From NCBI RefSeq assembly GCF_017309385.1, contig NZ_JAFJMJ010000001.1, positions 1,116,001-1,180,000 on the forward strand: 64,000 bases of DNA, written 5' to 3'. Each line of letters opens with the position of its first letter. The first letter of the stretch is position 1. The DNA comes from Amycolatopsis sp. 195334CR. Lineage in GTDB: Bacteria; Actinomycetota; Actinomycetes; Mycobacteriales; Pseudonocardiaceae. Below the pieces are notes generated by a model that was not told the origin of the DNA, did no database searches, and saw nothing but the letters and a program-made list of their open reading frames with translations. The position numbers and the translations under genes are program-made. Below, one piece after another: positions 1-64,000 of this stretch.

Positions 1-1264
1 CCTCGTGCACCACGTCCATTTTCGCAATTTCGTCCACAGTGGACTCCAGGGCGGCGTCCGGGGCCAGGTGGGTGACGATCACCAGGCTCGCGGTGGACAG
101 CCGGTCGCGCTGGCGGACCGCGGCGATGCTCACCCCGTTCGCCGCGAACGCCTGCGCCACCTGGGCCAGCACACCCGGCCGGTCCGCCACGTCCAGGCTG
201 ACGTGGTACCGCGTCGGGGTCTGCCCCATCGGGCGCACCGGCAGCGCGGCGTGCGCGGACTCGCGCGGGCCGAGCCCGCCGAGCACCCGGTTGCGGGCCA
301 CCGCGACCAGGTCGCCGAGCACCGCGCTGGCGGTCGGCGAGCCACCGGCGCCCTGGCCGTAGAACATCAGCTCCCCGGCGGCGTCGGCCTCGACGTAGAC
401 CGCGTTGAACGCGCCGCTGACCCCGGCCAGCTGGTGCGTGTTCGGGATCATCACCGGGTGCACGCGGGCGGAAACCGACTCACTGCCGTCCTCGCTGGTG
501 ACCCGTTCGCAGATGGCGAGCAGCTTCACCGTGCGGTTCAGCATCTTCGCCGCGGCGATGTCCGACGCGCTGACCGCGGCGATGCCCTCGCGGTGCACGT
601 CGGCGGCGGTCACCCGGCTGTGGAAGGCGAGCGAGGCCAGGATGGCGGCCTTCGACGCGGCGTCGTAACCGTCCACATCGGCCGTCGGGTCCGCTTCGGC
701 GTACCCGAGCCTGCTCGCTTCGTCCAGCGCTTCGGCATATCCGGCGCCGGTCGAGTCCATTGCGGACAGGATGTAGTTGGTGGTGCCGTTGACGATGCCC
801 ATCACCCTGGTGATCCGGTCACCGGCCAGCGACTCGCGCAGCGGGCGCAGCAACGGGATCGCCCCGGCGACCGCGGCCTCGAAGTAGAGGTCGGCGCCGG
901 AGGCGTCGGCCGCCTCGGACAGCTCGGCCGAGTGCTCCGCGAGCAGCGCCTTGTTCGCGGTGACCACGGACTTGCCCGCGCGCAGGGCGTCGAGCAGCCA
1001 GGTGCGGGTCGGTTCGATGCCGCCGATCAGCTCGACCACCACGTCCACGTCGTCCGCGGTGACCAGCGTCGCGGCGTCCCTGGTGAGCAGTTCGGCGGGC
1101 AGCTCGGGGTGCTTGTCCGGGCGGCGGACCGCGATACCGGCCAGCTCGACCGGCGCACCGGCGCGGGCGGCCAGCTCGGCCGCCTGCTCGGTGAGCAGCC
1201 GCGCCACCTCACCGCCGACCGTGCCGCAGCCAAGCAGGGCCACGCGGATGGGTTCGGACCTCAC
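1..1264 (-). CDS. hom: Homoserine dehydrogenase, C-terminus cut by window edge
   Basis: NAD(P)-dependent reduction of aspartate semialdehyde to homoserine, the branch step to threonine, methionine and isoleucine; cytoplasmic. About 421 codons are visible and the family is about 430-440 residues, so only the last few residues are missing. The N-terminus reads [18 protein letters not shown], a Rossmann dinucleotide motif. The visible C-terminal part ([18 protein letters not shown]) is an ACT domain, the usual site of threonine feedback inhibition. The GTG start at 1264 overlaps the lysA TGA as GTGA, so translation is probably coupled. The order argS-lysA-hom is the standard actinobacterial arrangement, and thrC and thrB would be expected just outside the window. 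Confidence 0.95.
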
Positions 1265-2697
1265 GACACCTCCAAGCCCAGCATGTCCTCGGTGGTTTCC
1301 CGGCGCAGCAGCAACCGCGCCCCGCCGTTGCGCACCGAGACCACCGCCGGGCGCGGCTGGCGGTTGTAGTTGCTGGCCATCGAGTAGCAGTAGGCACCGG
1401 TCGCGGCGACCGCGAGCAGGTCACCGGGAGCCAGGTTGTCCGGTAACCAGCAGTCGCGGACCACGATGTCGCCGGACTCACAGTGTTTTCCCACCACGCG
1501 GGACAAGGCGGCGTTCGCTTCGCCGTCCTGGCCGTCGCCTGCCGCCCGCGAGACGAGCCGCGCGTCGTAGACCGCGTCGTAGAGCGAGGTGCGGATGTTG
1601 TCGCTCATCCCGCCGTCGACGCTGACGTAGCGGCGCACCGCGTTGTCCCCCAGCGTGACGTCCTTGATCGTGCCGACCTCGTAGAGCGTGACCGTGCCGG
1701 GACCGGCGATCGCGCGGCCCGGCTCACCGGCGATGCGCGGCACCGGCAGCCCGGCGAAGGCGCACTCCTTGCGCACGATCTCCCGGATCTGGGTGATCAT
1801 CTGAGCCGGCGGCGGCGGGTTGTCGCGATCGGTGTAGGCGATGCCGAAGCCACCACCGAGGTCCACAATGGACAGCTGGTCGACCAGTTCCGGGCCGTGC
1901 TCCTTGCCCAGTTCGGCGATCAGCCCGATGATCCGGCGGGCGGCCACCTCGAAGCCGTCGGCGTCGAAGATCTGCGAGCCGATGTGGCTGTGCAGGCCGA
2001 TCAGCTTCAGCGAACCCGCGTTGAGCACCCGGCGCACCGCCTCGGCGGCGTCCCCGGAAGCCAGCGAGAAGCCGAACTTCTGGTCCTCGTGCGCGGTCGC
2101 GATGAACTCGTGCGTGTGCGCCTCGACGCCGACGGTGACCCGCACCAGCACCTGCTGGGTGATCTCGCGGCGCGCGGCCACCTCGGCCAGCCTGGCGATC
2201 TCGAAGTAGGAGTCGAGCACCACCGTGCCCACCCCGGCGTCCACCGCCATCTCCAGTTCGGCGACGGACTTGTTGTTGCCGTGGAAGGTGATCCGCTCCG
2301 GCGGGAACTCCGCGCGCTGGGCGATGGCCAGTTCACCGCCGCTGCACACGTCCAGGCTCAGCCCCTGCGCGGCCACCCAGCGGGCGATCTCGGTGGACAG
2401 GAAGGCCTTGGACGCGTAGTGCACCAGCGCCGGGTCGTCGAAGGCCTCGGCGTACTCGGCGCAGCGGGACTTGAAGTCGGCCTCGTCGATCACGAACAGC
2501 GGGGTGCCGTAGGTCTCGGCCAGCTCCCGCACGTCGACCCCGGCTATCCGGACCACGCCGTCCGGGGCGCGGAAGGCGTTGCGGGGCCACACCTTCGGGT
2601 AGAGCCGGTCCAGTTCGCCCGAGGTGGACGGGGGGAACCCGGCGGTGTCCGCATGGGGATGGACCTCGGCGTACCGGGGTCCCGCGGGGTGAGCCAT
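1261..2697 (-). CDS. lysA: Diaminopimelate decarboxylase
   Basis: PLP enzyme that decarboxylates meso-diaminopimelate to L-lysine, the last step of lysine synthesis; cytoplasmic. 478 residues, normal for actinobacterial LysA. The PLP lysine is K97 in [16 protein letters not shown] (236-242), GGGFGI (281-286) and EPGR (325-328) are the phosphate-binding and cofactor motifs, and C406 in KHCESGD is the active-site cysteine supplied across the dimer. It begins 4 bp after the argS stop and overlaps hom by 4 bp, so the three genes form one operon. Confidence 0.97.
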
Positions 2698-2701
2698 GAA
2701 A

Positions 2702-4357
2702 CTACATCCGTTCCGGCGCCGAAACGCCCAGCAGTTCGAGACCGTTGGCGAGCACCTGGCGCGCGGCCTCGCAGAGCGCGAGGCGGGCGAAGGTGAGCGG
2801 CGTGGGGTCCTCCCCGCCCTGCGGCAGCACGCGGGCCACGTCGTAGAACTTGTGGTAGGCGCTCGCGAGGCTCTCCAGGTACCTGGCGACGCGGTGCGGT
2901 TCCCGCAGTTCGGCCGCCTTCCTCAGCATTTCCGGGAACTCGCCGATCGTTCGGATCAGGTCGCCTTCCCGGGGGTGGACGAGCAGGCCGAGGTCCGGTG
3001 CCCCGTCGGCCTTGATGCCCAGTTCGGCGGCGTTGCGCTGCAGCGAGGCCAGCCTGGCGTGCGCGTACTGCACGTAGTAGACCGGGTTCTCGTTGCTGTG
3101 CTTGCGCAGCAGGTCCAGGTCGATGTCCAAAGTGGAGTCGACGGAGTAGCGGGCCAGCTCGTAGCGCGCGGCGTCCACGCCGACCGCCTCGACCAGGTCC
3201 TCCATGGTGATCACGGTGCCCGCGCGCTTGCTCATCCGCACCGGCTTGCCGTCGCTGACCAGGTTGACCATCTGGCCGATCAGCACCTCGACCACGGCCG
3301 GGTCGTCGCCCAGCGCGGCGGCGGCCGCCTTCAGCCGGACGATGTAGCCGTGGTGGTCCGCGCCGAGCATGTAGATGCACAGGTCGAAGCCGCGCTGCCG
3401 CTTGTCGTGCAGGTAGGCGATGTCACCGGCGATGTAGGCCGGGTTGCCGTCCTGCTTGATCACCACTCGGTCCTTGTCGTCCCCGTGGTCGGTGGTGCGC
3501 AGCCACCAGGCGCCGTCGGCGAAGTACAGCGCGTCCTCGTCCTTGAGCTTGGCCACCAGCCGGTCGACCTCGCCGTTCTCGTGCAGCGAGTTCTCGTGGA
3601 AGAACACGTCGAAGTCGGTGCCGAACTCGTGCAGGGCCCGCTTGATCTCGCCGAACATCAGCTCGATGCCGACCTTGCGGAAGGTCTCGTGGCGCTCGGC
3701 CTCGGGCAGCGACAGCGCGCTCGGCTCCTGGCGCAGCACCTCGGCGGCGACGTCGCTGATGTAGGTGCCCGCGTAGCCGTCCTCCGGTGCGGGCTCGCCC
3801 TTCGCGGCGGCGATCAGCGAGTTGACGAACCGGTCGATCTGCGCGCCGGCGTCGTTGAAGTAGTACTCACGGGTGACCTCGGCGCCCTGCGCGGCCAGCA
3901 CCCGGCCCAGCGCGTCACCGACCGCGGCCCAGCGCGTGCCGCCCAGGTGGATCGGCCCGGTCGGGTTGGCCGAGACGAACTCGAGGTTGATCCTGGTCCC
4001 GGCCAGCGCGTCACCCCGGCCGTAGGCCTGGCCCGCGGCCAGCACCTGGGTGATCTGCGCGCCCTGGGCGTCGGCGGCCAGCCGCAGGTTCAGGAAGCCG
4101 GGGCCGGCCACCTCGGCCGCCTCCACCCCGTCGGTCTTGGCCAGCGACTCGGCCAGCGCGTCGGCGAAGTCCCGCGGTTTGAGCCCGGCCTTCTTCGCCA
4201 CCTGGAGCGCCAGGTTCGTGGCGTAATCTCCGTGCTCGGGGTTGCGGGGTCGCTCGATCGTCACCGCGTCGGGCAGCACCGCCGGGTCGAGACCGCGGGC
4301 GGTCAGGACGTCCACGGCGGAGTTTCGGACAAGTTCGGCGAGATCGGCGGGAGTCAC
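2702..4357 (-). CDS. argS: Arginine--tRNA ligase
   Basis: Class I aminoacyl-tRNA synthetase charging tRNA-Arg; cytoplasmic. 551 residues from the GTG at 4357 ([10 protein letters not shown]). An upstream ATG would add about 90 residues with no family resemblance and would cross the divergent gene. The class I HIGH motif appears as HLGG at 137-140 in [10 protein letters not shown], and the KMSKS loop as VRMSKRAG. The C-terminal DALR anticodon-binding region ([11 protein letters not shown] onward) is present. A -10-like TAGAAT ends 7 bases before the GTG, which points to a leaderless transcript. First gene of argS-lysA-hom. Confidence 0.96.
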
Positions 4358-4364
4358 CTGCAGA

Positions 4365-4370
4365 ATTCTA
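4365..4370 (-). promoter_or_regulatory. Putative -10 element of leaderless argS promoter
   Basis: On the minus strand the hexamer TAGAAT lies at 4370-4365 and the GTG of argS at 4357-4355. A start site 6-8 bases after the hexamer would fall on or next to the GTG, so the mRNA would have essentially no leader. No convincing -35 is seen. The intergenic space to the divergent DUF3105 gene is only 73 bp. Confidence 0.4.
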
Positions 4371-4430
4371 GGTGTGCCCCGCCGACCGGCACGAAGACGG
4401 TCCCGGGACCGAGTGAAAGGCGAACAGGGG

Positions 4431-5123
4431 ATGCGATCGACGACGACTGCGCTGGTCATCGCGCTGGTGAGCGTGTTGCTGGCGGGTGGCGCGCTGACCG
4501 GCGTGGCGCTGCTCACGGCCGAGCGGGCGGTGGCCGGGCAGGCCACGGTCTCCGAACGCGACCGCAAGCTCGCCGCGTTCATGCCATCGGAGGACAACCC
4601 CGACCCGTCCGGGGCCATCCCGGGCATCGTGCGGCGGGACTACGACCCCGGGCTGCACGTGGTGGCGCCGCAGCGGGTCGCCTACGACCACTCCCCGCCC
4701 TTCGGGGGCAGGCACGACCAGGTGTGGGCCGCGTGCAACGGCGTGGTCTACCCCACGGCGGTGCGCACCGAGCACCTGGTGCACTCGCTGGAGCACGGTT
4801 CGGTGTGGATCGCGTACAACCCGGACCAGGTCGCGGGTGACGAGCTGGCGAAGCTGGCCGAGCGGGTGGCGGGCAAGCCGTACCTGGTGATGTCGCCCTA
4901 CCCTGGTCTGGACCAGCCGATCTCGCTCCAGTCGTGGGGTCACCAGCTGAAGGTCCCCACCGCCGACGACGAGCGGATCGACCAGTTCATCACCGCGCTG
5001 CTGCTGAACCCGTCGACGTACCCGGAACCGGGTGCCCCGTGCGACAGCATGGCCTTCGACCAGGACGCGCCGCCCCCGTTCGACCCCACGCCGCCGGGCG
5101 CGGACGCGCAGCCGCCGATCTGA
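4431..5123 (+). CDS. DUF3105 membrane-anchored protein (paralogue 1)
   Basis: 230 residues. An N-terminal hydrophobic helix (residues 6-30, [14 protein letters not shown]) is followed by an extracytoplasmic DUF3105 domain with conserved segments [19 protein letters not shown] and [15 protein letters not shown]; invariant His, Cys and Trp could bind metal. Function of the family is not known. Start chosen at ATG 4431; an in-frame GTG at 4413 is possible. It is followed after 115 bp by a second DUF3105 gene whose domain is closely similar, so the pair looks like a tandem duplication. Confidence 0.85.
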
Positions 5124-5238
5124 AACCTTTCGTAGCAGCACCCTCCTAAGCGCCCTACACCGACCAGACACCCGGTCCCTACACTGGCCGGGGTGCTCCA
5201 TGACCGGGGCGACGACGAGACGAGGTCGGTACAGCACG

Positions 5239-6129
5239 ATGGCAAGCGGCACGAAGAAAAAGGGCAAGCCGAAGAGCGCCGTGAAGTCGGCCCGCAGCTC
5301 AGTGGTGTCCAAGAAGGGCACCCCGTGGGGCACGATCATCGCGGTGGTGGCGATCCTCGCGCTGGCCGGGGTGGTGTTCGGCTACTACTACGTCAACTCG
5401 GCGGACAAGCGCGAGCAGAAGAGCCGTGAGGAAGCGGCCGCCGCCTTCGCGCCGTCGGCGGAGAACCCCGACCCGTCGCTGAAGATCCCCGGCATCGTCA
5501 CCCAGCAGTACGAGGCCAGCGTGCACGTGCTGCCCACCGAGCGCGTCGCCTACGACAAGACTCCGGCCTTCGGTGGTCCGCACGACGGGTTCTGGGCCGC
5601 CTGCACCGGCATCGTCTACCCGAACCCGGTGCGCACCGAGAACATGGTCCACTCGCTGGAGCACGGCGCGGTCTGGATCGCCTACAACCCCGACCAGGTC
5701 ACCGGCGACGCGGTGAACAAGCTGCGGGTGCGGGCCGAGGGCAAGCCGTACACGATGATGTCGCCGTTCCCCGGCCTCGACAAGCCGGTCTCGCTGCAGG
5801 CCTGGGGCCACCAACTCAAGCTCGACTCGGTCGACGACGAGCGCATCGACCAGTTCATCGCCGCGCTGCGGCTGAACCCGAGCACCTACCCCGAGCAGGG
5901 CGCCTCCTGCGACGCGATGGGCCCCGGCCGCTTCGACGTGGACGCCCCGCCGGCGTTCGACCCGACGCCGCCCGGCCCGGACGCCAAGCCGATGGACTAC
6001 AAGGGCACCGAAGGCGCCGCGGACGAGAACGGCGGCATGCCCGGCGCGCCGGGTGGCGTGCCCGGTGGCCTGCCCGAGGGCATTCCCGGCCAGCAGCCCC
6101 CGGCGGGGCAGCCCCCGGCCGGCGGATGA
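5239..6129 (+). CDS. DUF3105 membrane-anchored protein (paralogue 2)
   Basis: 296 residues from ATG 5239. A lysine-rich cytoplasmic N-terminus (MASGTKKKGKPKSAVKS), one membrane helix near residues 34-54 (GTIIAVVAILALAGVVFGYY), a DUF3105 domain with TPAFGGPHDGFWAACTGIVY and VHSLEHGAVWIAYNP, then a low-complexity Gly/Pro tail rich in PGG and QQPPAG. The paralogue just upstream lacks this tail. Its stop overlaps the DUF305 start (ATGA), so the two products are probably made in step. No enzymatic function can be assigned. Confidence 0.88.
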   Translation: MASGTKKKGKPKSAVKSARSSVVSKKGTPWGTIIAVVAILALAGVVFGYYYVNSADKREQKSREEAAAAFAPSAENPDPSLKIPGIVTQQYEASVHVLPTERVAYDKTPAFGGPHDGFWAACTGIVYPNPVRTENMVHSLEHGAVWIAYNPDQVTGDAVNKLRVRAEGKPYTMMSPFPGLDKPVSLQAWGHQLKLDSVDDERIDQFIAALRLNPSTYPEQGASCDAMGPGRFDVDAPPAFDPTPPGPDAKPMDYKGTEGAADENGGMPGAPGGVPGGLPEGIPGQQPPAGQPPAGG

Positions 6130-6857
6130 GTTCGCCCGAACCCGAGCGGGTGGTGGGGCTCGACGAGCACGAAGACGCCGTCGAGTCCCGCCCGGCCTGG
6201 TCGCGGGTGGTCATCCTCGGCGCCGCGACGCTCGCCGTGCTGCTGGTCGGCGCGACCATCGGCATGTTCCTCACCCAGTCGCTCGACCGGGACAGCGAGC
6301 CCGCCGCGGCCGCGCCCGGCCCGGTCGAGATCGGTTTCGCGCAGGACATGGCGGTGCACCACCTGCAGGCGGTCACCATGGCCAACTGGGCCCGCGACCA
6401 CTCCACCGATCCGCAGGTGCAGCAGCTCGCCTTCGACATCGCCAGCACCCAGCTCGAGCAGATCGGCCGGATGAAGGGCTGGCTGATGCTGTGGAACAAG
6501 CCCGAGCAGGCCATCGGCGGGTACATGACCTGGATGACCGAGCCCGGCGGGCACAGCCACGGCACGGCGGTGGGTTCGACGACGCCTGGCGGACCGCTGA
6601 TGCCCGGCATGGCCACGAACGACGAGCTGGCCAAGATGCGCTCGCTGTCCGGCAAGGAGCTGGACGTCTACTTCCTGCAGCTGATGCTCCGCCACCACCA
6701 GGGCGGCACGGAGATGGCGCAGTACACACAGGACCACACCGGGATGTCCGCGGTGAAGTCGTTGACGAACAGCATCCTCAAGTCGCAGGGCGCCGAGGTC
6801 CGCGTGATGACCGGCATGCTCGCGGACCGCGGCGCCTCGCCGCTGCCGTTCAGTTGA
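6126..6857 (+). CDS. DUF305 family membrane-anchored protein
   Basis: 243 residues: a cytoplasmic stretch, one membrane helix at about 27-52 (VVILGAATLAVLLVGATIG) and an exported DUF305 four-helix domain. The two repeated family signatures are present: AVHHLQAVTMANWA and LRHHQGGTEMAQ, each an HH-xxxx(x)-M pair. In characterised relatives such as cyanobacterial CopM this family binds copper, so a periplasmic copper-binding role is possible here by analogy. Translation is coupled to the upstream DUF3105 gene by ATGA. The 3' end overlaps the convergent dehydratase gene by 8 bp. Confidence 0.88.
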   Translation: MSSPEPERVVGLDEHEDAVESRPAWSRVVILGAATLAVLLVGATIGMFLTQSLDRDSEPAAAAPGPVEIGFAQDMAVHHLQAVTMANWARDHSTDPQVQQLAFDIASTQLEQIGRMKGWLMLWNKPEQAIGGYMTWMTEPGGHSHGTAVGSTTPGGPLMPGMATNDELAKMRSLSGKELDVYFLQLMLRHHQGGTEMAQYTQDHTGMSAVKSLTNSILKSQGAEVRVMTGMLADRGASPLPFS

Positions 6858-8541
6858 CCTTCGGCGCTTTGACCAGGAAGTCGAAGTCGCAGCCGTCGGG
6901 CGACTGGAGTACGTGCCGGTGGTACAGCAGTTCGTAACCGCGTGACGGCGCCGCCGGTGGGGTGAACCCGGCTCGCCTGCGCTCCAGTTCCCCGGCCGGG
7001 ACCAGCAGTTCCAGTCGTCCGGCGTCGACGTCCAGCTCGATCAGGTCGCCGTCGCGGACCAGCGCGAGCGGGCCGCCGACCGCGGCTTCCGGGGCCACGT
7101 GCAGCGCGACCGCGCCGTCGGCGGTCCCGCTCATCCGGCCGTCCGAGATCCGCACCATGTCCTCGACGCCTTCGCGCGCCAGCTTCGCCGGGATCGGCAC
7201 GTGCCCGACCTCCGGCATGCCCGGCCCGCCGACCGGGCCGACCCCACGCAGGACCAGCACCGAATCGGCGTCCACCGGGAGGTCGGGGTCGTCGATGCGG
7301 GCGTTCAGGTCGGTCACCCCGTCGAAGACCAGCGCGCGGCCGGTGTGCCGCAGCAGCTTGTGGTCCATCGCGGACCGCTTGATCACCGCGCCGTCCGGGG
7401 CGAGCGAGCCGGACAGCACCACCAGCGCGCCACCCTCGGCCACCGGCTGGTCGAACGGGCGCAACGCGGCACCGGTCTTCGGCTCGACCTCGGCCACCTC
7501 GTCGGCCCAGGTCTTGCCGCTCGCCGACGGCCGGTCGAGGTGCAGCACCGGCGCGAGTTCCTTGAGCACGGCCGGGATCCCGCCCGCCTCTGCCAGGTCT
7601 TCGAGCAGGTGCGGACCGGACGGGCGGACGTCGCCGAGCAGCGGCGTGGTCCGGCTCCAGCCGGCGAAGTCCAGCGGCACACCGACCCGGCCGGCCATCG
7701 CCGCGAGGTGCACCATCGCGTTCGTCGAGCCGCCGATCGCGCAGACCACGCGGAACGCGTCCTCGATCGCCTCCGCGGTGACCACTTCGGACGGTGGACG
7801 GCCTTCCTCCGCCAGTGCCACCGCGCGCGTGCCGGTGCGCACCGCGGCGTCCTGGCGCGCCGAACCGGTGGCGGGCAGCAGGGTCGAGCCGGGCAGCGCC
7901 AGCCCGAGCACCTCGGCCACGGTGGCCATGGTGGTCGCGGTGCCCATCACGTTGCAGGTGCCCACCCCGCTCATCAGGCAGCCCTCCAGCCGGTTCCAGT
8001 CCTGATCGGACAGTTCACCGCGCCGGCGCCGGGCGGCCAGCGGCCAGAAGTCGTCCACGGTCAGCGCTTCGCCGTTGAACCGCCCCACCGGCCGCGGTCC
8101 GGCGGCGATCAGCAGGGCCGGTTTCCCCGCGCTCAGCGCACCCATCACCTGCGCGGGAATGGTCTTGTCGCACCCGCCGAGCAGCACCACCGCGTCGACC
8201 GGGCTGGAGGTGATCATCTGCTCGACGTCCATCGCCATCAGGTTGCGCAGGAACATCGAGGTCGGCCGGACGAACGGCTCGGAGATCGAGATGGTCGGGA
8301 ACACCACCGGCAGGCCACCGGCCGCCAGCACCCCGCGCTTGACCGACTCGGCGACCACGGAAAGCCCGGCGTTGCAGGGGTTCAGCTCGCTGGCGGAGGA
8401 GCAGATGCCGATCACCGGGCGCCGGCGCACCTCCTCGCCGGAGCGGCCGGTCGCCCGCAGGAACGCCCGGTGCAGGAACCCGTCGATCGAGTCCTCATTG
8501 AACAGTGATCCGTCACCGCGCCGCGTTTCCTCTTGGGACAC
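6850..8541 (-). CDS. IlvD/Edd-family dehydratase, sugar-acid type likely
   Basis: Fe-S dehydratase of the dihydroxy-acid/sugar-acid dehydratase family, about 563 residues. The cluster cysteines are in SELNPCN, LLGGCDKT and GVGTCNVMGTATTM. The last motif resembles GTC-x-x-MGTAST of arabinonate/xylonate dehydratases more than the GACGGMYTANTM of true IlvD, so a sugar-acid substrate is more likely than branched-chain amino-acid synthesis (inference). Start: GTG 8541 (VSQEETRR) has AAGGGAG just upstream; an earlier GTG at 8556 overlaps the sigma-factor stop but has its purine-rich box directly abutting it. It follows the ECF gene closely and may be co-transcribed. Confidence 0.85.
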   Translation of the reverse strand: MSQEETRRGDGSLFNEDSIDGFLHRAFLRATGRSGEEVRRRPVIGICSSASELNPCNAGLSVVAESVKRGVLAAGGLPVVFPTISISEPFVRPTSMFLRNLMAMDVEQMITSSPVDAVVLLGGCDKTIPAQVMGALSAGKPALLIAAGPRPVGRFNGEALTVDDFWPLAARRRRGELSDQDWNRLEGCLMSGVGTCNVMGTATTMATVAEVLGLALPGSTLLPATGSARQDAAVRTGTRAVALAEEGRPPSEVVTAEAIEDAFRVVCAIGGSTNAMVHLAAMAGRVGVPLDFAGWSRTTPLLGDVRPSGPHLLEDLAEAGGIPAVLKELAPVLHLDRPSASGKTWADEVAEVEPKTGAALRPFDQPVAEGGALVVLSGSLAPDGAVIKRSAMDHKLLRHTGRALVFDGVTDLNARIDDPDLPVDADSVLVLRGVGPVGGPGMPEVGHVPIPAKLAREGVEDMVRISDGRMSGTADGAVALHVAPEAAVGGPLALVRDGDLIELDVDAGRLELLVPAGELERRRAGFTPPAAPSRGYELLYHRHVLQSPDGCDFDFLVKAPKVN

Positions 8542-8552
8542 AACAGCTCCCT

Positions 8553-9779
8553 TCACTCCTCCGCGAGCCGTCCGGCCCTGCCATGAAGGTAACGCTGCTG
8601 CGGCAGGCTCGTCGCACGGGCCGCCGCGGCGGTGTAGGACTCGCGGGCGCCGTCCCGGTCGCCCGCCAGTTCGAGCAGGTGGGCGCGGACCGCGTGCACG
8701 CGGTGGTCACCGGGCAACCGTCCGTCCACTTCGGTCAGCAATTCCAGTCCCGCGCGCGGACCCCGTGCCATCGCGACCGCGACGCAGTGGTTCAACGCCA
8801 CCACCGGGTTGTCGGACAACCGCATCAGCGCCTCGTACAGCGCGACGATCTGCGGCCAGTCGGTGTCCGCCGCGCTGGGTGCCTCGTCGTGCACGGCGGC
8901 GATGGCCGCCTGCAGTTGGTATTCGCCCACCGGTCCCCGCGGCAGCGCGGCGGTGATCAGCTCGATGCCCTCGGTGATGGCGGCCTGGTTCCAGCGGCTC
9001 CGGTCCTGTTCGGACATCGGCACCAGCGAGCCGCCGGGCCCGGTGCGCGCGGCACGACGGGCGTCGGTGAGCAGCATCAACGCGAGCAGCCCGGTCACCT
9101 CGCTGTCGTCCGGCAGGAGCGCGTGCACCACGCGGGTCAGCCGGATGGCCTCGGCGGTGAGTTCGGCGCGCTGCAGTTCGGGGCCCGAGGTGCTGGCGTA
9201 CCCCTCGTTGAAGATCAGGTAGAGCACGTGCAGCACGGCGGCCAGGCGCGCGGGGTCCGCGGGCAGTCCGAACGGGACCCCGCTGTCCTTGATGCGCTGC
9301 TTGGCGCGGCTGATCCGCCGGGTCATCGTCGCCTCCGGGACGAGGAAGGCCCTGGCGATCTCGGTGGTGGTCAGGCCGCCGACCGCGCGCAGCGTCAGCG
9401 CGATCTGCGAGGCGGGCGACAGCGACGGGTGGCAGCACAGGAACAGCAGGACCAGCGTGTCGTCGGCGGCCGGCTCGGACCGGTCCGCGGCGGGAGCCAG
9501 CCATTCCTCGGGCAGCACCTGCTGGGCCACGGTGTCCTCACGGCGACGGCGAGCCTGTTCGCTGCGCAGCAGGTCGGTCAGCCGCCGGGAGGCGACGGTG
9601 ATCAGCCAGGCGCGCGGGTTGTCCGGCACCCCGTCGCCGGGCCACTGCGTGGTGGCCGCGAGCAGAGCCTCCTGCACGGCCTCCTCGGCGAGGTCGAAGT
9701 GGCCGAACCGGCGGACCACCGCACCGAGGACCTGCGGCGCGAGCGGGCGCAGCAGGTCCTCGACCTCGGAGCCAGGCAT
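8553..9779 (-). CDS. ECF sigma factor, ECF42-like, with C-terminal extension
   Basis: 408 residues. The N-terminal third has sigma region 2 (RFGHFDLAEEAVQEALLAA, PRAWLITVASRRLTDLLR) and region 4 (ALTLRAVGGLTTTEIARAF, TMTRRISRAKQRI). A roughly 200-residue helical extension follows, including VALNHCVAVAMARGPRAGLELL and the ELAGDRDGARESYTAA region, which looks TPR-like. ECF42 factors have this layout, lack a classical anti-sigma factor and sit beside DGPF/YCII proteins, as here. The ATG at 9779 overlaps the partner's stop (ATGA), so the two are translated together. Targets are unknown. Confidence 0.9.
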   Translation of the reverse strand: MPGSEVEDLLRPLAPQVLGAVVRRFGHFDLAEEAVQEALLAATTQWPGDGVPDNPRAWLITVASRRLTDLLRSEQARRRREDTVAQQVLPEEWLAPAADRSEPAADDTLVLLFLCCHPSLSPASQIALTLRAVGGLTTTEIARAFLVPEATMTRRISRAKQRIKDSGVPFGLPADPARLAAVLHVLYLIFNEGYASTSGPELQRAELTAEAIRLTRVVHALLPDDSEVTGLLALMLLTDARRAARTGPGGSLVPMSEQDRSRWNQAAITEGIELITAALPRGPVGEYQLQAAIAAVHDEAPSAADTDWPQIVALYEALMRLSDNPVVALNHCVAVAMARGPRAGLELLTEVDGRLPGDHRVHAVRAHLLELAGDRDGARESYTAAAARATSLPQQRYLHGRAGRLAEE

Positions 9780-10186
9780 CAGAGGCAGAGGTCGCCGGCA
9801 GCTTCGAGGAGCGGCCGGACGTCCGCGTAGGCACCCTCGGCGAGCCCGGCGGGCGCCGGGCAGTCCGACAGCCGCGCGGCGAGTTCGGTGGCCCGGTCGA
9901 AGCTCTCGCAGTCGACGATCCAGTACCCTGCCAGCACTTCCTGCGTCTCGGCGTACGGGCCGTCCGTCCACACCGGAACGCCGTCCTTGCGCCCGGTGAC
10001 GCGGCGGGTGTGCACGGGTGCGTTCAGGCCGCGGGTCTCGACCAGTTCCCCGGACGCCTCCAGCTCGGCGTTGAACTTGGTCATGAACTCGTGCATCGGG
10101 GCGAAGTCCTCGGGCTGGAAGCCGCCCTTGCCCGCCATGGCGTCGTACTCCTGCTGCGAGCCGTAGCTGAGGATCATGTACTTCAT
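9779..10186 (-). CDS. DGPF/YCII-related protein, partner of ECF42-type sigma factor
   Basis: 135 residues, single YCII/DGPF fold. It begins MKYMILSYGSQQEYDAM and carries the diagnostic WTDGPYAETQEVLAGYWIV, the DGPF signature with Y in place of F. Such proteins are encoded next to ECF42 sigma factors and are thought to take part in the same signalling pathway or to be its target genes. Start ATG 10186 has GAGGAG about 5 bases upstream; a longer reading frame to 10264 has no family support. The stop overlaps the sigma-factor ATG. Confidence 0.9.
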   Translation of the reverse strand: MKYMILSYGSQQEYDAMAGKGGFQPEDFAPMHEFMTKFNAELEASGELVETRGLNAPVHTRRVTGRKDGVPVWTDGPYAETQEVLAGYWIVDCESFDRATELAARLSDCPAPAGLAEGAYADVRPLLEAAGDLCL

Positions 10187-10223
10187 CGGGTTCTCCTCGG
10201 TCCGTCGGTGCCCTTTCACCGGA

Positions 10224-10253
10224 GACGTCGGAGCCGCGGCGCCCATCCGGACA
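10224..10253 (-). promoter_or_regulatory. Possible ECF-type promoter of the DGPF/sigma operon
   Basis: Minus strand: TGTCCG at 10253-10248 and CGACGTC at 10230-10224, separated by 17 bases, about 40 bp before the DGPF start. The spacing and GC-rich -10 are of ECF type and would fit autoregulation by the sigma factor encoded downstream. This is a by-eye match only. Confidence 0.25.
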
Positions 10254-10265
10254 CCCATTCTCACC

Positions 10266-10934
10266 TCAGATCGTGAATTCCGGGGAGGCTCGATCGAGGA
10301 TCGCCGCCCTGGGCTGCCCCAGTTCCGTCTGCAGGGTGCTGACCAGGGATTTCACGTCCTCGGCCGCGCTCTCGTGCAGTGCCTCGGCGACGATCAGCAC
10401 GGTCTCGGTGGCTTCGCTGACCGCCGACAGGCCGCTCTGGCGATTGGTCCAGCGGCGCGCGTGCGCCCGCCCGGCCTCGTCGGCGAAGATCACCTCACCG
10501 GGCTGCGGGTGTTCGAGCGCACCGCCGAAGGTCTGGTACTCCTCGTCGCCGGTGGCGTACCGCACCTCCAGATCGCCGGTGATCCGCGCGAGGTCGAGCA
10601 CGGCGACCGGGATGGCGTAGGCCATCGAGACGGCGTTGCACAGGTCGATCACCGGGTGGATGCGCGGGAGCACGTGGTCCTTGCGGAAGCGGCGCAGCAG
10701 CGCCTCCGAGGCGCAGCGGTACTGCGTCGGTTTGAGGCCGAGCTGGGTGTAGGCGCGGCGCCAGGCCTGGATCTCGGGGAGCTGGGTCTCGGTGGTCCCG
10801 TCGAGCCGCCGTTCCGCGGTTTCGAGGTACTCGGTGAGGTCCCGCCGGGCGTCGGGGCGTTCGACGTGGAGAACACCGGGCACGAGCTGGGGGAAGTCGG
10901 CCCAGAGGGCGTCGGAGTGGCGGAAGGTGCTCAC
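10266..10934 (-). CDS. B3/B4 tRNA-binding-domain protein
   Basis: 222 residues with a stand-alone B3/B4 domain, the fold found in the beta subunit of phenylalanyl-tRNA synthetase. Recognisable stretches are AWRRAYTQLGLKPTQYRCASEALLRR, DLCNAVSMAYAIPVAVLDL and the C-terminal GLSAVSEATETVLIVAEAL. Free-standing members may bind or edit mischarged tRNA or amino acids, but the activity here is not known. GTG 10934 overlaps the stop of the LysE gene (GTGA), suggesting an operon with an amino-acid exporter, consistent with a role around amino-acid quality or surplus. Confidence 0.85.
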   Translation of the reverse strand: MSTFRHSDALWADFPQLVPGVLHVERPDARRDLTEYLETAERRLDGTTETQLPEIQAWRRAYTQLGLKPTQYRCASEALLRRFRKDHVLPRIHPVIDLCNAVSMAYAIPVAVLDLARITGDLEVRYATGDEEYQTFGGALEHPQPGEVIFADEAGRAHARRWTNRQSGLSAVSEATETVLIVAEALHESAAEDVKSLVSTLQTELGQPRAAILDRASPEFTI

Positions 10935-11530
10935 GCGTCGGTCACCGCCAGCTTCAACGCCAGCCCGGCGAACGCGGCGGAGAAGGTGCGTCGGGTCCAG
11001 TCGAGCACCTTCGGGCGGGTGAGAACGCGGTCGCGCAGGGCGGCGGCGAAGGCGCCGTAGCCGAGGAAGACGACCAGGGTGAGGCCGGTGAACACGGCGC
11101 TCAACTCCACCATCCGCCACACCGGTTCGCCGGGCTGGACGAACTGGGGCAGGAACGCGAAGAAGAAGATGGTCAGCTTGGGGTTGAGGAGGTTGATCAG
11201 CACGCCTTCGGCGATCACCCGGCCCGCCGAGGCGGGTGCCTTGCGGGGTTCGAAGGCGCTCTTGTCGCGCAGCGTGGCCCACGCGAGGTACAGCAGGTAG
11301 GCGACGCCGATGTACTTGAGGACCTCGAACGCCACGGCGCTGGTGTGCAGGAGGGCCGCGAGCCCGGTGATCGCGGCGAGCAGGTGGGGCAGGGTGCCGA
11401 GCGTCCCGGCGAAGGCGGCCACCGCACTGGCCTTGAACCCACGACTGAGCCCGGCCGCCAGTGTGTAAAGCGCCCCGGTCCCCGGCGTGGCCACGATGAC
11501 CAGCGCGGTAAGAAAGAACTCGATACTCAC
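10931..11530 (-). CDS. LysE family amino-acid exporter
   Basis: 199 residues with about six membrane helices, the normal size for LysE/RhtB translocators. Family features include IVATPGTGALYTLAAGLSRGFKA near the N-terminus and the GVLINLLNPKLTIFFFAFLPQFV region in the middle. Likely exports an amino acid or derivative; substrate not predictable. GTG 11530 (VSIEFFLTALVIV) is chosen because it leaves a membrane helix directly at the N-terminus; the ATG at 11599 would add 23 polar residues. Confidence 0.87.
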   Translation of the reverse strand: MSIEFFLTALVIVATPGTGALYTLAAGLSRGFKASAVAAFAGTLGTLPHLLAAITGLAALLHTSAVAFEVLKYIGVAYLLYLAWATLRDKSAFEPRKAPASAGRVIAEGVLINLLNPKLTIFFFAFLPQFVQPGEPVWRMVELSAVFTGLTLVVFLGYGAFAAALRDRVLTRPKVLDWTRRTFSAAFAGLALKLAVTDA

Positions 11531-11605
11531 GGGGCCACCGTGGCAGGTGGGGTGGCCCAGTGAACAGGTCCAATCAAGCCCCAGCGAACTGGTCCACATG
11601 GAGTT

Positions 11606-11760
11606 TCAGGGTGGGTGTGACGGTGCGGATAGTAGGGTGGGTGTGACGGTGCGGATAGTGCCGTCGGAGTTGAACTCCATCCGGTCGATCGCGGTTTCCC
11701 GGTTGGTGCCGCTGCCGCCCGGTACGGCGATCTCTCCCGGTCGAGCTCGGTGAACATCCA
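11606..11760 (-). pseudogene. Probable 3' remnant of a GH43-type glycosidase gene
   Basis: Read on the minus strand, one frame gives NRETAIDRMEFNSDGTIRTVT, which resembles the C-terminal signature of GH43 arabinofuranosidases/xylosidases (…R-x-[VI]-x-[VI]-[DE]-R-[LM]-x-[FY]-N-x-DGTI). No start or catalytic part is present. The coding match runs into the tandem repeat, which duplicates the codons for TIRTVTPTL and disrupts the end. I read it as a relic left at the junction. Confidence 0.4.
11608..11659. repeat. 26-bp tandem repeat, two copies
   Basis: Two adjacent identical 26-base units, 11608-11633 and 11634-11659, each beginning AGGGTGGGTGTGACGG and ending GCGGATAGT. It lies at the 3' end of the GH43-like remnant, about 245 bp before pglW. 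Confidence 0.9.
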
Positions 11761-11903
11761 TCGACCCGCGGTACGGCGAACACCGACAAACCGACCGCTG
11801 GCGGATCGGTGCTGCGCAGCTTCCGTCTGTCACCGCACTGGGTTGTCTGCCGGTCCGACTACACTCCGTTCGAACCGGTGGGCGTGACTGACTAGGAGGG
11901 GCT

Positions 11904-14900
11904 GTGGCATCGGGCGCCAAACCTCGCTCGTCCTCAGCGCGGTGGTATCAGCGCAAGCAGTCGGACTTTGCCTGGGAACAGGAAGGGCTCGACTTCATCA
12001 AGCGGCAGATGCCGGACGCCGATCCTTATCGCGCCTGGGCTACGTTTTCGTTCACCGCGATGTCCGGCCGGATCAATGAGTGCGACCTACTCATAGCCGT
12101 CCCCTCCGGCTTGTATCTGCTCGAGCTCAAGGCGCATCCCGGCCGGGTGACCAACCACGGTTCGACGTGGCGCGTCACCGACCGGCACAGCGGGCGGGTC
12201 CGGACCTTGCAGAATCCACTCGAACTAACCAACCTCAAGGCAAAGGAGCTGCGGGGACAACTGATGCGTGCGGCGCAGAAGGACGGCTACACCGGCCGGT
12301 TCCCGCGGATCGAGCCGATTGTCTTCCTGACCGACGCCGGACTCCGCAGCGAACTGGACGAGTTCCAACGCCCGAACGTCTATGCCCGGCACGCGAACAG
12401 CGGCTTGCCTGCCGTCTGGGACGACCTGCTGGCACGTCCGCCGCACCGCGAGGCAGACCGCATCAGGCCGGACTTCGCGTCTCGCACCTTGCCGCGGCTG
12501 ATGAGGACCATCGGCATCCAGTCCGCCACGGCCCACCTGCGCTATGGGGACTTCTGGAAGCTCGATCAGCGGGCACTCGACGCCGGGCCGTTCTGGGAGG
12601 ACAGGCTGGCCAGGCGCGACGACGGCGTACTCGACGAGCAAGGCCGGCTCCGGATCTACCTGATCAGCAAGGGCACCAGCAAGGCCGACGCCGAGAAGGC
12701 CGACCGGGCCGCCAGGCGTGAGTACCAAGTGCTGCAAGGGATCGACCATCGAGGCATCGCCCAGGCTCGGCAGTTCGGGGATCACCAGGGCCGACCCGCG
12801 ATCCTGTTCCGGCACCACGAGTCGGATCTGAGGCTGGACGCCTACCTGGCGACGTTCAGCGACTCGCTGACCTCGGAAACCCGCCTCGGTCTGGTCCGCC
12901 AGCTGGCCGAAGCCCTCAAGTACGCCCACGACCGACTGCTCTACCATCGTGCGTTGTCCCCACGGTCGATCTACGTCTCCTGCAGGCAGGACGGTTCCCG
13001 GCCGGTGCTCCGGTTGACCGACTGGCAGACGGCGGCGAGGGACTTCGAGACTACTTCGTTGCGGTCCATCGGGGACTCGTCGCTGGATGGGGCGTTCATC
13101 GAGGACACGGCGCTGCGCTACCTGGCCCCGGAGTCGGAGCAGCAGTATCCGGATCCGGTGGAGCTCGACATCTTCGGTCTCGGTTCGGTGTCCTATCTGG
13201 TGCTGACGGGGCGGCCACCCGCTTCGAGCCGGTCCGAACTCGTCGAGCGGCTGGGTACCGACGGTGGCCTCCAGGTCTCCGCGGTGGATGACACCCTGCC
13301 CCCCGAACTTGGCGAGCTGATCTACGACGCGACCCGCTCGGACGTCGTCCTCAGGCTGGATTCGGCGGCGGCCTTCCTCGACCGGCTCGACGACGCGGAG
13401 GAGGACGCCAAGCCGGTGCCCACCGGGCGTTCGTTCGTGGATCCGCTCGAGGCGATCGCCGGTCAGGAGGTGGACGACGAGTGGTTCGTGCGCCGCGTCC
13501 TCGGCACCGGGGCGACCGCGCGCGCTCTGCTGGTCGAGCGGCTCAGGGAAACCGACGACGGCACCGTCGTCGACGAGCGCGTGTTCAAGGTTGCCCTCGA
13601 CGAGGACAGCCGGGCGGCGAAACTGCACGATGAGGCAGAGGCCCTGAACAGGCTCAACGGTGGTTCAATTGTCCGGCTGTTCGACGGGCCGCGGACAGTT
13701 GGCGGTCACACCGCGCTGGAACTGGAGTTGGCAGGTGAGGTCTCGCTGGCCCGGTACCTGCGAGAACAGGGCGGGCTCACCTACCACGACCTGGACAACT
13801 TCGGCCACCAGCTTTTCCAGGCGATGTACCAGCTCGAAGCGGCCGAGATCCACCATCGCGACATCAAGCCGGACAACCTGGGCATCCACCACCGGGCGAA
13901 CCGGTCGCGACAGCTCAAGCTGCTCGACTTCTCCCTGGCCAAAGCCTCTCCGGCCGATCACGTGGGCACTCGGGGTTACCTCGATCCGTTCGTGCACACC
14001 ACGCGGCGGCAGCTCTACGACGACCACGCCGAGCGGTACGCCGCGGCGGTGACCCTGTACGAGATGGCCACTGGCGAGCGTCCACAGTGGGGCGACGGCA
14101 TCACCGCGCCAACAGTGACCCAGGACGAGACGCCCCGGATCGAAGGACACCTGTTCGACGATCGATTGCGGGACGGGCTCACCGCGTTCTTCATGCAGGC
14201 GCTGCACCGGGACACCGAGCAGCGGTTCTCATCGTTGCGCAAGATGGAAGCACTGTGGCGGTCGGTGTTCGCCGACGCCGACCAGGCGCGCCCGGCGACG
14301 ACGCAGGCCACGGTGGAAACGTCCGCAGCCGAGCGCTCGGACAACGAAGTGTTGGACCGCGCCGCGGAAGCCGCCGAGCTCACGACGCCGCTTGCGGCGG
14401 CGGGTCTCACTTCTCGTGCTGTTTCGGTCGCCGACGGCCTTGGCGCGACAACCGTCGGTGAGCTACTGGACATCCCGGCGTCGACGATCACCCGTGCCCG
14501 CGGGGCGGGTGCGCTGACCCGCCGCGAACTGACCAGACGACACCGGCAATGGACCGCGAAACTCCGCACGGGCGCCGCGCCCAGGTTGTCCTCGGAGAAA
14601 CTGGCCGTTCCGGTCAAAGTCGGGTACCAGTCGGTCGAGTTACTGCTGGAGCGTCTGCTCACCAAACCCCACGGCAAGGACAAAGGCCCCGACGTCGAAC
14701 GCCTGACGCTGGGACTTCCCAAGTCCGACGGCACCGTCACCAGGCTCAACGCCTGGCCTGTGCAACGCCTGGTCGCCGACGTGGTCGGGCTCACACAGCC
14801 CTCGGTGTCGCAGAAGTACGGCAAGTCCGTCAAGAAGTGGCGCACGTTCGCCTGGATGGACACGATCCGCCGTGAGGTCACCGAGATCCTCGACGACCTC

Positions 14901-16250
14901 GGCCGGATCGCGAGCGCGTCGGAGGTCGCGGCGGAGCTCCTGGCACGGCACGGCTCAACGGAGAACGACCCAGCCACCGCGCTGCGCAATGCTTCGGCGG
15001 TGGTCCGTGCCGCCGTGGACACCGAACTGATGCCACCGGGCAAGGAAGAGCCGGAGGTTCCCGAGCCTGCGTTGGCCGTCCTGCGCCGCAACGAACGGGT
15101 GCTCATCGCTTCCGAGTCGCTCAACGGCTCGGACGACCCGACGCCCAACGAGCTGGGCGACTACGCGATCGCACTGGGCCAGGCGGCCGATGTGATCTCG
15201 GCCCGCGACCCGCTGCCGAGTTCAGCGACAGCTCTGCGTGACCTCCAGGCGGTCGGCCAGCCCGAAGGGATGCGGCCGCTGGCCGACACCAGGCTGCTTT
15301 CCCTTGCCGCGGCGATGTCCGAGCGCTCGGCGGCTTCCCGCCGTCTGGAGCTCTACCCTCGCAACCTCCCGCTCGAGCGCGGCCTGCGTATCTCCCAGGC
15401 CGCAGCCGGGGTCGGCGAGGACGGAATCGCCTTGGACGCTCTTCTCGCCAAGGTCAGAGCCCGTTTTCCGGAGATCTCGCTCGGAGATCTCTCACCGATC
15501 GACGTCGGGGAAGCACTGCGCGAAGCGGGCAGCAGCCTGACCTTCGATCCGGTCAAGAATCGCTTCTGCCCGCCCAGACCGGTCGAGAGCCAGCGGCAGG
15601 CCCGGTCGTCTTCGGGCACCCTGACCTCGATCGACCATGTCGCCATCAGCACTGGCCGCAGCTCCGCCGAGCTGATCGCGGCACGGCTCGACGAAGGCCG
15701 AAGGCTCGGCGGCTTCCTCGCACTCAAGATCAAGGCGATGAAGCTGCCCGGAGCGGCCGAACTCGTCGCGTCGGAGCACGACGTGGTGGCCGTCGACCTC
15801 GGGCGGCTGTTCCTCACCGAGTTCCGGGCGCTGGCCCAGGAGCGCAACCAGGGCTGGGATCGCGTTCTCACCGCCGACACGCGCATCGCGCACAACGGCA
15901 CCATGCCGCCGGGGCTTGCTTCCTACGTGTCGGTGAGCTGGCAGCGGGTGCGGGACCGGCTGCTGGCCGCGCTGGCCGCAGCGGGGCCGCGCAGCGTGCT
16001 GTTCCTGCACGACGCCGGACTGGTCGGCCGGTACTTCGAAGCGGGCGGCCGCACCTTCCTGACCGAAATACAGCACGCCGCCCGCGACCCACAGGGTGTG
16101 CCGCACGGCCTTTGGTTGCTGTGCCCGGCGGAGAGTGCGGGCGAAACACCCAGTCTGGCCGGGCACATCGTCGGGACGGAAGGCGACCATGAGGTGCTGA
16201 TCCTGCGCAGCGAGTATCTCGATCTTCTCCGCAAGGGCGAAGTCGCCTGA
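11904..16250 (+). CDS. pglW: BREX type 2 kinase PglW (NERD + two kinase-like domains)
   Basis: 1448 residues; first gene of the Pgl/BREX type 2 operon. Domains: a NERD nuclease-like domain near residues 20-150 with E59-x-D61 and LELK (73-76); a kinase-like domain at about 245-490 that looks inactive (HRA at 348-350 replaces HRD, LTDW at 371-374 replaces DFG); a second kinase at about 528-800 with a glycine loop LGTGATA, K562 and an intact HRDIKPDN from 651, though DFG reads DFS; then a 650-residue C-terminal part with an RNAP alpha-CTD-like helix-hairpin-helix (830-880) and a sigma-region-4-like HTH (about 930-975, GLTQPSVSQKYGKSVKKW). In Streptomyces PglW is a Ser/Thr kinase needed for phage growth limitation. 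GTG start with AGGAGGG 4 bases upstream. One TTA codon at L913. Confidence 0.93.
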   Translation: MASGAKPRSSSARWYQRKQSDFAWEQEGLDFIKRQMPDADPYRAWATFSFTAMSGRINECDLLIAVPSGLYLLELKAHPGRVTNHGSTWRVTDRHSGRVRTLQNPLELTNLKAKELRGQLMRAAQKDGYTGRFPRIEPIVFLTDAGLRSELDEFQRPNVYARHANSGLPAVWDDLLARPPHREADRIRPDFASRTLPRLMRTIGIQSATAHLRYGDFWKLDQRALDAGPFWEDRLARRDDGVLDEQGRLRIYLISKGTSKADAEKADRAARREYQVLQGIDHRGIAQARQFGDHQGRPAILFRHHESDLRLDAYLATFSDSLTSETRLGLVRQLAEALKYAHDRLLYHRALSPRSIYVSCRQDGSRPVLRLTDWQTAARDFETTSLRSIGDSSLDGAFIEDTALRYLAPESEQQYPDPVELDIFGLGSVSYLVLTGRPPASSRSELVERLGTDGGLQVSAVDDTLPPELGELIYDATRSDVVLRLDSAAAFLDRLDDAEEDAKPVPTGRSFVDPLEAIAGQEVDDEWFVRRVLGTGATARALLVERLRETDDGTVVDERVFKVALDEDSRAAKLHDEAEALNRLNGGSIVRLFDGPRTVGGHTALELELAGEVSLARYLREQGGLTYHDLDNFGHQLFQAMYQLEAAEIHHRDIKPDNLGIHHRANRSRQLKLLDFSLAKASPADHVGTRGYLDPFVHTTRRQLYDDHAERYAAAVTLYEMATGERPQWGDGITAPTVTQDETPRIEGHLFDDRLRDGLTAFFMQALHRDTEQRFSSLRKMEALWRSVFADADQARPATTQATVETSAAERSDNEVLDRAAEAAELTTPLAAAGLTSRAVSVADGLGATTVGELLDIPASTITRARGAGALTRRELTRRHRQWTAKLRTGAAPRLSSEKLAVPVKVGYQSVELLLERLLTKPHGKDKGPDVERLTLGLPKSDGTVTRLNAWPVQRLVADVVGLTQPSVSQKYGKSVKKWRTFAWMDTIRREVTEILDDLGRIASASEVAAELLARHGSTENDPATALRNASAVVRAAVDTELMPPGKEEPEVPEPALAVLRRNERVLIASESLNGSDDPTPNELGDYAIALGQAADVISARDPLPSSATALRDLQAVGQPEGMRPLADTRLLSLAAAMSERSAASRRLELYPRNLPLERGLRISQAAAGVGEDGIALDALLAKVRARFPEISLGDLSPIDVGEALREAGSSLTFDPVKNRFCPPRPVESQRQARSSSGTLTSIDHVAISTGRSSAELIAARLDEGRRLGGFLALKIKAMKLPGAAELVASEHDVVAVDLGRLFLTEFRALAQERNQGWDRVLTADTRIAHNGTMPPGLASYVSVSWQRVRDRLLAALAAAGPRSVLFLHDAGLVGRYFEAGGRTFLTEIQHAARDPQGVPHGLWLLCPAESAGETPSLAGHIVGTEGDHEVLILRSEYLDLLRKGEVA

Positions 16251-16354
16251 GCCTTCGACTCATGCGCTGCGTTAGTCGGCAATCCGCCCTCCTGTTTGCA
16301 TAACGGATTGGTACGTTGAGTAGCGCTTAGTGGCCGCGCGACGATGAGGCCACG

Positions 16355-19300
16355 GTGAGCACGAGGGACAGGGAGCACATGCGCGTGGCGGACGGGATCG
16401 ATCAGGACGCTCTGCTGGCAGATCTGCGGCAGCAGTTGAAAATGCTGGAAGACGATCTGCGCGAGCGCAGCGCCGAACAGGTGTTCGACGGCCCGCTGCA
16501 CGAGGAGTATCAGAAGGCTCTCGACGCGGACCGCACGGCCGCGACCTACGAGACCTGGCGTGACGATCGGGTCACCCAGGCCGCGGTTGCCTGGCTACTC
16601 GGCTGTGTCTACGTGCGGTTCTGTGAGGACAATTGCCTGATCCCCGAGCCGTTCCTGTCCGGCCCCGGTGATGCGTTGGCCACCGCCCAGGAGCGGCACG
16701 AGGCGTTCTTCCGCGCCAACCCACATCTCAACGACCGCGACTGGCTCGAAGCGGCATTCAACCACCTCGCGGAAGCGCACCCGACGGCCGCGGGCTTGTT
16801 CGACCGTCGGTACAACCCGTTGTGGGAACTGACCCCGTCGTTCGAGGCGGCCAGCGCACTCCTTGCGTTCTGGCGCCGCCGCGGCCCGGACGGCGAGGTC
16901 GTCCATGACTTCACCGACGAGTCGTGGAACACTCGTTTCCTCGGTGACCTCTACCAGGATCTCTCGGACCACGCTAAGAAGACATACGCGCTGCTGCAGA
17001 CCCCGGAGTTCGTCGAGGAGTTCATCCTCGACCTGACCTTGACGCCGGCGCTGGAGACGTTCGGCCTCGACCCGACCGTGGAGATCCATCGCCAGGGCGG
17101 CGGAGTCGAGCGCACCCGCGAGGGCCTGCGCACGATCGACCCCGCTTGCGGCTCGGGCCACTTCCTGCTGGGCATCTTCCACCGCCTGATCGCCGAGTGG
17201 CGTCGCACATCGCCAGGTGTGGACGATTGGATCCTGATCCGGCGCTCCCTGGAATCGGTGCACGGCTGCGACAAGAACCCCTTCGCCGCGTCGATCGCCC
17301 GCTTCCGCCTCTTGGTCGCCGCCCTCAAGGAGGGCGGAACGCGCACTCTTGAGGCCGCCGGGGAGTTCCCAATCAACGTTGCGGTTGGCGACTCACTGCT
17401 GCACGGTATCGGTGTCAAGGGCGAGCAGATGGACATGCTCGGCTCGGAGGCGGATGATGAGTTTACCTACCGCGCCGAGGACGTAACCGAGTACATCAAC
17501 TCCTGCGACCTGCTGACCCAGGCCTCCTATCACGTCGTCGTCGGAAACCCGCCGTACATCACGGTAAAGGACAGCAACGAGAACAAGAAGTACCGCGAAC
17601 GGTGGAAAGCCTGCTCCGGCACCTACGCCCTGTCGGTCCCGTTTGCCGAGCGCCTGTTCCACCTGGCGACCCGCACCTCCGGCGGCGGCTACGTCGGCCA
17701 GATCACCGCGAACTCATTCATGAAACGCGAGTTCGGCAAGAAGCTGGTCGAGAAGTTCTTCCCGACCGTCGACCTGACCCACGTCATCGACACTTCAGGC
17801 GCCTACATCCCCGGCCACGGCACCCCGACGGTAATCCTGATCGGCCGCAAGCAGTTACCGCCCCCGACCAAGACGATCCGAGCAGTACTCGGCATCCGAG
17901 GTGAACCTGGCGTCCCCGCAGACGCCGACCAAGGACTCGTCTGGCAAGCCATCACTAATCACATTCACAAGCCAGGCAGTGAAACTGAGTGGATCTCCGT
18001 TTCGGATTTCGAGCGATCCGCCGTGGCAATGCACCCTTGGTCACTGGGCGGCGGCGGAGCAGGCGCACTCGTCGGCGCGATCGAACTGAATTCGATTCCT
18101 CTTGAGAACAAAATTAAGAAACCGATCGGTCGAGCTATTCGTGCCGGTGCTGACGAAGCCTATATCCGACCCAGTCGGCGTACGTTGCAGACAGTGGCCG
18201 AAACATCGGCGTTGCGACCACTCATGGTCGGTGATGTCGTCCGAGACTGGCATGCAAAACCAGATGAAAAAATTTGGTATCCATACGACGCCGAACTCAC
18301 CATGGCCAAGTTGCAAGCAGAACTTTGGCCATTGCGGACACTTCTTGCTGCGCGCCGAACGTTTCAGGGCGACATGGAGGATGCAGGTCTCGAATGGTGG
18401 GACTATATGCAACACACCGCGTCTGCGTACTCCACGCTGCTGTCCATAACGTTTGCGGAAGTGTCCACGCACAACCACTTCGTGCTGGATCGTGGAGGGA
18501 AGGTGTTCAAGCAGACGGCGCCGGTAATCAAGTTGCCGGCGGAGGCGAGCGGGGATGACCACCTGGCGATACTTGGAGCACTCAACTCGTCCACAATCTG
18601 CTTCTGGCTCAAACAGCGCTGTTTCCCCAAGGGGGGGAGTGGTATGGGGCGGGGAATTCAACCCGAAGATTGGATGGAGCGATACGCGTTCAATGCTGCC
18701 AATATCGGGGAAATACCTCTAGTTTTCAATCTGCCACTAAAGTCCGGACGCCTGTTGGATTCATTGGCGCAAGAGCTTGCTCAGCAGGAGCCGACGACAA
18801 TCGTTGAAGAATCCACGCCAACTCGCGAAGGGCTGGACAAGGCTAGAGCAGAACACAACCACCTCCGTGGCCGAATGATTGCGTTCCAGGAGGAGCTGGA
18901 CTGGGAGGTTTACCAGCTCTACGGCCTGCTCACTGATGTCGAAGCGCAAGACTTGCGGGCAAACGACGTGCCGGAGCTCAAGCTCGGTGAACGCGCCTTC
19001 GAGATTGTCATGGCGCGTAAGATAAAGGGCGGAGAACTCGAAACAGCTTGGTTCGAACGGCACGGATCGACGCCGATCACGGAGCTCCCACAGCACTGGC
19101 CCGACGCCTACAAACGCGTTGTCGAGAAGCGGATTGAGACGATCATCAACCACCGCGATATCGCGCTGATCGAGCGTCCCGAGTGCAAGCGCCGGTGGGC
19201 AACGGAACCGTGGGAGAAGAAGGAACGCAGGGCTCTCGAAACCTGGCTGCTCGACCGGTGCGAGGACAAGGATCTCTGGTTTGCCCTCCGTGACGGCCTG

Positions 19301-20008
19301 ACCGGTCCGCGCACATTGACCGTCAGCCAGCTCGCCGACCTGCTGCGCGGTGACGAGGACGTCAACTCCGTCGCCGCGCTGTATGCCACCGACCATCTCG
19401 GCAAGCGGGATCTGCCGCTGGCCGACGTGCTGGAGCAGGTCATCGCCACCGAGCACGTTCCCTATCTCGCCGCGATGCGCTACAAGGAGACCGGCCTGCG
19501 CAAGCGGGCGCAGTGGGAATCTGTCTGGGAGCAGCAGCGCGAGGAGGACCGCACCGGTGAGTGGCTCGATATCAAGGTGCCGCCGAAGTACACCTCCGCC
19601 GACTTCCGCAAGACCTCCTACTGGTCCCACCGCGGCAAGCTCGACGTGCCCAAGGAGCGGTTCATCTCCTACCCGGACGCCGGGCCGGAGGCCGACCCGA
19701 CGCTGCTGCTGGGCTGGGCAGGCTGGGACCACAAGGACCAGGCGCTCGCGCTGGTCAACGTGGTCAACGACCGGCTCGAGCAGTCGGGCTGGGGGGCCGA
19801 CAAGATCACACCACTGCTCGCCGGGCTGGCCGAGCTGCTGCCGTGGGTCAAGCAGTGGCACGCTGGCTACGACGCCAAGTGGGGCGGGAACCCTGCCGAG
19901 GAGTTCCGGACCGTTCTCGAACAGCAGCAGGCCAAGCATGGGCTGACCGACGAGGCGCTGAGCGACTGGCGGCCGGAACCGGCGCGGCGGGGACGCCAGA
20001 AGGATTGA
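16355..20008 (+). CDS. pglX: BREX type 2 adenine-specific DNA methyltransferase PglX
   Basis: 1217 residues; N6-adenine methyltransferase that marks host DNA in BREX. Motif I is DPACGSG at 262-268, with ACGSG the SAM-binding loop; motif IV is NPPY at 398-401 in VVGNPPYIT. The region after about residue 530 should hold the target-recognition domain and is clearly less GC-rich than its flanks. Seven G in a row occur in frame at 18631-18637 (codons 759-761). One TTA codon at L501. GTG 16355 is given as start; ATG 16379 (MRVADGIDQ), with GGGAG 4 bases upstream, is equally plausible. It starts 104 bp after pglW, the only sizeable gap in the operon, so an internal promoter is possible. Confidence 0.94.
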   Translation: MSTRDREHMRVADGIDQDALLADLRQQLKMLEDDLRERSAEQVFDGPLHEEYQKALDADRTAATYETWRDDRVTQAAVAWLLGCVYVRFCEDNCLIPEPFLSGPGDALATAQERHEAFFRANPHLNDRDWLEAAFNHLAEAHPTAAGLFDRRYNPLWELTPSFEAASALLAFWRRRGPDGEVVHDFTDESWNTRFLGDLYQDLSDHAKKTYALLQTPEFVEEFILDLTLTPALETFGLDPTVEIHRQGGGVERTREGLRTIDPACGSGHFLLGIFHRLIAEWRRTSPGVDDWILIRRSLESVHGCDKNPFAASIARFRLLVAALKEGGTRTLEAAGEFPINVAVGDSLLHGIGVKGEQMDMLGSEADDEFTYRAEDVTEYINSCDLLTQASYHVVVGNPPYITVKDSNENKKYRERWKACSGTYALSVPFAERLFHLATRTSGGGYVGQITANSFMKREFGKKLVEKFFPTVDLTHVIDTSGAYIPGHGTPTVILIGRKQLPPPTKTIRAVLGIRGEPGVPADADQGLVWQAITNHIHKPGSETEWISVSDFERSAVAMHPWSLGGGGAGALVGAIELNSIPLENKIKKPIGRAIRAGADEAYIRPSRRTLQTVAETSALRPLMVGDVVRDWHAKPDEKIWYPYDAELTMAKLQAELWPLRTLLAARRTFQGDMEDAGLEWWDYMQHTASAYSTLLSITFAEVSTHNHFVLDRGGKVFKQTAPVIKLPAEASGDDHLAILGALNSSTICFWLKQRCFPKGGSGMGRGIQPEDWMERYAFNAANIGEIPLVFNLPLKSGRLLDSLAQELAQQEPTTIVEESTPTREGLDKARAEHNHLRGRMIAFQEELDWEVYQLYGLLTDVEAQDLRANDVPELKLGERAFEIVMARKIKGGELETAWFERHGSTPITELPQHWPDAYKRVVEKRIETIINHRDIALIERPECKRRWATEPWEKKERRALETWLLDRCEDKDLWFALRDGLTGPRTLTVSQLADLLRGDEDVNSVAALYATDHLGKRDLPLADVLEQVIATEHVPYLAAMRYKETGLRKRAQWESVWEQQREEDRTGEWLDIKVPPKYTSADFRKTSYWSHRGKLDVPKERFISYPDAGPEADPTLLLGWAGWDHKDQALALVNVVNDRLEQSGWGADKITPLLAGLAELLPWVKQWHAGYDAKWGGNPAEEFRTVLEQQQAKHGLTDEALSDWRPEPARRGRQKD
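18631..18637 (+). repeat. G7 homopolymer inside pglX, candidate slippage site
   Basis: Seven consecutive G span codons 759-761 (AAG GGG GGG AGT, K-G-G-S). Loss of one G gives a TAG stop about 30 codons on; gain of one G gives a TGA roughly 60 codons on. In Streptomyces coelicolor, Pgl phase variation comes from a G tract in pglX. As sequenced, the frame is open. Confidence 0.7.
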
Positions 20009-20022
20009 GGGAGGGGACGAGG

Positions 20023-23000
20023 ATGGCCGAGGAGGTCTATCTCCGGGATGTGCTGCACATGCCGGAAGAGGTCAACCGGGGCGACTTCAAGATCGACCTG
20101 ACCAAGGGGTTTACCGCTACCGACGAGCTGGTCGGCAACTACGTCGTCACTGACCAACTCCGCGGCGCCTTCAACCAGGCGCTCGCCCTGCTGCGCACGG
20201 CGGTGCGCGACGGCAACTCGCACGCCGCCTACCTGCACGGCTCGTACGGTTCCGGTAAGAGCCACTTCATGACCGTGCTGCACGCGGTCCTGAACGGCAA
20301 CGACAAAGCACGGGAGAAACCCGAGCTGCGAAAAGTCGTCGCCGAGCACGACGAGTGGCTGGCAGGCCGCAAGTTCCTCATGGTGCCGTTTCACCTGATC
20401 GGAGCCGTCGACCTGGACGCGGCGATTCTCGGCGGCTACGTCAAGTACGTGCAGGACGCCCTGCCAGGCAAACCGGTCCCCGCGGTGTTCCGGGCCGACG
20501 CGATGCTCACAGATGCCAGGAATCTGCGCGCCGCGGTGGGCGACACCAAGTTCGCGGAGATGCTCGGCGGCGAGGACGCCGACCTTTCCGACCCCGCCGA
20601 CCTCGAACCTCTCGAAGGGCCGCCCGGCACCTGGAGCACCGTCGAACTCGACAACGCGTTCAGCTCCCAGCCCGGAGATCCGCGGCGGGACGCACTGGTG
20701 TCCGCGCTGCTGTCCGGGCCGATGGCGTCCTACTCCCGTGGCGCACTGGGCGACAAGGACGCCTACCTCCCGCTGGAGAACGGCCTCTCCGTCATCAGCA
20801 GGCACGCGCAGCAGCTCGGTTACGACGGCATCGTGCTGTTTCTCGATGAGCTGATCCTGTGGCTGCAGGGATACCTGTCCCGCCGCGACTTCGTCAACGT
20901 CCAAGTGAACAAGCTGGTCAAACTGATCGAGTCCGGCGACAGTGATCGGCCGGTGCCGATCATCTCCTTCGTCTCCCGGCAGCGTGACCTCGGCACCCTC
21001 ATCGGCTCGGACATCATGGGCTCCGAGGTCAGCAACCTCGAACAGCAGGTCCAGTACCTCGCCGAGCGGTTCGACACGATCAACCTCGAGGACCGCAACC
21101 TCCCCGCGATCGTCAAGGAGCGCGTACTCAAGCCACGCCCGGAGAAGGCCCACCTGCTCGACGCGGCTTTCAAAAGCATCGAGTCGACCAAGTCCAGCGT
21201 CAAGGACGCGCTGCTCGACGCGAACGGCGCGACGCACTCGGACTGGTCGGACTTCCGCGACGTCTATCCGATCTCGCCGGCGTTGCTCAACGTGCTGGTG
21301 GCGTTGTCCGGCGCGCTCCAACGCGAGCGCACCGGGCTCAAACTGCTGCAAGACATGCTGCACCGGCGGCGGGCTGATATGAAGCTGGGCGACCTCATCC
21401 CGCTCGGCGATCTGTGGGACGTCCTGGCCGAGGACACGACCGCCGCCTTCACCGACAAACTACGCGCCGACGCGGCGGCAGGACAGCGTTTCCACAGCAG
21501 GGTTCGCCGCTATCTGGAGAACAAGTACGGCTCAACCACCGACCCCCGCTTTGTCGCCGACGAACGGCTGATCAAGACCCTGCTGCTGGCCTCTCTTGCG
21601 CCCGACGTGTCCGCACTGACCCGGCTCACCGGCCAGCGGCTCGCCGCACTGAACTACGGGTCGATCACCTCGCGCACCGCCCAGCCGGGCGACCTGGCAA
21701 TCACTCGGCTGGGTGACCTCAAGACCGAGTTCGGCGAACTGCGCAGCGACGGCGACGAGAACCCGGTGTTCAGTCTGCACCTGTCCGACCTCGACATCGA
21801 GCCACTGCTGGACAATGCCAACGAGGCGGACGATGCCGCCAACCGCCGTAAGTGGCTGCGCCGCCAACTCTGGGAAGCGATGGGTGTCAAGGACACCGGC
21901 GACTTCGTGTGTGAACGCGAGATCGTCTGGCGTGGCACCAAGCGAACTGCCGAGTTCGTGTTCGAGAACGTCCGCGACCCGCAGGCGATGCCGGACTTCC
22001 AGTTCCGGCCCAGCCTCGATGGGGTGATCCGGTTCATCGTCGACTACCCCTTCGACGACCCCGACCGCTCACCCCGGCAGGACGCCGAACGTGTCGAGCA
22101 GCTCAAGCAGCACGGTCACGAACACCTGACCCTGGTGTGGCTGCCGACCTTCTGGTCCGAACAGCGCCATAACCAGCTCGGCCGACTACTGAAGATCAAC
22201 AACCTGCTCGAGCGCGGCAGGCTCGAAGCGGTCGCGGCGAACCGGTCGGCCGAGGACCGGATCCGGCTACGCACCCAGCTCGAAGTGCACAAGGAGAACC
22301 TCACATCGAGCCTGCGCGGTGTGCTCGCCCAGCTCTACGGGCTCTCCCGCGGTGACAATTCGAACCTGCGCGACCCCGAGGGCGAGCCCGGCCGGGTACT
22401 CAGTCTGTTCCCGCAGCACGCTCCACGACTGCACGTCGGCGCCCCGTTCGAGTACAACGTGCTCGAACTCGCAGACGGCATCCTCGGCGCGAAATACCGG
22501 AACCATCCGGACTTCGATCCCAAGAAGGAACGCAAGGCTGTCACTATCGGTGAACTGCGCACCGCGCTGAACTGGATCACCAGGGCGGCCGAGCAGGGCG
22601 GCCGGGTCGAGCTGGAGCGGAACCAGCTCGCCCAGATGCGTAAGATCGTGCATCCGCTCGGGCTGGGCGAAGTTCACGACGGGCCGTTGACGCTGAGCTA
22701 CGACTGGCGCACCCGCATCGAGCAGCACGCGGCGAGGAAGCAGGTCGCGGGCGACTACTCGGTAGACGACATCCGGCGCTGGCTCGACGAGCTCGAGTAC
22801 GCCGGCCTCGACAAACCGGTCGCGAACCTGATCATCGCCACGTACGCGTTGCTCGCCGACCGCGCCTGGATCCGCGAGACCATCCCGCAGGATGCCCCGG
22901 ACATCGGCAACATCGGCTCCGGCTGGGCGCTGCGTGCGCAGGAGCTGCCCAGTGAAGAGGAGTTCGCGGCAGCCCGTGCCCGGGCGGGCGCGATCCTCGG

Positions 23001-23715
23001 TGTGTCCGCGCCCGCGGCCCGGTTCACCCGCAACATCACCAAGCTGGCCAACGGTGTGATCGAGCAGGTCAGCAAGCACGAGCAGGTGGTGCACCGCCTG
23101 TACGAAGCCCTGAACAAGCATGCTTCCGAGCTCGGGATCGAACCGTCGTCACCACGGGTGATAACGGTGAGAGCAGGCGCGGACCTGCTCGCCAAGCTGA
23201 TCGGCATCACGGACTCGACGAAGCTGATCAGGACGCTGGCGCACCTGCCGAACCCGGACGACGACGAGGCGCTGGCCAAGACGATCTCGTCGGCCCAAGA
23301 GGTCCTGAGCGCGCTCGAAGGCGCCGATTTCGAGCTGCTGCGAACGATCAGGCCGTATCTCGACCGCTCCGACGGCATCCGGGATCGCACCGAACGCCTC
23401 ATGACCGATATCGCGGAGACAGCACAGGCCGACGAGAGAACGCGGCAACTTGGCCCCAAGTTGCAGGGCTTCCGTCCGATCGCGATGAAGATCATTCAGG
23501 ACGCTACCGCCGGGCCTGGCCCAGGTCCGACACCACCTCCGGCCCCGCCTCCCGCGCCGCAAGCCCGGCAGACACGCCGGATGACGGCCGACGCACCTCC
23601 GGCGAAGTTGGCTGAGACGATGGACGACGTGCGGCGGTCGGTGAGCGAGTTCGCCAGGGAACACCCAGGCCAGGAGATCGAGATCTCCTGGCGTGTCGTC
23701 GACGGGAAAGCCTGA
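20023..23715 (+). CDS. pglY: BREX type 2 P-loop ATPase PglY (BrxC-like)
   Basis: 1230 residues from ATG 20023, preceded by a GAGGGGACGAGG ribosome site and 14 bp after pglX. The P-loop is GSYGSGKSH at 73-81 and the Walker B is VLFLDEL at 271-277. The N-terminal start (LRDVLHMPEEVNRGDFKIDL) is typical of BrxC/PglY, where a helical DUF6079-type region follows the ATPase. A proline-rich linker (PGPGPTPPPAPPPAP) near residue 1170 precedes a short C-terminal helix-strand unit. PglY is an essential BREX component; the ATPase probably assembles with PglX and PglZ. Stop overlaps the pglZ start by one base (TGATG). Confidence 0.94.
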   Translation: MAEEVYLRDVLHMPEEVNRGDFKIDLTKGFTATDELVGNYVVTDQLRGAFNQALALLRTAVRDGNSHAAYLHGSYGSGKSHFMTVLHAVLNGNDKAREKPELRKVVAEHDEWLAGRKFLMVPFHLIGAVDLDAAILGGYVKYVQDALPGKPVPAVFRADAMLTDARNLRAAVGDTKFAEMLGGEDADLSDPADLEPLEGPPGTWSTVELDNAFSSQPGDPRRDALVSALLSGPMASYSRGALGDKDAYLPLENGLSVISRHAQQLGYDGIVLFLDELILWLQGYLSRRDFVNVQVNKLVKLIESGDSDRPVPIISFVSRQRDLGTLIGSDIMGSEVSNLEQQVQYLAERFDTINLEDRNLPAIVKERVLKPRPEKAHLLDAAFKSIESTKSSVKDALLDANGATHSDWSDFRDVYPISPALLNVLVALSGALQRERTGLKLLQDMLHRRRADMKLGDLIPLGDLWDVLAEDTTAAFTDKLRADAAAGQRFHSRVRRYLENKYGSTTDPRFVADERLIKTLLLASLAPDVSALTRLTGQRLAALNYGSITSRTAQPGDLAITRLGDLKTEFGELRSDGDENPVFSLHLSDLDIEPLLDNANEADDAANRRKWLRRQLWEAMGVKDTGDFVCEREIVWRGTKRTAEFVFENVRDPQAMPDFQFRPSLDGVIRFIVDYPFDDPDRSPRQDAERVEQLKQHGHEHLTLVWLPTFWSEQRHNQLGRLLKINNLLERGRLEAVAANRSAEDRIRLRTQLEVHKENLTSSLRGVLAQLYGLSRGDNSNLRDPEGEPGRVLSLFPQHAPRLHVGAPFEYNVLELADGILGAKYRNHPDFDPKKERKAVTIGELRTALNWITRAAEQGGRVELERNQLAQMRKIVHPLGLGEVHDGPLTLSYDWRTRIEQHAARKQVAGDYSVDDIRRWLDELEYAGLDKPVANLIIATYALLADRAWIRETIPQDAPDIGNIGSGWALRAQELPSEEEFAAARARAGAILGVSAPAARFTRNITKLANGVIEQVSKHEQVVHRLYEALNKHASELGIEPSSPRVITVRAGADLLAKLIGITDSTKLIRTLAHLPNPDDDEALAKTISSAQEVLSALEGADFELLRTIRPYLDRSDGIRDRTERLMTDIAETAQADERTRQLGPKLQGFRPIAMKIIQDATAGPGPGPTPPPAPPPAPQARQTRRMTADAPPAKLAETMDDVRRSVSEFAREHPGQEIEISWRVVDGKA

Positions 23716-26414
23716 TGGCCCGGGTTCCTTTTGTCACGCGGGCGGGGATCGAGTCCCTGCTCACGCAACACAGAACCGAGCTGGACAAGCGGCCGGGTCG
23801 ATGCCTGGTGCTCGTCCACGGCCGGTATGAGCCGGGGGAACGTGCCGAGTTCCGGCTGAAGCCTGTCGGAGGTGAGCAGGGCGAGCGGGCCGTGCGCGTG
23901 ACCGACCAGCCCTCGGTGCTGGGTATCGCGGCCGAATGGCTGGACTACCAGGAAACCGGAGCCGACTCGGGTGTGCTGGTGGTGACCACCGGGGTGGATC
24001 CCGACGAGCTCGACTGGGACCTACGGGGACATGCGCTCGACACCGGCCTGTTGCGAGTCGACCCGGTCGAGATCCTGAAGTTCCGGTTCGGCGCCAACCG
24101 GCTGGATCCCCGAGTGTGGCAGTCCGGCTGGCTGGTCCAGGCGCTGCTCGACGCCGAACCCACGGGTGGCTGGCCGCGCCGGGGTGGCGTGCTGACCTAC
24201 GACAACGCCCTGCTCGCGCTCGTCGGACAGCGACTCGGCGTCGATGCCGCGGCCCTCGACCTGGACCGGCTGCTCGACTGGTCACGGGGCGCCGGAGCGG
24301 CCCGATGGGGCGATCTGGACACCGCCGAACGTGACGGCATCCGCGACTGGCTGGTCGAGCGCCTCGGTCCCGCCGCGGAGACCGTGCTCACCTTGGTCTC
24401 GGCTGGTCGAGGGCGTGACGCCTTGGCACTGGGCGTGGTCGGCACGGCACTCGCTGATCCCTCCCTGCCGCGCGACGCACTGGTGTCGGTCGGCGGGCTT
24501 TTCCCCAGCATCCGCTCGGATGCAGTCGAAGCCTTCTCGTCGGCGGTCGACGGCACGCTGAGCCGGTGGATCACCGCGGCGGGACCTGAGGACTCCCAGG
24601 CATGCCACGACGTGCTCGCCTTGCTCGAACGTGCCGACGAGCTGGCTCGCCAAGCCGGTCTCGGCGAGGCGTTGTCCGGCAGCACTCTGCTCCCCTCCGC
24701 CTGGCGAGCACGCCTTCGCGCCTTGGCCACGGCACTCCCCGACCCGAAGGCGGCGAGCCTCGCACTCGGCGAGCTCCGCCGACATCGGTTGGCCGACCTG
24801 TTGACCTCCCAGAGGGCCACCGCGACCATGGCCGTCCGGTTGGCACGGTGGCTGTCGACACCGGACCCAGGTGTCCCGTCCGTGGCCGTGGGCGTCCGGC
24901 AGCAGGTCACCGAATGGGGCTGGGTCGACTACGCTATCGCCGTGCTGTGGGCCGGTGATGCGGCAGTCGAGCCGGTGAGTGCTAGGGCCTATCACGACCT
25001 CTGTGAGCAGGCGGTCGCCCGTCGCGCCGGTTCCGACGAAGAGTTCTCGCACCGCTTGGTTTCGTGGGTACCGCACGCCCGCGCACAGCTCTCGGAAGGC
25101 GCATTGCTGATCGAAGACGTGCTGACGGCGGTCGCGGTCCCGCTGGCCGGTAACACGGCACCCGTCGTTGTCGTGCTCGACGGCATGAGCGCCTCGGCTG
25201 CGGTACAGCTGGGCGACGAGCTGGGGCGCCGACCGAACTGGCAGGAGGCTACCCCTGCATCCGGCACCCGGCTGGCTGCGGTGTCGGCGTTTCCGTCGAT
25301 CACCACAGCGAGCAGGCCGTCCCTACTGTGTGGAAGACCCGTCGCGGGTGGCCAGCCGACGGAGAAGGACGGCTTCGCCGTCTTCTGGAAGAGGCACCAC
25401 AAGCTAGCCCGGTTGTTCCACGAGAACGAGGTCGGCGGTGGAGCAGGCATGAGCCTCAACCCCGAGCTGGTCGCGGCCCTGGCCGGGGAGGAGGTCATCG
25501 GTGTCGTGCTCAACACCATCGACGACACGCTCGGCCCCGGTCGCGAGGGCGAGGGGACGACCTGGCGCCTCCAGGACATCCGGTATCTGAACACCCTGCT
25601 CACCCAGGCACGTAGCTACGGGCGCCCGGTCGTGCTGACCTCCGACCACGGGCACGTACTGGAGCGTGGCCGCGCGGTCGGCCCTTCCTCAGCGACTGGC
25701 GAATACGGCGCGCGGTGGCGGACCGGAACGGCCGCCGACGGCGAAGTCGAACTGCGCGGTCCACGGGTTCTCGAAGGGAACGGCAAGGTCGTCCTGCCGT
25801 GGCGCGAAGATCTCCGATACACGCAGAAGCGTGCGGGCTATCACGGTGGCGCGGCTCTGGCCGAGGTCAGCATCCCTGTCCTAGTCCTGTTGCCCTCGGT
25901 CGACGGGCTCCCGGGCGGCTGGACCGGGCTCGCGCCCGAGCAGACGACGCCTTCGTGGTGGTGGGACGCCCCGGAGCCGGTGACCGAGATGACCACCTCA
26001 GTTCCCAAACCGTCACGCAAGAAGCCGAAGTCTGTTCCCGACGGCCCCGGCCTGTTCGACCGCCTCCTGGCGGAGACCCCCGCGTCAACTCCAGCGTCGC
26101 CGCAGAGCATCGGCCAGGAAGTGGTCAAGTCGAAGATCTTCGGCTCGCAGAAGGCTTTTGTCCGCAGGGCTCCCGACGTCGAGGTGATCGCCGCGGTGAT
26201 CGACTGCCTTGTCGAAGCGGGCGGCAAACTGTCACTCGCCGCGATCGCCGCGACAGCGGGCAAAGCGGCCCGGAACATCGACGGGTTCCTCGCCACCGTT
26301 CAGCGTCTGCTCAACGTCGAGAGTTATCCGGTGTTCGAGCTCATCGATGGCGGTCGGACCGTGGAGCTCAATATCGAGATGCTGCGTACGCAGTTTCAGT
26401 TGGATAAGCCGTGA
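23715..26414 (+). CDS. pglZ: BREX type 2 alkaline-phosphatase-fold protein PglZ
   Basis: 899 residues. The alkaline phosphatase superfamily core lies in the middle to C-terminal half: VVVVLDGMS (D489, S492 in metal/nucleophile position), TTASRPSLLCG, and the metal-binding SDHGHV at 643-648. A variable N-terminal half and a C-terminal winged-helix-like tail (FVRRAPDVEVIAAVIDCL onward) flank it. PglZ is the signature protein shared by all BREX types and is required for defence; its biochemical substrate is unsettled. ATG overlaps the pglY stop, and its own stop overlaps the brxD GTG (GTGA). Confidence 0.95.
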   Translation: MARVPFVTRAGIESLLTQHRTELDKRPGRCLVLVHGRYEPGERAEFRLKPVGGEQGERAVRVTDQPSVLGIAAEWLDYQETGADSGVLVVTTGVDPDELDWDLRGHALDTGLLRVDPVEILKFRFGANRLDPRVWQSGWLVQALLDAEPTGGWPRRGGVLTYDNALLALVGQRLGVDAAALDLDRLLDWSRGAGAARWGDLDTAERDGIRDWLVERLGPAAETVLTLVSAGRGRDALALGVVGTALADPSLPRDALVSVGGLFPSIRSDAVEAFSSAVDGTLSRWITAAGPEDSQACHDVLALLERADELARQAGLGEALSGSTLLPSAWRARLRALATALPDPKAASLALGELRRHRLADLLTSQRATATMAVRLARWLSTPDPGVPSVAVGVRQQVTEWGWVDYAIAVLWAGDAAVEPVSARAYHDLCEQAVARRAGSDEEFSHRLVSWVPHARAQLSEGALLIEDVLTAVAVPLAGNTAPVVVVLDGMSASAAVQLGDELGRRPNWQEATPASGTRLAAVSAFPSITTASRPSLLCGRPVAGGQPTEKDGFAVFWKRHHKLARLFHENEVGGGAGMSLNPELVAALAGEEVIGVVLNTIDDTLGPGREGEGTTWRLQDIRYLNTLLTQARSYGRPVVLTSDHGHVLERGRAVGPSSATGEYGARWRTGTAADGEVELRGPRVLEGNGKVVLPWREDLRYTQKRAGYHGGAALAEVSIPVLVLLPSVDGLPGGWTGLAPEQTTPSWWWDAPEPVTEMTTSVPKPSRKKPKSVPDGPGLFDRLLAETPASTPASPQSIGQEVVKSKIFGSQKAFVRRAPDVEVIAAVIDCLVEAGGKLSLAAIAATAGKAARNIDGFLATVQRLLNVESYPVFELIDGGRTVELNIEMLRTQFQLDKP

Positions 26415-27730
26415 CGCCGGCCAGCGCGGTACGCCGTCGTGAGGTCGTCGACGCGCTACGTCGCGGCACGGTCCCCCAGTCCGGGTTGGACCTGTTCGCG
26501 GTCGGGCTCGACCGGTTCGCCAGGGCGCTTGACGATGATCTCGACACGATCAAGCGCGGCGGCGCGGCCTTCCACGCGATCCGCGGTGAATACGGCTCGG
26601 GCAAGACGTTCTTTGCGCGCTGGCTTGCCGAACGAGCGAAGCGAGCCGGGCTGGCGACCAGCGAGATCCAGATCTCGGAGAGCGAAACCCCGTTGCACCG
26701 CCTCGAAACCGTGTACCGACGGCTGTCCGAGCGGCTGGCGACCTCCACTCACCAGCCGAGCGCGTTGCGACCGGTGATCGACTCCTGGTTCTACACACTC
26801 GAAGAAGAGGTCCTCGACACCGGCGAAGTCGATGAGGATGACGAAGACGCCGTCGCCGAAGCAGTGGACACGCTGATGGAGCGCCGCCTGGGCGACGTAG
26901 CCAGAACGACCCCCGCGTTCGCCTCCGCGCTCCGTGGATACCGTCGCGCGAAGCGCGCCGACGATGCCGCAACCGGAGAAGCGGTTATCGCCTGGCTGGG
27001 CGGGCAGAAGTCGGTAGCGGCGTCCGCGAAGCGGGCTGCCGGAGTACGCGGGGACCTCGACCACTTCGGCGCGCTCGGTTTTCTCCAAGGCATGCTGACC
27101 GTGCTGAAGGATTGCGGCCACCCCGGCCTGCTGGTTGTGCTCGACGAGATCGAGACCCTGCAACGCGTTCGCGGTGACGTGCGGGAGAAAGGCCTCAACG
27201 CACTCCGGCAGTTGCTGGACGAGATCGACACCGGCCGCTTCCCCGGGCTGTTCCTGGTGATCACCGGCACTCCGGCATTCTTCGACGGGCAGCAGGGCGT
27301 GCAGCGCCTGCCACCGCTGGCGCAACGGCTCGCGACCGACTTCACCACCGACGCCCGGTTCGACAATCCGCGCGCGGTCCAGCTCCGGCTGCCCGGGTTC
27401 GACTTGGATCGTCTGGGGGAGCTGGGCCGGAACGTCCGCAACCTCTACGTCGGCGACGCCAGGGAGCCCGAACGGATCGCCGCGCGCGTGGACGATGCCT
27501 ACATCGACGATCTGGCGGGGGCCGTGACCGGGCGAATGGGCGGCCGGGTGGGTGTCGTTCCGCGCGTTTTCCTCCGCAAGCTCGTCCAGGACGTGCTCGA
27601 CCGGGTCGACGAACACGAAGAATTCAACCCTCGGGTGCACTACCCGGTGACCGTGAAGAGCTCCGAGCTCTCAGAGGAGGAACGCAACGCCGTCGCAGAC
27701 GCGGACGACATCGACCTGGACCTCCCGTGA
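26411..27730 (+). CDS. brxD: BREX type 2 ATP-binding protein BrxD
   Basis: 439 residues, AAA/ORC-like ATPase of the DUF2791 (BrxD) family, specific to type 2 BREX. P-loop GEYGSGKT at 59-66, Walker B LVVLDEIE at 241-248, and a sensor-like VITGTPAFF. The acidic stretch DTGEVDEDDEDAVAEAVD near 135 is a surface loop. In type 2 systems it is always paired with the helicase BrxHI, as here. GTG start and stop both overlap neighbours by four bases, so translation is coupled from pglZ to brxHI. Confidence 0.93.
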   Translation: MTPASAVRRREVVDALRRGTVPQSGLDLFAVGLDRFARALDDDLDTIKRGGAAFHAIRGEYGSGKTFFARWLAERAKRAGLATSEIQISESETPLHRLETVYRRLSERLATSTHQPSALRPVIDSWFYTLEEEVLDTGEVDEDDEDAVAEAVDTLMERRLGDVARTTPAFASALRGYRRAKRADDAATGEAVIAWLGGQKSVAASAKRAAGVRGDLDHFGALGFLQGMLTVLKDCGHPGLLVVLDEIETLQRVRGDVREKGLNALRQLLDEIDTGRFPGLFLVITGTPAFFDGQQGVQRLPPLAQRLATDFTTDARFDNPRAVQLRLPGFDLDRLGELGRNVRNLYVGDAREPERIAARVDDAYIDDLAGAVTGRMGGRVGVVPRVFLRKLVQDVLDRVDEHEEFNPRVHYPVTVKSSELSEEERNAVADADDIDLDLP

Positions 27731-29823
27731 GTTCCGGGCCAGACCGGCTGCTGCCTGCGCTGGTGCACCACATCGTCAACACGCTCGGCTGGCCGGAGCT
27801 GCGTCCACTGCAGGCCGAAGCGATCGATCCGCTGCTCGACGGCTCCGACGCGATCCTGCTGGCGCCGACGGCAGGCGGCAAGACCGAAGCTGCCGTGTTT
27901 CCACTTCTCAGCCTCATGGAGGAGCAGTCGTGGCTGGGTATATCGGTGCTGTACATCTGCCCACTGCGGGCGCTGCTGAACAACCTCCAGCCCAGGTTGG
28001 CGAGTTACGCGGGCTGGCTCGGACGAACCGCCGAGGTGTGGCACGGCGACGTCGGCTCCGGAGCACGGGAGCGCATGCGCCGGGAACCGCCGGACATCCT
28101 GCTGACCACGCCGGAGTCCCTCGAAGCAATGCTGGTGTCAGCTAAGGTGGACGCCCGGCGCATGTTCTCCGGCCTTCGGGCGGTCGTGGTCGACGAGGTC
28201 CACGCCTTCGCCGGCGACGACCGCGGATGGCACTTGCTCGCAGTCCTCGAACGGCTGTCTCGGATCGCCGGACGCCCGCTTCAGCGCATCGGGCTGTCGG
28301 CCACCGTGGGCAACCCGGCCGAGCTGTTGGAGTGGCTGCAGGGCTCACAACGCTCCAGGCCACGATCTGTGGTGGCGCCCGTCGGCGGCACAACGACGGC
28401 GCCGGATCTCACTGTGGACCATGTGGGCTCGGTCGAGAACGCGGCCACGGTCGTCGCTGCACTGCACCGAGGGGAAAAACGGCTGGTCTTCGTCGACAGC
28501 CGCCGCCGTGCTGAGGAGCTCGGAGCGGCGTTACGCGCCCGCGAGGTCACCACGTTCCTCTCGCACTCCTCGCTCTCCGCGGACGAGCGCCGCAGATCGG
28601 AGCAGGCTTTCGCGGAAGCCCGCGACTGCGTGATCGTCGCGACCTCCACCCTGGAACTGGGTATTGACGTTGGCGATCTCGACCGGGTGATCCAGATCGA
28701 CGCTCCACGGACGGTGGCGTCGTTCCTCCAGCGTCTGGGCCGGACGGGACGTCGCCCGGGAAGCACCCGAAACTGCCTTTTCCTTTGTCTCGAAGAAGCA
28801 GCCGTGCTCAGCATCGCCGGCCTGCTCGAACGGTGGGCCGCAGGGTGGGTGGAGCCGATCGCGGCTCCGGTGCACCCCTGGCACATTACCGCACAGCAGG
28901 TGCTCGCCCTTGCCCTGCAAGAGAATAAGATCGGGACACACACCTGGAGGGAGTGGTGGGGCGACCTGCCATTGTTCGACGAACACCGGGTCGAGATTTT
29001 CGATCATCTGCTCGCTGAGGGCTACTTGGAACGGGATGGCGCGATGGCATTCATCGGGCCAGAGGCGGCGAAGAAGTTCGGCCGACGGTACTTCTCCGAC
29101 CTGCTCGCCGTGTTCAGCGCGCCACCGGAGTTCACGGTCCTCGCCGGACGCGAGGAGATCGGCCGGGTTGGGGACGACGTCCTGCTCGCCGATGACCATG
29201 ACGGGCCGAGGGTTCTGCTGCTCGCCGGGCGCGCGTGGAAGGTCGGATACGTCGACTGGAAGCGAAGGCGGTGTTTCGTCGAGCCGAGTGATCTTCCTGG
29301 CCGCGCCAGATGGGGCGGTGGCGAGGGCGGCCTGTCCTTCGCCCTTACCCGCGGCCAGCAGTCGGTCCTGCTGGGCACCGATCCTGCCGGGGTCCGATTC
29401 ACTCGCCGAGCCGCGTCTGTGCTAGCCGAGCTTCGTGAGAAGCACGCCGACCATGTGGCGGAAAACGCGACCGTGGTCCGACGGTCGGCAGGTGAGCTCA
29501 GGTGGTGGACCTGGGCGGGCGCCGCCGTCAACCGTACCCTGCAGGCTAGTCTCCCCCGTATTGTGGATCCGCGGCAACGCATAACCGATCATTCCTTACG
29601 CCTGCTGCCAGATATCTCGAACATCGAATTGCTCCGCGAACTGTCCACGCCGATTCCGCTCACCCGCCCTGACGTGAGCAAATCAGCGGTGAACGGGCTC
29701 AAATTTTCCACAGTGCTTCCGGAAGCGCTCGCGATCGAAACAGTCGCGGAACGCCTTTCTGACCGGACGCACGCGAAGATCGTGTTGTCAGAACGACGCG
29801 CGTTCGTGCACGTCACAAGCTGA
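27727..29823 (+). CDS. brxHI: BREX type 2 DEAD/DEAH-box helicase BrxHI
   Basis: 698 residues, superfamily 2 Lhr-like helicase and last gene of the operon. Motif I APTAGGKT at 46-53, DEVH at 156-159, LSATVGN motif III, and the motif VI arginine-rich FLQRLGRTGRR. The C-terminal 300 residues are specific to this family. Two TTA leucine codons (L269 and L624) are unusual for a high-GC actinomycete. GTG start within the brxD stop. No clear terminator directly follows the TGA. Confidence 0.93.
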   Translation: MSSGPDRLLPALVHHIVNTLGWPELRPLQAEAIDPLLDGSDAILLAPTAGGKTEAAVFPLLSLMEEQSWLGISVLYICPLRALLNNLQPRLASYAGWLGRTAEVWHGDVGSGARERMRREPPDILLTTPESLEAMLVSAKVDARRMFSGLRAVVVDEVHAFAGDDRGWHLLAVLERLSRIAGRPLQRIGLSATVGNPAELLEWLQGSQRSRPRSVVAPVGGTTTAPDLTVDHVGSVENAATVVAALHRGEKRLVFVDSRRRAEELGAALRAREVTTFLSHSSLSADERRRSEQAFAEARDCVIVATSTLELGIDVGDLDRVIQIDAPRTVASFLQRLGRTGRRPGSTRNCLFLCLEEAAVLSIAGLLERWAAGWVEPIAAPVHPWHITAQQVLALALQENKIGTHTWREWWGDLPLFDEHRVEIFDHLLAEGYLERDGAMAFIGPEAAKKFGRRYFSDLLAVFSAPPEFTVLAGREEIGRVGDDVLLADDHDGPRVLLLAGRAWKVGYVDWKRRRCFVEPSDLPGRARWGGGEGGLSFALTRGQQSVLLGTDPAGVRFTRRAASVLAELREKHADHVAENATVVRRSAGELRWWTWAGAAVNRTLQASLPRIVDPRQRITDHSLRLLPDISNIELLRELSTPIPLTRPDVSKSAVNGLKFSTVLPEALAIETVAERLSDRTHAKIVLSERRAFVHVTS

Positions 29824-30050
29824 GCCCCGGACAGGTTGCAGGCAGCAAGAGCAGCCAACCGAGCGCGCATCGAGAAGATCCTCTGCCACACCCCGCGGCG
29901 CACATCACCGGAGCGGTGATCATCCGGGAAGGCATTGGGAAGAACCACCCGTATCCAGCCGGATTTGCCTGGAGGCAACCGGGGATAGGGAAAGATCGCT
30001 TAGACTGCGAAAAAGCAGGTCAGGAGCGGTTTTTCCCGCTCCCCTGGGGG
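29824..30050. other. Spacer between BREX operon and tRNA-Arg
   Basis: No gene I can recognise on either strand. It contains the terminator hairpin of the tRNA gene at 30023-30042. I looked for a copy of the tRNA 3' end near the left BREX border and did not see one. Confidence 0.6.
30023..30042 (-). terminator. Rho-independent terminator of tRNA-Arg
   Basis: Arms GGAGCGG (30023-30029) and CCGCTCC (30036-30042) with a six-base loop. On the minus strand, downstream of the tRNA 3' end, they are followed within about 10 bases by CTTTTT. Confidence 0.7.
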
Positions 30051-30123
30051 TGCCCTCGGCAGGATTCGAACCTGCGACACCTGCCTCCGGAGGGCAGTGC
30101 TCTATCCCCTGAGCTACGAGGGC
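30051..30123 (-). tRNA. tRNA-Arg (anticodon CCG)
   Basis: 73 nt on the minus strand, starting GCCCTCG and ending CGAGGGC plus discriminator A at 30051; CCA is not encoded. The acceptor stem is a perfect 7-bp pair, the D arm is GCTC/GAGC, the anticodon stem CTGCC/GGCAG with loop CTCCGGA gives anticodon CCG reading CGG arginine codons, and the T arm is GCAGG-TTCGAAT-CCTGC. Its 3' end faces the BREX operon, the usual orientation for islands inserted at tRNA 3' ends. Confidence 0.95.
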
Positions 30124-30254
30124 GTATCGCCTGGGCGACGTGGAGAAGCCTAGCGCATGCCGAACCAGCGCCGACAGCGGGTTACCGATCCCGCCCGACG
30201 GGAAGCCCCGGTTGGGGGGTTGGGCATCCGACACCGCCGCCGTACCGTCGGACA

Positions 30255-30303
30255 TGAGCTTAGGCTCACCTGTATTGCACTCATGCGCATGTCACTATAT
30301 ATT
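30255..30303 (+). promoter_or_regulatory. CDF promoter with DtxR/IdeR-like box and palindrome
   Basis: A sigma-70-type promoter, TTGCAC at 30275-30280 and TATATT at 30298-30303 with a 17-bp spacer. Directly upstream (30255-30273) lies TGAGCTTAGGCTCACCTGT, matching 14 of 19 positions of the DtxR/IdeR iron box TTAGGTTAGGCTAACCTAA. The spacer holds the perfect palindrome CATGCGCATG (30282-30291), a possible metal-sensing ArsR/SmtB-type operator. Metal control of the exporter downstream would make sense. Confidence 0.5.
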
Positions 30304-30331
30304 CCCCCGTAGTCGATACGGGAGGCAGTGA

Positions 30332-31249
30332 ATGGGCCACGGACACGGCCACGGGCAGGTCCCCGCGACGGGCGCCTCCGGCCGGTACGTCAAGGCGCTG
30401 ACCGCCGCGCTGCTGATCGGCGCGGTGTTCATGGTGCTCGAGTTCGCCGTCGGGTTCGCGACCTCGTCACTCGCGATGATCTCCGACGCCGCCCACATGT
30501 TCACCGACGTGCTGGGCGTCGGCATGGCGCTGGCCGCCATCCTCCTCGCCCGCCGCAGCGGGCCGACCTTCAGCCGCACCTTCGGCCTCTACCGCGCCGA
30601 GGTGCTCGCCGCGCTCGCCAACGCCGTGCTGCTCTTCGGCGTCGCCGGGTACGTGGTCTACGAGGCCATCTCCCGCATCACCGACCCGCCCGAGGTGCCC
30701 GGCCTGCCGGTGATGATCGTGGCCGCCGTCGGCCTGGGCGCCAACGTCGTGTCGTTCCTGCTCCTGCGCGACGGCGCCAAGGAGAGCATCAACGTCCGCG
30801 GCGCCTACCTCGAGGTCATGGCCGACATGATCGGCTCGTTCGGCGTCCTGCTCAGCGGCCTGATCACGCTGACGACCGGCTGGCGCTACGCCGACCCGAT
30901 CATCGGTGTCGCCATCGGCCTCTTCGTGCTCCCCCGCACCTGGACGCTGGCCCGCCGCGCGCTGCGGATCCTGTTCCAGCACGCCCCCCACGGCGTCGAC
31001 GTCGGCCGCATCAGCGAGGAGCTGGCCGCCCTGCCCGGCGTCGCCGACGTGCACGACCTGCACGTGTGGACGCTCACCTCCGGCATGGAGGTCGCCTCCG
31101 CGCACCTCACCGTCGAGCCGGCCGCGACCCACTCCGACGTGCTGGTCGAGGCGCAGAACCTGCTGGCGGGCACCTACGGCATCGAGCACGCCACGCTGCA
31201 GGTCGAGCCGACCGAGTCGGCCCGACGCTGCAGCGAGCTGTCCTGGTAG
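30332..31249 (+). CDS. Cation diffusion facilitator metal exporter
   Basis: 305 residues, CDF (CzcD/ZitB) family, six membrane helices plus a cytoplasmic C-terminal domain. Metal-site motifs are ISDAAHMFTDV (helix II, HxxxD) and LEVMADMIGS (helix V). The N-terminus MGHGHGHG is a His-rich metal-binding tag; the C-terminal domain includes VADVHDLHVWTLTSGMEVASAHL. Exports Zn2+, or possibly Co2+, Fe2+ or Mn2+, by proton antiport; the iron-box-like site upstream raises iron as an option. GGGAGG ribosome site upstream. Ends 3 bp from the convergent yjfF. Confidence 0.93.
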   Translation: MGHGHGHGQVPATGASGRYVKALTAALLIGAVFMVLEFAVGFATSSLAMISDAAHMFTDVLGVGMALAAILLARRSGPTFSRTFGLYRAEVLAALANAVLLFGVAGYVVYEAISRITDPPEVPGLPVMIVAAVGLGANVVSFLLLRDGAKESINVRGAYLEVMADMIGSFGVLLSGLITLTTGWRYADPIIGVAIGLFVLPRTWTLARRALRILFQHAPHGVDVGRISEELAALPGVADVHDLHVWTLTSGMEVASAHLTVEPAATHSDVLVEAQNLLAGTYGIEHATLQVEPTESARRCSELSW

Positions 31250-31252
31250 CCC

Positions 31253-32221
31253 CTACTTCACCTGGCGGGACAACCACCGCTGGAGGGTGACCACGATCAG
31301 CAGGATCGTGCCGCTGACCACCGCCTGCCAGTTCGAGTTGAGCGAGCCGACCTGGTTGATCACGTTCTTGATCACCTGGAGCAGCAGCACCCCGACCAGC
31401 GTGCCGAGAATGGTGCCCGCGCCGCCGGTGAGCAGCGTGCCGCCGAGCACCACCGCCGAGATCACCTCCAGCTCCATGCCGACCCCGAGCACGGTCACCC
31501 CGGACGAGGTGTACGACGCGATCAGCAACCCGCCGAACCCGGCCAGCAGCCCGGACGCCAGGTAGGTGACCACCTTCGTGCGCACCACCGGCAGGCCCAT
31601 CAGATCGGCGGCGTCCTCCTGCCCGCCGATCGCCAGCACGGTCGAGCCGTAGGTGGTCCGGTGCAGCACCAGCGCGCCGATGCCGAAGGCGAGCACCACG
31701 ATCCAGATCGGGTAGCCGATGCCCAGCACGCTGCCCTGCGCCAGCTCGCGGAACGCGGAATCCGGCGGCACCTTGTACGTGGTCGCGCCCTCGTCGCTGA
31801 TCAGCAGCAACACCCCGCGGGCGAACAGCAACCCGGCCAGCGTGACGATGAACGGCGGCAGCCCGCCGCGTGCGATGACCAGCCCCTGCACCAGCCCGAT
31901 CGCCCCGCACACCACCAGCGGCAGCAGGATCGCCGCCCAGGTCCCGTACTGCGCGCCCCACGCGGCGAGCACCCCGCCGAGCGCGAACACCGAACCCACC
32001 GACAGGTCGATGCCGCCGGTCATGATCACGAAGGTCATGCCGAGCGCGACCACCGCCAGGAACGAGGCCTGCAACGCGATGTTCGTCAGGTTCCCGGTGG
32101 TGCCGAAGGACTCGAAGGCGAAGGTGGACGCCACCACGGCGACCACCAGGATCACCAGCGCGCCCTGCCGCTGCACCGAACGCGCCACCCTGGCGCGGGT
32201 GGCCGTGGGTGTGGTCGTCAT
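31253..32221 (-). CDS. yjfF: Galactofuranose-type ABC transporter permease, YjfF-like
   Basis: 322 residues, about eight to ten membrane helices, CUT2 permease. It follows E. coli YjfF closely along its length: ALGMTFVIMTGGIDLSVGSV, FIVTLAGLLFARGVLLLIS, LAIGGQEDAADLMG, YTSSGVTVLGVGMELE and VVLGGTLLTGGAGTILGTL. Works with YtfT as the transmembrane pair of the importer. ATG 32221 overlaps the stop of the ytfT-like gene (ATGA). Last gene of the GH2-transporter operon. Confidence 0.85.
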   Translation of the reverse strand: MTTTPTATRARVARSVQRQGALVILVVAVVASTFAFESFGTTGNLTNIALQASFLAVVALGMTFVIMTGGIDLSVGSVFALGGVLAAWGAQYGTWAAILLPLVVCGAIGLVQGLVIARGGLPPFIVTLAGLLFARGVLLLISDEGATTYKVPPDSAFRELAQGSVLGIGYPIWIVVLAFGIGALVLHRTTYGSTVLAIGGQEDAADLMGLPVVRTKVVTYLASGLLAGFGGLLIASYTSSGVTVLGVGMELEVISAVVLGGTLLTGGAGTILGTLVGVLLLQVIKNVINQVGSLNSNWQAVVSGTILLIVVTLQRWLSRQVK

Positions 32222-33165
32222 GTAGCCACCTTCTTCCGCGCCTTCTTCCGGCCGAGCTGCACGTAGACCGCCGCGACCACGATCACCGCCTGCGCCACCT
32301 GCGCGGTGGAGTCGGGGATGTCGTGGAAGATCAGCGTCGCGGTGATCAACTGCATCAGCAGCGCACCGGCGATGGTGCCGGCGATGCGCACCTGCCCGCC
32401 GGACAGCGGCGTGCCACCGATCACCACCGCGGTGATCGCGGACAGTTCCACCAGCAGGCCGAGCTTGGTCGGGTCGCTGGCCTGCGACCGCGCCGCCATC
32501 AGCACCCCGGCCAGCGCGGCGAGCAGCCCGCAGATCACGTACGTGGTGATCAGCACCCGCTTCACCGGCAGCCCGGCCAGTTCCGCGGCCCGCTTGTTGC
32601 CGCCGATGGCCACCAGCTGGCGGCCGTAGGTCGACCGCCGCACCAGGAACCACGCCAGCGCGGCGACCACGGCCGCGATCAGCACCACGTACGGGATGCC
32701 GAGCACGTCACCGGAGCCCAGTTCGACCATGCCGTCGTCGCGGATGCTCTTGATCTCACCACCGAACACGTTGGCGAGCCCGCGCCCGGCGACCATGATG
32801 CCGAGCGTGGCGATGATCGGCTGCACACCGACCTTCGCCACCAGCACCCCGGCCAGCACCCCGGTCACCGCACCCGATGCCACCGCGATCAGCAGCGAAA
32901 CCACGGTGCCGTAACCGATGTAGAGCGGCACCAGTGCCGCCGCGATGGCCATCACCGCGCCGACCGAGAGATCGATGCCCTCGGTGCCGATCACCAGCGC
33001 CATGCCCAGCGCCACCAGCAGCACCGGGGCCACCTGGATCAGCTGCAGGCGCAACGTGCCCGCGCTGACGAAGTTGTCGGTGATCACCACGTTGATCAGC
33101 AACAGCAACACCAGTGCCACGTAGACGCCGTTGCGGCGCACCCAGTCCTTGTCGAACCGGCTCAT
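32218..33165 (-). CDS. ytfT: Galactofuranose-type ABC transporter permease, YtfT-like
   Basis: 315 residues, CUT2 permease. E. coli YtfT signatures are kept: APVLLVALGMALVIGTEGID, LSVGAVMAIAAALV, VGVQPIIATLGIMVAGRG and the LWLELDAI-equivalent GLLVELSAITAVVIGGTPLSGG. Forms the membrane channel with the YjfF-like protein. The ATG at 33165 overlaps the ATPase stop, and its stop overlaps the next ATG, so the three transporter genes are tightly coupled. Confidence 0.85.
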   Translation of the reverse strand: MSRFDKDWVRRNGVYVALVLLLLINVVITDNFVSAGTLRLQLIQVAPVLLVALGMALVIGTEGIDLSVGAVMAIAAALVPLYIGYGTVVSLLIAVASGAVTGVLAGVLVAKVGVQPIIATLGIMVAGRGLANVFGGEIKSIRDDGMVELGSGDVLGIPYVVLIAAVVAALAWFLVRRSTYGRQLVAIGGNKRAAELAGLPVKRVLITTYVICGLLAALAGVLMAARSQASDPTKLGLLVELSAITAVVIGGTPLSGGQVRIAGTIAGALLMQLITATLIFHDIPDSTAQVAQAVIVVAAVYVQLGRKKARKKVAT

Positions 33166-34682
33166 TCGCCGTCCTCCCCCGCCAGCGCGGCCAGCAGTTC
33201 CGCGCCGGTCACCTGCTCCCCGGTCAGCTCCCGGCTCACCGATCCGGTGTGCAGCACCACGATCCGGTCGGCGCCCTCCACCAGTTCCTCCATCTCGCTG
33301 GAGATCAGCACCACCGCGAGGCCCTGGTCGGCGAGCTCGTCGATCAGGCCCTGCACCTCCAGCTTCGCGCCGACGTCGATGCCTCGGGTGGGCTCGTCGA
33401 GCAGGAACACCTTCGGCTCGGTGCACAGCCACCGCGCCATCAGCACCTTCTGCTGGTTGCCGCCGGAGAGCTCGCGCACCTTCTGCGCCGGGCTGGAAGC
33501 CTTGATGTGCAACCGGTTCATGAACGTCTCGACCAGCGCGTCGATGCGGGACTCGGAGACCAGCCCGCCCTTCGACAACCGCGGCAGCACGGCCAGCGCG
33601 ATGTTGTCGCGCACCGACAGGTCGGGGATGATGCCCTCGGCCTTGCGGTCCTCGGACAGCAGCGCGATCCCGGCGCGCAACGCGTGCCGCACGGAGTTCG
33701 CCCGCACCTTCTTGCCCTGCACCGAAACCGACCCGGCCTGCGCGGGAAGGGCCCCGTAGACGGCCTTGACCGTCTCGCTGCGCCCGGACCCGAGCAGCCC
33801 GCCGAGGCCGACCACCTCACCCGGCCGGACCGTCAACCCGACCCCGGACAACCGGTGCCGAACGTCCAAACCGGACACTTCCAGCACAGGTTCTTCCCCG
33901 CGCGTGTGGTCCTCCCCGAACTCGGTGGCGCCCTCGCGTTCCACCTTCTCGATGTCCCGGCCGAGCATGCGCGCGACCAGGGTGACCCGGTCGAGTTCGG
34001 CCATCGGCCCGGTGTGCACCTGCCTGCCGTCCCGGAGCACGGTCACCCGGTCGCACAGTTCCCACAGCTCGTCGAGCCGGTGCGAGACGAAGATCAGGCC
34101 GACACCGCGGTCCCGCAGCCCGCGCGCCACCTCGAACAGCGTGGCCACCTCGCGGGTTTCCAGCGAGGAGGTCGGCTCGTCCATGATCACCACGCGGCTG
34201 TCCACCGACATCGCCCGCGCGAGCGCCACCATCTGCTGCACACCGAGGCCGAGCCTGCCGAGTTCGGCGGTGACGTCGATGTCCAGCCCCAGCTGGCGGG
34301 TCAGCTCGGCGGCCTGGCGGTTCATCGCCGCCACGTCGATCAGCTTCCACCGGTTGCGCGGCTCGCGGCCGAGGAAGATGTTGCGGGCCACCGAGAGCAG
34401 CGGCACCAGGTTGATCTCCTGGTAGATCGTGGAGATCCCGGCGTCCTGCGCGGCGGAGGGCCGGTGGAACTCCACCGGCTCCCCGCCGAACCGCACCTGA
34501 CCGCCGTCCGGCCGGTACACCCCGGTCAGCACCTTGATCAGCGTGGACTTTCCGGCGCCGTTCTCCCCCACGAGGGCGTGGATCTCCCCCTCGGCGAGGG
34601 AGAAATCCACGCCCCGCAGAGCGTGCACGCCACCGAACGACTTGGTGACGCCGGTTGTTTCGAGTACGGACTTAGAAGGCAT
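33162..34682 (-). CDS. ytfR: Sugar ABC transporter ATPase (two nucleotide-binding domains), YtfR-like
   Basis: 506 residues, duplicated CUT2 ATPase. The first domain has GENGAGKST, the signature LGLGVQQ and VVIMDEPTSSLE; the second has the degenerate P-loop GLLGSGRSE usual for this class, LSGGNQQK and [12 protein letters not shown]. Energises uptake by the permease pair. ATG 34682 lies 11 bases inside the substrate-binding-protein gene, the only in-frame start compatible with the family N-terminus (VLETTGVTKSFGGVHAL). Confidence 0.9.
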   Translation of the reverse strand: MPSKSVLETTGVTKSFGGVHALRGVDFSLAEGEIHALVGENGAGKSTLIKVLTGVYRPDGGQVRFGGEPVEFHRPSAAQDAGISTIYQEINLVPLLSVARNIFLGREPRNRWKLIDVAAMNRQAAELTRQLGLDIDVTAELGRLGLGVQQMVALARAMSVDSRVVIMDEPTSSLETREVATLFEVARGLRDRGVGLIFVSHRLDELWELCDRVTVLRDGRQVHTGPMAELDRVTLVARMLGRDIEKVEREGATEFGEDHTRGEEPVLEVSGLDVRHRLSGVGLTVRPGEVVGLGGLLGSGRSETVKAVYGALPAQAGSVSVQGKKVRANSVRHALRAGIALLSEDRKAEGIIPDLSVRDNIALAVLPRLSKGGLVSESRIDALVETFMNRLHIKASSPAQKVRELSGGNQQKVLMARWLCTEPKVFLLDEPTRGIDVGAKLEVQGLIDELADQGLAVVLISSEMEELVEGADRIVVLHTGSVSRELTGEQVTGAELLAALAGEDGE

Positions 34683-35751
34683 TGCCGAGGTTCTGGGCGG
34701 CGTTGTCCTTGTTGTACTCGTCGTCCTCGATGATGACGTTCTCCGGGATCGCCTCACCGTTGTAGAACTTCTGCGCGGTCTCGAAGGCCAGCGGGCCGAA
34801 CCGCGGGTTCGACTCGATCACCGCGTTGATCTGACCGTCCACAATGGCCTGGACCGCGTTGCGGGTGCCGTCGATGGAGACGATCTTGACGTCCTCGCCC
34901 GGCTTCTTGCCGGTCGCGGTCACCGCGGTCACCGCACCGAGGCCCATCTCGTCGTTGTGCGCGTAGATCGCGGTGATCTCGGAGTTGGCCTGCAGCAGCT
35001 GTTCGGCCACCTGCTGCCCCTTCTCCCGCGCGAAGTTGCCGGTCTGCTCGGCGACGATCTGCAGGCCCGGGTACTGCTTGAGCTGGTCCTTGAACCCGGC
35101 GTTGCGGTTGTCGGTGACGTTGTTGCCCGAGGAACCGAGCAGGATAGCCACCTTGCCGGTGCCGCCGGTCGCCTTGTTCATCGCGTCGGCGGCGCGCTTG
35201 CCCTGCTCGTAGAAGTCCGAACCGAGGAAGGCCACGTAGTCGGTGCAGGCGGTGTTGGTCACCTTGCGGTCGATGGTCAGCACCGGCACGCCCTTGGCCT
35301 TGGCCGCGGCCAGCGCCGGGTCGAGGCCGTCGGAGTTCACCGGCGCCACGATCAGGAACTGCGCGCCCTGGTTGAGCAGGTCCTGGATGTCGGCGATCTG
35401 CTTGGGCAGCTCGTTGTTCGCGTTGGTCACCAGCAGCTGCTTGACGCCCGCCTGCTCGGCGGCCGACTTGATGGACGCGGTTTCGGCGGCCCGGAAGGCC
35501 GCGGTGTCGGGCTCGGACTGCGAGAACCCGACCACCGCGGTCTTCAGGTCCAGCTTCTGCGCCCCGTTCTTCTCCAGGGTGCACCCCTCCCCCGCCCCGG
35601 GGGCCTGGCTCTTCACCACCTGACCGTCACCGCCGGTGGTCCCGGTCGGCGCCGCGGAACTGCCTGAATCTCCGGGATTGGTGCACGCGGTGAGCGCCAT
35701 TCCGGCGGCCGCCAGCACCGCGACCGACAGCCGGACTCTTCTGTTGTTCAT
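34672..35751 (-). CDS. ytfQ: Sugar-binding lipoprotein, YtfQ-like (galactofuranose type)
   Basis: 359 residues. A signal peptide ends in lipobox LTAC, so C23 is lipidated and the protein sits on the outer face of the membrane. It shares ligand-site landmarks with E. coli YtfQ: VVGFSQSE, AFRAAETASIKSAA, LIVAPVNSDG, LTIDRKV, YAHNDEMGLGA and VSIDGTRNAVQAI. YtfQ binds galactofuranose; related proteins bind fructose or arabinose, so the substrate is inferred. AAGGAG lies 9 bases before the ATG. It follows the GH2 gene by 36 bp. Confidence 0.87.
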   Translation of the reverse strand: MNNRRVRLSVAVLAAAGMALTACTNPGDSGSSAAPTGTTGGDGQVVKSQAPGAGEGCTLEKNGAQKLDLKTAVVGFSQSEPDTAAFRAAETASIKSAAEQAGVKQLLVTNANNELPKQIADIQDLLNQGAQFLIVAPVNSDGLDPALAAAKAKGVPVLTIDRKVTNTACTDYVAFLGSDFYEQGKRAADAMNKATGGTGKVAILLGSSGNNVTDNRNAGFKDQLKQYPGLQIVAEQTGNFAREKGQQVAEQLLQANSEITAIYAHNDEMGLGAVTAVTATGKKPGEDVKIVSIDGTRNAVQAIVDGQINAVIESNPRFGPLAFETAQKFYNGEAIPENVIIEDDEYNKDNAAQNLGNAF

Positions 35752-35787
35752 CGTTGAACTCCTTGTGGGGCGGGGAAACGGGTGGAA

Positions 35788-38301
35788 CTACGGACGGGTC
35801 GCGATGGCCGCGATCTCCTGGTCGGTCAGCGCCCGGTCGAACAGGCGGACGTCGTCCACGTCACCGCGGAGGAAGTCGACCTGGTTGCCGCCGTACTGGC
35901 CGCGGCCGATCACCGTCGGGCCGGCGGACTCCGGCGCGGTGCAGGCGCTCTGCGCGGCGACCTTCTTGCCGTCGACGTAGAGCGAGACCGTGCCCGCCTT
36001 GGCGTCGCGCACCCCGGTCAGGTGGTACCAGCGGCCGACCTCCGGCTTCTCCGGCGACAGCGCGCGCAGGCCGACGAAGCTCATCGCCCAGCGCTGGTCC
36101 TGGCCCGAGTACTGCAGGAAGAAGGCGCTGTTGCTGCCGGTGTCCTGGCTGACCACGGTCTGGAAGGCACCGTCGGCCACGTCGAGCTTGACCCACGCCG
36201 AGGCCGAGTAGCTGCTCCCGGTGTTCACCAGCGCGCTGCCGGGATTGGCGAATCCGGCGCCGTTGAAGGAAACCGCGCCGCCCTGCACGCCGGTGGCCCA
36301 TTCGGCACCGGTGAGCGCGGCGTTCTTGCCCCCGACCGAGTCGGCGGCCGTGGTGCCGGTGCCCTCGTCGAACTTGTACGCGTTCACCCCGTCGGTGCCC
36401 GGCGTGCCGGGACCGGGGTCGGGCGCGCCGGTGCCGCTGCCGTCGGACTCGCGGATGATCTGCTCGTTGATCGCCTTGACCTGGCCGAAGTCCATCTTCT
36501 TCACCTGGCGGTCGTAGGTGAAGAAGCCGTTGACCTCGTGCTCGACGTCGGTGATCTGGGTGTAGATCGCGCCGCCGATGCCGCAGCGCTGCGCGGCCTT
36601 GAGCACGTCGGTCTGGTTCTCCACGTACCGGCGGGTCAGCGTGGCCTGGTCCGGGGTCATCTCGTAGGCGTGGCCCTCGCCGAACCACATGTGGCCGTCG
36701 ATCTCCAGGCCGAAGCCGCCGTGCTCACCGTCCATCGAGGCGCGGTTCGCGTCCGGCACCGGGGTGCCGGGGCCGACGTACATGTGCCAGTCGAGCACGT
36801 CGCCCTTGCCGGAGTCACCGAGCGAGTCGCAGCAGTTCACCCCGCTGTGCGCGTTGACCAGCCGGGACGGGTCCTGCGCCTTGACCTCGTCGGCGATGCG
36901 GCCGGTGGCCTCGCGGTTCCACTCGCCCCAGCCCTCGTTGAACGGCACCCAGCCGATCACCGAGGTCCAGTTCTTCTTCTCCTCGACGATCTCGTCCAGT
37001 TCCTTCTCGAACTGCTGCTGCGCGTCGACCGGCGGGCGGCCGCCGGTGCGCATGGCCGGCATGTCCTGCCAGACCAGCAGGCCGAGGCGGTCGGCGTGGT
37101 AGTACCAGCGGTCGGGCTCGGTCTTGATGTGCTTGCGCACGGTGTTGAAGCCGAGTTCCTTGTGCTGCTCGAGGTCGAAGGCCAGCGCGGCGTCGGTGGG
37201 CGCGGTGTAGATGCCGTCCGGCCAGTACCCCTGGTCCAAAGTGGACATCTGGAAGAGGATCTTGCCGTTCAGCGTCATCCGCAGCTTGCCGTCGGCACCC
37301 TCGATCTTGCCGATCTCCCGCATGCCGAAGTACGAGGAGACGCGGTCGACCGGGCGGTCGTTGGCGTCGCGCAGGATCACGTCGAGGTCGTAGAGGAACG
37401 GGCTGTCCGGCGACCACAGCTTCGCCTGCGGCACGTCGACCTTGATCTCGCCGGCGGCCGGGCTGCGCTTGCGGCTGACCACGGCACCGCCGTCGCGCAC
37501 GATCACCTCGGCGGACAGCTTGCCCGCGTCACCGCTGGTCTGCACGGTCAGGCCGAGGGTGCCGGTGTCGATGTCCGGCACCATGCCCAGGTTCTCCACG
37601 TGGGCGGCGGCCACCGGCTCCATCCACACGGTCTGCCAGATGCCGGACGCGCCTTCGTAGAAGATGCCGCGGTCGGGCACGATGCGCTGCTTGCCGACCG
37701 GCTGCCAGGTCTGGTCGGCGCGGTCCTCGACACCGACCACGATCTCCTGGTCGGCGCCGGGCTTGAGGGCGTCGGTGATGTCGGCGGAGAAGGCGCCGTA
37801 GCCGCCCTTGTGCTCGGCGACCTTCTTGCCGTTGACGTAGACGGAGGCGAGGTAGTCGACCGCGCCGAAGTTCAGCTTGAGCCGGTTGCGGCTGCCGACC
37901 TGCCAGTCGGCGGGCACGGAAACCGTGCGGCGGTACCACATGTAGTCCTCGTGCCGCTCGATGCCGGAGAGCACCGATTCGCTCGGGTACGGGACCAGGA
38001 TGCGCTCACCGAGCGTCTTGCCGAACGGCGGCGCCTCACCGGCCTTGGCACCGGCGAACTCCCAGACGCCGTTGAGGTTCTGCCAGTCCTTGCGGGTCAG
38101 CTGCGGCCGCGGGTACTCCGGCAGCGCGTTGTCGGGGTTGACCAGGTGGGTCCAGGGGGTCGGCAGCTTCGGCGTGCCCATCTGCCAGCTCGGCTGCGCG
38201 GTCGCCGGCGGGGCGACCACGGTGAGCGCCGCCACGATCGAGGCGAGCGCGGCCGCGGCCCACGGACGTCTGATCTTTCGGCGTCGGCTAACTCGTGACA
38301 T
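35788..38301 (-). CDS. Secreted GH2 glycosidase with C-terminal LamG domain
   Basis: 837 residues from ATG 38301. A Sec signal (RRPWAAAALASIVAALTVVAPPATA) leads into a GH2 jelly-roll sugar-binding domain (about 40-200), an Ig-like domain, and a TIM barrel with the acid/base glutamate in GWVPFNEGWGEW and the nucleophile region in TQITDVEHEVNG. A Gly/Pro linker near 640 joins a concanavalin-like LamG domain (about 660-837). Exact substrate is not readable, but some actinomycete GH2 enzymes are beta-D-galactofuranosidases and it heads an operon for a YtfQ-type importer, so release of galactofuranose or a furanose relative is the best guess. Confidence 0.88.
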   Translation of the reverse strand: MSRVSRRRKIRRPWAAAALASIVAALTVVAPPATAQPSWQMGTPKLPTPWTHLVNPDNALPEYPRPQLTRKDWQNLNGVWEFAGAKAGEAPPFGKTLGERILVPYPSESVLSGIERHEDYMWYRRTVSVPADWQVGSRNRLKLNFGAVDYLASVYVNGKKVAEHKGGYGAFSADITDALKPGADQEIVVGVEDRADQTWQPVGKQRIVPDRGIFYEGASGIWQTVWMEPVAAAHVENLGMVPDIDTGTLGLTVQTSGDAGKLSAEVIVRDGGAVVSRKRSPAAGEIKVDVPQAKLWSPDSPFLYDLDVILRDANDRPVDRVSSYFGMREIGKIEGADGKLRMTLNGKILFQMSTLDQGYWPDGIYTAPTDAALAFDLEQHKELGFNTVRKHIKTEPDRWYYHADRLGLLVWQDMPAMRTGGRPPVDAQQQFEKELDEIVEEKKNWTSVIGWVPFNEGWGEWNREATGRIADEVKAQDPSRLVNAHSGVNCCDSLGDSGKGDVLDWHMYVGPGTPVPDANRASMDGEHGGFGLEIDGHMWFGEGHAYEMTPDQATLTRRYVENQTDVLKAAQRCGIGGAIYTQITDVEHEVNGFFTYDRQVKKMDFGQVKAINEQIIRESDGSGTGAPDPGPGTPGTDGVNAYKFDEGTGTTAADSVGGKNAALTGAEWATGVQGGAVSFNGAGFANPGSALVNTGSSYSASAWVKLDVADGAFQTVVSQDTGSNSAFFLQYSGQDQRWAMSFVGLRALSPEKPEVGRWYHLTGVRDAKAGTVSLYVDGKKVAAQSACTAPESAGPTVIGRGQYGGNQVDFLRGDVDDVRLFDRALTDQEIAAIATRP

Positions 38302-38403
38302 CGTTGTCGTACACCCTTCAGGTGAGGTCCTGGTGAACCAGCGGCTGCTGGCGCCGGGAAACGGAGCCGCGTGTGCCGGCACGCAGTGGACCCGTCGTGA
38401 CAC

Positions 38404-38432
38404 ATTTCACGCGGGAACTCAACAGATGTCAA
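38404..38432 (-). promoter_or_regulatory. Probable sigma-70-type promoter of GH2-ytf operon
   Basis: Minus strand: a perfect -35 TTGACA at 38432-38427 and TGAAAT (4 of 6 to consensus) at 38409-38404, spacer 17 bp, about 100 bp before the GH2 ATG. The -35 sits inside closely spaced TGTTGA repeats, which could be operator half-sites. Confidence 0.55.
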
Positions 38433-38520
38433 CACATCCGACCACAGATACTCAGCTCTCAACATTTGCGCTCGCACCGGCTCTGCCCAGGGGATGTCCG
38501 TTTTGCTTACCGGACGAACA

Positions 38521-38554
38521 AGATCCCCGGTGCAGTGGGACGCACCGGGGATCT
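38521..38554 (-). terminator. Hairpin terminator at end of rhamnose operon
   Basis: Perfect 13-bp stem, AGATCCCCGGTGC (38521-38533) and GCACCGGGGATCT (38542-38554), loop 8 bases, 57 bp after the last stop. The T-rich flank (CTTGTCTTTTTG) is on the plus side, so it may act in either direction. Confidence 0.65.
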
Positions 38555-38610
38555 GTTGATTCTTGTCTTTTTGTGGCGGACCGCCGAACGGCCTAAGCAG
38601 AGATCCGATC

Positions 38611-38814
38611 TCAGAGCAGACCGCGGCGAACGGCCCAGACCACCGCCTCGATCTGGGTGCGCACGCCCAGCTGGTCGCAGATGGCCCGGGTGCGGCGGCG
38701 GATGGTGCGCCCGGACAGGCCGAGCCGCCGGGCCACCGCGTCCGCGGGCAGCCCGGAGGCGAGCAGCTGGAGCAGGACCAGGTCGTCGTGGCTGAGGCGT
38801 TCCTTGGTCAGCAC
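38611..38814 (-). CDS. Small LuxR-type HTH protein (67 residues)
   Basis: A lone LuxR/GerE DNA-binding domain: LSHDDLVLLQLLASGLPADA (scaffold helix), VARRLGLSGRTIRRRTRAIC (HTH with recognition helix) and QLGVRTQIEAVVWAVRRGLL. No receiver, sensor or other domain. GTG 38814 comes one base after the rhaI stop, so it is the last gene of the rhamnose operon. It could be a stand-alone regulator or the surviving end of a larger one; an in-frame GTG/ATG further upstream would lie inside rhaI. Independent function is not shown. Confidence 0.6.
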   Translation of the reverse strand: MLTKERLSHDDLVLLQLLASGLPADAVARRLGLSGRTIRRRTRAICDQLGVRTQIEAVVWAVRRGLL

Positions 38815-38815
38815 G

Positions 38816-39982
38816 TCAAGCCCCCCAGCCCATGGCCGCACCACCGGTCCGCTCGGCCTCGATCCGGGCCTGGTAACCACCGCGGTGGTAGGCGGCGATC
38901 GGGTCGGGGTCCAGGCCCATGTCCTGCCGCAGCTCGGCCAGCTTCGGCCGGACGTCGGTGTTGAAGGCGTCCATCACCACCGCGTTCGCGCCGAGCACGT
39001 CGCCCTCGGCCTGCGCCCGCGCGAGCGCGTCGGTGTCGACGAGCAGCGCCTTGGCGGTGGCCTCCTGCACGTTGAGCACCGAGCGGATCATCGCCGGCAC
39101 CTTCGGTTCCAGGTTGTGGCACTGGTCGAGCATGAACGCCACGTTCGCGGCCGGGTCGAGCCCGCCGGCCGACACCAGTTCGTGCATGATCCGGAACAGC
39201 TGGAACGGGTCCGCCGCACCCACGATCAGGTCGTCGTCGGCGTAGTTGCGGCTGTTGAAGTGGAACCCGCCGAGCCTGCCCTCCCGCAGCAGCACCGCGA
39301 CGATGAACTCGATGTTGGTGCCGGGCGCGTGGTGCCCGGTGTCCACCAGCACCTGCGCGCGTTCGCCGAGGCGCAGGCACTGGGCGAACGACGTGCCCCA
39401 GTCCGGTACGTCCATGGTGTAGAAGTGCGGCTCGAAGAACTTGTACTCGAGCAGCAGGCGCATGCCGTCGGGCATCCGGTCGTAGGCCTCGCGCAGGCCC
39501 TCGTGCAGCCGGTCCTGGCGGGCGCGGATGTTGTCCTGGCCGGCGTAGTTGGTGCCGTCGGCCATCCACACCGACAGCACGCCCGAACCGGTGGCGCGCC
39601 CGATCTCCACGCACTCCAGCAGGTGGTCGACGGCCTTGCGGCGGACCCCGGGATCGGGGTTGCACAGGCTGCCGAGCCGGTAGTCGTCCTCCTGGAACAC
39701 GTTGGGGTTGATGGCACCCAGCTCGATCCCGCGATCGGCGGCGTACCGGCCGAGCGCACCGAAGTCGTCGACGCGGTCCCACGGGATGTGCAGCGCGATG
39801 CTCGGCGCGACGCCGGTCAGCTCGTGCACCTTCGCCGCGTCGTCGATCTTCTCGTACGGATCACGCGGGATCCCCTTCTGCGCGAACACCTTGAACCGGG
39901 TGCCCGAGTTCCCGTACGCCCAGGACGGCGTCTCGATCCGTTGTGCGCGCAGCACTTCCGCGGCCTGTGCCCACGAACTCAT
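38816..39982 (-). CDS. rhaI: L-rhamnose isomerase
   Basis: 388 residues; converts L-rhamnose to L-rhamnulose, first intracellular step. It is of the Pseudomonas stutzeri RhaI type, a metal-dependent xylose-isomerase-like TIM barrel, not the E. coli RhaA type. Metal-site segments: LLEYKFFEPHFYTMDVPDWG, LVDTGHHAPGTNIEF and GGFHFNSRNYADDDLIVG. AGAGGGG lies 6 bases before the ATG and 12 bp separate it from rhaS. The kinase (rhaB) and aldolase (rhaD) that should follow in the pathway are not in this window. Confidence 0.93.
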   Translation of the reverse strand: MSSWAQAAEVLRAQRIETPSWAYGNSGTRFKVFAQKGIPRDPYEKIDDAAKVHELTGVAPSIALHIPWDRVDDFGALGRYAADRGIELGAINPNVFQEDDYRLGSLCNPDPGVRRKAVDHLLECVEIGRATGSGVLSVWMADGTNYAGQDNIRARQDRLHEGLREAYDRMPDGMRLLLEYKFFEPHFYTMDVPDWGTSFAQCLRLGERAQVLVDTGHHAPGTNIEFIVAVLLREGRLGGFHFNSRNYADDDLIVGAADPFQLFRIMHELVSAGGLDPAANVAFMLDQCHNLEPKVPAMIRSVLNVQEATAKALLVDTDALARAQAEGDVLGANAVVMDAFNTDVRPKLAELRQDMGLDPDPIAAYHRGGYQARIEAERTGGAAMGWGA

Positions 39983-39994
39983 GCGGTGCCCCTC

Positions 39995-41062
39995 TCAGAA
40001 GTCGAACCGGTCGATGTTGGCCGCGTCGAACACGGTCGGCGGGCCGAGCACGACCTCCCCCTCCGCGCCGATGGTGTACTCGCCCAGTTCCCCGGCGGTG
40101 AACTTCTCGCCCGGCGCGCCGGTGATCCGGCCGGAGGCGAGCGCGGTGGCGGCCTGCACGCCGAGGTAACCGAGCTTGTTGGGCTCCCACAGGGCGAACT
40201 GGCCGACCGTGCCGTCCTTGACGTAGGCACGCAACTGGTTCGGCGTACCGAGCCCGGTCAGCGCGACCTTGCCCTTGTACTCCGAGGAACTGAGGTAACG
40301 CCCGGCCGCGGCCAGGCCGACGGTGGTCGGCGAGACAATCCCCTTGAGCTGCGGGTGCGCCTGCAGCAGGCCCTGCGTCTTCTGGAAGGAGATCTGGTCG
40401 TTGTCCTCCCCGTAGGCGACCTCGACCAGCTTCAGCCCGGCGTGCTCGGGCTTCGCCAGTTCCTGCTTCATGATCTCGATCCAGGTGTTCTGGTTGGTCG
40501 CGTTCGCGGTCGCGGACAGGATGGCGATCTCCCCGCTGCCGCCGACCGCCTTCGAGATCAGCTCGACCTGCTTCACCGCGATGTCCCGGGAATCGGCCTG
40601 GTTGATGAACACGTCCCGGGCGTCGGTGGCCACGTCGGAGTCGAGCGTGACCACCTTCATCCCTTGCTGGCGCGCGGTTTTCAGCGCCGGTGCCACCGCG
40701 TTCTCGTCGTTGGCCGCCATGATCAGCGCGTCCTGGCGCTGCTGCGCGGCGGTGTTGATGTAGGTGACCTGCGAGGAGGCGCTGGCGTCGGACGGGCCAG
40801 TCGCCTTGAACTCGGCCCGCAGTTCGGCCGCCGCCTTCTCCCCGCCCTGCTGCACCACGGTGAAGTACGGGTTGTTCACCTGCTTGGGCAGGAAGGTCAT
40901 CTTCAACCCGGTTTTCAGCGGGGCCGCCGGGTTGGCCGCGCCGGTGGCCTGTTGCGCCGGGCCCGACCCAGAACTGTCCTTTGTGGTCCCACTGCAGGAG
41001 GCGAGCAGCAGGGCCATACCCAGAACCGCGACACCTCGTCGTGCGACGGTGCTTGCCTTCAT
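39995..41062 (-). CDS. rhaS: Rhamnose-binding lipoprotein
   Basis: 355 residues. A signal peptide with lipobox LASC (C23 lipidated), then a periplasmic-binding-protein type 1 fold similar to rhizobial RhaS: KTGLKMTFLPKQVNNPYFTV, ALIMAANDENAVAPAL, VVTLDSDVATDARDVFINQA and GRYLSSSEYKGKVALTGLG. Captures L-rhamnose for the RhaTPQ importer. The start is overlapped by the stop of the preceding permease (TGATG). GGAAGGAAA ribosome site. Substrate assignment rests on neighbouring rhaI and GH78. Confidence 0.88.
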   Translation of the reverse strand: MKASTVARRGVAVLGMALLLASCSGTTKDSSGSGPAQQATGAANPAAPLKTGLKMTFLPKQVNNPYFTVVQQGGEKAAAELRAEFKATGPSDASASSQVTYINTAAQQRQDALIMAANDENAVAPALKTARQQGMKVVTLDSDVATDARDVFINQADSRDIAVKQVELISKAVGGSGEIAILSATANATNQNTWIEIMKQELAKPEHAGLKLVEVAYGEDNDQISFQKTQGLLQAHPQLKGIVSPTTVGLAAAGRYLSSSEYKGKVALTGLGTPNQLRAYVKDGTVGQFALWEPNKLGYLGVQAATALASGRITGAPGEKFTAGELGEYTIGAEGEVVLGPPTVFDAANIDRFDF

Positions 41063-42021
41063 CACGTTTTCCTTCCTGCTGGGAAAATCCGGCTGCCGAG
41101 CAAGCGCGGGATGAGCACACCGGCGAGCAGCAGCGCGCCGGTGACCACGGTCAGCACCTCGGTCGAAACGTCGTCGAGGATCAGGAGGTTGCGCAGGCCG
41201 CCGAGCAGCAGCACCCCGGCGATGACGCCGCCGAGCGTGCCCCTGCCGCCGAAGATGGACACCCCGCCCAGCAGCACCGCGGCGACCACGGCGAGTTCCA
41301 GCCCGTTGCCGTTGTCCGCGCGGGCGCTGGAGAAGCGCAGGGTGTAGACGATCCCGGCGATCGCCGCGACGGCCCCGGTCAGGATGAACAGGATCAGCTT
41401 GACCCGCTTGACCCGGATCCCGGAGAACCAGGCCGCTTCCGGGTTGGCACCGATGGCGAAGGTGGACCGGCCGAACGAGCTGTAGTGCAGCAGCACGGCG
41501 AACCCGATGGCCAGCAACGCGAACAGCAGGATCGGGTACGGGAGCTGCGTGTCCGGGATCGGCGTGTTGCCGAACTGGGTGAAGCTGGCCGGGAAGTCGG
41601 CGACCGCGGTGTCGCCGAGCAGCACCAGCGCGAGCCCGCGGTACAGCGCCAGCGTGCCGATGGTGACCGCGAGCGAGGGCAGGCCGAGCCGGGTGACCAG
41701 CAGGCCGTTGACCGCGCCGCACAGCGCCCCGGCCGCGATCGCCACCGGCAGGATCAGCTCCAGCGCCCAGCCCGCGTTCCACAGCGTGCCGACCAGCGCG
41801 CTGGACAGGCCGAGCACCGACGCCACCGACAGGTCGATCTCGCCGGAGACCACCACCAGCGTCAGCGGCAGGGCGATCAACGCGATCTCCGAGATGTCCA
41901 GGCCGAGGTAGAAGAGGTTGCCGCCGGAGAGGAAGGCGCCGTCGGTGCGGATGCTGCCGGCCACCGCGACCACCACCAGCAGGAGCACCAGCACCGACTC
42001 CCAGCGCAGCAGGCGGGCCAT
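41062..42021 (-). CDS. rhaQ: Rhamnose ABC transporter permease
   Basis: 319 residues, hydrophobic, CUT2 permease. Signatures: LTLVVVSGEIDLSVASVLGL, VTRLGLPSLAVTIGTLALYR, GLELAVVAAVLLGGVSIFGG and RGTLGGVIAGVLLLGGLRN. It pairs with the adjacent RhaP-type permease. ATG overlaps the rhaP stop by one base and its stop overlaps the rhaS ATG. Confidence 0.87.
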   Translation of the reverse strand: MARLLRWESVLVLLLVVVAVAGSIRTDGAFLSGGNLFYLGLDISEIALIALPLTLVVVSGEIDLSVASVLGLSSALVGTLWNAGWALELILPVAIAAGALCGAVNGLLVTRLGLPSLAVTIGTLALYRGLALVLLGDTAVADFPASFTQFGNTPIPDTQLPYPILLFALLAIGFAVLLHYSSFGRSTFAIGANPEAAWFSGIRVKRVKLILFILTGAVAAIAGIVYTLRFSSARADNGNGLELAVVAAVLLGGVSIFGGRGTLGGVIAGVLLLGGLRNLLILDDVSTEVLTVVTGALLLAGVLIPRLLGSRIFPAGRKT

Positions 42022-43070
42022 CACGCGCCCCCTCCCCTCGAGTTGGTGCGGCGCAACGCGGCCGCCAGCCGCAGCGCCACCAGCCGGTCGATCGAGATGG
42101 CCACCAGCAGCAGCGCGCCGGTGATCGCCTGCTGCCAGAACGCGGGCACGCCGAGCACCACCAGCGAACCGGCGATGGTGCTGAGCAGCAGCGCGCCCAG
42201 CGCGGCGCCGAGCACCGTGCCGGAGCCGCCGAAGATGGCCACGCCACCGACCACCACCGCGGCGACCACCTGCAGTTCGAGGCCGGTGCCCGCGGCCGCG
42301 TCGACGGTGCCGAACCGCGCGGCCCACAGCGCGCCCGCCAGCCCGGCGATCGCCCCGGACACGGCGAAGGTGGCGAAGGCGCGCCGCCGCACCGGGATCC
42401 CGGCGAGCACGGCGGCGTCCGGATTGGACCCCATCGCGTACAACTGCCTGCCGGAGCGGTACGAGCGCAGGAAGAACCACGCGGCCAGCACCACGACCAG
42501 CGTGACCAGCACCAGGTTCGGCACGCCGAGCAGTCGCCCGCTGCCGAGGGAGAGCAGGCTTTCCGGCAGGTCGGCGGCGTTGACCTGCTGTCCGGAGGCG
42601 AGCGCGAAGTCGAGGCCGCGGAAGACGTACAGCGTGCCGAGCGTGACCACCAGGCTCGGCACCCGGCCGAGCGCGACCACCAGCCCGTTCGCCGCGCCGC
42701 AGGCGAGGCCGATCAGCACGCCGAGCCCGATCCCGGCGACGATCGGCAGGTTTTCGTTGGCAGCGAAGGTATCCGCGGTGAGGAAGGCGGCGAGTCCGAG
42801 CACCGAGCCGACGGACAGGTCGACGTTCCGGGTGATCACCACGATGGTCTGGCCGACCGCGAGCAGCGCCACGATCGAGGCGTTGAGCAGCAGGTCGCGC
42901 ACGCTCTGCGCCTCGATGAACCGGGGGTTGCTCAACGCCGTGCCGACGACGACGAGCAGCAGCGCGAGCAGGATGCCGAGTTCACGCACCTTGCCCGCGC
43001 GATCGGCGAGCCGGCGGGCGGTGGTGCCCGCTTCCGGGACCCGTTGGTCCACTGTGGACTGCGCCGTCAT
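42021..43070 (-). CDS. rhaP: Rhamnose ABC transporter permease
   Basis: 349 residues, CUT2 permease with a 25-residue polar N-terminus. Signatures: [60 protein letters not shown] and [23 protein letters not shown] 43070 overlaps the ATPase stop (ATGA). Assignment as the RhaP partner follows rhizobial order rhaT-rhaP-rhaQ with rhaS nearby. Confidence 0.87.
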
Positions 43071-44545
43071 GCCCGGCCCGCCGCGGCCAGCGCCACCGAC
43101 TCCTCGGTGGCCGCCGTCCGGTCCAGCTCGGCGGCGAGGCGGCCCTCGTGCATCACCAGCACGCGGTCGGCCATGCCGAGCACCTCGGGCAGTTCGGAGG
43201 AGATCATCAGCACCGCCACCCCTTCCGCGGCGAGTTCGGACAGCAGCCGGTGGACCTCGGCCTTGGTGCCGACGTCGATGCCGCGGGTCGGCTCGTCCAC
43301 GATCAACACGGCCGGTCTGCGGGCCAGCCACTTCGCCAGTACGACCTTCTGCTGGTTGCCGCCGGAGAGCACGCCGACCGGGTCGCCGAGGCGGGCGAAC
43401 TTGAGCCGGAGCTTGACCGCCCAGTCCCGGGTGAGCGCGCGCTCGTCGGCCTTCCGGATCAGCCCGCCGCGGCTGAGCGAGCCGAGGGAGGCCAGCGCCG
43501 CGTTGCGCTCGATGGACGCGTCCATCACCAAGCCCTGCTGCCGCCGGTCCTCCGGCACGAAGCCGATCCCGGCGGCCATCGCGGCGGTCGGTGAGCCGGG
43601 TTTCAGCGGTTTGCCGTTCCTCCGCACGGTTCCGGCGTCGGGCCGGTCGATGCCGAAGATCGCGCGGGCCACCTCGCTGCGCCCGGCGCCGACGAGCCCG
43701 GCGAGCGCGACGATCTCGCCCGCGCGCAGGTCGAAGGAGATGTCGGTGAAGACGCCTTCCCTGGTCAGGCGGTCGACTTGGAGCGCGATTTCGCCGGGGG
43801 TGGTGTCCTGCTTGGGGAAGAGCGTGGAGAGCTCGCGGCCGACCATGCGCCGGACCAGGTCCTCGGGGGTGTGCCCGGCGAGGTCGCCGGTCCAGACGTG
43901 CTCGCCGTCGCGGAGCACGGTGGCGCGGGTGCACAGCTCGAAGACCTCGTCGAGCCGGTGGGAGACGAAGAGCACCGCCACCTTCGCCTCCAGCAGGGCC
44001 CTGACCACGCCGAACAGCCTGCGGACCTCCACTTCGGACAGCGCGGCGGTCGGCTCGTCCATCACCACGACGCGGGCGTCGAAGGAGAGCGCCTTGGCGA
44101 TCTCGACCACCTGCTGGTCCGCGATCGAGAGCCCGCGGGCAGGCCGAGCCGGATCGAGCGCGACGCCGAGCCGTCCCAGGAGCGCGCGCACGGCTTCGTG
44201 CATGGCGCGCGTGTCGATCCTCCTTCCGGAGCGGAGGGGCTGGCGGCCCATGAACACGTTCTCCGCGACGGAGAGGTCGCCGAAGAGGGTGGGCTCCTGG
44301 TAGATGACCGCGATCCCAGCGGCCCTGGCGTCGGCGGGCCCGTGGAACTTCCGGGGCTCGCCGTCGATCAGCACGCTGCCCTCGTCGGGGCGGTGGACGC
44401 CGGCGAGCACCTTGATCAGGGTGGACTTGCCCGCGCCGTTCTCGCCGAGCAGGGCGTGCGCCTCGCCGGGCCGCAGGTCGAGCGACACCCCGCTGAGCGC
44501 CCGCACGGCGCCGAAGGACTTGGTCACCTCGCGCAGCTCGGTCAC
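43067..44545 (-). CDS. rhaT: Rhamnose ABC transporter ATPase
   Basis: 492 residues, two CUT2 nucleotide-binding domains. Domain 1: [36 protein letters not shown]. Domain 2: [39 protein letters not shown] 44545 has GGGAGGGAGA 5 bases upstream; the ATG at 44617 would add 24 residues that lack family resemblance and run over the operator region. First gene of rhaT-P-Q-S-I-HTH. The name follows rhizobial rhaT (ATPase), not the E. coli symporter of that name. Confidence 0.88.
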
Positions 44546-44563
44546 CCGGTCTCCCTCCCGCGA

Positions 44564-44716
44564 ATAAATCGTTTCAATCCACGGCTGAGGCGAGCCTGCT
44601 TCGACTCTGTGACCCATGTCAAGTTTTCAGCGGCTTCTGTCCCGGAAATGACGCTTGCCTGCACGCTGTGCACACGCTCGGCTACTGCTTCGGGGCGGGT
44701 CATTAGAACGTTTCAA
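44564..44716 (-). promoter_or_regulatory. Pair of LacI-type operator candidates before rhaT
   Basis: Two boxes resemble the palindrome TTGAAACGTTTCAA: TTAGAACGTTTCAA at 44703-44716 (12 of 14) and ATAAATCGTTTCAA at 44564-44577 (11 of 14). Both keep the half CGTTTCAA. One is 18 bp from the rhaT GTG, the other 139 bp further upstream. This fits repression by a LacI-family rhamnose regulator, which is not encoded in the window. Confidence 0.45.
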
Positions 44717-44760
44717 GTAACCCGAGCGGGCCGAGGTGGGCGCCTCGACGGACCAGCGAA

Positions 44761-44815
44761 TGCTATGAGTGGGGCATTACTTGCATTCAACGCAAGTAAT
44801 GCCCCACTCATAGCA
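44761..44815. repeat. Perfect 24-bp inverted repeat, intergenic
   Basis: Arms 44761-44784 and 44792-44815 are exact reverse complements, starting TGCTATGAGTGGGGCATTAC on the left; the loop is ATTCAAC. No T run follows on either strand. It lies between the end of the GH78 gene and the start of rhaT. It could be a terminator or a dispersed palindromic element. Confidence 0.9.
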
Positions 44816-44932
44816 ATCGGGGACGCGGGCGGGCCGGGTCAGGGAGGCGGGGCGAGCCGCGGCGCGAAGCGGGGCAGGCGAGCGGACCAGGCAACCGGGG
44901 CGAGTTGCGGCCGAGGCAGGCGGCCGAACAGC

Positions 44933-47900
44933 TCACGCGGTAGGCGCGATGAACCGCCACTGGCCGTGCGTGGCGCGGTAGACGGCGCACCCCCGCTCCA
45001 TCCGGACGAACTCGGCCGAAGGAACCGACGTGACCTGCCCGGCAGCCGAAGCCGGCAAGTGGACTTCGGCGACCGAACCGACCGGGACGTCCACGGTCAC
45101 CCTCAGCCCGCCCCCGACCTTGGCCCAGTTCACCCCCGCGCGCCCCCGGACCGTCTCCACCGTGGTGCCCGCCCAGTGCACCCCCGCCCGCGCGTCCGGC
45201 CGTACGGTGAACGTGCGGTACCCGTCATCCCCCGGACGCAGCCCCGCCACGTTCTCGTACAGCCACTGCACGACCGTCCCCTGGAAGTAGTGGTCCCGCG
45301 AGCGCGAGTCCAGCTGCCACATCTCCCACATCGTGTCGGCGCCGTTGTCGAACCAGTAGCCCCAGCTCGGGTAACTGCGCTGCGTCGCGATCGCGTGCGC
45401 CACGTCGGCGTGCCCGTGTTCGGTCAGCACGCGCAGCAGCACGCTCGTGCCCAGGTTGCCGGTGTTCAGGTGATCCCCCCTGGCCCGGACGTCCGCCACC
45501 AGACTGTCCACAACGGACTTGACCGCCCCCGCGGGCACCAACCCGAAAGCCAGCGGGATGGCGTTCGAGGTCTGCCGGTAATCCGGGTCCTTCGCCGTCC
45601 GGTAGTGCCCTTCCGGACCGAGGAACGCCGCGTTCAACGCGTCCCGCAACCCGTCCGCGACCGACCGGTACCGCGCGGCGTCCGCCCCGCGCCCCAGCAG
45701 GTCGCCGAGTTCAGCGGTGCCGACCAGCGCCCGGTGCAGGTACGCCGTCGCGGTCAGGCGGGTGTCCTCCGGCGGCACCCCGCCGTACCCCGGCGGCAGG
45801 TAGTCGCCCAGCGCGGTCACCGCGAGCCCGTTCTGCAGCCTGCCGATCTCCCAGTCCAGGTACTTCGTCAGCGGCTGCCAGTGCTCCTCCGCCACCCGCT
45901 TGTCGCCGTACCAGCGGTACATTTCCCTTACCAAATAGGGGTAAACCGTCGTCCACTCCGGAGCGGGTGCCAGTTCCTGGTATCCCCAGCCACCACTCGG
46001 CACGATCACCGGCACCTGCCCCGGCTCGTTCTGGCTGTCCGTCAGGTCCCCGATCCACTTCGTCAGGAACCGCGGCACCTCGAACGCGTACGCCAGGCAG
46101 GGCGCGCCGACCTGCGCGTCCCCGGTCCAGCCATTCTTCTCGTACATCGGCGTGTCGGTGGGGATCCCGTGCAGGTTGTTCAGCAGCGTCCGCCGCATCG
46201 CACGGTCCAACTGCTCGAAGAACGGCTCCGAGCAACGGAAAGTCCCGACCTCGCGCACCTTCGTGTGCACCACCCGGCCCAGCAGCCGGGGCTGCACGTC
46301 GAGCCCGTGCACCTCCACGTACCGGAAGCCCTTGTACGAGAACTTCGGTTCCCAGGTTTCCTCACCGGTGCCCGCGCAGGTGTAGAAGTCCTTCTGGTGC
46401 CTGCCGGGCACGTGCCCGTTCTCCCAGATCACGCTCCCGTCCTCGCGCAGGCGTTCGCCGTGCCACAGTTCGACGGTCGTCCCGGCCGGTGCGCGGACGG
46501 TCAGCTGGGTCCAGCCCGCCATCGTGCGCCCCATGTCGGCGACGTACACCCCCGGCCGCAGCGTGGTGATCGACACCGGCGTCACGGTTTCCACGACCTC
46601 GATCGGCTCGTGCTGCTGTGCGCGCACCACGCCCTTCGGCGCGCTGTGCACCACCGGCGTCGACCAGTCGCTGTCGTCGAACCCCGTCGACGACCAACCC
46701 GGCCGCACCAGTCGCGCGTCATAGGATTCGCCCGCGTACAGGGAATCCGAGACGGTCGGGCCGTCGGCGATCCGCCACGATGTGTCGGAAGCGATCGTGG
46801 TCCGGCTCCCGTCGGGGTGCGTGATCTCCAGCTGCGCCAGCAGTTTCGGCTCACCACGCCAGTCCGGTTTCTCCCACCGCCAGACGTTCGGCGTGGTCAT
46901 GGCGTAGAACCCGCGCCCGAGCGTCACGCCGATCGCGTTCGCTCCCCCGGCGAGCAGACCGGTGACGTCGTGCGTGGCGTACAGCACGGTCTTGTCGTAG
47001 TCGGTGAACCCCGGATCGAGCACCTGCGTGCCGACGCGCTTGCCGTTGATCTCGGCTTCGTAGTACGCCAGACCGCTGATGTACAACCGCGCGCTCGCCA
47101 CCGGTTTGTCCACAGTGAACTCCCGGCGCAGCAGCGGCGCGGGAATCGGCGGCAACTGCACGGAAACCCCGCTGCCCCACGGACCCTGGCCGTACGGTGC
47201 CAGCACCACCGCGTCCGGCCAGCCGCTGTCGTCGAAGTCCGGCTGCTCCCACCCGCTCTGCTCGGTCTCCGCGACCTTCCACCCCGTCCCGGTGACCAAC
47301 TCCCGCGACCCCGCCCGGAACCGGATCAGCAACCCACCCGGGTTCACCGACACCGACCCGCGGTTCGTGGCCAGCACCGCGACCACCACCCGGCCACTCA
47401 CGCCGACCTTGGTGTGCCGCGCGGTCCGCCAGCCGTCGACCTGTTCCGGCGCGTGGAGCACCTGCTCCCCGTTGAGGAACAGGGTGAAGTCGTCGTCCGC
47501 GGTGGCGACCAGTTCCGCTTCGGTGACCCCGGCGGGCACCTCGACGGCGGCGCGGAACCAGCGCGGCCCGGCCGGCGCGTTCCCGGTGGTGCTGCCCGGC
47601 GACCAGATCCACGAGGCACCGGTGAAGTCCAGCGGCGCCGTCGGGGCCGGCGCGCCGATCCAGTCCGCCGTCCACTCGGAACCGAGGAAACCGGTCTCCC
47701 ACCAGCCGTGCGCGCTCCAGTCCGACGGCTGCCCGTCCTGGTCCCACAGGCGCACGCGCCACCGGTACCGCGTGCGCGGGCTCAGCGCCGGACCGTCGTA
47801 GGTGATGGCGGTCGAGCGGTCGGACTCGACGCGCCCCGAGTCCCAGAGCCCGTCCACCTCGATCTGGTAGGCCGTCTGCCGCGCGTGGTGACCACCGGCG

Positions 47901-48097
47901 ACCGGCACCCACGACAGCAGCGGACGGGCGACATCGGTGCCCAGCAGGGTTTCCGCGTACTCGACGGTCAGCCGTTCGGCCCGGAGCACACCGGCCTTCC
48001 CTTCTGCCGCCACCGCGGCGGTGGTGGGCAGCGCGAGTGCGCCCGCGCCCAGCGCGGAGGTCTGCAGGAAGCTACGCCGGTTCAGTCCACCAGTCAT
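44933..48097 (-). CDS. Tat-exported GH78 alpha-L-rhamnosidase
   Basis: 1054 residues. A Tat signal (NRRSFLQTSALGAGALALPT, twin arginine 7-8) sends the folded enzyme out. The GH78 layout follows: N-terminal Fn3/Ig-like region (from RLTVEYAETLLGTDVARP), beta-sandwich carbohydrate-binding domains, then the (alpha/alpha)6 catalytic barrel with DTPMYEKNGWTGDAQ, where the aspartates and glutamate around GWTGDAQ are the acid-catalysis region, and a C-terminal beta-sandwich (TVRPDARAGVHWAGTTVET). Releases L-rhamnose from plant or microbial glycans for the adjacent importer. ATG 48097 chosen for the Tat signal; a GTG lies one codon upstream and an ATG at 48133. Confidence 0.92.
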   Translation of the reverse strand: MTGGLNRRSFLQTSALGAGALALPTTAAVAAEGKAGVLRAERLTVEYAETLLGTDVARPLLSWVPVAGGHHARQTAYQIEVDGLWDSGRVESDRSTAITYDGPALSPRTRYRWRVRLWDQDGQPSDWSAHGWWETGFLGSEWTADWIGAPAPTAPLDFTGASWIWSPGSTTGNAPAGPRWFRAAVEVPAGVTEAELVATADDDFTLFLNGEQVLHAPEQVDGWRTARHTKVGVSGRVVVAVLATNRGSVSVNPGGLLIRFRAGSRELVTGTGWKVAETEQSGWEQPDFDDSGWPDAVVLAPYGQGPWGSGVSVQLPPIPAPLLRREFTVDKPVASARLYISGLAYYEAEINGKRVGTQVLDPGFTDYDKTVLYATHDVTGLLAGGANAIGVTLGRGFYAMTTPNVWRWEKPDWRGEPKLLAQLEITHPDGSRTTIASDTSWRIADGPTVSDSLYAGESYDARLVRPGWSSTGFDDSDWSTPVVHSAPKGVVRAQQHEPIEVVETVTPVSITTLRPGVYVADMGRTMAGWTQLTVRAPAGTTVELWHGERLREDGSVIWENGHVPGRHQKDFYTCAGTGEETWEPKFSYKGFRYVEVHGLDVQPRLLGRVVHTKVREVGTFRCSEPFFEQLDRAMRRTLLNNLHGIPTDTPMYEKNGWTGDAQVGAPCLAYAFEVPRFLTKWIGDLTDSQNEPGQVPVIVPSGGWGYQELAPAPEWTTVYPYLVREMYRWYGDKRVAEEHWQPLTKYLDWEIGRLQNGLAVTALGDYLPPGYGGVPPEDTRLTATAYLHRALVGTAELGDLLGRGADAARYRSVADGLRDALNAAFLGPEGHYRTAKDPDYRQTSNAIPLAFGLVPAGAVKSVVDSLVADVRARGDHLNTGNLGTSVLLRVLTEHGHADVAHAIATQRSYPSWGYWFDNGADTMWEMWQLDSRSRDHYFQGTVVQWLYENVAGLRPGDDGYRTFTVRPDARAGVHWAGTTVETVRGRAGVNWAKVGGGLRVTVDVPVGSVAEVHLPASAAGQVTSVPSAEFVRMERGCAVYRATHGQWRFIAPTA

Positions 48098-48109
48098 CAC
48101 CGGAACGTA

Positions 48110-48121
48110 CGAACGCGTTCG
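48110..48121. promoter_or_regulatory. 12-bp palindrome before GH78 gene
   Basis: CGAACGCGTTCG is perfectly palindromic and sits 12 bp upstream of the GH78 ATG, a position suited to an operator. Its AACGCGTT core is of LacI-family style. Confidence 0.35.
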
Positions 48122-48157
48122 CGCGGGCGGCAACGCCGGTGTCCGGTTTCGGCCGCT

Positions 48158-49156
48158 TCACCACCCGGTTGCGCCCGGCCGCCCCGGGTTCAGCACGGTG
48201 GCGCTCTTCAGCGTCCGCACCACCGGCGCGGTCTCGATCTCGCGCACGCCCGGCAGCACCGCCAGCCGTCGCGTCAGGTAGCCGTAGAGGTCCTTCACAC
48301 TGGTGCAGACCACTCCGGCGACCAGGTTCGTCCGGCCGGTGGTCGCCGCGACGTAGGCCACCTCGGGGTGTTCCTCGGCCATCAGCCGCCCGGCCATCTC
48401 CAGGTCGGCGGGCTCGACCGCCAGCCACAGCAGCACGTGCACGCCGAAGCCGAGCATCCGGTGGTCGAAGTCCACGCTGAACCGCAGCAGCCCACCGGCC
48501 CGCAGTTCGGCCAGCCGCCGCCGGACGGTGGTCTGCGACCAGCCGGTCGACTCGGCCAGTTCGGCGATCTGGGTCCGGCCGTCCGCCCGCAGCAGGGCGA
48601 GCATCGCGCAGTCCTGATCGGACATCTCCCGCCGGGGCGGGGCGTCGGCCGTCCAGGTCAGCTCCTCGACCTGCGCCCCGGTCAGCACGCGGGCCTTGCG
48701 CAACAGGCCCTCGCCCCCGCCGAGGAACACGTTGAGCACGCACTGCGCGGTCACGTCCAGCACGCGCGGGGTGTGCGGGAGTTGCTGCAACAACGGCGTG
48801 TTCTCCTCACCGTTGCCGCCCGGAACCCTGGTCACGCAGACGATCTCGGTCCCGCCCGAGGTCAGCTGCACCCACGAGGTGTCGTCGCGGCGGGCGATCG
48901 CGCCCGCCACCGCGCTCGCCGCGTCCGGCGTGCAGCGCACCCTGGTCAGCCAGAGCACTTCGCCGAGCACGTCCGGATCGCTCAACCCGATCACCTTCAG
49001 CGCGCCGTGCGACCGCAGCGCGGTGTAGCGCCGGGCGATGGTCTGCCCGGACACCCCGAGCACCTCGCCGATCCGGCTGAACGAAGCGCGTCCGTCGAGT
49101 TGGAGGGCGTGGAGCAAACGGCGATCGAGATCGTCGAACGCGTGCGAAGTCACCAT
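48158..49156 (-). CDS. Lrp/AsnC-family regulator, double-length
   Basis: 332 residues, about twice a normal Lrp/AsnC protein. Two HTH domains are visible: FDDLDRRLLHALQLDGRASF with IGEVLGVSGQTIARRY at the N-terminus, and MSDQDCAMLALLRADGRTQI with LAESTGWSQTTVRRRL in the middle, each followed by an Lrp-type ligand-binding domain (second one: VHVLLWLAVEPADLEMAGRL). A single chain may therefore act like a dimer. Divergent from the NAD(P)-binding gene with an 81-bp gap, which it probably controls along with itself. GTG 49153 is an alternative start. Confidence 0.9.
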   Translation of the reverse strand: MVTSHAFDDLDRRLLHALQLDGRASFSRIGEVLGVSGQTIARRYTALRSHGALKVIGLSDPDVLGEVLWLTRVRCTPDAASAVAGAIARRDDTSWVQLTSGGTEIVCVTRVPGGNGEENTPLLQQLPHTPRVLDVTAQCVLNVFLGGGEGLLRKARVLTGAQVEELTWTADAPPRREMSDQDCAMLALLRADGRTQIAELAESTGWSQTTVRRRLAELRAGGLLRFSVDFDHRMLGFGVHVLLWLAVEPADLEMAGRLMAEEHPEVAYVAATTGRTNLVAGVVCTSVKDLYGYLTRRLAVLPGVREIETAPVVRTLKSATVLNPGRPGATGW

Positions 49157-49237
49157 CTCAGGCTAGATCGCGGAGGATCCAGCCGACAGGCGCTAATTCA
49201 CTGGATCGCTCAGGTTGTTCGCGAAGACCATGTCGGC

Positions 49238-50008
49238 ATGACCATTCTTGTCACCGGAGCACGGGGTTCCGTGGCCCGCGCGCTGATCGACCAGCTGCTC
49301 GCCGAAGGGGAGAAGGTGCGCGCGTCGAGCAGTTCACCCGACGTAACCGTGCCCGACGGCGTGGAACTCGTGACCGGCTTCGACCTCACCGGCGTCACGA
49401 AGGTGTTCCTCTACGCCAATGCCGAGGTCATCCCGGAGTTCCTGGCCGCGGCGAGCGGCATCGAGCACATCGTGCTGCTGTCCTCGCTGGCCTCGGCCGA
49501 GCCGGAGATGGCGCCCGGGATCGCCGAGTGGCACCTGGCCGCGGAACGGCCGATCGAGGCGTCCGGCATCCCGTGGACCTTCCTCCGGCCGGGTGCCTTC
49601 GCCACGAACACGCTCGCCTGGGCACCCGGCATCCGCGAACGCGGGGTGGCCAGGGAGGCGTTCCCCGAAATGCACCTGAACTCGGTGCACGAGCAGGACA
49701 TCGCGCAGCTCGCACTGCACGCGCTGACCCGACCGGGGCACGCGGGCAAGGCCTACTCGCTGACCGGGCCGGAGTCGCTTTCGGTGCGGCAGCACGTGGA
49801 CCTCATCGGCGCGGCGATCGGCCGTTCGCTGGAGGTCGAGAAACTGCCGCGTGCCGAGGCCACCCACCTGCCCGACGCGGCGCTCGACGCGATGGAGGCG
49901 GCCGGTACCGAACCGGCGCCGGTCGGGCCGACCCTGCACGACCACATCGGCGAACCGGCGCGGACCTTCGCCACCTGGGCGACCGACCACGCCGACGACT
50001 TCCGCTGA
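49238..50008 (+). CDS. NAD(P)-binding NmrA/SDR-like oxidoreductase
   Basis: 256 residues, Rossmann fold of the atypical SDR/NmrA group. It begins MTILVTGARGSVARALIDQL, a TGxxGxxG-type dinucleotide site with a variant last glycine. IEHIVLLSSLASAEP marks beta-5, and the C-terminal half contains GKAYSLTGPESLSVRQHVDL. Redox substrate unknown. Divergent from the Lrp/AsnC regulator and convergent with the peptidase gene, whose stop is adjacent. Confidence 0.87.
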   Translation: MTILVTGARGSVARALIDQLLAEGEKVRASSSSPDVTVPDGVELVTGFDLTGVTKVFLYANAEVIPEFLAAASGIEHIVLLSSLASAEPEMAPGIAEWHLAAERPIEASGIPWTFLRPGAFATNTLAWAPGIRERGVAREAFPEMHLNSVHEQDIAQLALHALTRPGHAGKAYSLTGPESLSVRQHVDLIGAAIGRSLEVEKLPRAEATHLPDAALDAMEAAGTEPAPVGPTLHDHIGEPARTFATWATDHADDFR

Positions 50009-50941
50009 TCAGCGGAACCGGTCGACCGCCTCCAGCAGCGCTTCACCCATCGCACCCCGGGCGTGGTGGCCGGCGTCGGGGATCACCTTGAGCTCGGCGT
50101 CCGGCCACGCCTTGGCCATCGCCCACGCGGTGCCCAGCGGCGCGCTCAGGTCGAGCCTCCCGTGCACCATCACGCCCGGGATGCCGGCCAGCTTGCCCGC
50201 CTCGCGCAGCAGGATGCCGTCCTCCAGCCAGGAGTCGTGGTGGAAGTAGTGCGCCGCGGTCCTGGCCAAGGACATCCGGAAGTCCGGGTCCGCCCAGCGC
50301 GGATCCGGATCCGCCGGGTCCTCGTCCACCGCCGCGGCTTCCCAGGCGCACCAGTCGCGCGCGGCCTTCTCGCGGACCGCGGGATCGGGGTCGTTGAGCA
50401 GCCGGTTGTACGCGGCGACCACGTCGACAACGGCACCATCACCGGCACCTTCGCGGAACCGGTCCCACGCCTCGGGGAACAGGCTGCCGAGACCGCGGTA
50501 GAGCCAGTCGGTCTCCGCCGGGCGCGAGTTCGTGATGGCCACCAGCACCAGTTCGGAAACGCGCTCCGGGAACCGTTCCGCGTAGGCGAAGCCGAGCGTC
50601 ACGCCCCACGAACCGCCGAACACCAGCCAGCGCTCGACACCGAGGTGCTCGCGCAGCTTCTCCATGTCGGCCAGCAGGTGCTCGGTGGTGTTGACGCTGA
50701 GATCGGTCTCGGGGTCCACGACCGACGGCGTGCTGAGCCCCACGCCGCGCTGGTGGAACTGGATCACGCGGTAGGCCGCCGGATCGAAGTACCGGCGTCC
50801 GCCCGGCGCGGTGACGCCCGGTCCGCCGTGCAGCAGGACCGCGGGCTTGCCCGCCGGATTGCCGGAGACGTCCCAGTACACGTGGTTCCCGTCACCGACG
50901 TCGAGCAGGCCGTGGTCGTACGGCTCGGAGTGCTCGTACAT
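50009..50941 (-). CDS. pip: Proline iminopeptidase
   Basis: 310 residues, alpha/beta hydrolase of peptidase family S33; removes N-terminal proline from peptides. HGGPG at 38-42 forms the oxyanion hole, the nucleophile is S111 in GGSWGVT, the acid Asp is in HGRLDLSAP and the catalytic His in DAGHHARG. The helical cap domain is about 130-240. Cytoplasmic, no signal peptide. Divergent from a MarR gene with direct repeats in the 39-bp gap, so probably MarR-controlled. Confidence 0.93.
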   Translation of the reverse strand: MYEHSEPYDHGLLDVGDGNHVYWDVSGNPAGKPAVLLHGGPGVTAPGGRRYFDPAAYRVIQFHQRGVGLSTPSVVDPETDLSVNTTEHLLADMEKLREHLGVERWLVFGGSWGVTLGFAYAERFPERVSELVLVAITNSRPAETDWLYRGLGSLFPEAWDRFREGAGDGAVVDVVAAYNRLLNDPDPAVREKAARDWCAWEAAAVDEDPADPDPRWADPDFRMSLARTAAHYFHHDSWLEDGILLREAGKLAGIPGVMVHGRLDLSAPLGTAWAMAKAWPDAELKVIPDAGHHARGAMGEALLEAVDRFR

Positions 50942-50956
50942 GCTTCCTCCCAGGTG

Positions 50957-50982
50957 TATTAGCGCTGTTATATTAGCGCTGT
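50957..50982. promoter_or_regulatory. Direct-repeat operator between pip and marR
   Basis: TATTAGCGCTGT occurs at 50957-50968 and again at 50971-50982, 14 bp apart; each holds the palindrome AGCGCT. The second copy covers the GTG start of the MarR gene. The gap between the divergent starts is only 39 bp, so protein bound here would affect both genes. Confidence 0.6.
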
Positions 50983-51445
50983 GACTTCACCCGCCATCGG
51001 TACCCGGCTGCGCCACCTGCTCGAACTGCTCGACGGCGACGTCGCCCGCGTCTACGCCGACCTGGGGCTGCCCGAGTTCCGGCCGCGGTTCACCCCGGTG
51101 GTGCGCGCGCTGACCGCCCGCGGGCCGCTGCCGATCCGGGCGCTGGCCGAGGCACTGGGCGTGACGCATTCCGCGGCCAGCCAGACCATCACCCAGATGC
51201 GCAAGCTGGACCTGGTCGAACTGCACCCCGGCGGGGACGCCCGCGAGCGCATCGTGCACCTGACCGCGAAGACGCGGGAGCTCCTGCCCGTGCTCGACGC
51301 CGAATGGACGGCCACCGAAGCCGCCTTCGCCGAACTGGAGGACGAGCTGCCCGGCTCGCTGTCCGCTCTGGTCGCCGCCGCGACGCGCGCGCTGGAGGAG
51401 CGGCCGTTCCACGACCGCGTGTCCGCCCGGCTCAGAAAAGCTTGA
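50981..51445 (+). CDS. MarR family transcriptional regulator
   Basis: 154 residues with a winged-helix domain: LPIRALAEALGVTHSAASQT (HTH) and MRKLDLVELHPGGDARERIV (wing), flanked by dimerisation helices. GTG 50981 lies within the second operator repeat, and no ribosome site can be seen, so the mRNA may be leaderless or very short. Likely represses itself and pip. Its 3' end overlaps the convergent small gene by 14 bp. Confidence 0.87.
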   Translation: MTSPAIGTRLRHLLELLDGDVARVYADLGLPEFRPRFTPVVRALTARGPLPIRALAEALGVTHSAASQTITQMRKLDLVELHPGGDARERIVHLTAKTRELLPVLDAEWTATEAAFAELEDELPGSLSALVAAATRALEERPFHDRVSARLRKA

Positions 51446-51737
51446 GCTGCCCCTCGTGTACCTCCTTCAGGTGCACGTCGGCGCACCGCCGGCAGGTAAC
51501 CGGCTCCTCGGTCGGCGCCAGGCCGCGCAGCGGGTCCCAGGTGTTCAGCCCGGCCCCGCACACCGGCAGCCAGGCGTCGGTGACCAGGTGCACGGTGCCG
51601 GACGGCGTCCGCCCGCGGGCACCCTCCCGTGCCGGTGGCAGCGGGATCCGGTGGTGCGGTTGACGACGGCGGAAGGCCTGCAGCGGCTCACGGCCGGCCA
51701 GCGGCTCGGTGGTCTCGAAGGTGTCGGCAGGTTCCAC
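51432..51737 (-). CDS. Small hypothetical protein with CxxC motif
   Basis: 101 residues of unknown function. A basic Pro/Arg-rich N-terminal half leads to GTVHLVTDAWLPVCGAGLNTW and VTCRRCADVHLKEV; C60 and the TCRRC pair could bind zinc. No signal or membrane segment. The ordered, repeat-free C-terminal half argues it is a real gene, but the overlap with the MarR 3' end lowers certainty about boundaries. Confidence 0.55.
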   Translation of the reverse strand: MEPADTFETTEPLAGREPLQAFRRRQPHHRIPLPPAREGARGRTPSGTVHLVTDAWLPVCGAGLNTWDPLRGLAPTEEPVTCRRCADVHLKEVHEGQLKLF

Positions 51738-51844
51738 ACCTCGATGGTCGCACGTGGCACCGACAGTCCCAGGCGGGGAAAAGTCCCAGGCAGGCGCCCC
51801 GGTAGATTGACGCGGACCCCGACCCCGTTGCGTGAGGACCTGGT

Positions 51845-53494
51845 GTGGTTGCGCTCATCTGCGGCTGGCTGCTGCTGGCCGCTCTGGTACTCGGCGGGTG
51901 GACCCGCATCTCCACCAGCCGGGCATGGCGCGTCGCCGCACTGACGCTCGCGGTGGCGTACTCGCTCGCCCACCAGGCCCTGTTCTCCACCGTCGCCGAG
52001 GACGCGTTCATCACGTTCCGCTACTCGGAGAACCTGGCCGACGGCAACGGCCCGGTGTTCAACGCCGGCGAGCGGGTCGAGGGGTACTCGAACTTCCTCT
52101 GGATGGTGTTGATCGCCATTCCGAAGGCCCTGTTCGGCAAGGGCATCGTGGTCGGCGCGGCGGTGCTCGGCGTGGTCTGCACGGTGGCCTGCGTGGTGCT
52201 CTCGTACTTCCTGGTCAACCGGATGGTCGGCAAGGACACAGACAGGGCGCTCGGCGTGCTCGCCGCCGTGCTCACCGCCGGGGCCAGCGGGCTGGCCGCC
52301 TACGGGCCGTCCGGCCTGGAGACCCCGCTGTTCCTGCTGCTCGTGCTGGGGGTGCTGTACGCGCTGGCGGCCAAGCGGCCGCTGATCGCCGGGCTGCTCG
52401 TCGCGCTGTCCGGGATGACCAGGCCGGACGGCCTGCTGATCGCCGTGCTCGTCGGTCTCTACCTGCTGGTGCGCGCGATCCGGAAGCGGACCGGCTGGCG
52501 CCCGGTGCTGGAGTACGCCGCCGGGCTGCTGGTGCTGGCGCTGCCGTGGACGATCTGGCGGGTCGTCTACTACGGACACCTGCTGCCGAACGCGGTCGCG
52601 GCGAAGTCGGGCGGCTCGTTCGGCTGGCAGCTCGCGCAGGGCGGCGAGTACCTCGGCGGGTTCGCTTTGGCGTCACTGGGTTTCCTGGTGCTCGCGGCGC
52701 TGGCGATGATCGGCCTGGTGCGGTTCGGCGGGGAGAGCGAGCACCGGTCCCTCGTCTGGCTCACCTTCGGCCTGGCGTTCGCCTACCTCGCGTTCATCAC
52801 CTACGCGGGTGGTGACTGGATGCCCGCCTACCGCCTGCTCGCGCCGGTGCCGCCGCTGCTCGGCGTCGCCTCGGTCGCCGCGTACGGGATGCTGGACACC
52901 GAACGCCTGCGGGCACGCGTGGCCGGGCTGCGCCTGATGCCGCTGGCCGCCGCAGCGATCTGCGGGCTCTCGCTGCTGGTGTCGATCACCGATCCGAAGA
53001 TGCTCGACCTGATGCACCAGTGGCGCGCGAAGATCGCCGAGATGGAGGAGTTCGGCTCGCTGCTCGGGCAGAACCTCCCGCCGGGCACGCTGATCAGCAC
53101 CTACGCCAACGGCGCGCTGTCCTACCGGGCCGGTCCGGGCGTGCCGGTGGTCGACGTGCTCGGCCTGACCGACGAGCACATCGCGCGCAACGGCCTGCGC
53201 ACCGAGGAGAGCGGCCCGATCGGGCACATCGCGCACGACTACGACTACGTGGTCAACGTGCGCAAGCCGGCACTGGGCATCGTCACCGGCAACGGGTTCG
53301 CCGTCCGTCCACAGTGCACGGACGACGCGATCTACCGCGACAGCTACCAGGTGGCCAACTTCCGCCGCGAGGGCACGCAGCTCTACGCCGTGGTGTTCCC
53401 GCGCAAGGACCAGGCCGGACGGCTGATCGCCGCGCTGGACGCCGATCCGCGGTTCGTCTACGAGCCGTGCCCGGCTACCGCACCAACGCCCTGA
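51845..53494 (+). CDS. AftB-like membrane arabinofuranosyltransferase
   Basis: 549 residues, GT-C-type glycosyltransferase with about ten membrane helices in the first 380 residues and an extracytoplasmic C-terminal domain. The first periplasmic loop holds [16 protein letters not shown] and [15 protein letters not shown], matching the acidic catalytic loop and GERVEG motif of mycobacterial AftB, which adds terminal beta-1,2-arabinofuranose to cell-wall arabinan from decaprenyl-phosphoarabinose. Such a role fits arabinogalactan-bearing Pseudonocardiaceae. GTG start. The last 20 bp overlap the convergent TetR gene. Confidence 0.8.
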
Positions 53495-54029
53495 CCGCGA
53501 CCTTCAGCTGCTCCCGCACGGTTTCCGGGTCCTCCAGGTAGCCGCCGACCATCGCGCCGTCGCGCAGGAAGACCAGCACGCCGGACAGTTCCGCGGGAAT
53601 GCCCGCGGCCACGGCCAGGTCGGCGAGCACCTCGGCGAACCAGTCGCGGTGCACGCGCACGGCCTGGCGGACCGGGTGCTCGGGATCGGGGTACTCGACG
53701 GCGGCGTTGATGAACGGGCAGCCGCGGAACCCGGCCCCGCAGATCTGGTCACCCAGACCGCTGACCAGGCGTTCCAGCAGCTCGCGCGGGTCCTCGGCGC
53801 GGGCGCGGGCCTTTTCGACGTTCGCCCGGACGCCCTGGTCCTCCGCCTCGACGTAGGCGCGGACCAGCTCGTCCTTCGAGCGGAAGTGCCGGTAGAAGGT
53901 GGCCCGGCTGATGTCGGCGTCCTCGATCACCCGGTCCACGCCGATCGCGTGCACGCCCTCGGCGTAGAAGATGCGCGCGGCGGCCTCCACCAGCCGGTCC
54001 CTGGCCGCCGAGCGGCGTGCTGTAGCCAT
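53475..54029 (-). CDS. TetR/AcrR family transcriptional regulator
   Basis: 184 residues. N-terminal [43 protein letters not shown]. The C-terminal ligand domain contains [20 protein letters not shown], a pattern common in regulators of detoxifying enzymes. Divergent from the esterase gene, with two near-identical palindromes in the 115-bp gap; it most likely represses both until a small-molecule inducer binds. Confidence 0.92.
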
Positions 54030-54040
54030 GAGACGAGCGT

Positions 54041-54128
54041 AACAGAACGTTCTGTTTCGTTTTGCTTGACGAACCCGGCCTCCTCGCTCTAACTTCAGTC
54101 AGGTCAGAACGAAACAGAACGTTCTCCC
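54041..54128. promoter_or_regulatory. Two TetR operator palindromes
   Basis: AACAGAACGTTCTGTT at 54041-54056 is a perfect 16-bp palindrome; AACAGAACGTTCTCCC at 54113-54128 repeats its first 13 bases. One lies just upstream of the tetR ATG, the other 17 bp before the esterase ATG. Confidence 0.75.
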
Positions 54129-54144
54129 TCATTTAGGAGCCGAG

Positions 54145-55095
54145 ATGGCCACCGCCAATCCGCACCACCTGCCGCTCGAACCGGCCGCCCAGGCCTTCGC
54201 CGAAGCCACCTCGCAGCCCCCGTTCCTGTTCGACCTGGCCCCGGCCGACGGCCGCAAGGCGGTCGACGAGGTGCAGTCCGGCGAGATCGCCAAGCCGGAC
54301 GCCGAGATCGAGGACCTGACCATTCCCGGCGACGTCCGGATCCGGATCATCCGCCCCGCCGGGCTGACCGGCCCGCTCCCGGTGATCGTCTACATCCACG
54401 GCGCGGGCTGGGTTTTCGGCAACTCGCACACGCACGACCGGCTCGTCCGCGAACTGGCCACCGGCGCCGGCGCGGCCGTGGTCTTCCCCGAGTACAGCCT
54501 TTCGCCGGAGGCCAGGTACCCGGTCGCGATCGAGGAGAACTACACCGCCGCCAAGTGGGTCGCCGAGCACGGCGGTGAGCACGACCTCGACCCCACGCGG
54601 ATCGCCATCGCCGGGGACTCGGTCGGCGGCAACATGACCGCCGCGGTGACCCTGCTGGCCAAGCAGCGCGGCGGCGTCTCGTTCCGGCAGCAGGTGCTGT
54701 TCTACCCGGTGACCGACGCGAACTTCGACACCGAGTCGTACCGGCTGTTCGGTGAGGGCTACTTCCTGCGGCGGGACGGCATGCAGTGGTTCTGGGACCA
54801 GTACACGACCGATCCGGCGCAGCGCGCGGAGATCACGGCTTCGCCGCTGCGGGCCGAGGTTCCGGAGCTGGCCGGGCTGCCGCCCGCACTGGTGATCACC
54901 GCCGAGGCGGACGTGCTGCGGGATGAAGGTGAGGCGTACGCGAACAAGCTGCGCGAGGCGGGCGTCCCGGTGACCGCCGTGCGGTACCAGGGCGTGATCC
55001 ACGACTTCGTCATGTTGAACGCGCTGCGGGAAACCCCGGCCGCGGGTGCCGCCATCGCGCAGGCCGCCGCCACCCTGCGCGACGCCCTCGCCTGA
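54145..55095 (+). CDS. Alpha/beta hydrolase, HSL-family esterase
   Basis: 316 residues, hormone-sensitive-lipase-like carboxylesterase. The oxyanion motif reads HGAGW at 85-89 (HGGGW in most), the nucleophile is S159 in GDSVGG, the acid is in ADVLRDEGE and the histidine in GVIHDFVML. Cytoplasmic, no signal peptide. Probably hydrolyses a short-chain ester, perhaps the ligand or a product sensed by the divergent TetR regulator. TTAGGAGCC ribosome site upstream. Confidence 0.9.
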   Translation: MATANPHHLPLEPAAQAFAEATSQPPFLFDLAPADGRKAVDEVQSGEIAKPDAEIEDLTIPGDVRIRIIRPAGLTGPLPVIVYIHGAGWVFGNSHTHDRLVRELATGAGAAVVFPEYSLSPEARYPVAIEENYTAAKWVAEHGGEHDLDPTRIAIAGDSVGGNMTAAVTLLAKQRGGVSFRQQVLFYPVTDANFDTESYRLFGEGYFLRRDGMQWFWDQYTTDPAQRAEITASPLRAEVPELAGLPPALVITAEADVLRDEGEAYANKLREAGVPVTAVRYQGVIHDFVMLNALRETPAAGAAIAQAAATLRDALA

Positions 55096-55101
55096 CGGCG
55101 C

Positions 55102-55141
55102 GGCTCTCTCCCACCGGGCTTCAACTCGGTGGGAGAGAGCC
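55102..55141 (+). terminator. Hairpin downstream of esterase gene
   Basis: Perfect 15-bp stem, GGCTCTCTCCCACCG (55102-55116) and CGGTGGGAGAGAGCC (55127-55141), with a 10-base loop, seven bases after the stop. No T run follows, as is common for actinomycete terminators. Confidence 0.6.
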
Positions 55142-55209
55142 GTTACGGGCTGTACACGGCAGTTCCGGCTCTGGCAGGATTTTCCGGTGAGGGGGTCCTG
55201 CGAACAGTG

Positions 55210-57609
55210 ATGCCGGTTCGTCACCGGCCGGAGTTCGAACCGGCCGAGTTGCCGAAAGCGCGGATGATCCGCTGGTGGTTGTTCAGCGGAGTGGCCGCGT
55301 TGCTCGCGCTCGCCTTCCTCCTGCTCCCCTACCTGATCACCATTCCCGCGGACGCGCCGGTCGGCGCCTCCTTCACGCTGACCGTGGCCCTGTTCACCGG
55401 GCTCGTCGTCTCGCTGCTCTTCACCCTGTACGGCATCGGCCGCGCGCGGCTGGAAATCGCCGCGTACAACGCCAACGAGGTGGACATCGAGCTGTTCGAG
55501 ATCGACGGCGACTCCTCGCCCGCCGAGGTCACCGCGGTGTTCAAGAACAAGCTCAACGAGTCCCGGATGTACACGCCCGCCGTGGTTCCCGGGGTTTCGC
55601 GCTCCTACGACTTCATCCAGATCGTCGAGACCGCGGGAGAAGCGGCGACCGGCTGGTGGCGGGTGGCGTCGCGGCTGATCAAGCTCGCCCGCCCGCCGCA
55701 CGCGATCCGGATCAGCGGCCGCCTGCGCCAGACCGCGGGCGGGCAGCACCAGCTCGTGCTGGAAGTGGTGCGGCAGCCCGGTTTCGCGGCCAGTCCGCTG
55801 CTGCTCACCGACGACGACGAGCAGCGCCTGCTCGGCCGCGCGGCGAACGCGGTGGCCGCGCTGGTCATCCCCCGCAGCAAGTACTGCCGCAACCAGCAGT
55901 GGGCCCGCTGGCGCGGGGCGAAGATCCCCGGCGCGCTGTTCGACGCCTACGAGCGCGCCAACCAGTACAAGTCCGAGCGCCGCTACGACGAAGCACTCGC
56001 CGAGTACCACCGCGCGATCGAGCTGGACCCGGCCAACGTGCACATCCGCGTGGAGATCGGCAACCTCCAGGAACGCCTCGACCTGCACCTCGCCGCCCTG
56101 GTCACCTACGACGACGTGGTGACCCTGTGCGAGAACCGGAAGTACGGGCCGTCCACCCCGGAGGCCGCCGCGCTGCTGCTCGCCCGCTACCGCCGTGCCC
56201 TGGTGCTGGGCCGCGGTGACTGGCTCGCGCACGACTGGTGGCTCGCCGACCCCAAGACCCGGATCCGGCAGACCCGCCTGCGCGAGTCGATCCGCCTGCG
56301 GTTCGACCGCTACCGCTCGACCGTGCCCGCACCCGCCGGTCTGCTCGCCGACCCCGACGGCGCCGCCAACGAGGAGAAGGCCGCGCAGCTGCGCGCGTAC
56401 CTCTGCGAAGTCGCCCAGTACGAACTGGAACGGCTGATCGCCGAGCAGCGGCCGAAGCACCTGCGGGAACTGCTGTCGGACAACTGCCTCCGCCTCGGCC
56501 TGCTCGCGGTGTACCTGCGCCGCCTGATGGCCAATGCCGAGATGGGCTCACCGCTGAAGGGTTATTCGGCGGTGAAAGGCGTTGCGGTGAGCGGGTTCGA
56601 GAAGCTGGCGACGGACACCTCGTGGCCGCCGTCGGTCGACGCGCTGATGGACGTGGTCGCCGAGCAGCTCACCCCGCGCGGCCCGTCCTCGATCTGGCAC
56701 GAGCACTACAACGCCGCCTGCGTGTACGCGGTGGCCCTGCTGCCCTCCGGCATGCGCGGCGAACCCAGCGCCACCAAGGAAACCGTGCGCGTGCTCGCCG
56801 CCGACGAGAAGAAAACCCTGATCACCAAAGCGATCGCGCAGCTGGACAACGCGGCGGCCTCGCGGCATTCCGGTTATCTGGCGCAACGGCGGCCGTGGGT
56901 GATGTCGGAGGACCCGGACCTGTCCACCCTCCGCAGCCAGCCGGAGTTCCGCGCCTTCGAGATGATCACCTACTCCCCCGACCGCCCGACCCCGCTGCGC
57001 CCGCGCCGGGTGCACGCCTGGGAGCTGGCCACCTACACCTCGAACCTGGTGCGGCACATCGCTTCGTGCCTGACGCACGCGTGGCGGCGGCACACCCCGC
57101 AGCCACGGGCCCTCGTCGACGAGTCGGCCGCGGAAACCTGGCACCGCGCGGAGAACGAGGCGTGGGAGACGGTTTCCCAGCTGGCGTCGGGGAACCAGGA
57201 GTGGCAGACGCGCTACCAGGCGATCAAGGCACTGCAGCGCTGGTCGCGTGCCTCCGGGTACGCCTGCGACGACCTCCGCTTCCCGGCCTACTCCGAGCCC
57301 GAGCTGTTCACCAGGGCGGCCGCGCTCACCGACGACCCGGACCTCCGCAAGGAGTGGCAGCTCCCGCAGGGCGAGGAGACCATCAACAAGGAGACCGAGC
57401 TCTACCTGCAACGCTGCACGGACCGGCTGGTGGTGTTGTCGCACCTGCTGCGCACGCCCGGTGACCGCGCACTGGTCCCGCGCACCCGCAGGGAGTTCCA
57501 GCAGGTCGCCGAGGCCTGGGCCGCGCTGGCCGACTGGTTCGCCGACGGCGACTCGCTCAGCCCGGTGTCCACCCGCCAGGCCCGCTTCGAACGCGCGTTC
57601 CGCCGGTAG
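55210..57609 (+). CDS. Large membrane-anchored TPR protein, function unknown
   Basis: 799 residues. Two membrane helices near residues 19-43 (WWLFSGVAALLALAFLLLPY) and 51-75 (FTLTVALFTGLVVSLLFTLY) are followed by a long soluble part. A TPR unit is readable at about 255-300 (YKSERRYDEALAEYHRAIEL, DPANVHIRVEIGNLQERLDL); the rest is predicted helical with YNAACVYAVALL further on. No catalytic motif seen. Probably a cytoplasmic scaffold tethered to the membrane. ATG 55210 is directly preceded by an in-frame GTG. I do not recognise the family. Confidence 0.75.
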   Translation: MPVRHRPEFEPAELPKARMIRWWLFSGVAALLALAFLLLPYLITIPADAPVGASFTLTVALFTGLVVSLLFTLYGIGRARLEIAAYNANEVDIELFEIDGDSSPAEVTAVFKNKLNESRMYTPAVVPGVSRSYDFIQIVETAGEAATGWWRVASRLIKLARPPHAIRISGRLRQTAGGQHQLVLEVVRQPGFAASPLLLTDDDEQRLLGRAANAVAALVIPRSKYCRNQQWARWRGAKIPGALFDAYERANQYKSERRYDEALAEYHRAIELDPANVHIRVEIGNLQERLDLHLAALVTYDDVVTLCENRKYGPSTPEAAALLLARYRRALVLGRGDWLAHDWWLADPKTRIRQTRLRESIRLRFDRYRSTVPAPAGLLADPDGAANEEKAAQLRAYLCEVAQYELERLIAEQRPKHLRELLSDNCLRLGLLAVYLRRLMANAEMGSPLKGYSAVKGVAVSGFEKLATDTSWPPSVDALMDVVAEQLTPRGPSSIWHEHYNAACVYAVALLPSGMRGEPSATKETVRVLAADEKKTLITKAIAQLDNAAASRHSGYLAQRRPWVMSEDPDLSTLRSQPEFRAFEMITYSPDRPTPLRPRRVHAWELATYTSNLVRHIASCLTHAWRRHTPQPRALVDESAAETWHRAENEAWETVSQLASGNQEWQTRYQAIKALQRWSRASGYACDDLRFPAYSEPELFTRAAALTDDPDLRKEWQLPQGEETINKETELYLQRCTDRLVVLSHLLRTPGDRALVPRTRREFQQVAEAWAALADWFADGDSLSPVSTRQARFERAFRR

Positions 57610-57679
57610 GGACAACCCCACCCCGAATCCTGGTGGCAACTGCCTGTAACCGCGTGATCGCGGACAATACGGTCGAAGC

Positions 57680-58819
57680 ATGCGAGGAAAACGAGCCACC
57701 ACCGCCACCGTCATCGCCGCGCTCACCACGGCCACCGTCGCCCCGGCACTGGCCGTCACCCCGGGTTACGACGGCGCCGCGCTGCAGCGTGACCTCGACG
57801 CCATTCGCGCGGCCGGGATCGTCGGCGTGCAGGCACACGCCGACACCGGGGCGCGACGGCTGACCGCGCGTTCCGGCACCGCGGAGGCCGGTACCTCGAT
57901 ACCCGTGCCCCGCGGGGGCTCGTTCCGGATGGGCAGTTCCACCAAGACCTTCGTCGCGGTGGTGGTGCTGCAGCTGGTCGGCGAGGGCAAGCTCGCGCTG
58001 GAGGACAAGGTCGCCGGGTTGTTGCCGGGGGTGGTGACCAGCCCTGCCGGAGACCAGATCACCGTGCGGCACCTGCTCCAGCAGACCAGCGGCCTGCACG
58101 ACTTCGTGGCCGACCTCCCGGCGCGCGACCAGGCCGCCTTCCTCGAGCGTCGCTTCGACCACGTGCCCGCCGCGCAGTTCGTCGCCGACGCCATGAGCAA
58201 GCCGCCGGAGTTCGCGCCGGGGACCGGCTGGGCCTACTCGAACACGAACTACCTGCTGGCCGGGATGCTGGTCGAGCGGTTGACCGGGAACTCGTGGGCC
58301 GACGAGGTCCGGTCGCGGATCCTGGACCCGCTGGAGCTGAACGACACCTACGCGCCCGGTGAGGCGACCGGGCTGGCCGCCCCGCACGCGAAGGGCTACA
58401 CCCGCTGGCCGGGCACTCCCGAACCGGTCGAGACCACCGAACTGTCCCCGACCTGGGGTGACGCCTCCGGTGGACTGGTCTCGACCACGGCCGACATGAC
58501 CCGCTTCTGGCAGGCGCTGCTCGGCGGGGAGCTGCTGGCGCCGGCCGAGTTCGCCGAGATGCGCAAGACCGTGCCCGCGACGGGCTGGCAGAAGAACAAC
58601 CCCGGCAGCGCGTACGGGCTCGGCATCGCCAGCCTGCCGCTGAGCTGCGGTGAAGTGGCGTGGTCGCACAACGGCGACGTCATGGGCTTCCAAACCCGCA
58701 ACGGCTTCAGCGACGACGGCAGCCGGGGCGTGGTGGTGTCCCTGTCCACCCAGGACTTCGGCACCAGCCCGGCGCGGGACGTGGTCAAGCGCGTGGTCGA
58801 CGAGGTCGTTTGTGAGTAG
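57680..58819 (+). CDS. Secreted serine hydrolase, beta-lactamase/DD-peptidase family
   Basis: 379 residues. A Sec signal (RATTATVIAALTTATVAPALA) precedes a class C beta-lactamase/D-Ala-D-Ala carboxypeptidase fold (peptidase S12). Active-site motifs: SSTK with S86 and K89, YSN at 186-188, and HNG at 330-332 in place of KTG. Two cysteines near the end (LSCGE and terminal VVCE) may pair. Likely a peptidoglycan carboxypeptidase or an esterase of that fold; substrate not readable. Confidence 0.9.
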   Translation: MRGKRATTATVIAALTTATVAPALAVTPGYDGAALQRDLDAIRAAGIVGVQAHADTGARRLTARSGTAEAGTSIPVPRGGSFRMGSSTKTFVAVVVLQLVGEGKLALEDKVAGLLPGVVTSPAGDQITVRHLLQQTSGLHDFVADLPARDQAAFLERRFDHVPAAQFVADAMSKPPEFAPGTGWAYSNTNYLLAGMLVERLTGNSWADEVRSRILDPLELNDTYAPGEATGLAAPHAKGYTRWPGTPEPVETTELSPTWGDASGGLVSTTADMTRFWQALLGGELLAPAEFAEMRKTVPATGWQKNNPGSAYGLGIASLPLSCGEVAWSHNGDVMGFQTRNGFSDDGSRGVVVSLSTQDFGTSPARDVVKRVVDEVVCE

Positions 58820-58846
58820 GCGTATGGCCGGTTGCAGATCGGCGGG

Positions 58847-58858
58847 AGTTGATCAACT
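58847..58858. promoter_or_regulatory. 12-bp palindrome before IclR gene
   Basis: AGTTGATCAACT is perfectly palindromic, 8 bp upstream of the IclR ATG. IclR proteins often bind such short palindromes to regulate themselves. Confidence 0.45.
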
Positions 58859-58866
58859 ATGGGCCC

Positions 58867-59613
58867 ATGACCGCCAAGCGGACACCGGGGGCCAGCAGTT
58901 CCCGCAAGGTGCTGCAGTTGTTGCTGGCGTTCTCCGAACGGCGGCCCGAGGCCACCGTGGCCGAACTCGCCGCGCTGGCCGGTACGCCGATCGCCACCAC
59001 CTACCGCTACGTGGCCCTGCTCAAGGAACTGCACCTGCTCGAAGAGGGCCGGGCGGGCTACTACCACGTCACCTCCCAGGTGATGCCGCTCGCGCGGGCC
59101 GCGCAGGTGGCGAACGACCTGGCCAGGCTGGCCCGCCCGGTGATGGAGGAGGCGGCCCGCGAACTCCGCGAGACGGTCCTGCTGTTCCAGCAGTTCGGCG
59201 ACGCGGCGGTCTGCACGGAGCGGGTCGAATGCGACCAGGCCATGCGGTTCACCTTCCAGCCCGGTCATTCGGTGCCGCTCGGGGTCAGTTCCTCGGGCAA
59301 GATGCTGCTGGCCAGCCTTGCCGAGCCGGAACGCAGCCGACGGCTCTCCGCCGTGGTCGCGCGCCGCGGCAGCAGCCTGCGCGACGAGCTCAAGCGCGCC
59401 GAACTCAACCGGTACGCGGTCAGCTGGGGTGAGGTCGACGAAGGAGTCTGGTCCTGCGCGGTGCCGGTACGCGTGCCGGGGCAGCGGCCGACCGTGCTGA
59501 CCGTGGCCGGCCCGGCCGCCCGCATCGGCGACGAGGGCAAGCGCACCGCGATCACCGTGCTCCAGGCACACGCGCAACGCATCCAGGACGCGTTCACCCA
59601 GTTCGTGCTGTAA
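58867..59613 (+). CDS. IclR family transcriptional regulator
   Basis: 248 residues. Winged HTH at the N-terminus (ATVAELAALAGTPIATTYRY), then the IclR effector-binding domain (LARLARPVMEEAARELRETV, GHSVPLGVSSSGKMLLASL). ATG 58867 is chosen; an in-frame TTG at 58849 lies inside the palindrome. Effector and targets unknown; the minus-strand CoA-transferase/aldehyde dehydrogenase genes nearby are plausible but unproven targets. Confidence 0.9.
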   Translation: MTAKRTPGASSSRKVLQLLLAFSERRPEATVAELAALAGTPIATTYRYVALLKELHLLEEGRAGYYHVTSQVMPLARAAQVANDLARLARPVMEEAARELRETVLLFQQFGDAAVCTERVECDQAMRFTFQPGHSVPLGVSSSGKMLLASLAEPERSRRLSAVVARRGSSLRDELKRAELNRYAVSWGEVDEGVWSCAVPVRVPGQRPTVLTVAGPAARIGDEGKRTAITVLQAHAQRIQDAFTQFVL

Positions 59614-59734
59614 CGCCGGAACGTTCCCTGGCGGTACTCAGTTCCGTGGCTCTTGTCATGGGCGACACGACGGAACCGGTGACTCGGCCAGACGTCGTAT
59701 CCAGTATCCAGTGCGGAGGGACCGAGGAGTGCCG

Positions 59735-60016
59735 ATGACAACGAGTGTGCTGGGGCAGGCCGCCGCGATGATGGACGACGCGGCGGAGACGAGCCGGTTC
59801 GCGGCCGGGGTGGTCGAGCTGGGCCGGGAGGAGCCGGACCCGATGACCGGTGGGGCGCCGTTCGGCTTCTCCCCGCAGGCGAGGCGGCTCGCGGAACTGT
59901 GGAACTCCGCGCTGCGCACCCGCGCCGCCGGGATGCGCGCGCTGGCCGATTCCACCGAGCGGGAGGCAGACGAGCTGCGCGACGCCGCCGACGGCCGCGT
60001 GCTCCGCTACGCCTGA
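59735..60016 (+). CDS. Small helical protein, unknown function
   Basis: 93 residues, MTTSVLGQAAAMMDDAAETS, mostly alpha-helical and Ala/Glu/Arg-rich with a short Gly/Pro break (DPMTGGAPFGFSP) in the middle, so a helical hairpin is likely. The size and shape recall WXG100 or PE-type secreted helical-hairpin proteins, but there is no WxG and no C-terminal YxxxD/E motif. GAGGAG lies 6 bases upstream. It is followed 16 bp on by another helical protein gene, suggesting an operon. Confidence 0.6.
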   Translation: MTTSVLGQAAAMMDDAAETSRFAAGVVELGREEPDPMTGGAPFGFSPQARRLAELWNSALRTRAAGMRALADSTEREADELRDAADGRVLRYA

Positions 60017-60032
60017 GCAAAGGAACTCCCCG

Positions 60033-60557
60033 ATGGTCTTCATGCACCCCGACCTGCGGACCGCGGCCGGCCACCTGGTCCGGCTGCGGGCGGCGGCCGA
60101 GTTGCTGCACGCGCCCGACCCGCTGGACGCGCTGCGGTACACCGACTGCGCGCCCGCCGCCCTGCGCGGCATGGTCGAGCGGGCGCGGACGGCGCAGAAA
60201 CCGTTGGCGGACGCCCACATCGAGTACAGCGACGCCCGGATCCGGGCCCAGTTCGGCGATCGCGGCAGCGAGCTGGCGGTGGCCTACCGCGACGAGCGGG
60301 AGGCCACCGAACGGACCGTGCTGGCCGGGTTGCGCGTTGCCGACCAGCTCGACCTGCTGGCCCGCTCGGCCGCCCGGCACGCGGTGGAGATCGCCACCGC
60401 GGCGGACCCGGCGTGCGTGCTGGTGCTCGACGGCGACCTCACCCCGGAACCGGCCGAGGCGGTGCACGACGCGTGCGCCGCGATCGTGCGCTCGGTCGAA
60501 CAGCACCTGGCCGCGATCGACGCGCTGGCGTCCGAAATGGACGGTCTCAGCGGGTGA
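60033..60557 (+). CDS. Helical protein, unknown function
   Basis: 174 residues, MVFMHPDLRTAAGHLVRLRA, predicted all-helical with heptad-like Ala/Leu/Arg stretches (AYRDEREATERTVLAGLRVA, VHDACAAIVRSVEQHLAAID). No signal, membrane span or catalytic motif. AAGGAAC ribosome site. Sixteen bp after the small helical gene; the two could be a pair of interacting helical proteins. Its 3' end overlaps the convergent CoA-transferase gene by 11 bp. Confidence 0.65.
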   Translation: MVFMHPDLRTAAGHLVRLRAAAELLHAPDPLDALRYTDCAPAALRGMVERARTAQKPLADAHIEYSDARIRAQFGDRGSELAVAYRDEREATERTVLAGLRVADQLDLLARSAARHAVEIATAADPACVLVLDGDLTPEPAEAVHDACAAIVRSVEQHLAAIDALASEMDGLSG

Positions 60558-61709
60558 ACTCGGCGATCTCTTCGGCGCTGTAGCCCAGTTCCGCCAGCAC
60601 CTCGGCGGTGTGCTGCCCCAGCGTGGGCGGTGCGGAACTGGGCCGCGCCGGGGTTTCCGACGCCTTCACCGGGAATCCCGTGCCGTAGTAGGTCCCGACC
60701 GACGGGTGCGGCAGCCGGACGATCTGCTCGCGTTCCTCCGCCCACGGGTCCTCGTACACCTCGTCGATGGTGCTGATCGGACCGGCCGGGATCGAGGCCT
60801 CGTCGAACTTCTTCAGCCATTCCGCGCTCGGCCGCGTGCGCATCACCGCGAAGACGCGCTCGTTCAGCTCGTCCCGGTGTTCGGCCCGCAGCGCGTTCGT
60901 GGCGAACCGCGGGTCGTCGGGCAAGCCCAGCAGTTCCCGGAAGGCGCGCCACAGCTTTTCGCTGCCCACCGCGACGTTCAGCCAGCCGTCGGCGGTCGGA
61001 TAGGCCTGGTACGGCACGATGCTCGGATGCGCCGAGCCCATCCGCTCCGGGCGCTTGGCGTCGTAGAAGTACGCGCCCGCCGCGTAGCTGTGCCACGCCA
61101 GTTGAGCGTCCATAAGGGACACGTCGAGGTACTGCCCGCGACCGGTGGAATGCCGCGCCTGCAACGCCATCAGCACCCCGATGATGGCCCACGTGCCCGC
61201 GTTCAGGTCGGCCACCGGCAGGCCGACCTTCGCCGGCGGGCCGTCGGGCTCGCCGGTCAGGCCCATCACCCCGCCCATGCCCTGGGCGATCAGGTCGTAC
61301 CCCGGCCGGTCGCGGTACGGGCCGGTCTGCCCGAACCCGGTGATGGACACGTGGATCAGCCGGGGGTTCAGCTCCGAAAGCTGCTCGTAGCCGAGCCCCC
61401 AGCGCTCCAGCGTGCCCGGGCGGAAGTTCTCCACCAGCACGTCCGCCCGCGCCACCAGCCGCCGGACGGCCTCCTGGCCGCGCTCGCTCTTCAGGTCGAG
61501 CACGATGCCGCGCTTGTTCCGGTTCGCGGCGAGGAAGTAGACGGCCTCGTCACCGACGAAGGGCGGACCCCAGTTCCGGGTGTCGTCCCCGTGTCCCGGT
61601 GGTTCGACCTTGATCACCTCGGCCCCCATCTCGCCGAGGTACTGCGTGCAGTACGGCCCGGCGAGGATGCGGGACAGGTCGATCACGCGGAGGCCGTCCA
61701 GCGGTCGCA

Positions 61710-61710
<1 letters not shown>
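60547..61710 (-). CDS. CaiB/BaiF-family CoA-transferase
   Basis: 387 residues, class III CoA-transferase moving CoA between carboxylic acids. Family landmarks: LDGLRVIDLSRILAGPYCTQ, EVIKVEPPGHGDDTRNWGPP, RGIVLDLKSERG, ENFRPGTLERWGLGYE, and the catalytic aspartate in VSLMDAQLAW. TGATG overlap with the aldehyde dehydrogenase, so the two are co-translated and probably sequential in one catabolic route, with the acid from the dehydrogenase activated by CoA. Confidence 0.93.
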
Positions 61711-63122
<1,412 letters not shown>

Positions 63123-63178
63123 CGAGCGAACTCCCTTGTTGGTCCGAAGCCTGCCCCGACCTTAGGCGCTTTCTTTCA

Positions 63179-63197
63179 CAAGCGGCGGAGCCGCTTG
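63179..63197 (-). terminator. Short hairpin after cyclodeaminase gene
   Basis: CAAGCGGC (63179-63186) and GCCGCTTG (63190-63197) with a GGA loop, about 165 bp after the ornithine cyclodeaminase-like stop and 57 bp before the aldehyde dehydrogenase start. No T run on the minus side, so its role as a terminator is uncertain. Nothing else recognisable in 63123-63362. Confidence 0.4.
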
Positions 63198-63362
63198 CGG
63201 TGGGCCGTCAGCCCGCGCTCTGCTGCCGAATTCTCAGGCGTCTTCTCGCGAGGACAGCTTCACCGTGGTGAATCGGCATTCATGAGGTGGAGATCCCGGA
63301 GCGAGAAGACGACTGAGGTTCCGCCACCCGCACCGCCACGCAAACCACGGTCAAACCGCACC

Positions 63363-64000
63363 CTAACCCCGGGCTCGTTCGATGACGGCCCAGGCGGCTG
63401 CGGCGTCCTGGACACCGACGCCCGTGCTGTTGTAATAGACCAGATCATCCGGCGACCGCCGTCCCTTCGCGGTGCCGACGAGCACCTCCCCGAGTTCCTG
63501 GAGTTCCGGCTCGCCCAGTGGCGCGTCCACGATCGGCCCCGCGTGCGAGAGCGCGGTCTCGCGGTGGTCGACCACCACCGCCGCGGCCGCTTCCACCACG
63601 TCCCGCCCGAGTTCCCGCCGGTGCGGTTCGAAGGACCCGACGCTGATCACCGTGCACCCGGTCGCCAGCCACTCCCGCCGGATCACCGGTTCGGTGCTGA
63701 CCGTGCACAACGCGACGATCCCGGCCCCGCGCACGGCGCTCTCCGCGTCGTCCGTGGCGACCACCCGCAGGCCCAGCTCCCTGGACAGCTCGCGGGCGGC
63801 CGTAGTCCGGTGTTCCTCGCTGGGGCTGTGGATCCGGACCGTCTCCAGTGGACGGACAGCGGCGATCGCGCGGACGTGCGCCACGCCCTGCACCCCGCTG
63901 CCCAGCACGGCCAGCTCGGTGACGTCCGGGTTCGCCAGCGCGTCGGCGGCCACCGCGCTGGCCGCCGAGGTGCGGATGGTGGTCACCGCCGCACCGTCCA
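63363..64000 (-). CDS. Ornithine cyclodeaminase/mu-crystallin family protein, N-terminus outside window
   Basis: About 212 C-terminal residues are visible; the family is about 300-330, so roughly 100 N-terminal residues are missing to the right. The open frame runs to the window edge (DGAAVTTIRTSAASAVAADA), the typical family segment before the Rossmann motif VLGSGVQGVAHVRAI. VISVGSFEPHRRELGRDVV and DLVYYNSTGVGVQDAAAAWA follow. NAD(P)-dependent deaminase or imine reductase of amino acids; exact substrate unknown. Confidence 0.9.
   Translation of the reverse strand, partial: DGAAVTTIRTSAASAVAADALANPDVTELAVLGSGVQGVAHVRAIAAVRPLETVRIHSPSEEHRTTAARELSRELGLRVVATDDAESAVRGAGIVALCTVSTEPVIRREWLATGCTVISVGSFEPHRRELGRDVVEAAAAVVVDHRETALSHAGPIVDAPLGEPELQELGEVLVGTAKGRRSPDDLVYYNSTGVGVQDAAAAWAVIERARG

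Follow-up and report, generated by a model that had tools for sequence, protein, structure and literature searches.

A described relative of the locus reported here is the Pgl system of Streptomyces coelicolor, cited as the only type 2 BREX system detailed so far (PMC9122589). Biochemical work describes PglX as a methyltransferase, PglW as a kinase, PglY as an ATPase and PglZ as an antitoxin (PMC4365076). Methylation of the host was undetectable in S. coelicolor, and the authors proposed that it occurs solely during infection (PMC4365076). Whether host or phage DNA carries the mark in type 2 BREX is disputed (PMC4365076; PMC12839542). Divergence of the target-recognition sequence among type 2 systems has already been published, and so have auxiliary effectors of BREX (PMC12839542).

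The window analysed here comprises 64,000 nucleotides of Amycolatopsis sp. 195334CR (contig NZ_JAFJMJ010000001.1, positions 1,116,001 to 1,180,000). Judged from its sequence, the stretch 11904-29823 is a complete anti-phage operon of the type 2 BREX (Pgl) kind, ordinary in its make-up and carried by a soil actinomycete. We hold with high confidence the joint explanation that a complete type 2 BREX (Pgl) system of ~18 kb lies as a single cassette beside a tRNA-Arg gene, would work by a mechanism analogous to that of its relatives and has probably undergone replacement of PglX modules. This adds an intact, compact Amycolatopsis type 2 BREX with a mapped insertion site. The six genes are as follows.

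11904-16250, + strand: pglW, with a NERD domain, a pseudokinase, a Ser/Thr kinase and a C-terminal half (NF033442, PDLC02512, Pfam NERD and Pkinase)
16355-20008, + strand: pglX, BREX-2 adenine-specific DNA methyltransferase (NF033451 and predicted fold)
20023-23715, + strand: pglY, BrxC-type ATPase (PDLC02488)
23715-26414, + strand: pglZ (NF033446)
26411-27730, + strand: brxD, ATPase (NF033438, PF10923)
27727-29823, + strand: brxHI, helicase (PDLC02503)

The order pglW-X-Y-Z-brxD-brxHI on a single strand is the one that type 2 BREX requires, and the profile scores of all six proteins far exceed chance. PglW scores 1435.8 bits with NF033442 (NCBIfam cut-off 990) and 1424.7 bits with the PADLOC model PDLC02512, while PglX reaches 1750.5 bits with NF033451 (NCBIfam cut-off 400). 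PglZ is of the BREX-2 kind (NF033446, 781.9 bits against a cut-off of 200; PF08665, 28.7 against 25) and is the single PglZ match in the whole genome. BrxD scores 667.1 bits with NF033438 (cut-off 350) and 477.9 bits with PF10923. The mechanical open reading frame of pglY runs from 19561; the ATG at 20023 was adopted as its start by family-profile fit and spacing, 14 bases past the pglX stop. Residues 159-1380 of the extended frame match the PADLOC BrxC-PglY model PDLC02488 with 1363 bits, whereas the NCBIfam PglY model NF047891 gives 952.1 bits, below its curated cut-off of 1700, which counts against the assignment. The sixth protein scores 1037.8 bits with PDLC02503; no NCBIfam BrxHI model is among the 25 matches listed out of 31, and the name BrxHI rests on PADLOC. 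The original prediction had named these six genes, recognised in them the gene set and order of type 2 BREX and proposed a search with BREX profiles; all six frames are where it placed them, and profiles and coordinates bear it out, with PglY under the NF047891 cut-off and BrxHI matched by PADLOC only.

The catalytic motifs said earlier to be intact are all present, and their key residues are conserved in homologue alignments. These alignments, like the run-shuffle test described below, used complete, single-piece, open copies (pglW 43, pglX 51, pglY 40, pglZ 24, brxD 21 and brxHI 16), and every count includes the window. In PglX, NPPY is kept in 51/51 sequences and DPACGSG in 48 to 51 of 51 per position. 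The HRD of the second PglW kinase is kept in all 43 copies, the PglY G-x-GKS (G76, G78, K79, S80) in 40/40, PglZ D644, H645, G646 and H647 in 24/24, the GKT and DE of BrxD in 21/21, and BrxHI D156, E157 and H159 in 16/16. PglW, PglX, PglY and PglZ are shared with S. coelicolor Pgl together with the motifs tested there (PglX NPPY, PglW kinase, PglY Walker A; PMC4365076).

The gene identities were established in this analysis, and the working mechanism is one that we infer from the Pgl system of S. coelicolor and from BREX of type 1. PglX would read a short non-palindromic site via its target-recognition region and N6-methylate an adenine there. The response would be relayed or licensed by PglY, an ATPase, together with PglW, which has a NERD domain, a pseudokinase, an active kinase and a sensor-like C-terminal half. 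PglZ would restrain PglX and may be the nuclease, and BrxD could act as a loader and BrxHI as a helicase on the target DNA; the domain reading of PglW, BrxHI and BrxD is taken from PMC12839542. A missing 6mA motif would be weak counter-evidence, because the S. coelicolor host shows no detectable methylation (PMC4365076).

Comparison with other genomes places the operon within an inserted segment.

11598-30049, no strand: inserted segment; three genomes of the same genus lack it and retain both flanks
30049-30123, - strand: tRNA-Arg(CCG); the insertion ends on the right at the 3' end of this gene

Homology to the three genomes (G004, G060 and G074) ends at 11597 and restarts at 30047-30050. All three have both flanks without BREX: the block is an insertion. 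In A. anabasis (L044) the block is found at 89% DNA identity over 11802-29839 with gene order unchanged; the two loci differ in genomic location and in PglX module 2 (see below). An integrase-borne genomic island was considered and rejected: outside the six genes the insertion leaves just 306, 104, 14 and 226 bp, and this non-gene space is too small for an integrase. No exact direct or inverted repeat of 11 bases is common to the edges 11401-12000 and 29701-30200. Among plasmid records, 85 match PglX, all below 60% identity; in six of them a single place spans 80% or more of the protein. A frame of 104 aa is present at 11606-11920, near the left edge of the insertion.

PglX might instead work mainly on its own, as a modifying or type IIG-like enzyme, with the other genes as decaying passengers. 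The PADLOC type IIG model PDLC03617 covers the full length of PglX (1306.7 bits), but PglX-specific models outscore it (1688.9 and 1750.5 bits), none of the six reading frames is broken, their catalytic residues are conserved, and the entire block is retained in another species at 89% DNA identity. This reading is therefore very improbable, and we treat the six genes as one complete BREX operon.

The description of the operon as six overlapping genes proved too strong. Genes from pglY on do overlap (by 1, 4 and 4 bases), which accounts for three of the five junctions, but gaps of 104 bases (pglW-pglX) and 14 bases (pglX-pglY) separate the others. We can only infer that stoichiometry is fixed via translational coupling. 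Junction gaps were compared among loci grouped by hand according to organism name, with L001-L008 left out. In contrast to the single six-gene run seen here, Streptomycetaceae loci have wide gaps beside pglX, both exceeding 250 bp (24/24 each) and ranging from 0.4 to 8 kb; the compact layout is thus not universal among type 2 BREX. Gaps estimated approximately from tblastn ends show that 10 of 13 Pseudonocardiales loci share the overlap between brxD and brxHI. At the pglZ-brxD junction, 12 Pseudonocardiales loci vary between an overlap and a gap of 29 bp, as compared to 86 bp in 4/4 Streptomycetaceae loci. Two short conserved blocks are candidate control elements.

11854-11872, + strand: 19-bp block upstream of pglW, candidate control element (sequence comparison)
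16301-16327, + strand: 27-bp block before pglX, candidate pglX promoter or operator (alignment)

The 19-bp block is identical in A. azurea, where homology starts at 11854, and has one mismatch in A. anabasis. The window shares the 27-bp block without any difference with A. anabasis and A. azurea (L012), and two further Amycolatopsis loci (L017 and L018) lack it; as found by alignment, it occurs in 3/50 loci overall and in 3 of the 5 from Amycolatopsis. In A. azurea ~5.3 kb of other DNA lies between pglW and pglX, and the block remains beside pglX. That the 104-bp gap holds an internal promoter, as the original prediction allowed, is plausible in that the block travels with pglX; on the other side stand the two Amycolatopsis loci without it and a sigma-70 pattern scan of the gap, which gave no promoter site.

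The predicted model of PglX aligns with type 1 BrxX/PglX (9ewz, 8c45) and with CamA (7lt5, 7rfk), which have just 12-19% identity to it; its C-terminal DUF7008 part (841-1216) is barely covered in the fold search. From the model, two segments would belong to the target-recognition region.

18032-18439, + strand: module 1, PglX target-recognition region, residues 560-695 (sequence variation among relatives)
18602-18859, + strand: module 2, PglX target-recognition region, residues 750-835 (sequence variation among relatives)

The borders of the modules were drawn with the dips in the alignment already in view and are our own choice, as are the cut-offs of 0.60 and 0.70 for module types. For the Streptomyces group, 102 of 392 genomes match pglX at E 1e-50, from which 30 loci and 80 further regions were taken. 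The 173 pglX loci gave 165 distinct sequences; 148 span >1050 residues, and the 141 of these without internal stop were aligned and underlie the pairwise module comparison and the Spearman coefficients. The five other operon genes served as comparison.

The modules are replaced in most close pairs, with the backbone 80-98% alike, and sometimes one module alone is replaced. Between the window and A. anabasis, module 2 identity is 0.54 against 0.93 for the backbone. A codon test was applied to the 20 pairs of highest backbone identity out of 50 single-use pairs, restricted to identical residues whose amino acid has four or six codons. The same codon is kept at 267/379 backbone positions as compared to 9/29 in module 2 for the window and A. 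anabasis, and at 365/421 as compared to 8/30 in module 1 for L117 and L118. Module 1 of the window-A. anabasis pair, counted as kept, retains the same codon at 36/67, below the backbone, a point against module replacement. The loss of synonymous-codon identity within modules indicates that the two were replaced by recombination, at times singly. Similarity in the modules is also only loosely tied to that of the backbone, with Spearman coefficients of 0.46 and 0.48, where a control segment gives 0.92. Residues 700-745, which separate the two modules, are themselves moderately variable: 193 of 821 pairs fall >0.30 below the backbone, 361 are intermediate and 267 are kept.

Fast point mutation under diversifying selection, without swapped cassettes, could also make these segments variable. 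In type 1 BrxX, variability is greatest in the target-recognition domain (PMC11842806), and a donor search found no pair with backbone <0.70 and module >0.85. Point mutation is nevertheless decidedly unlikely, given that synonymous codons differ too and that the modules track the backbone so poorly.

If the modules are exchanged by recombination, the recognised site is probably reshuffled far faster than the remaining system evolves; the exchange itself gives no direct word on the site read. Type I HsdS and type IIL enzymes change specificity through exchange of target-recognition parts. PglX would resemble them in that recognition parts are replaced and differ in that two parts lie inside one BREX methyltransferase, a view drawn from sequence alone. 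We consider it an even call whether the type 2 PglX target site is built from two separately exchangeable modules, with recombination yielding specificities combinatorially while the other parts stay near constant. No report of independent two-module exchange in type 2 PglX was found in the literature searched, which omits most subscription papers. If true, many actinomycete methylomes could be interpreted as a two-part code, the modules of an unstudied PglX might predict its site, and swapping modules could probe the disputed discrimination between self and phage by type 2 BREX.

One further feature of pglX invites comparison with S. coelicolor.

18631-18637, + strand: G7 tract in pglX, candidate slippage site (sole homopolymer of at least 7 in the window)

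In S. coelicolor, phase variation is ascribed to a G-tract in pglX, and two of three pglZ deletion strains carried 7 G, not 8 (PMC4365076). By analogy, slippage at G7 could toggle the system here. The tract is G8 in S. coelicolor; the G7 is the only such run across 64 kb and falls within pglX, and in the pglX of Streptomyces L192 a C7 lies near a frame change. However, A. anabasis has just G5 at this position, and of the 165 distinct pglX loci 10 contain a G run of seven or more, each time in varying places along the gene. A conserved phase-variation tract as a general feature was rejected on this lack of conservation; a phase-variable operon is unlikely, and G7 phase variation in Amycolatopsis sp. 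195334CR itself is a weak possibility. The homopolymer-run analyses excluded duplicates of the window and the short duplicates L001-L005. Compared with synonymous-codon shuffles, each of the six genes is depleted in runs of G and of C, with the depletion of G runs weakest in pglX.

The original prediction of a complete type 2 BREX (Pgl) operon at 11904..29823 is correct, and the system is an ordinary one of its type: in profile searches, the six genes matched the expected families at the predicted coordinates. The apparent exchange of modules in PglX, in which two segments of the probable target-recognition region (residues ~560–695 and ~750–835) are replaced among relatives, is the part that a specialist may not expect. 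The genes and their products are as follows.

11904–16250: pglW (1448 aa; NERD domain, first kinase-like domain, second kinase)
16355–20008: pglX (1217 aa)
20023–23715: pglY (1230 aa, counted from the start at 20023)
23715–26414: pglZ (899 aa; single match in the whole genome)
26411–27730: brxD (439 aa)
27727–29823: brxHI (698 aa)

Alignment of 43 PglW sequences, window included, bears out the HRD motif predicted in the second kinase, which is kept in all of them together with DFS in place of DFG. The NERD residues D61, E74 and K76, which we take to be catalytic, are equally invariant (43/43). The first kinase-like domain is without its catalytic Asp, and because H348-R349-A350 is found in 43 of 43 sequences, the pseudokinase is a feature of the family; it is already described (PMC12839542). 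Comparison of PglY in 48 pairs revealed a drop greater than 0.30 in some stretch in 13 of them, the three largest being at the C-terminal end. Over this end, from about residue 1141 (~23443–23715), some close pairs diverge strongly. Rare TTA codons are present in pglW (one), pglX (one) and brxHI (two). Such codons can tie expression to a rare leucine tRNA in Streptomyces, and expression of these three genes could depend on it here.

A G7 tract at 18631–18637 in pglX, the only homopolymer of at least 7 in the window, is reminiscent of the phase-variable G-tract known from S. coelicolor. Among 165 distinct pglX loci, G7 or longer occurs in 10, at residues 500–764, and C7 or C8 in two more. The position seen in the window is common to two relatives only (L025 and L062). 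G runs of at least 6 number 39 in pglX and 6 in pglW, compared with 91.7 ± 7.8 and 60.9 ± 7.0, respectively, in synonymous shuffles; with observed runs below the shuffles, homopolymer runs are therefore avoided in every one of the six genes, least in pglX. Several relatives carry frame changes or stops in pglX. Frame changes interrupt the gene in loci L192, L197 and L051, that of L192 being near a C7 run. A role of the G7 tract as a slippage site or switch is possible but unproved.

A query of tRNA-Arg plus the cation-efflux gene matched in all 80 genus genomes, own included; among the matches listed, a single match spans both in 11 genomes, own included, and in the others the two match as separate pieces. 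Three genomes (G004, G060, G074) share both flanks colinearly: homology to the window breaks off at 11597 and picks up again at 30047–30050, and the flanks are separated in these genomes by about 185 bp, 3.9 kb and 560 bp, respectively. The 3.9 kb in G060 encodes an aldo/keto reductase together with an MmyB-like regulator. The BREX block (11598–30049) is therefore an insertion, abutting tRNA-Arg(CCG) at its 3' end. Three further genomes (L095, L097, L098) match on the right side of the site only and are uninformative about the insertion. A. anabasis carries 11802–29839 at 89% identity. The DNA to the left of the block is unrelated there, the right side was compared over 166 bp only, and the tRNA-Arg and efflux region of this species is found on a contig other than that of the BREX block. 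Full-length PglX is found in 5 of 35 other same-genus genomes, and PglX matches in 9 of all 60 genomes, own and weak matches included. The neighbouring stretches 4571–5114 and 5441–5991 each also match the other's counterpart in relatives at ~75% identity and are probably paralogous genes.

Three of the five junctions overlap (pglY-pglZ 1 base, pglZ-brxD 4, brxD-brxHI 4), fewer than the original title of six overlapping genes implies; pglW-pglX is a gap of 104 bp and pglX-pglY one of 14 bp. In relatives, where sizes are approximate as they come from tblastn ends, the pglW-pglX gap is at least 250 bp in 24/24 Streptomycetaceae, 2/14 Pseudonocardiales (window included) and 0/7 other loci, and the pglX-pglY gap in 24/24, 2/15 and 2/5, respectively. 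Most wide gaps beside pglX contain predicted genes; a simple caller found no frame of at least 90 aa in the pglX-pglY gaps of L022, L041, L052 and L062 (~300–550 bp, among the smallest wide gaps). Pfam was applied to 16 of 168 predicted gap proteins and one further A. azurea frame, and PADLOC to some of these. The proteins scanned include a QatC-like protein, PADLOC candidate-defence proteins, a helicase-nuclease, a DUF5753 regulator, a HATPase protein and an Rhs protein, and in A. azurea an IetS-like subtilase adjoining an IS481-type transposase; 6 of the 17 gave no Pfam match at 0.001. The compact layout here is thus the form usual in Pseudonocardiales, and in relatives the cargo sits in the slots beside pglX. 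Cargo including other defence-like genes flanks pglX at L012:4646–9960 (A. azurea), L036:4930–9897 and L028:15430–17561. Auxiliary effectors associated with BREX as such are already in print (PMC12839542).

When the locus is aligned with those of A. anabasis and A. azurea, an identical 27-bp block stands out beginning 54 bp upstream of pglX, and a 19-bp block beginning 50 bp upstream of pglW. With up to 8 mismatches allowed, the 27-bp block is absent from the 220 bp upstream of pglX in the other 47 of 50 loci. For the 19-bp block, 44 loci were compared upstream of pglW; 19 of the remaining 41 have matches with 6 to 8 mismatches at scattered positions, which are taken as chance. Homology to A. 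azurea starts exactly at the two blocks (11854 on the pglW side, 16301 on the pglX side), and in that species the 27-bp block remains beside pglX despite a 5.3-kb insertion. Both blocks are candidate promoters or operators.
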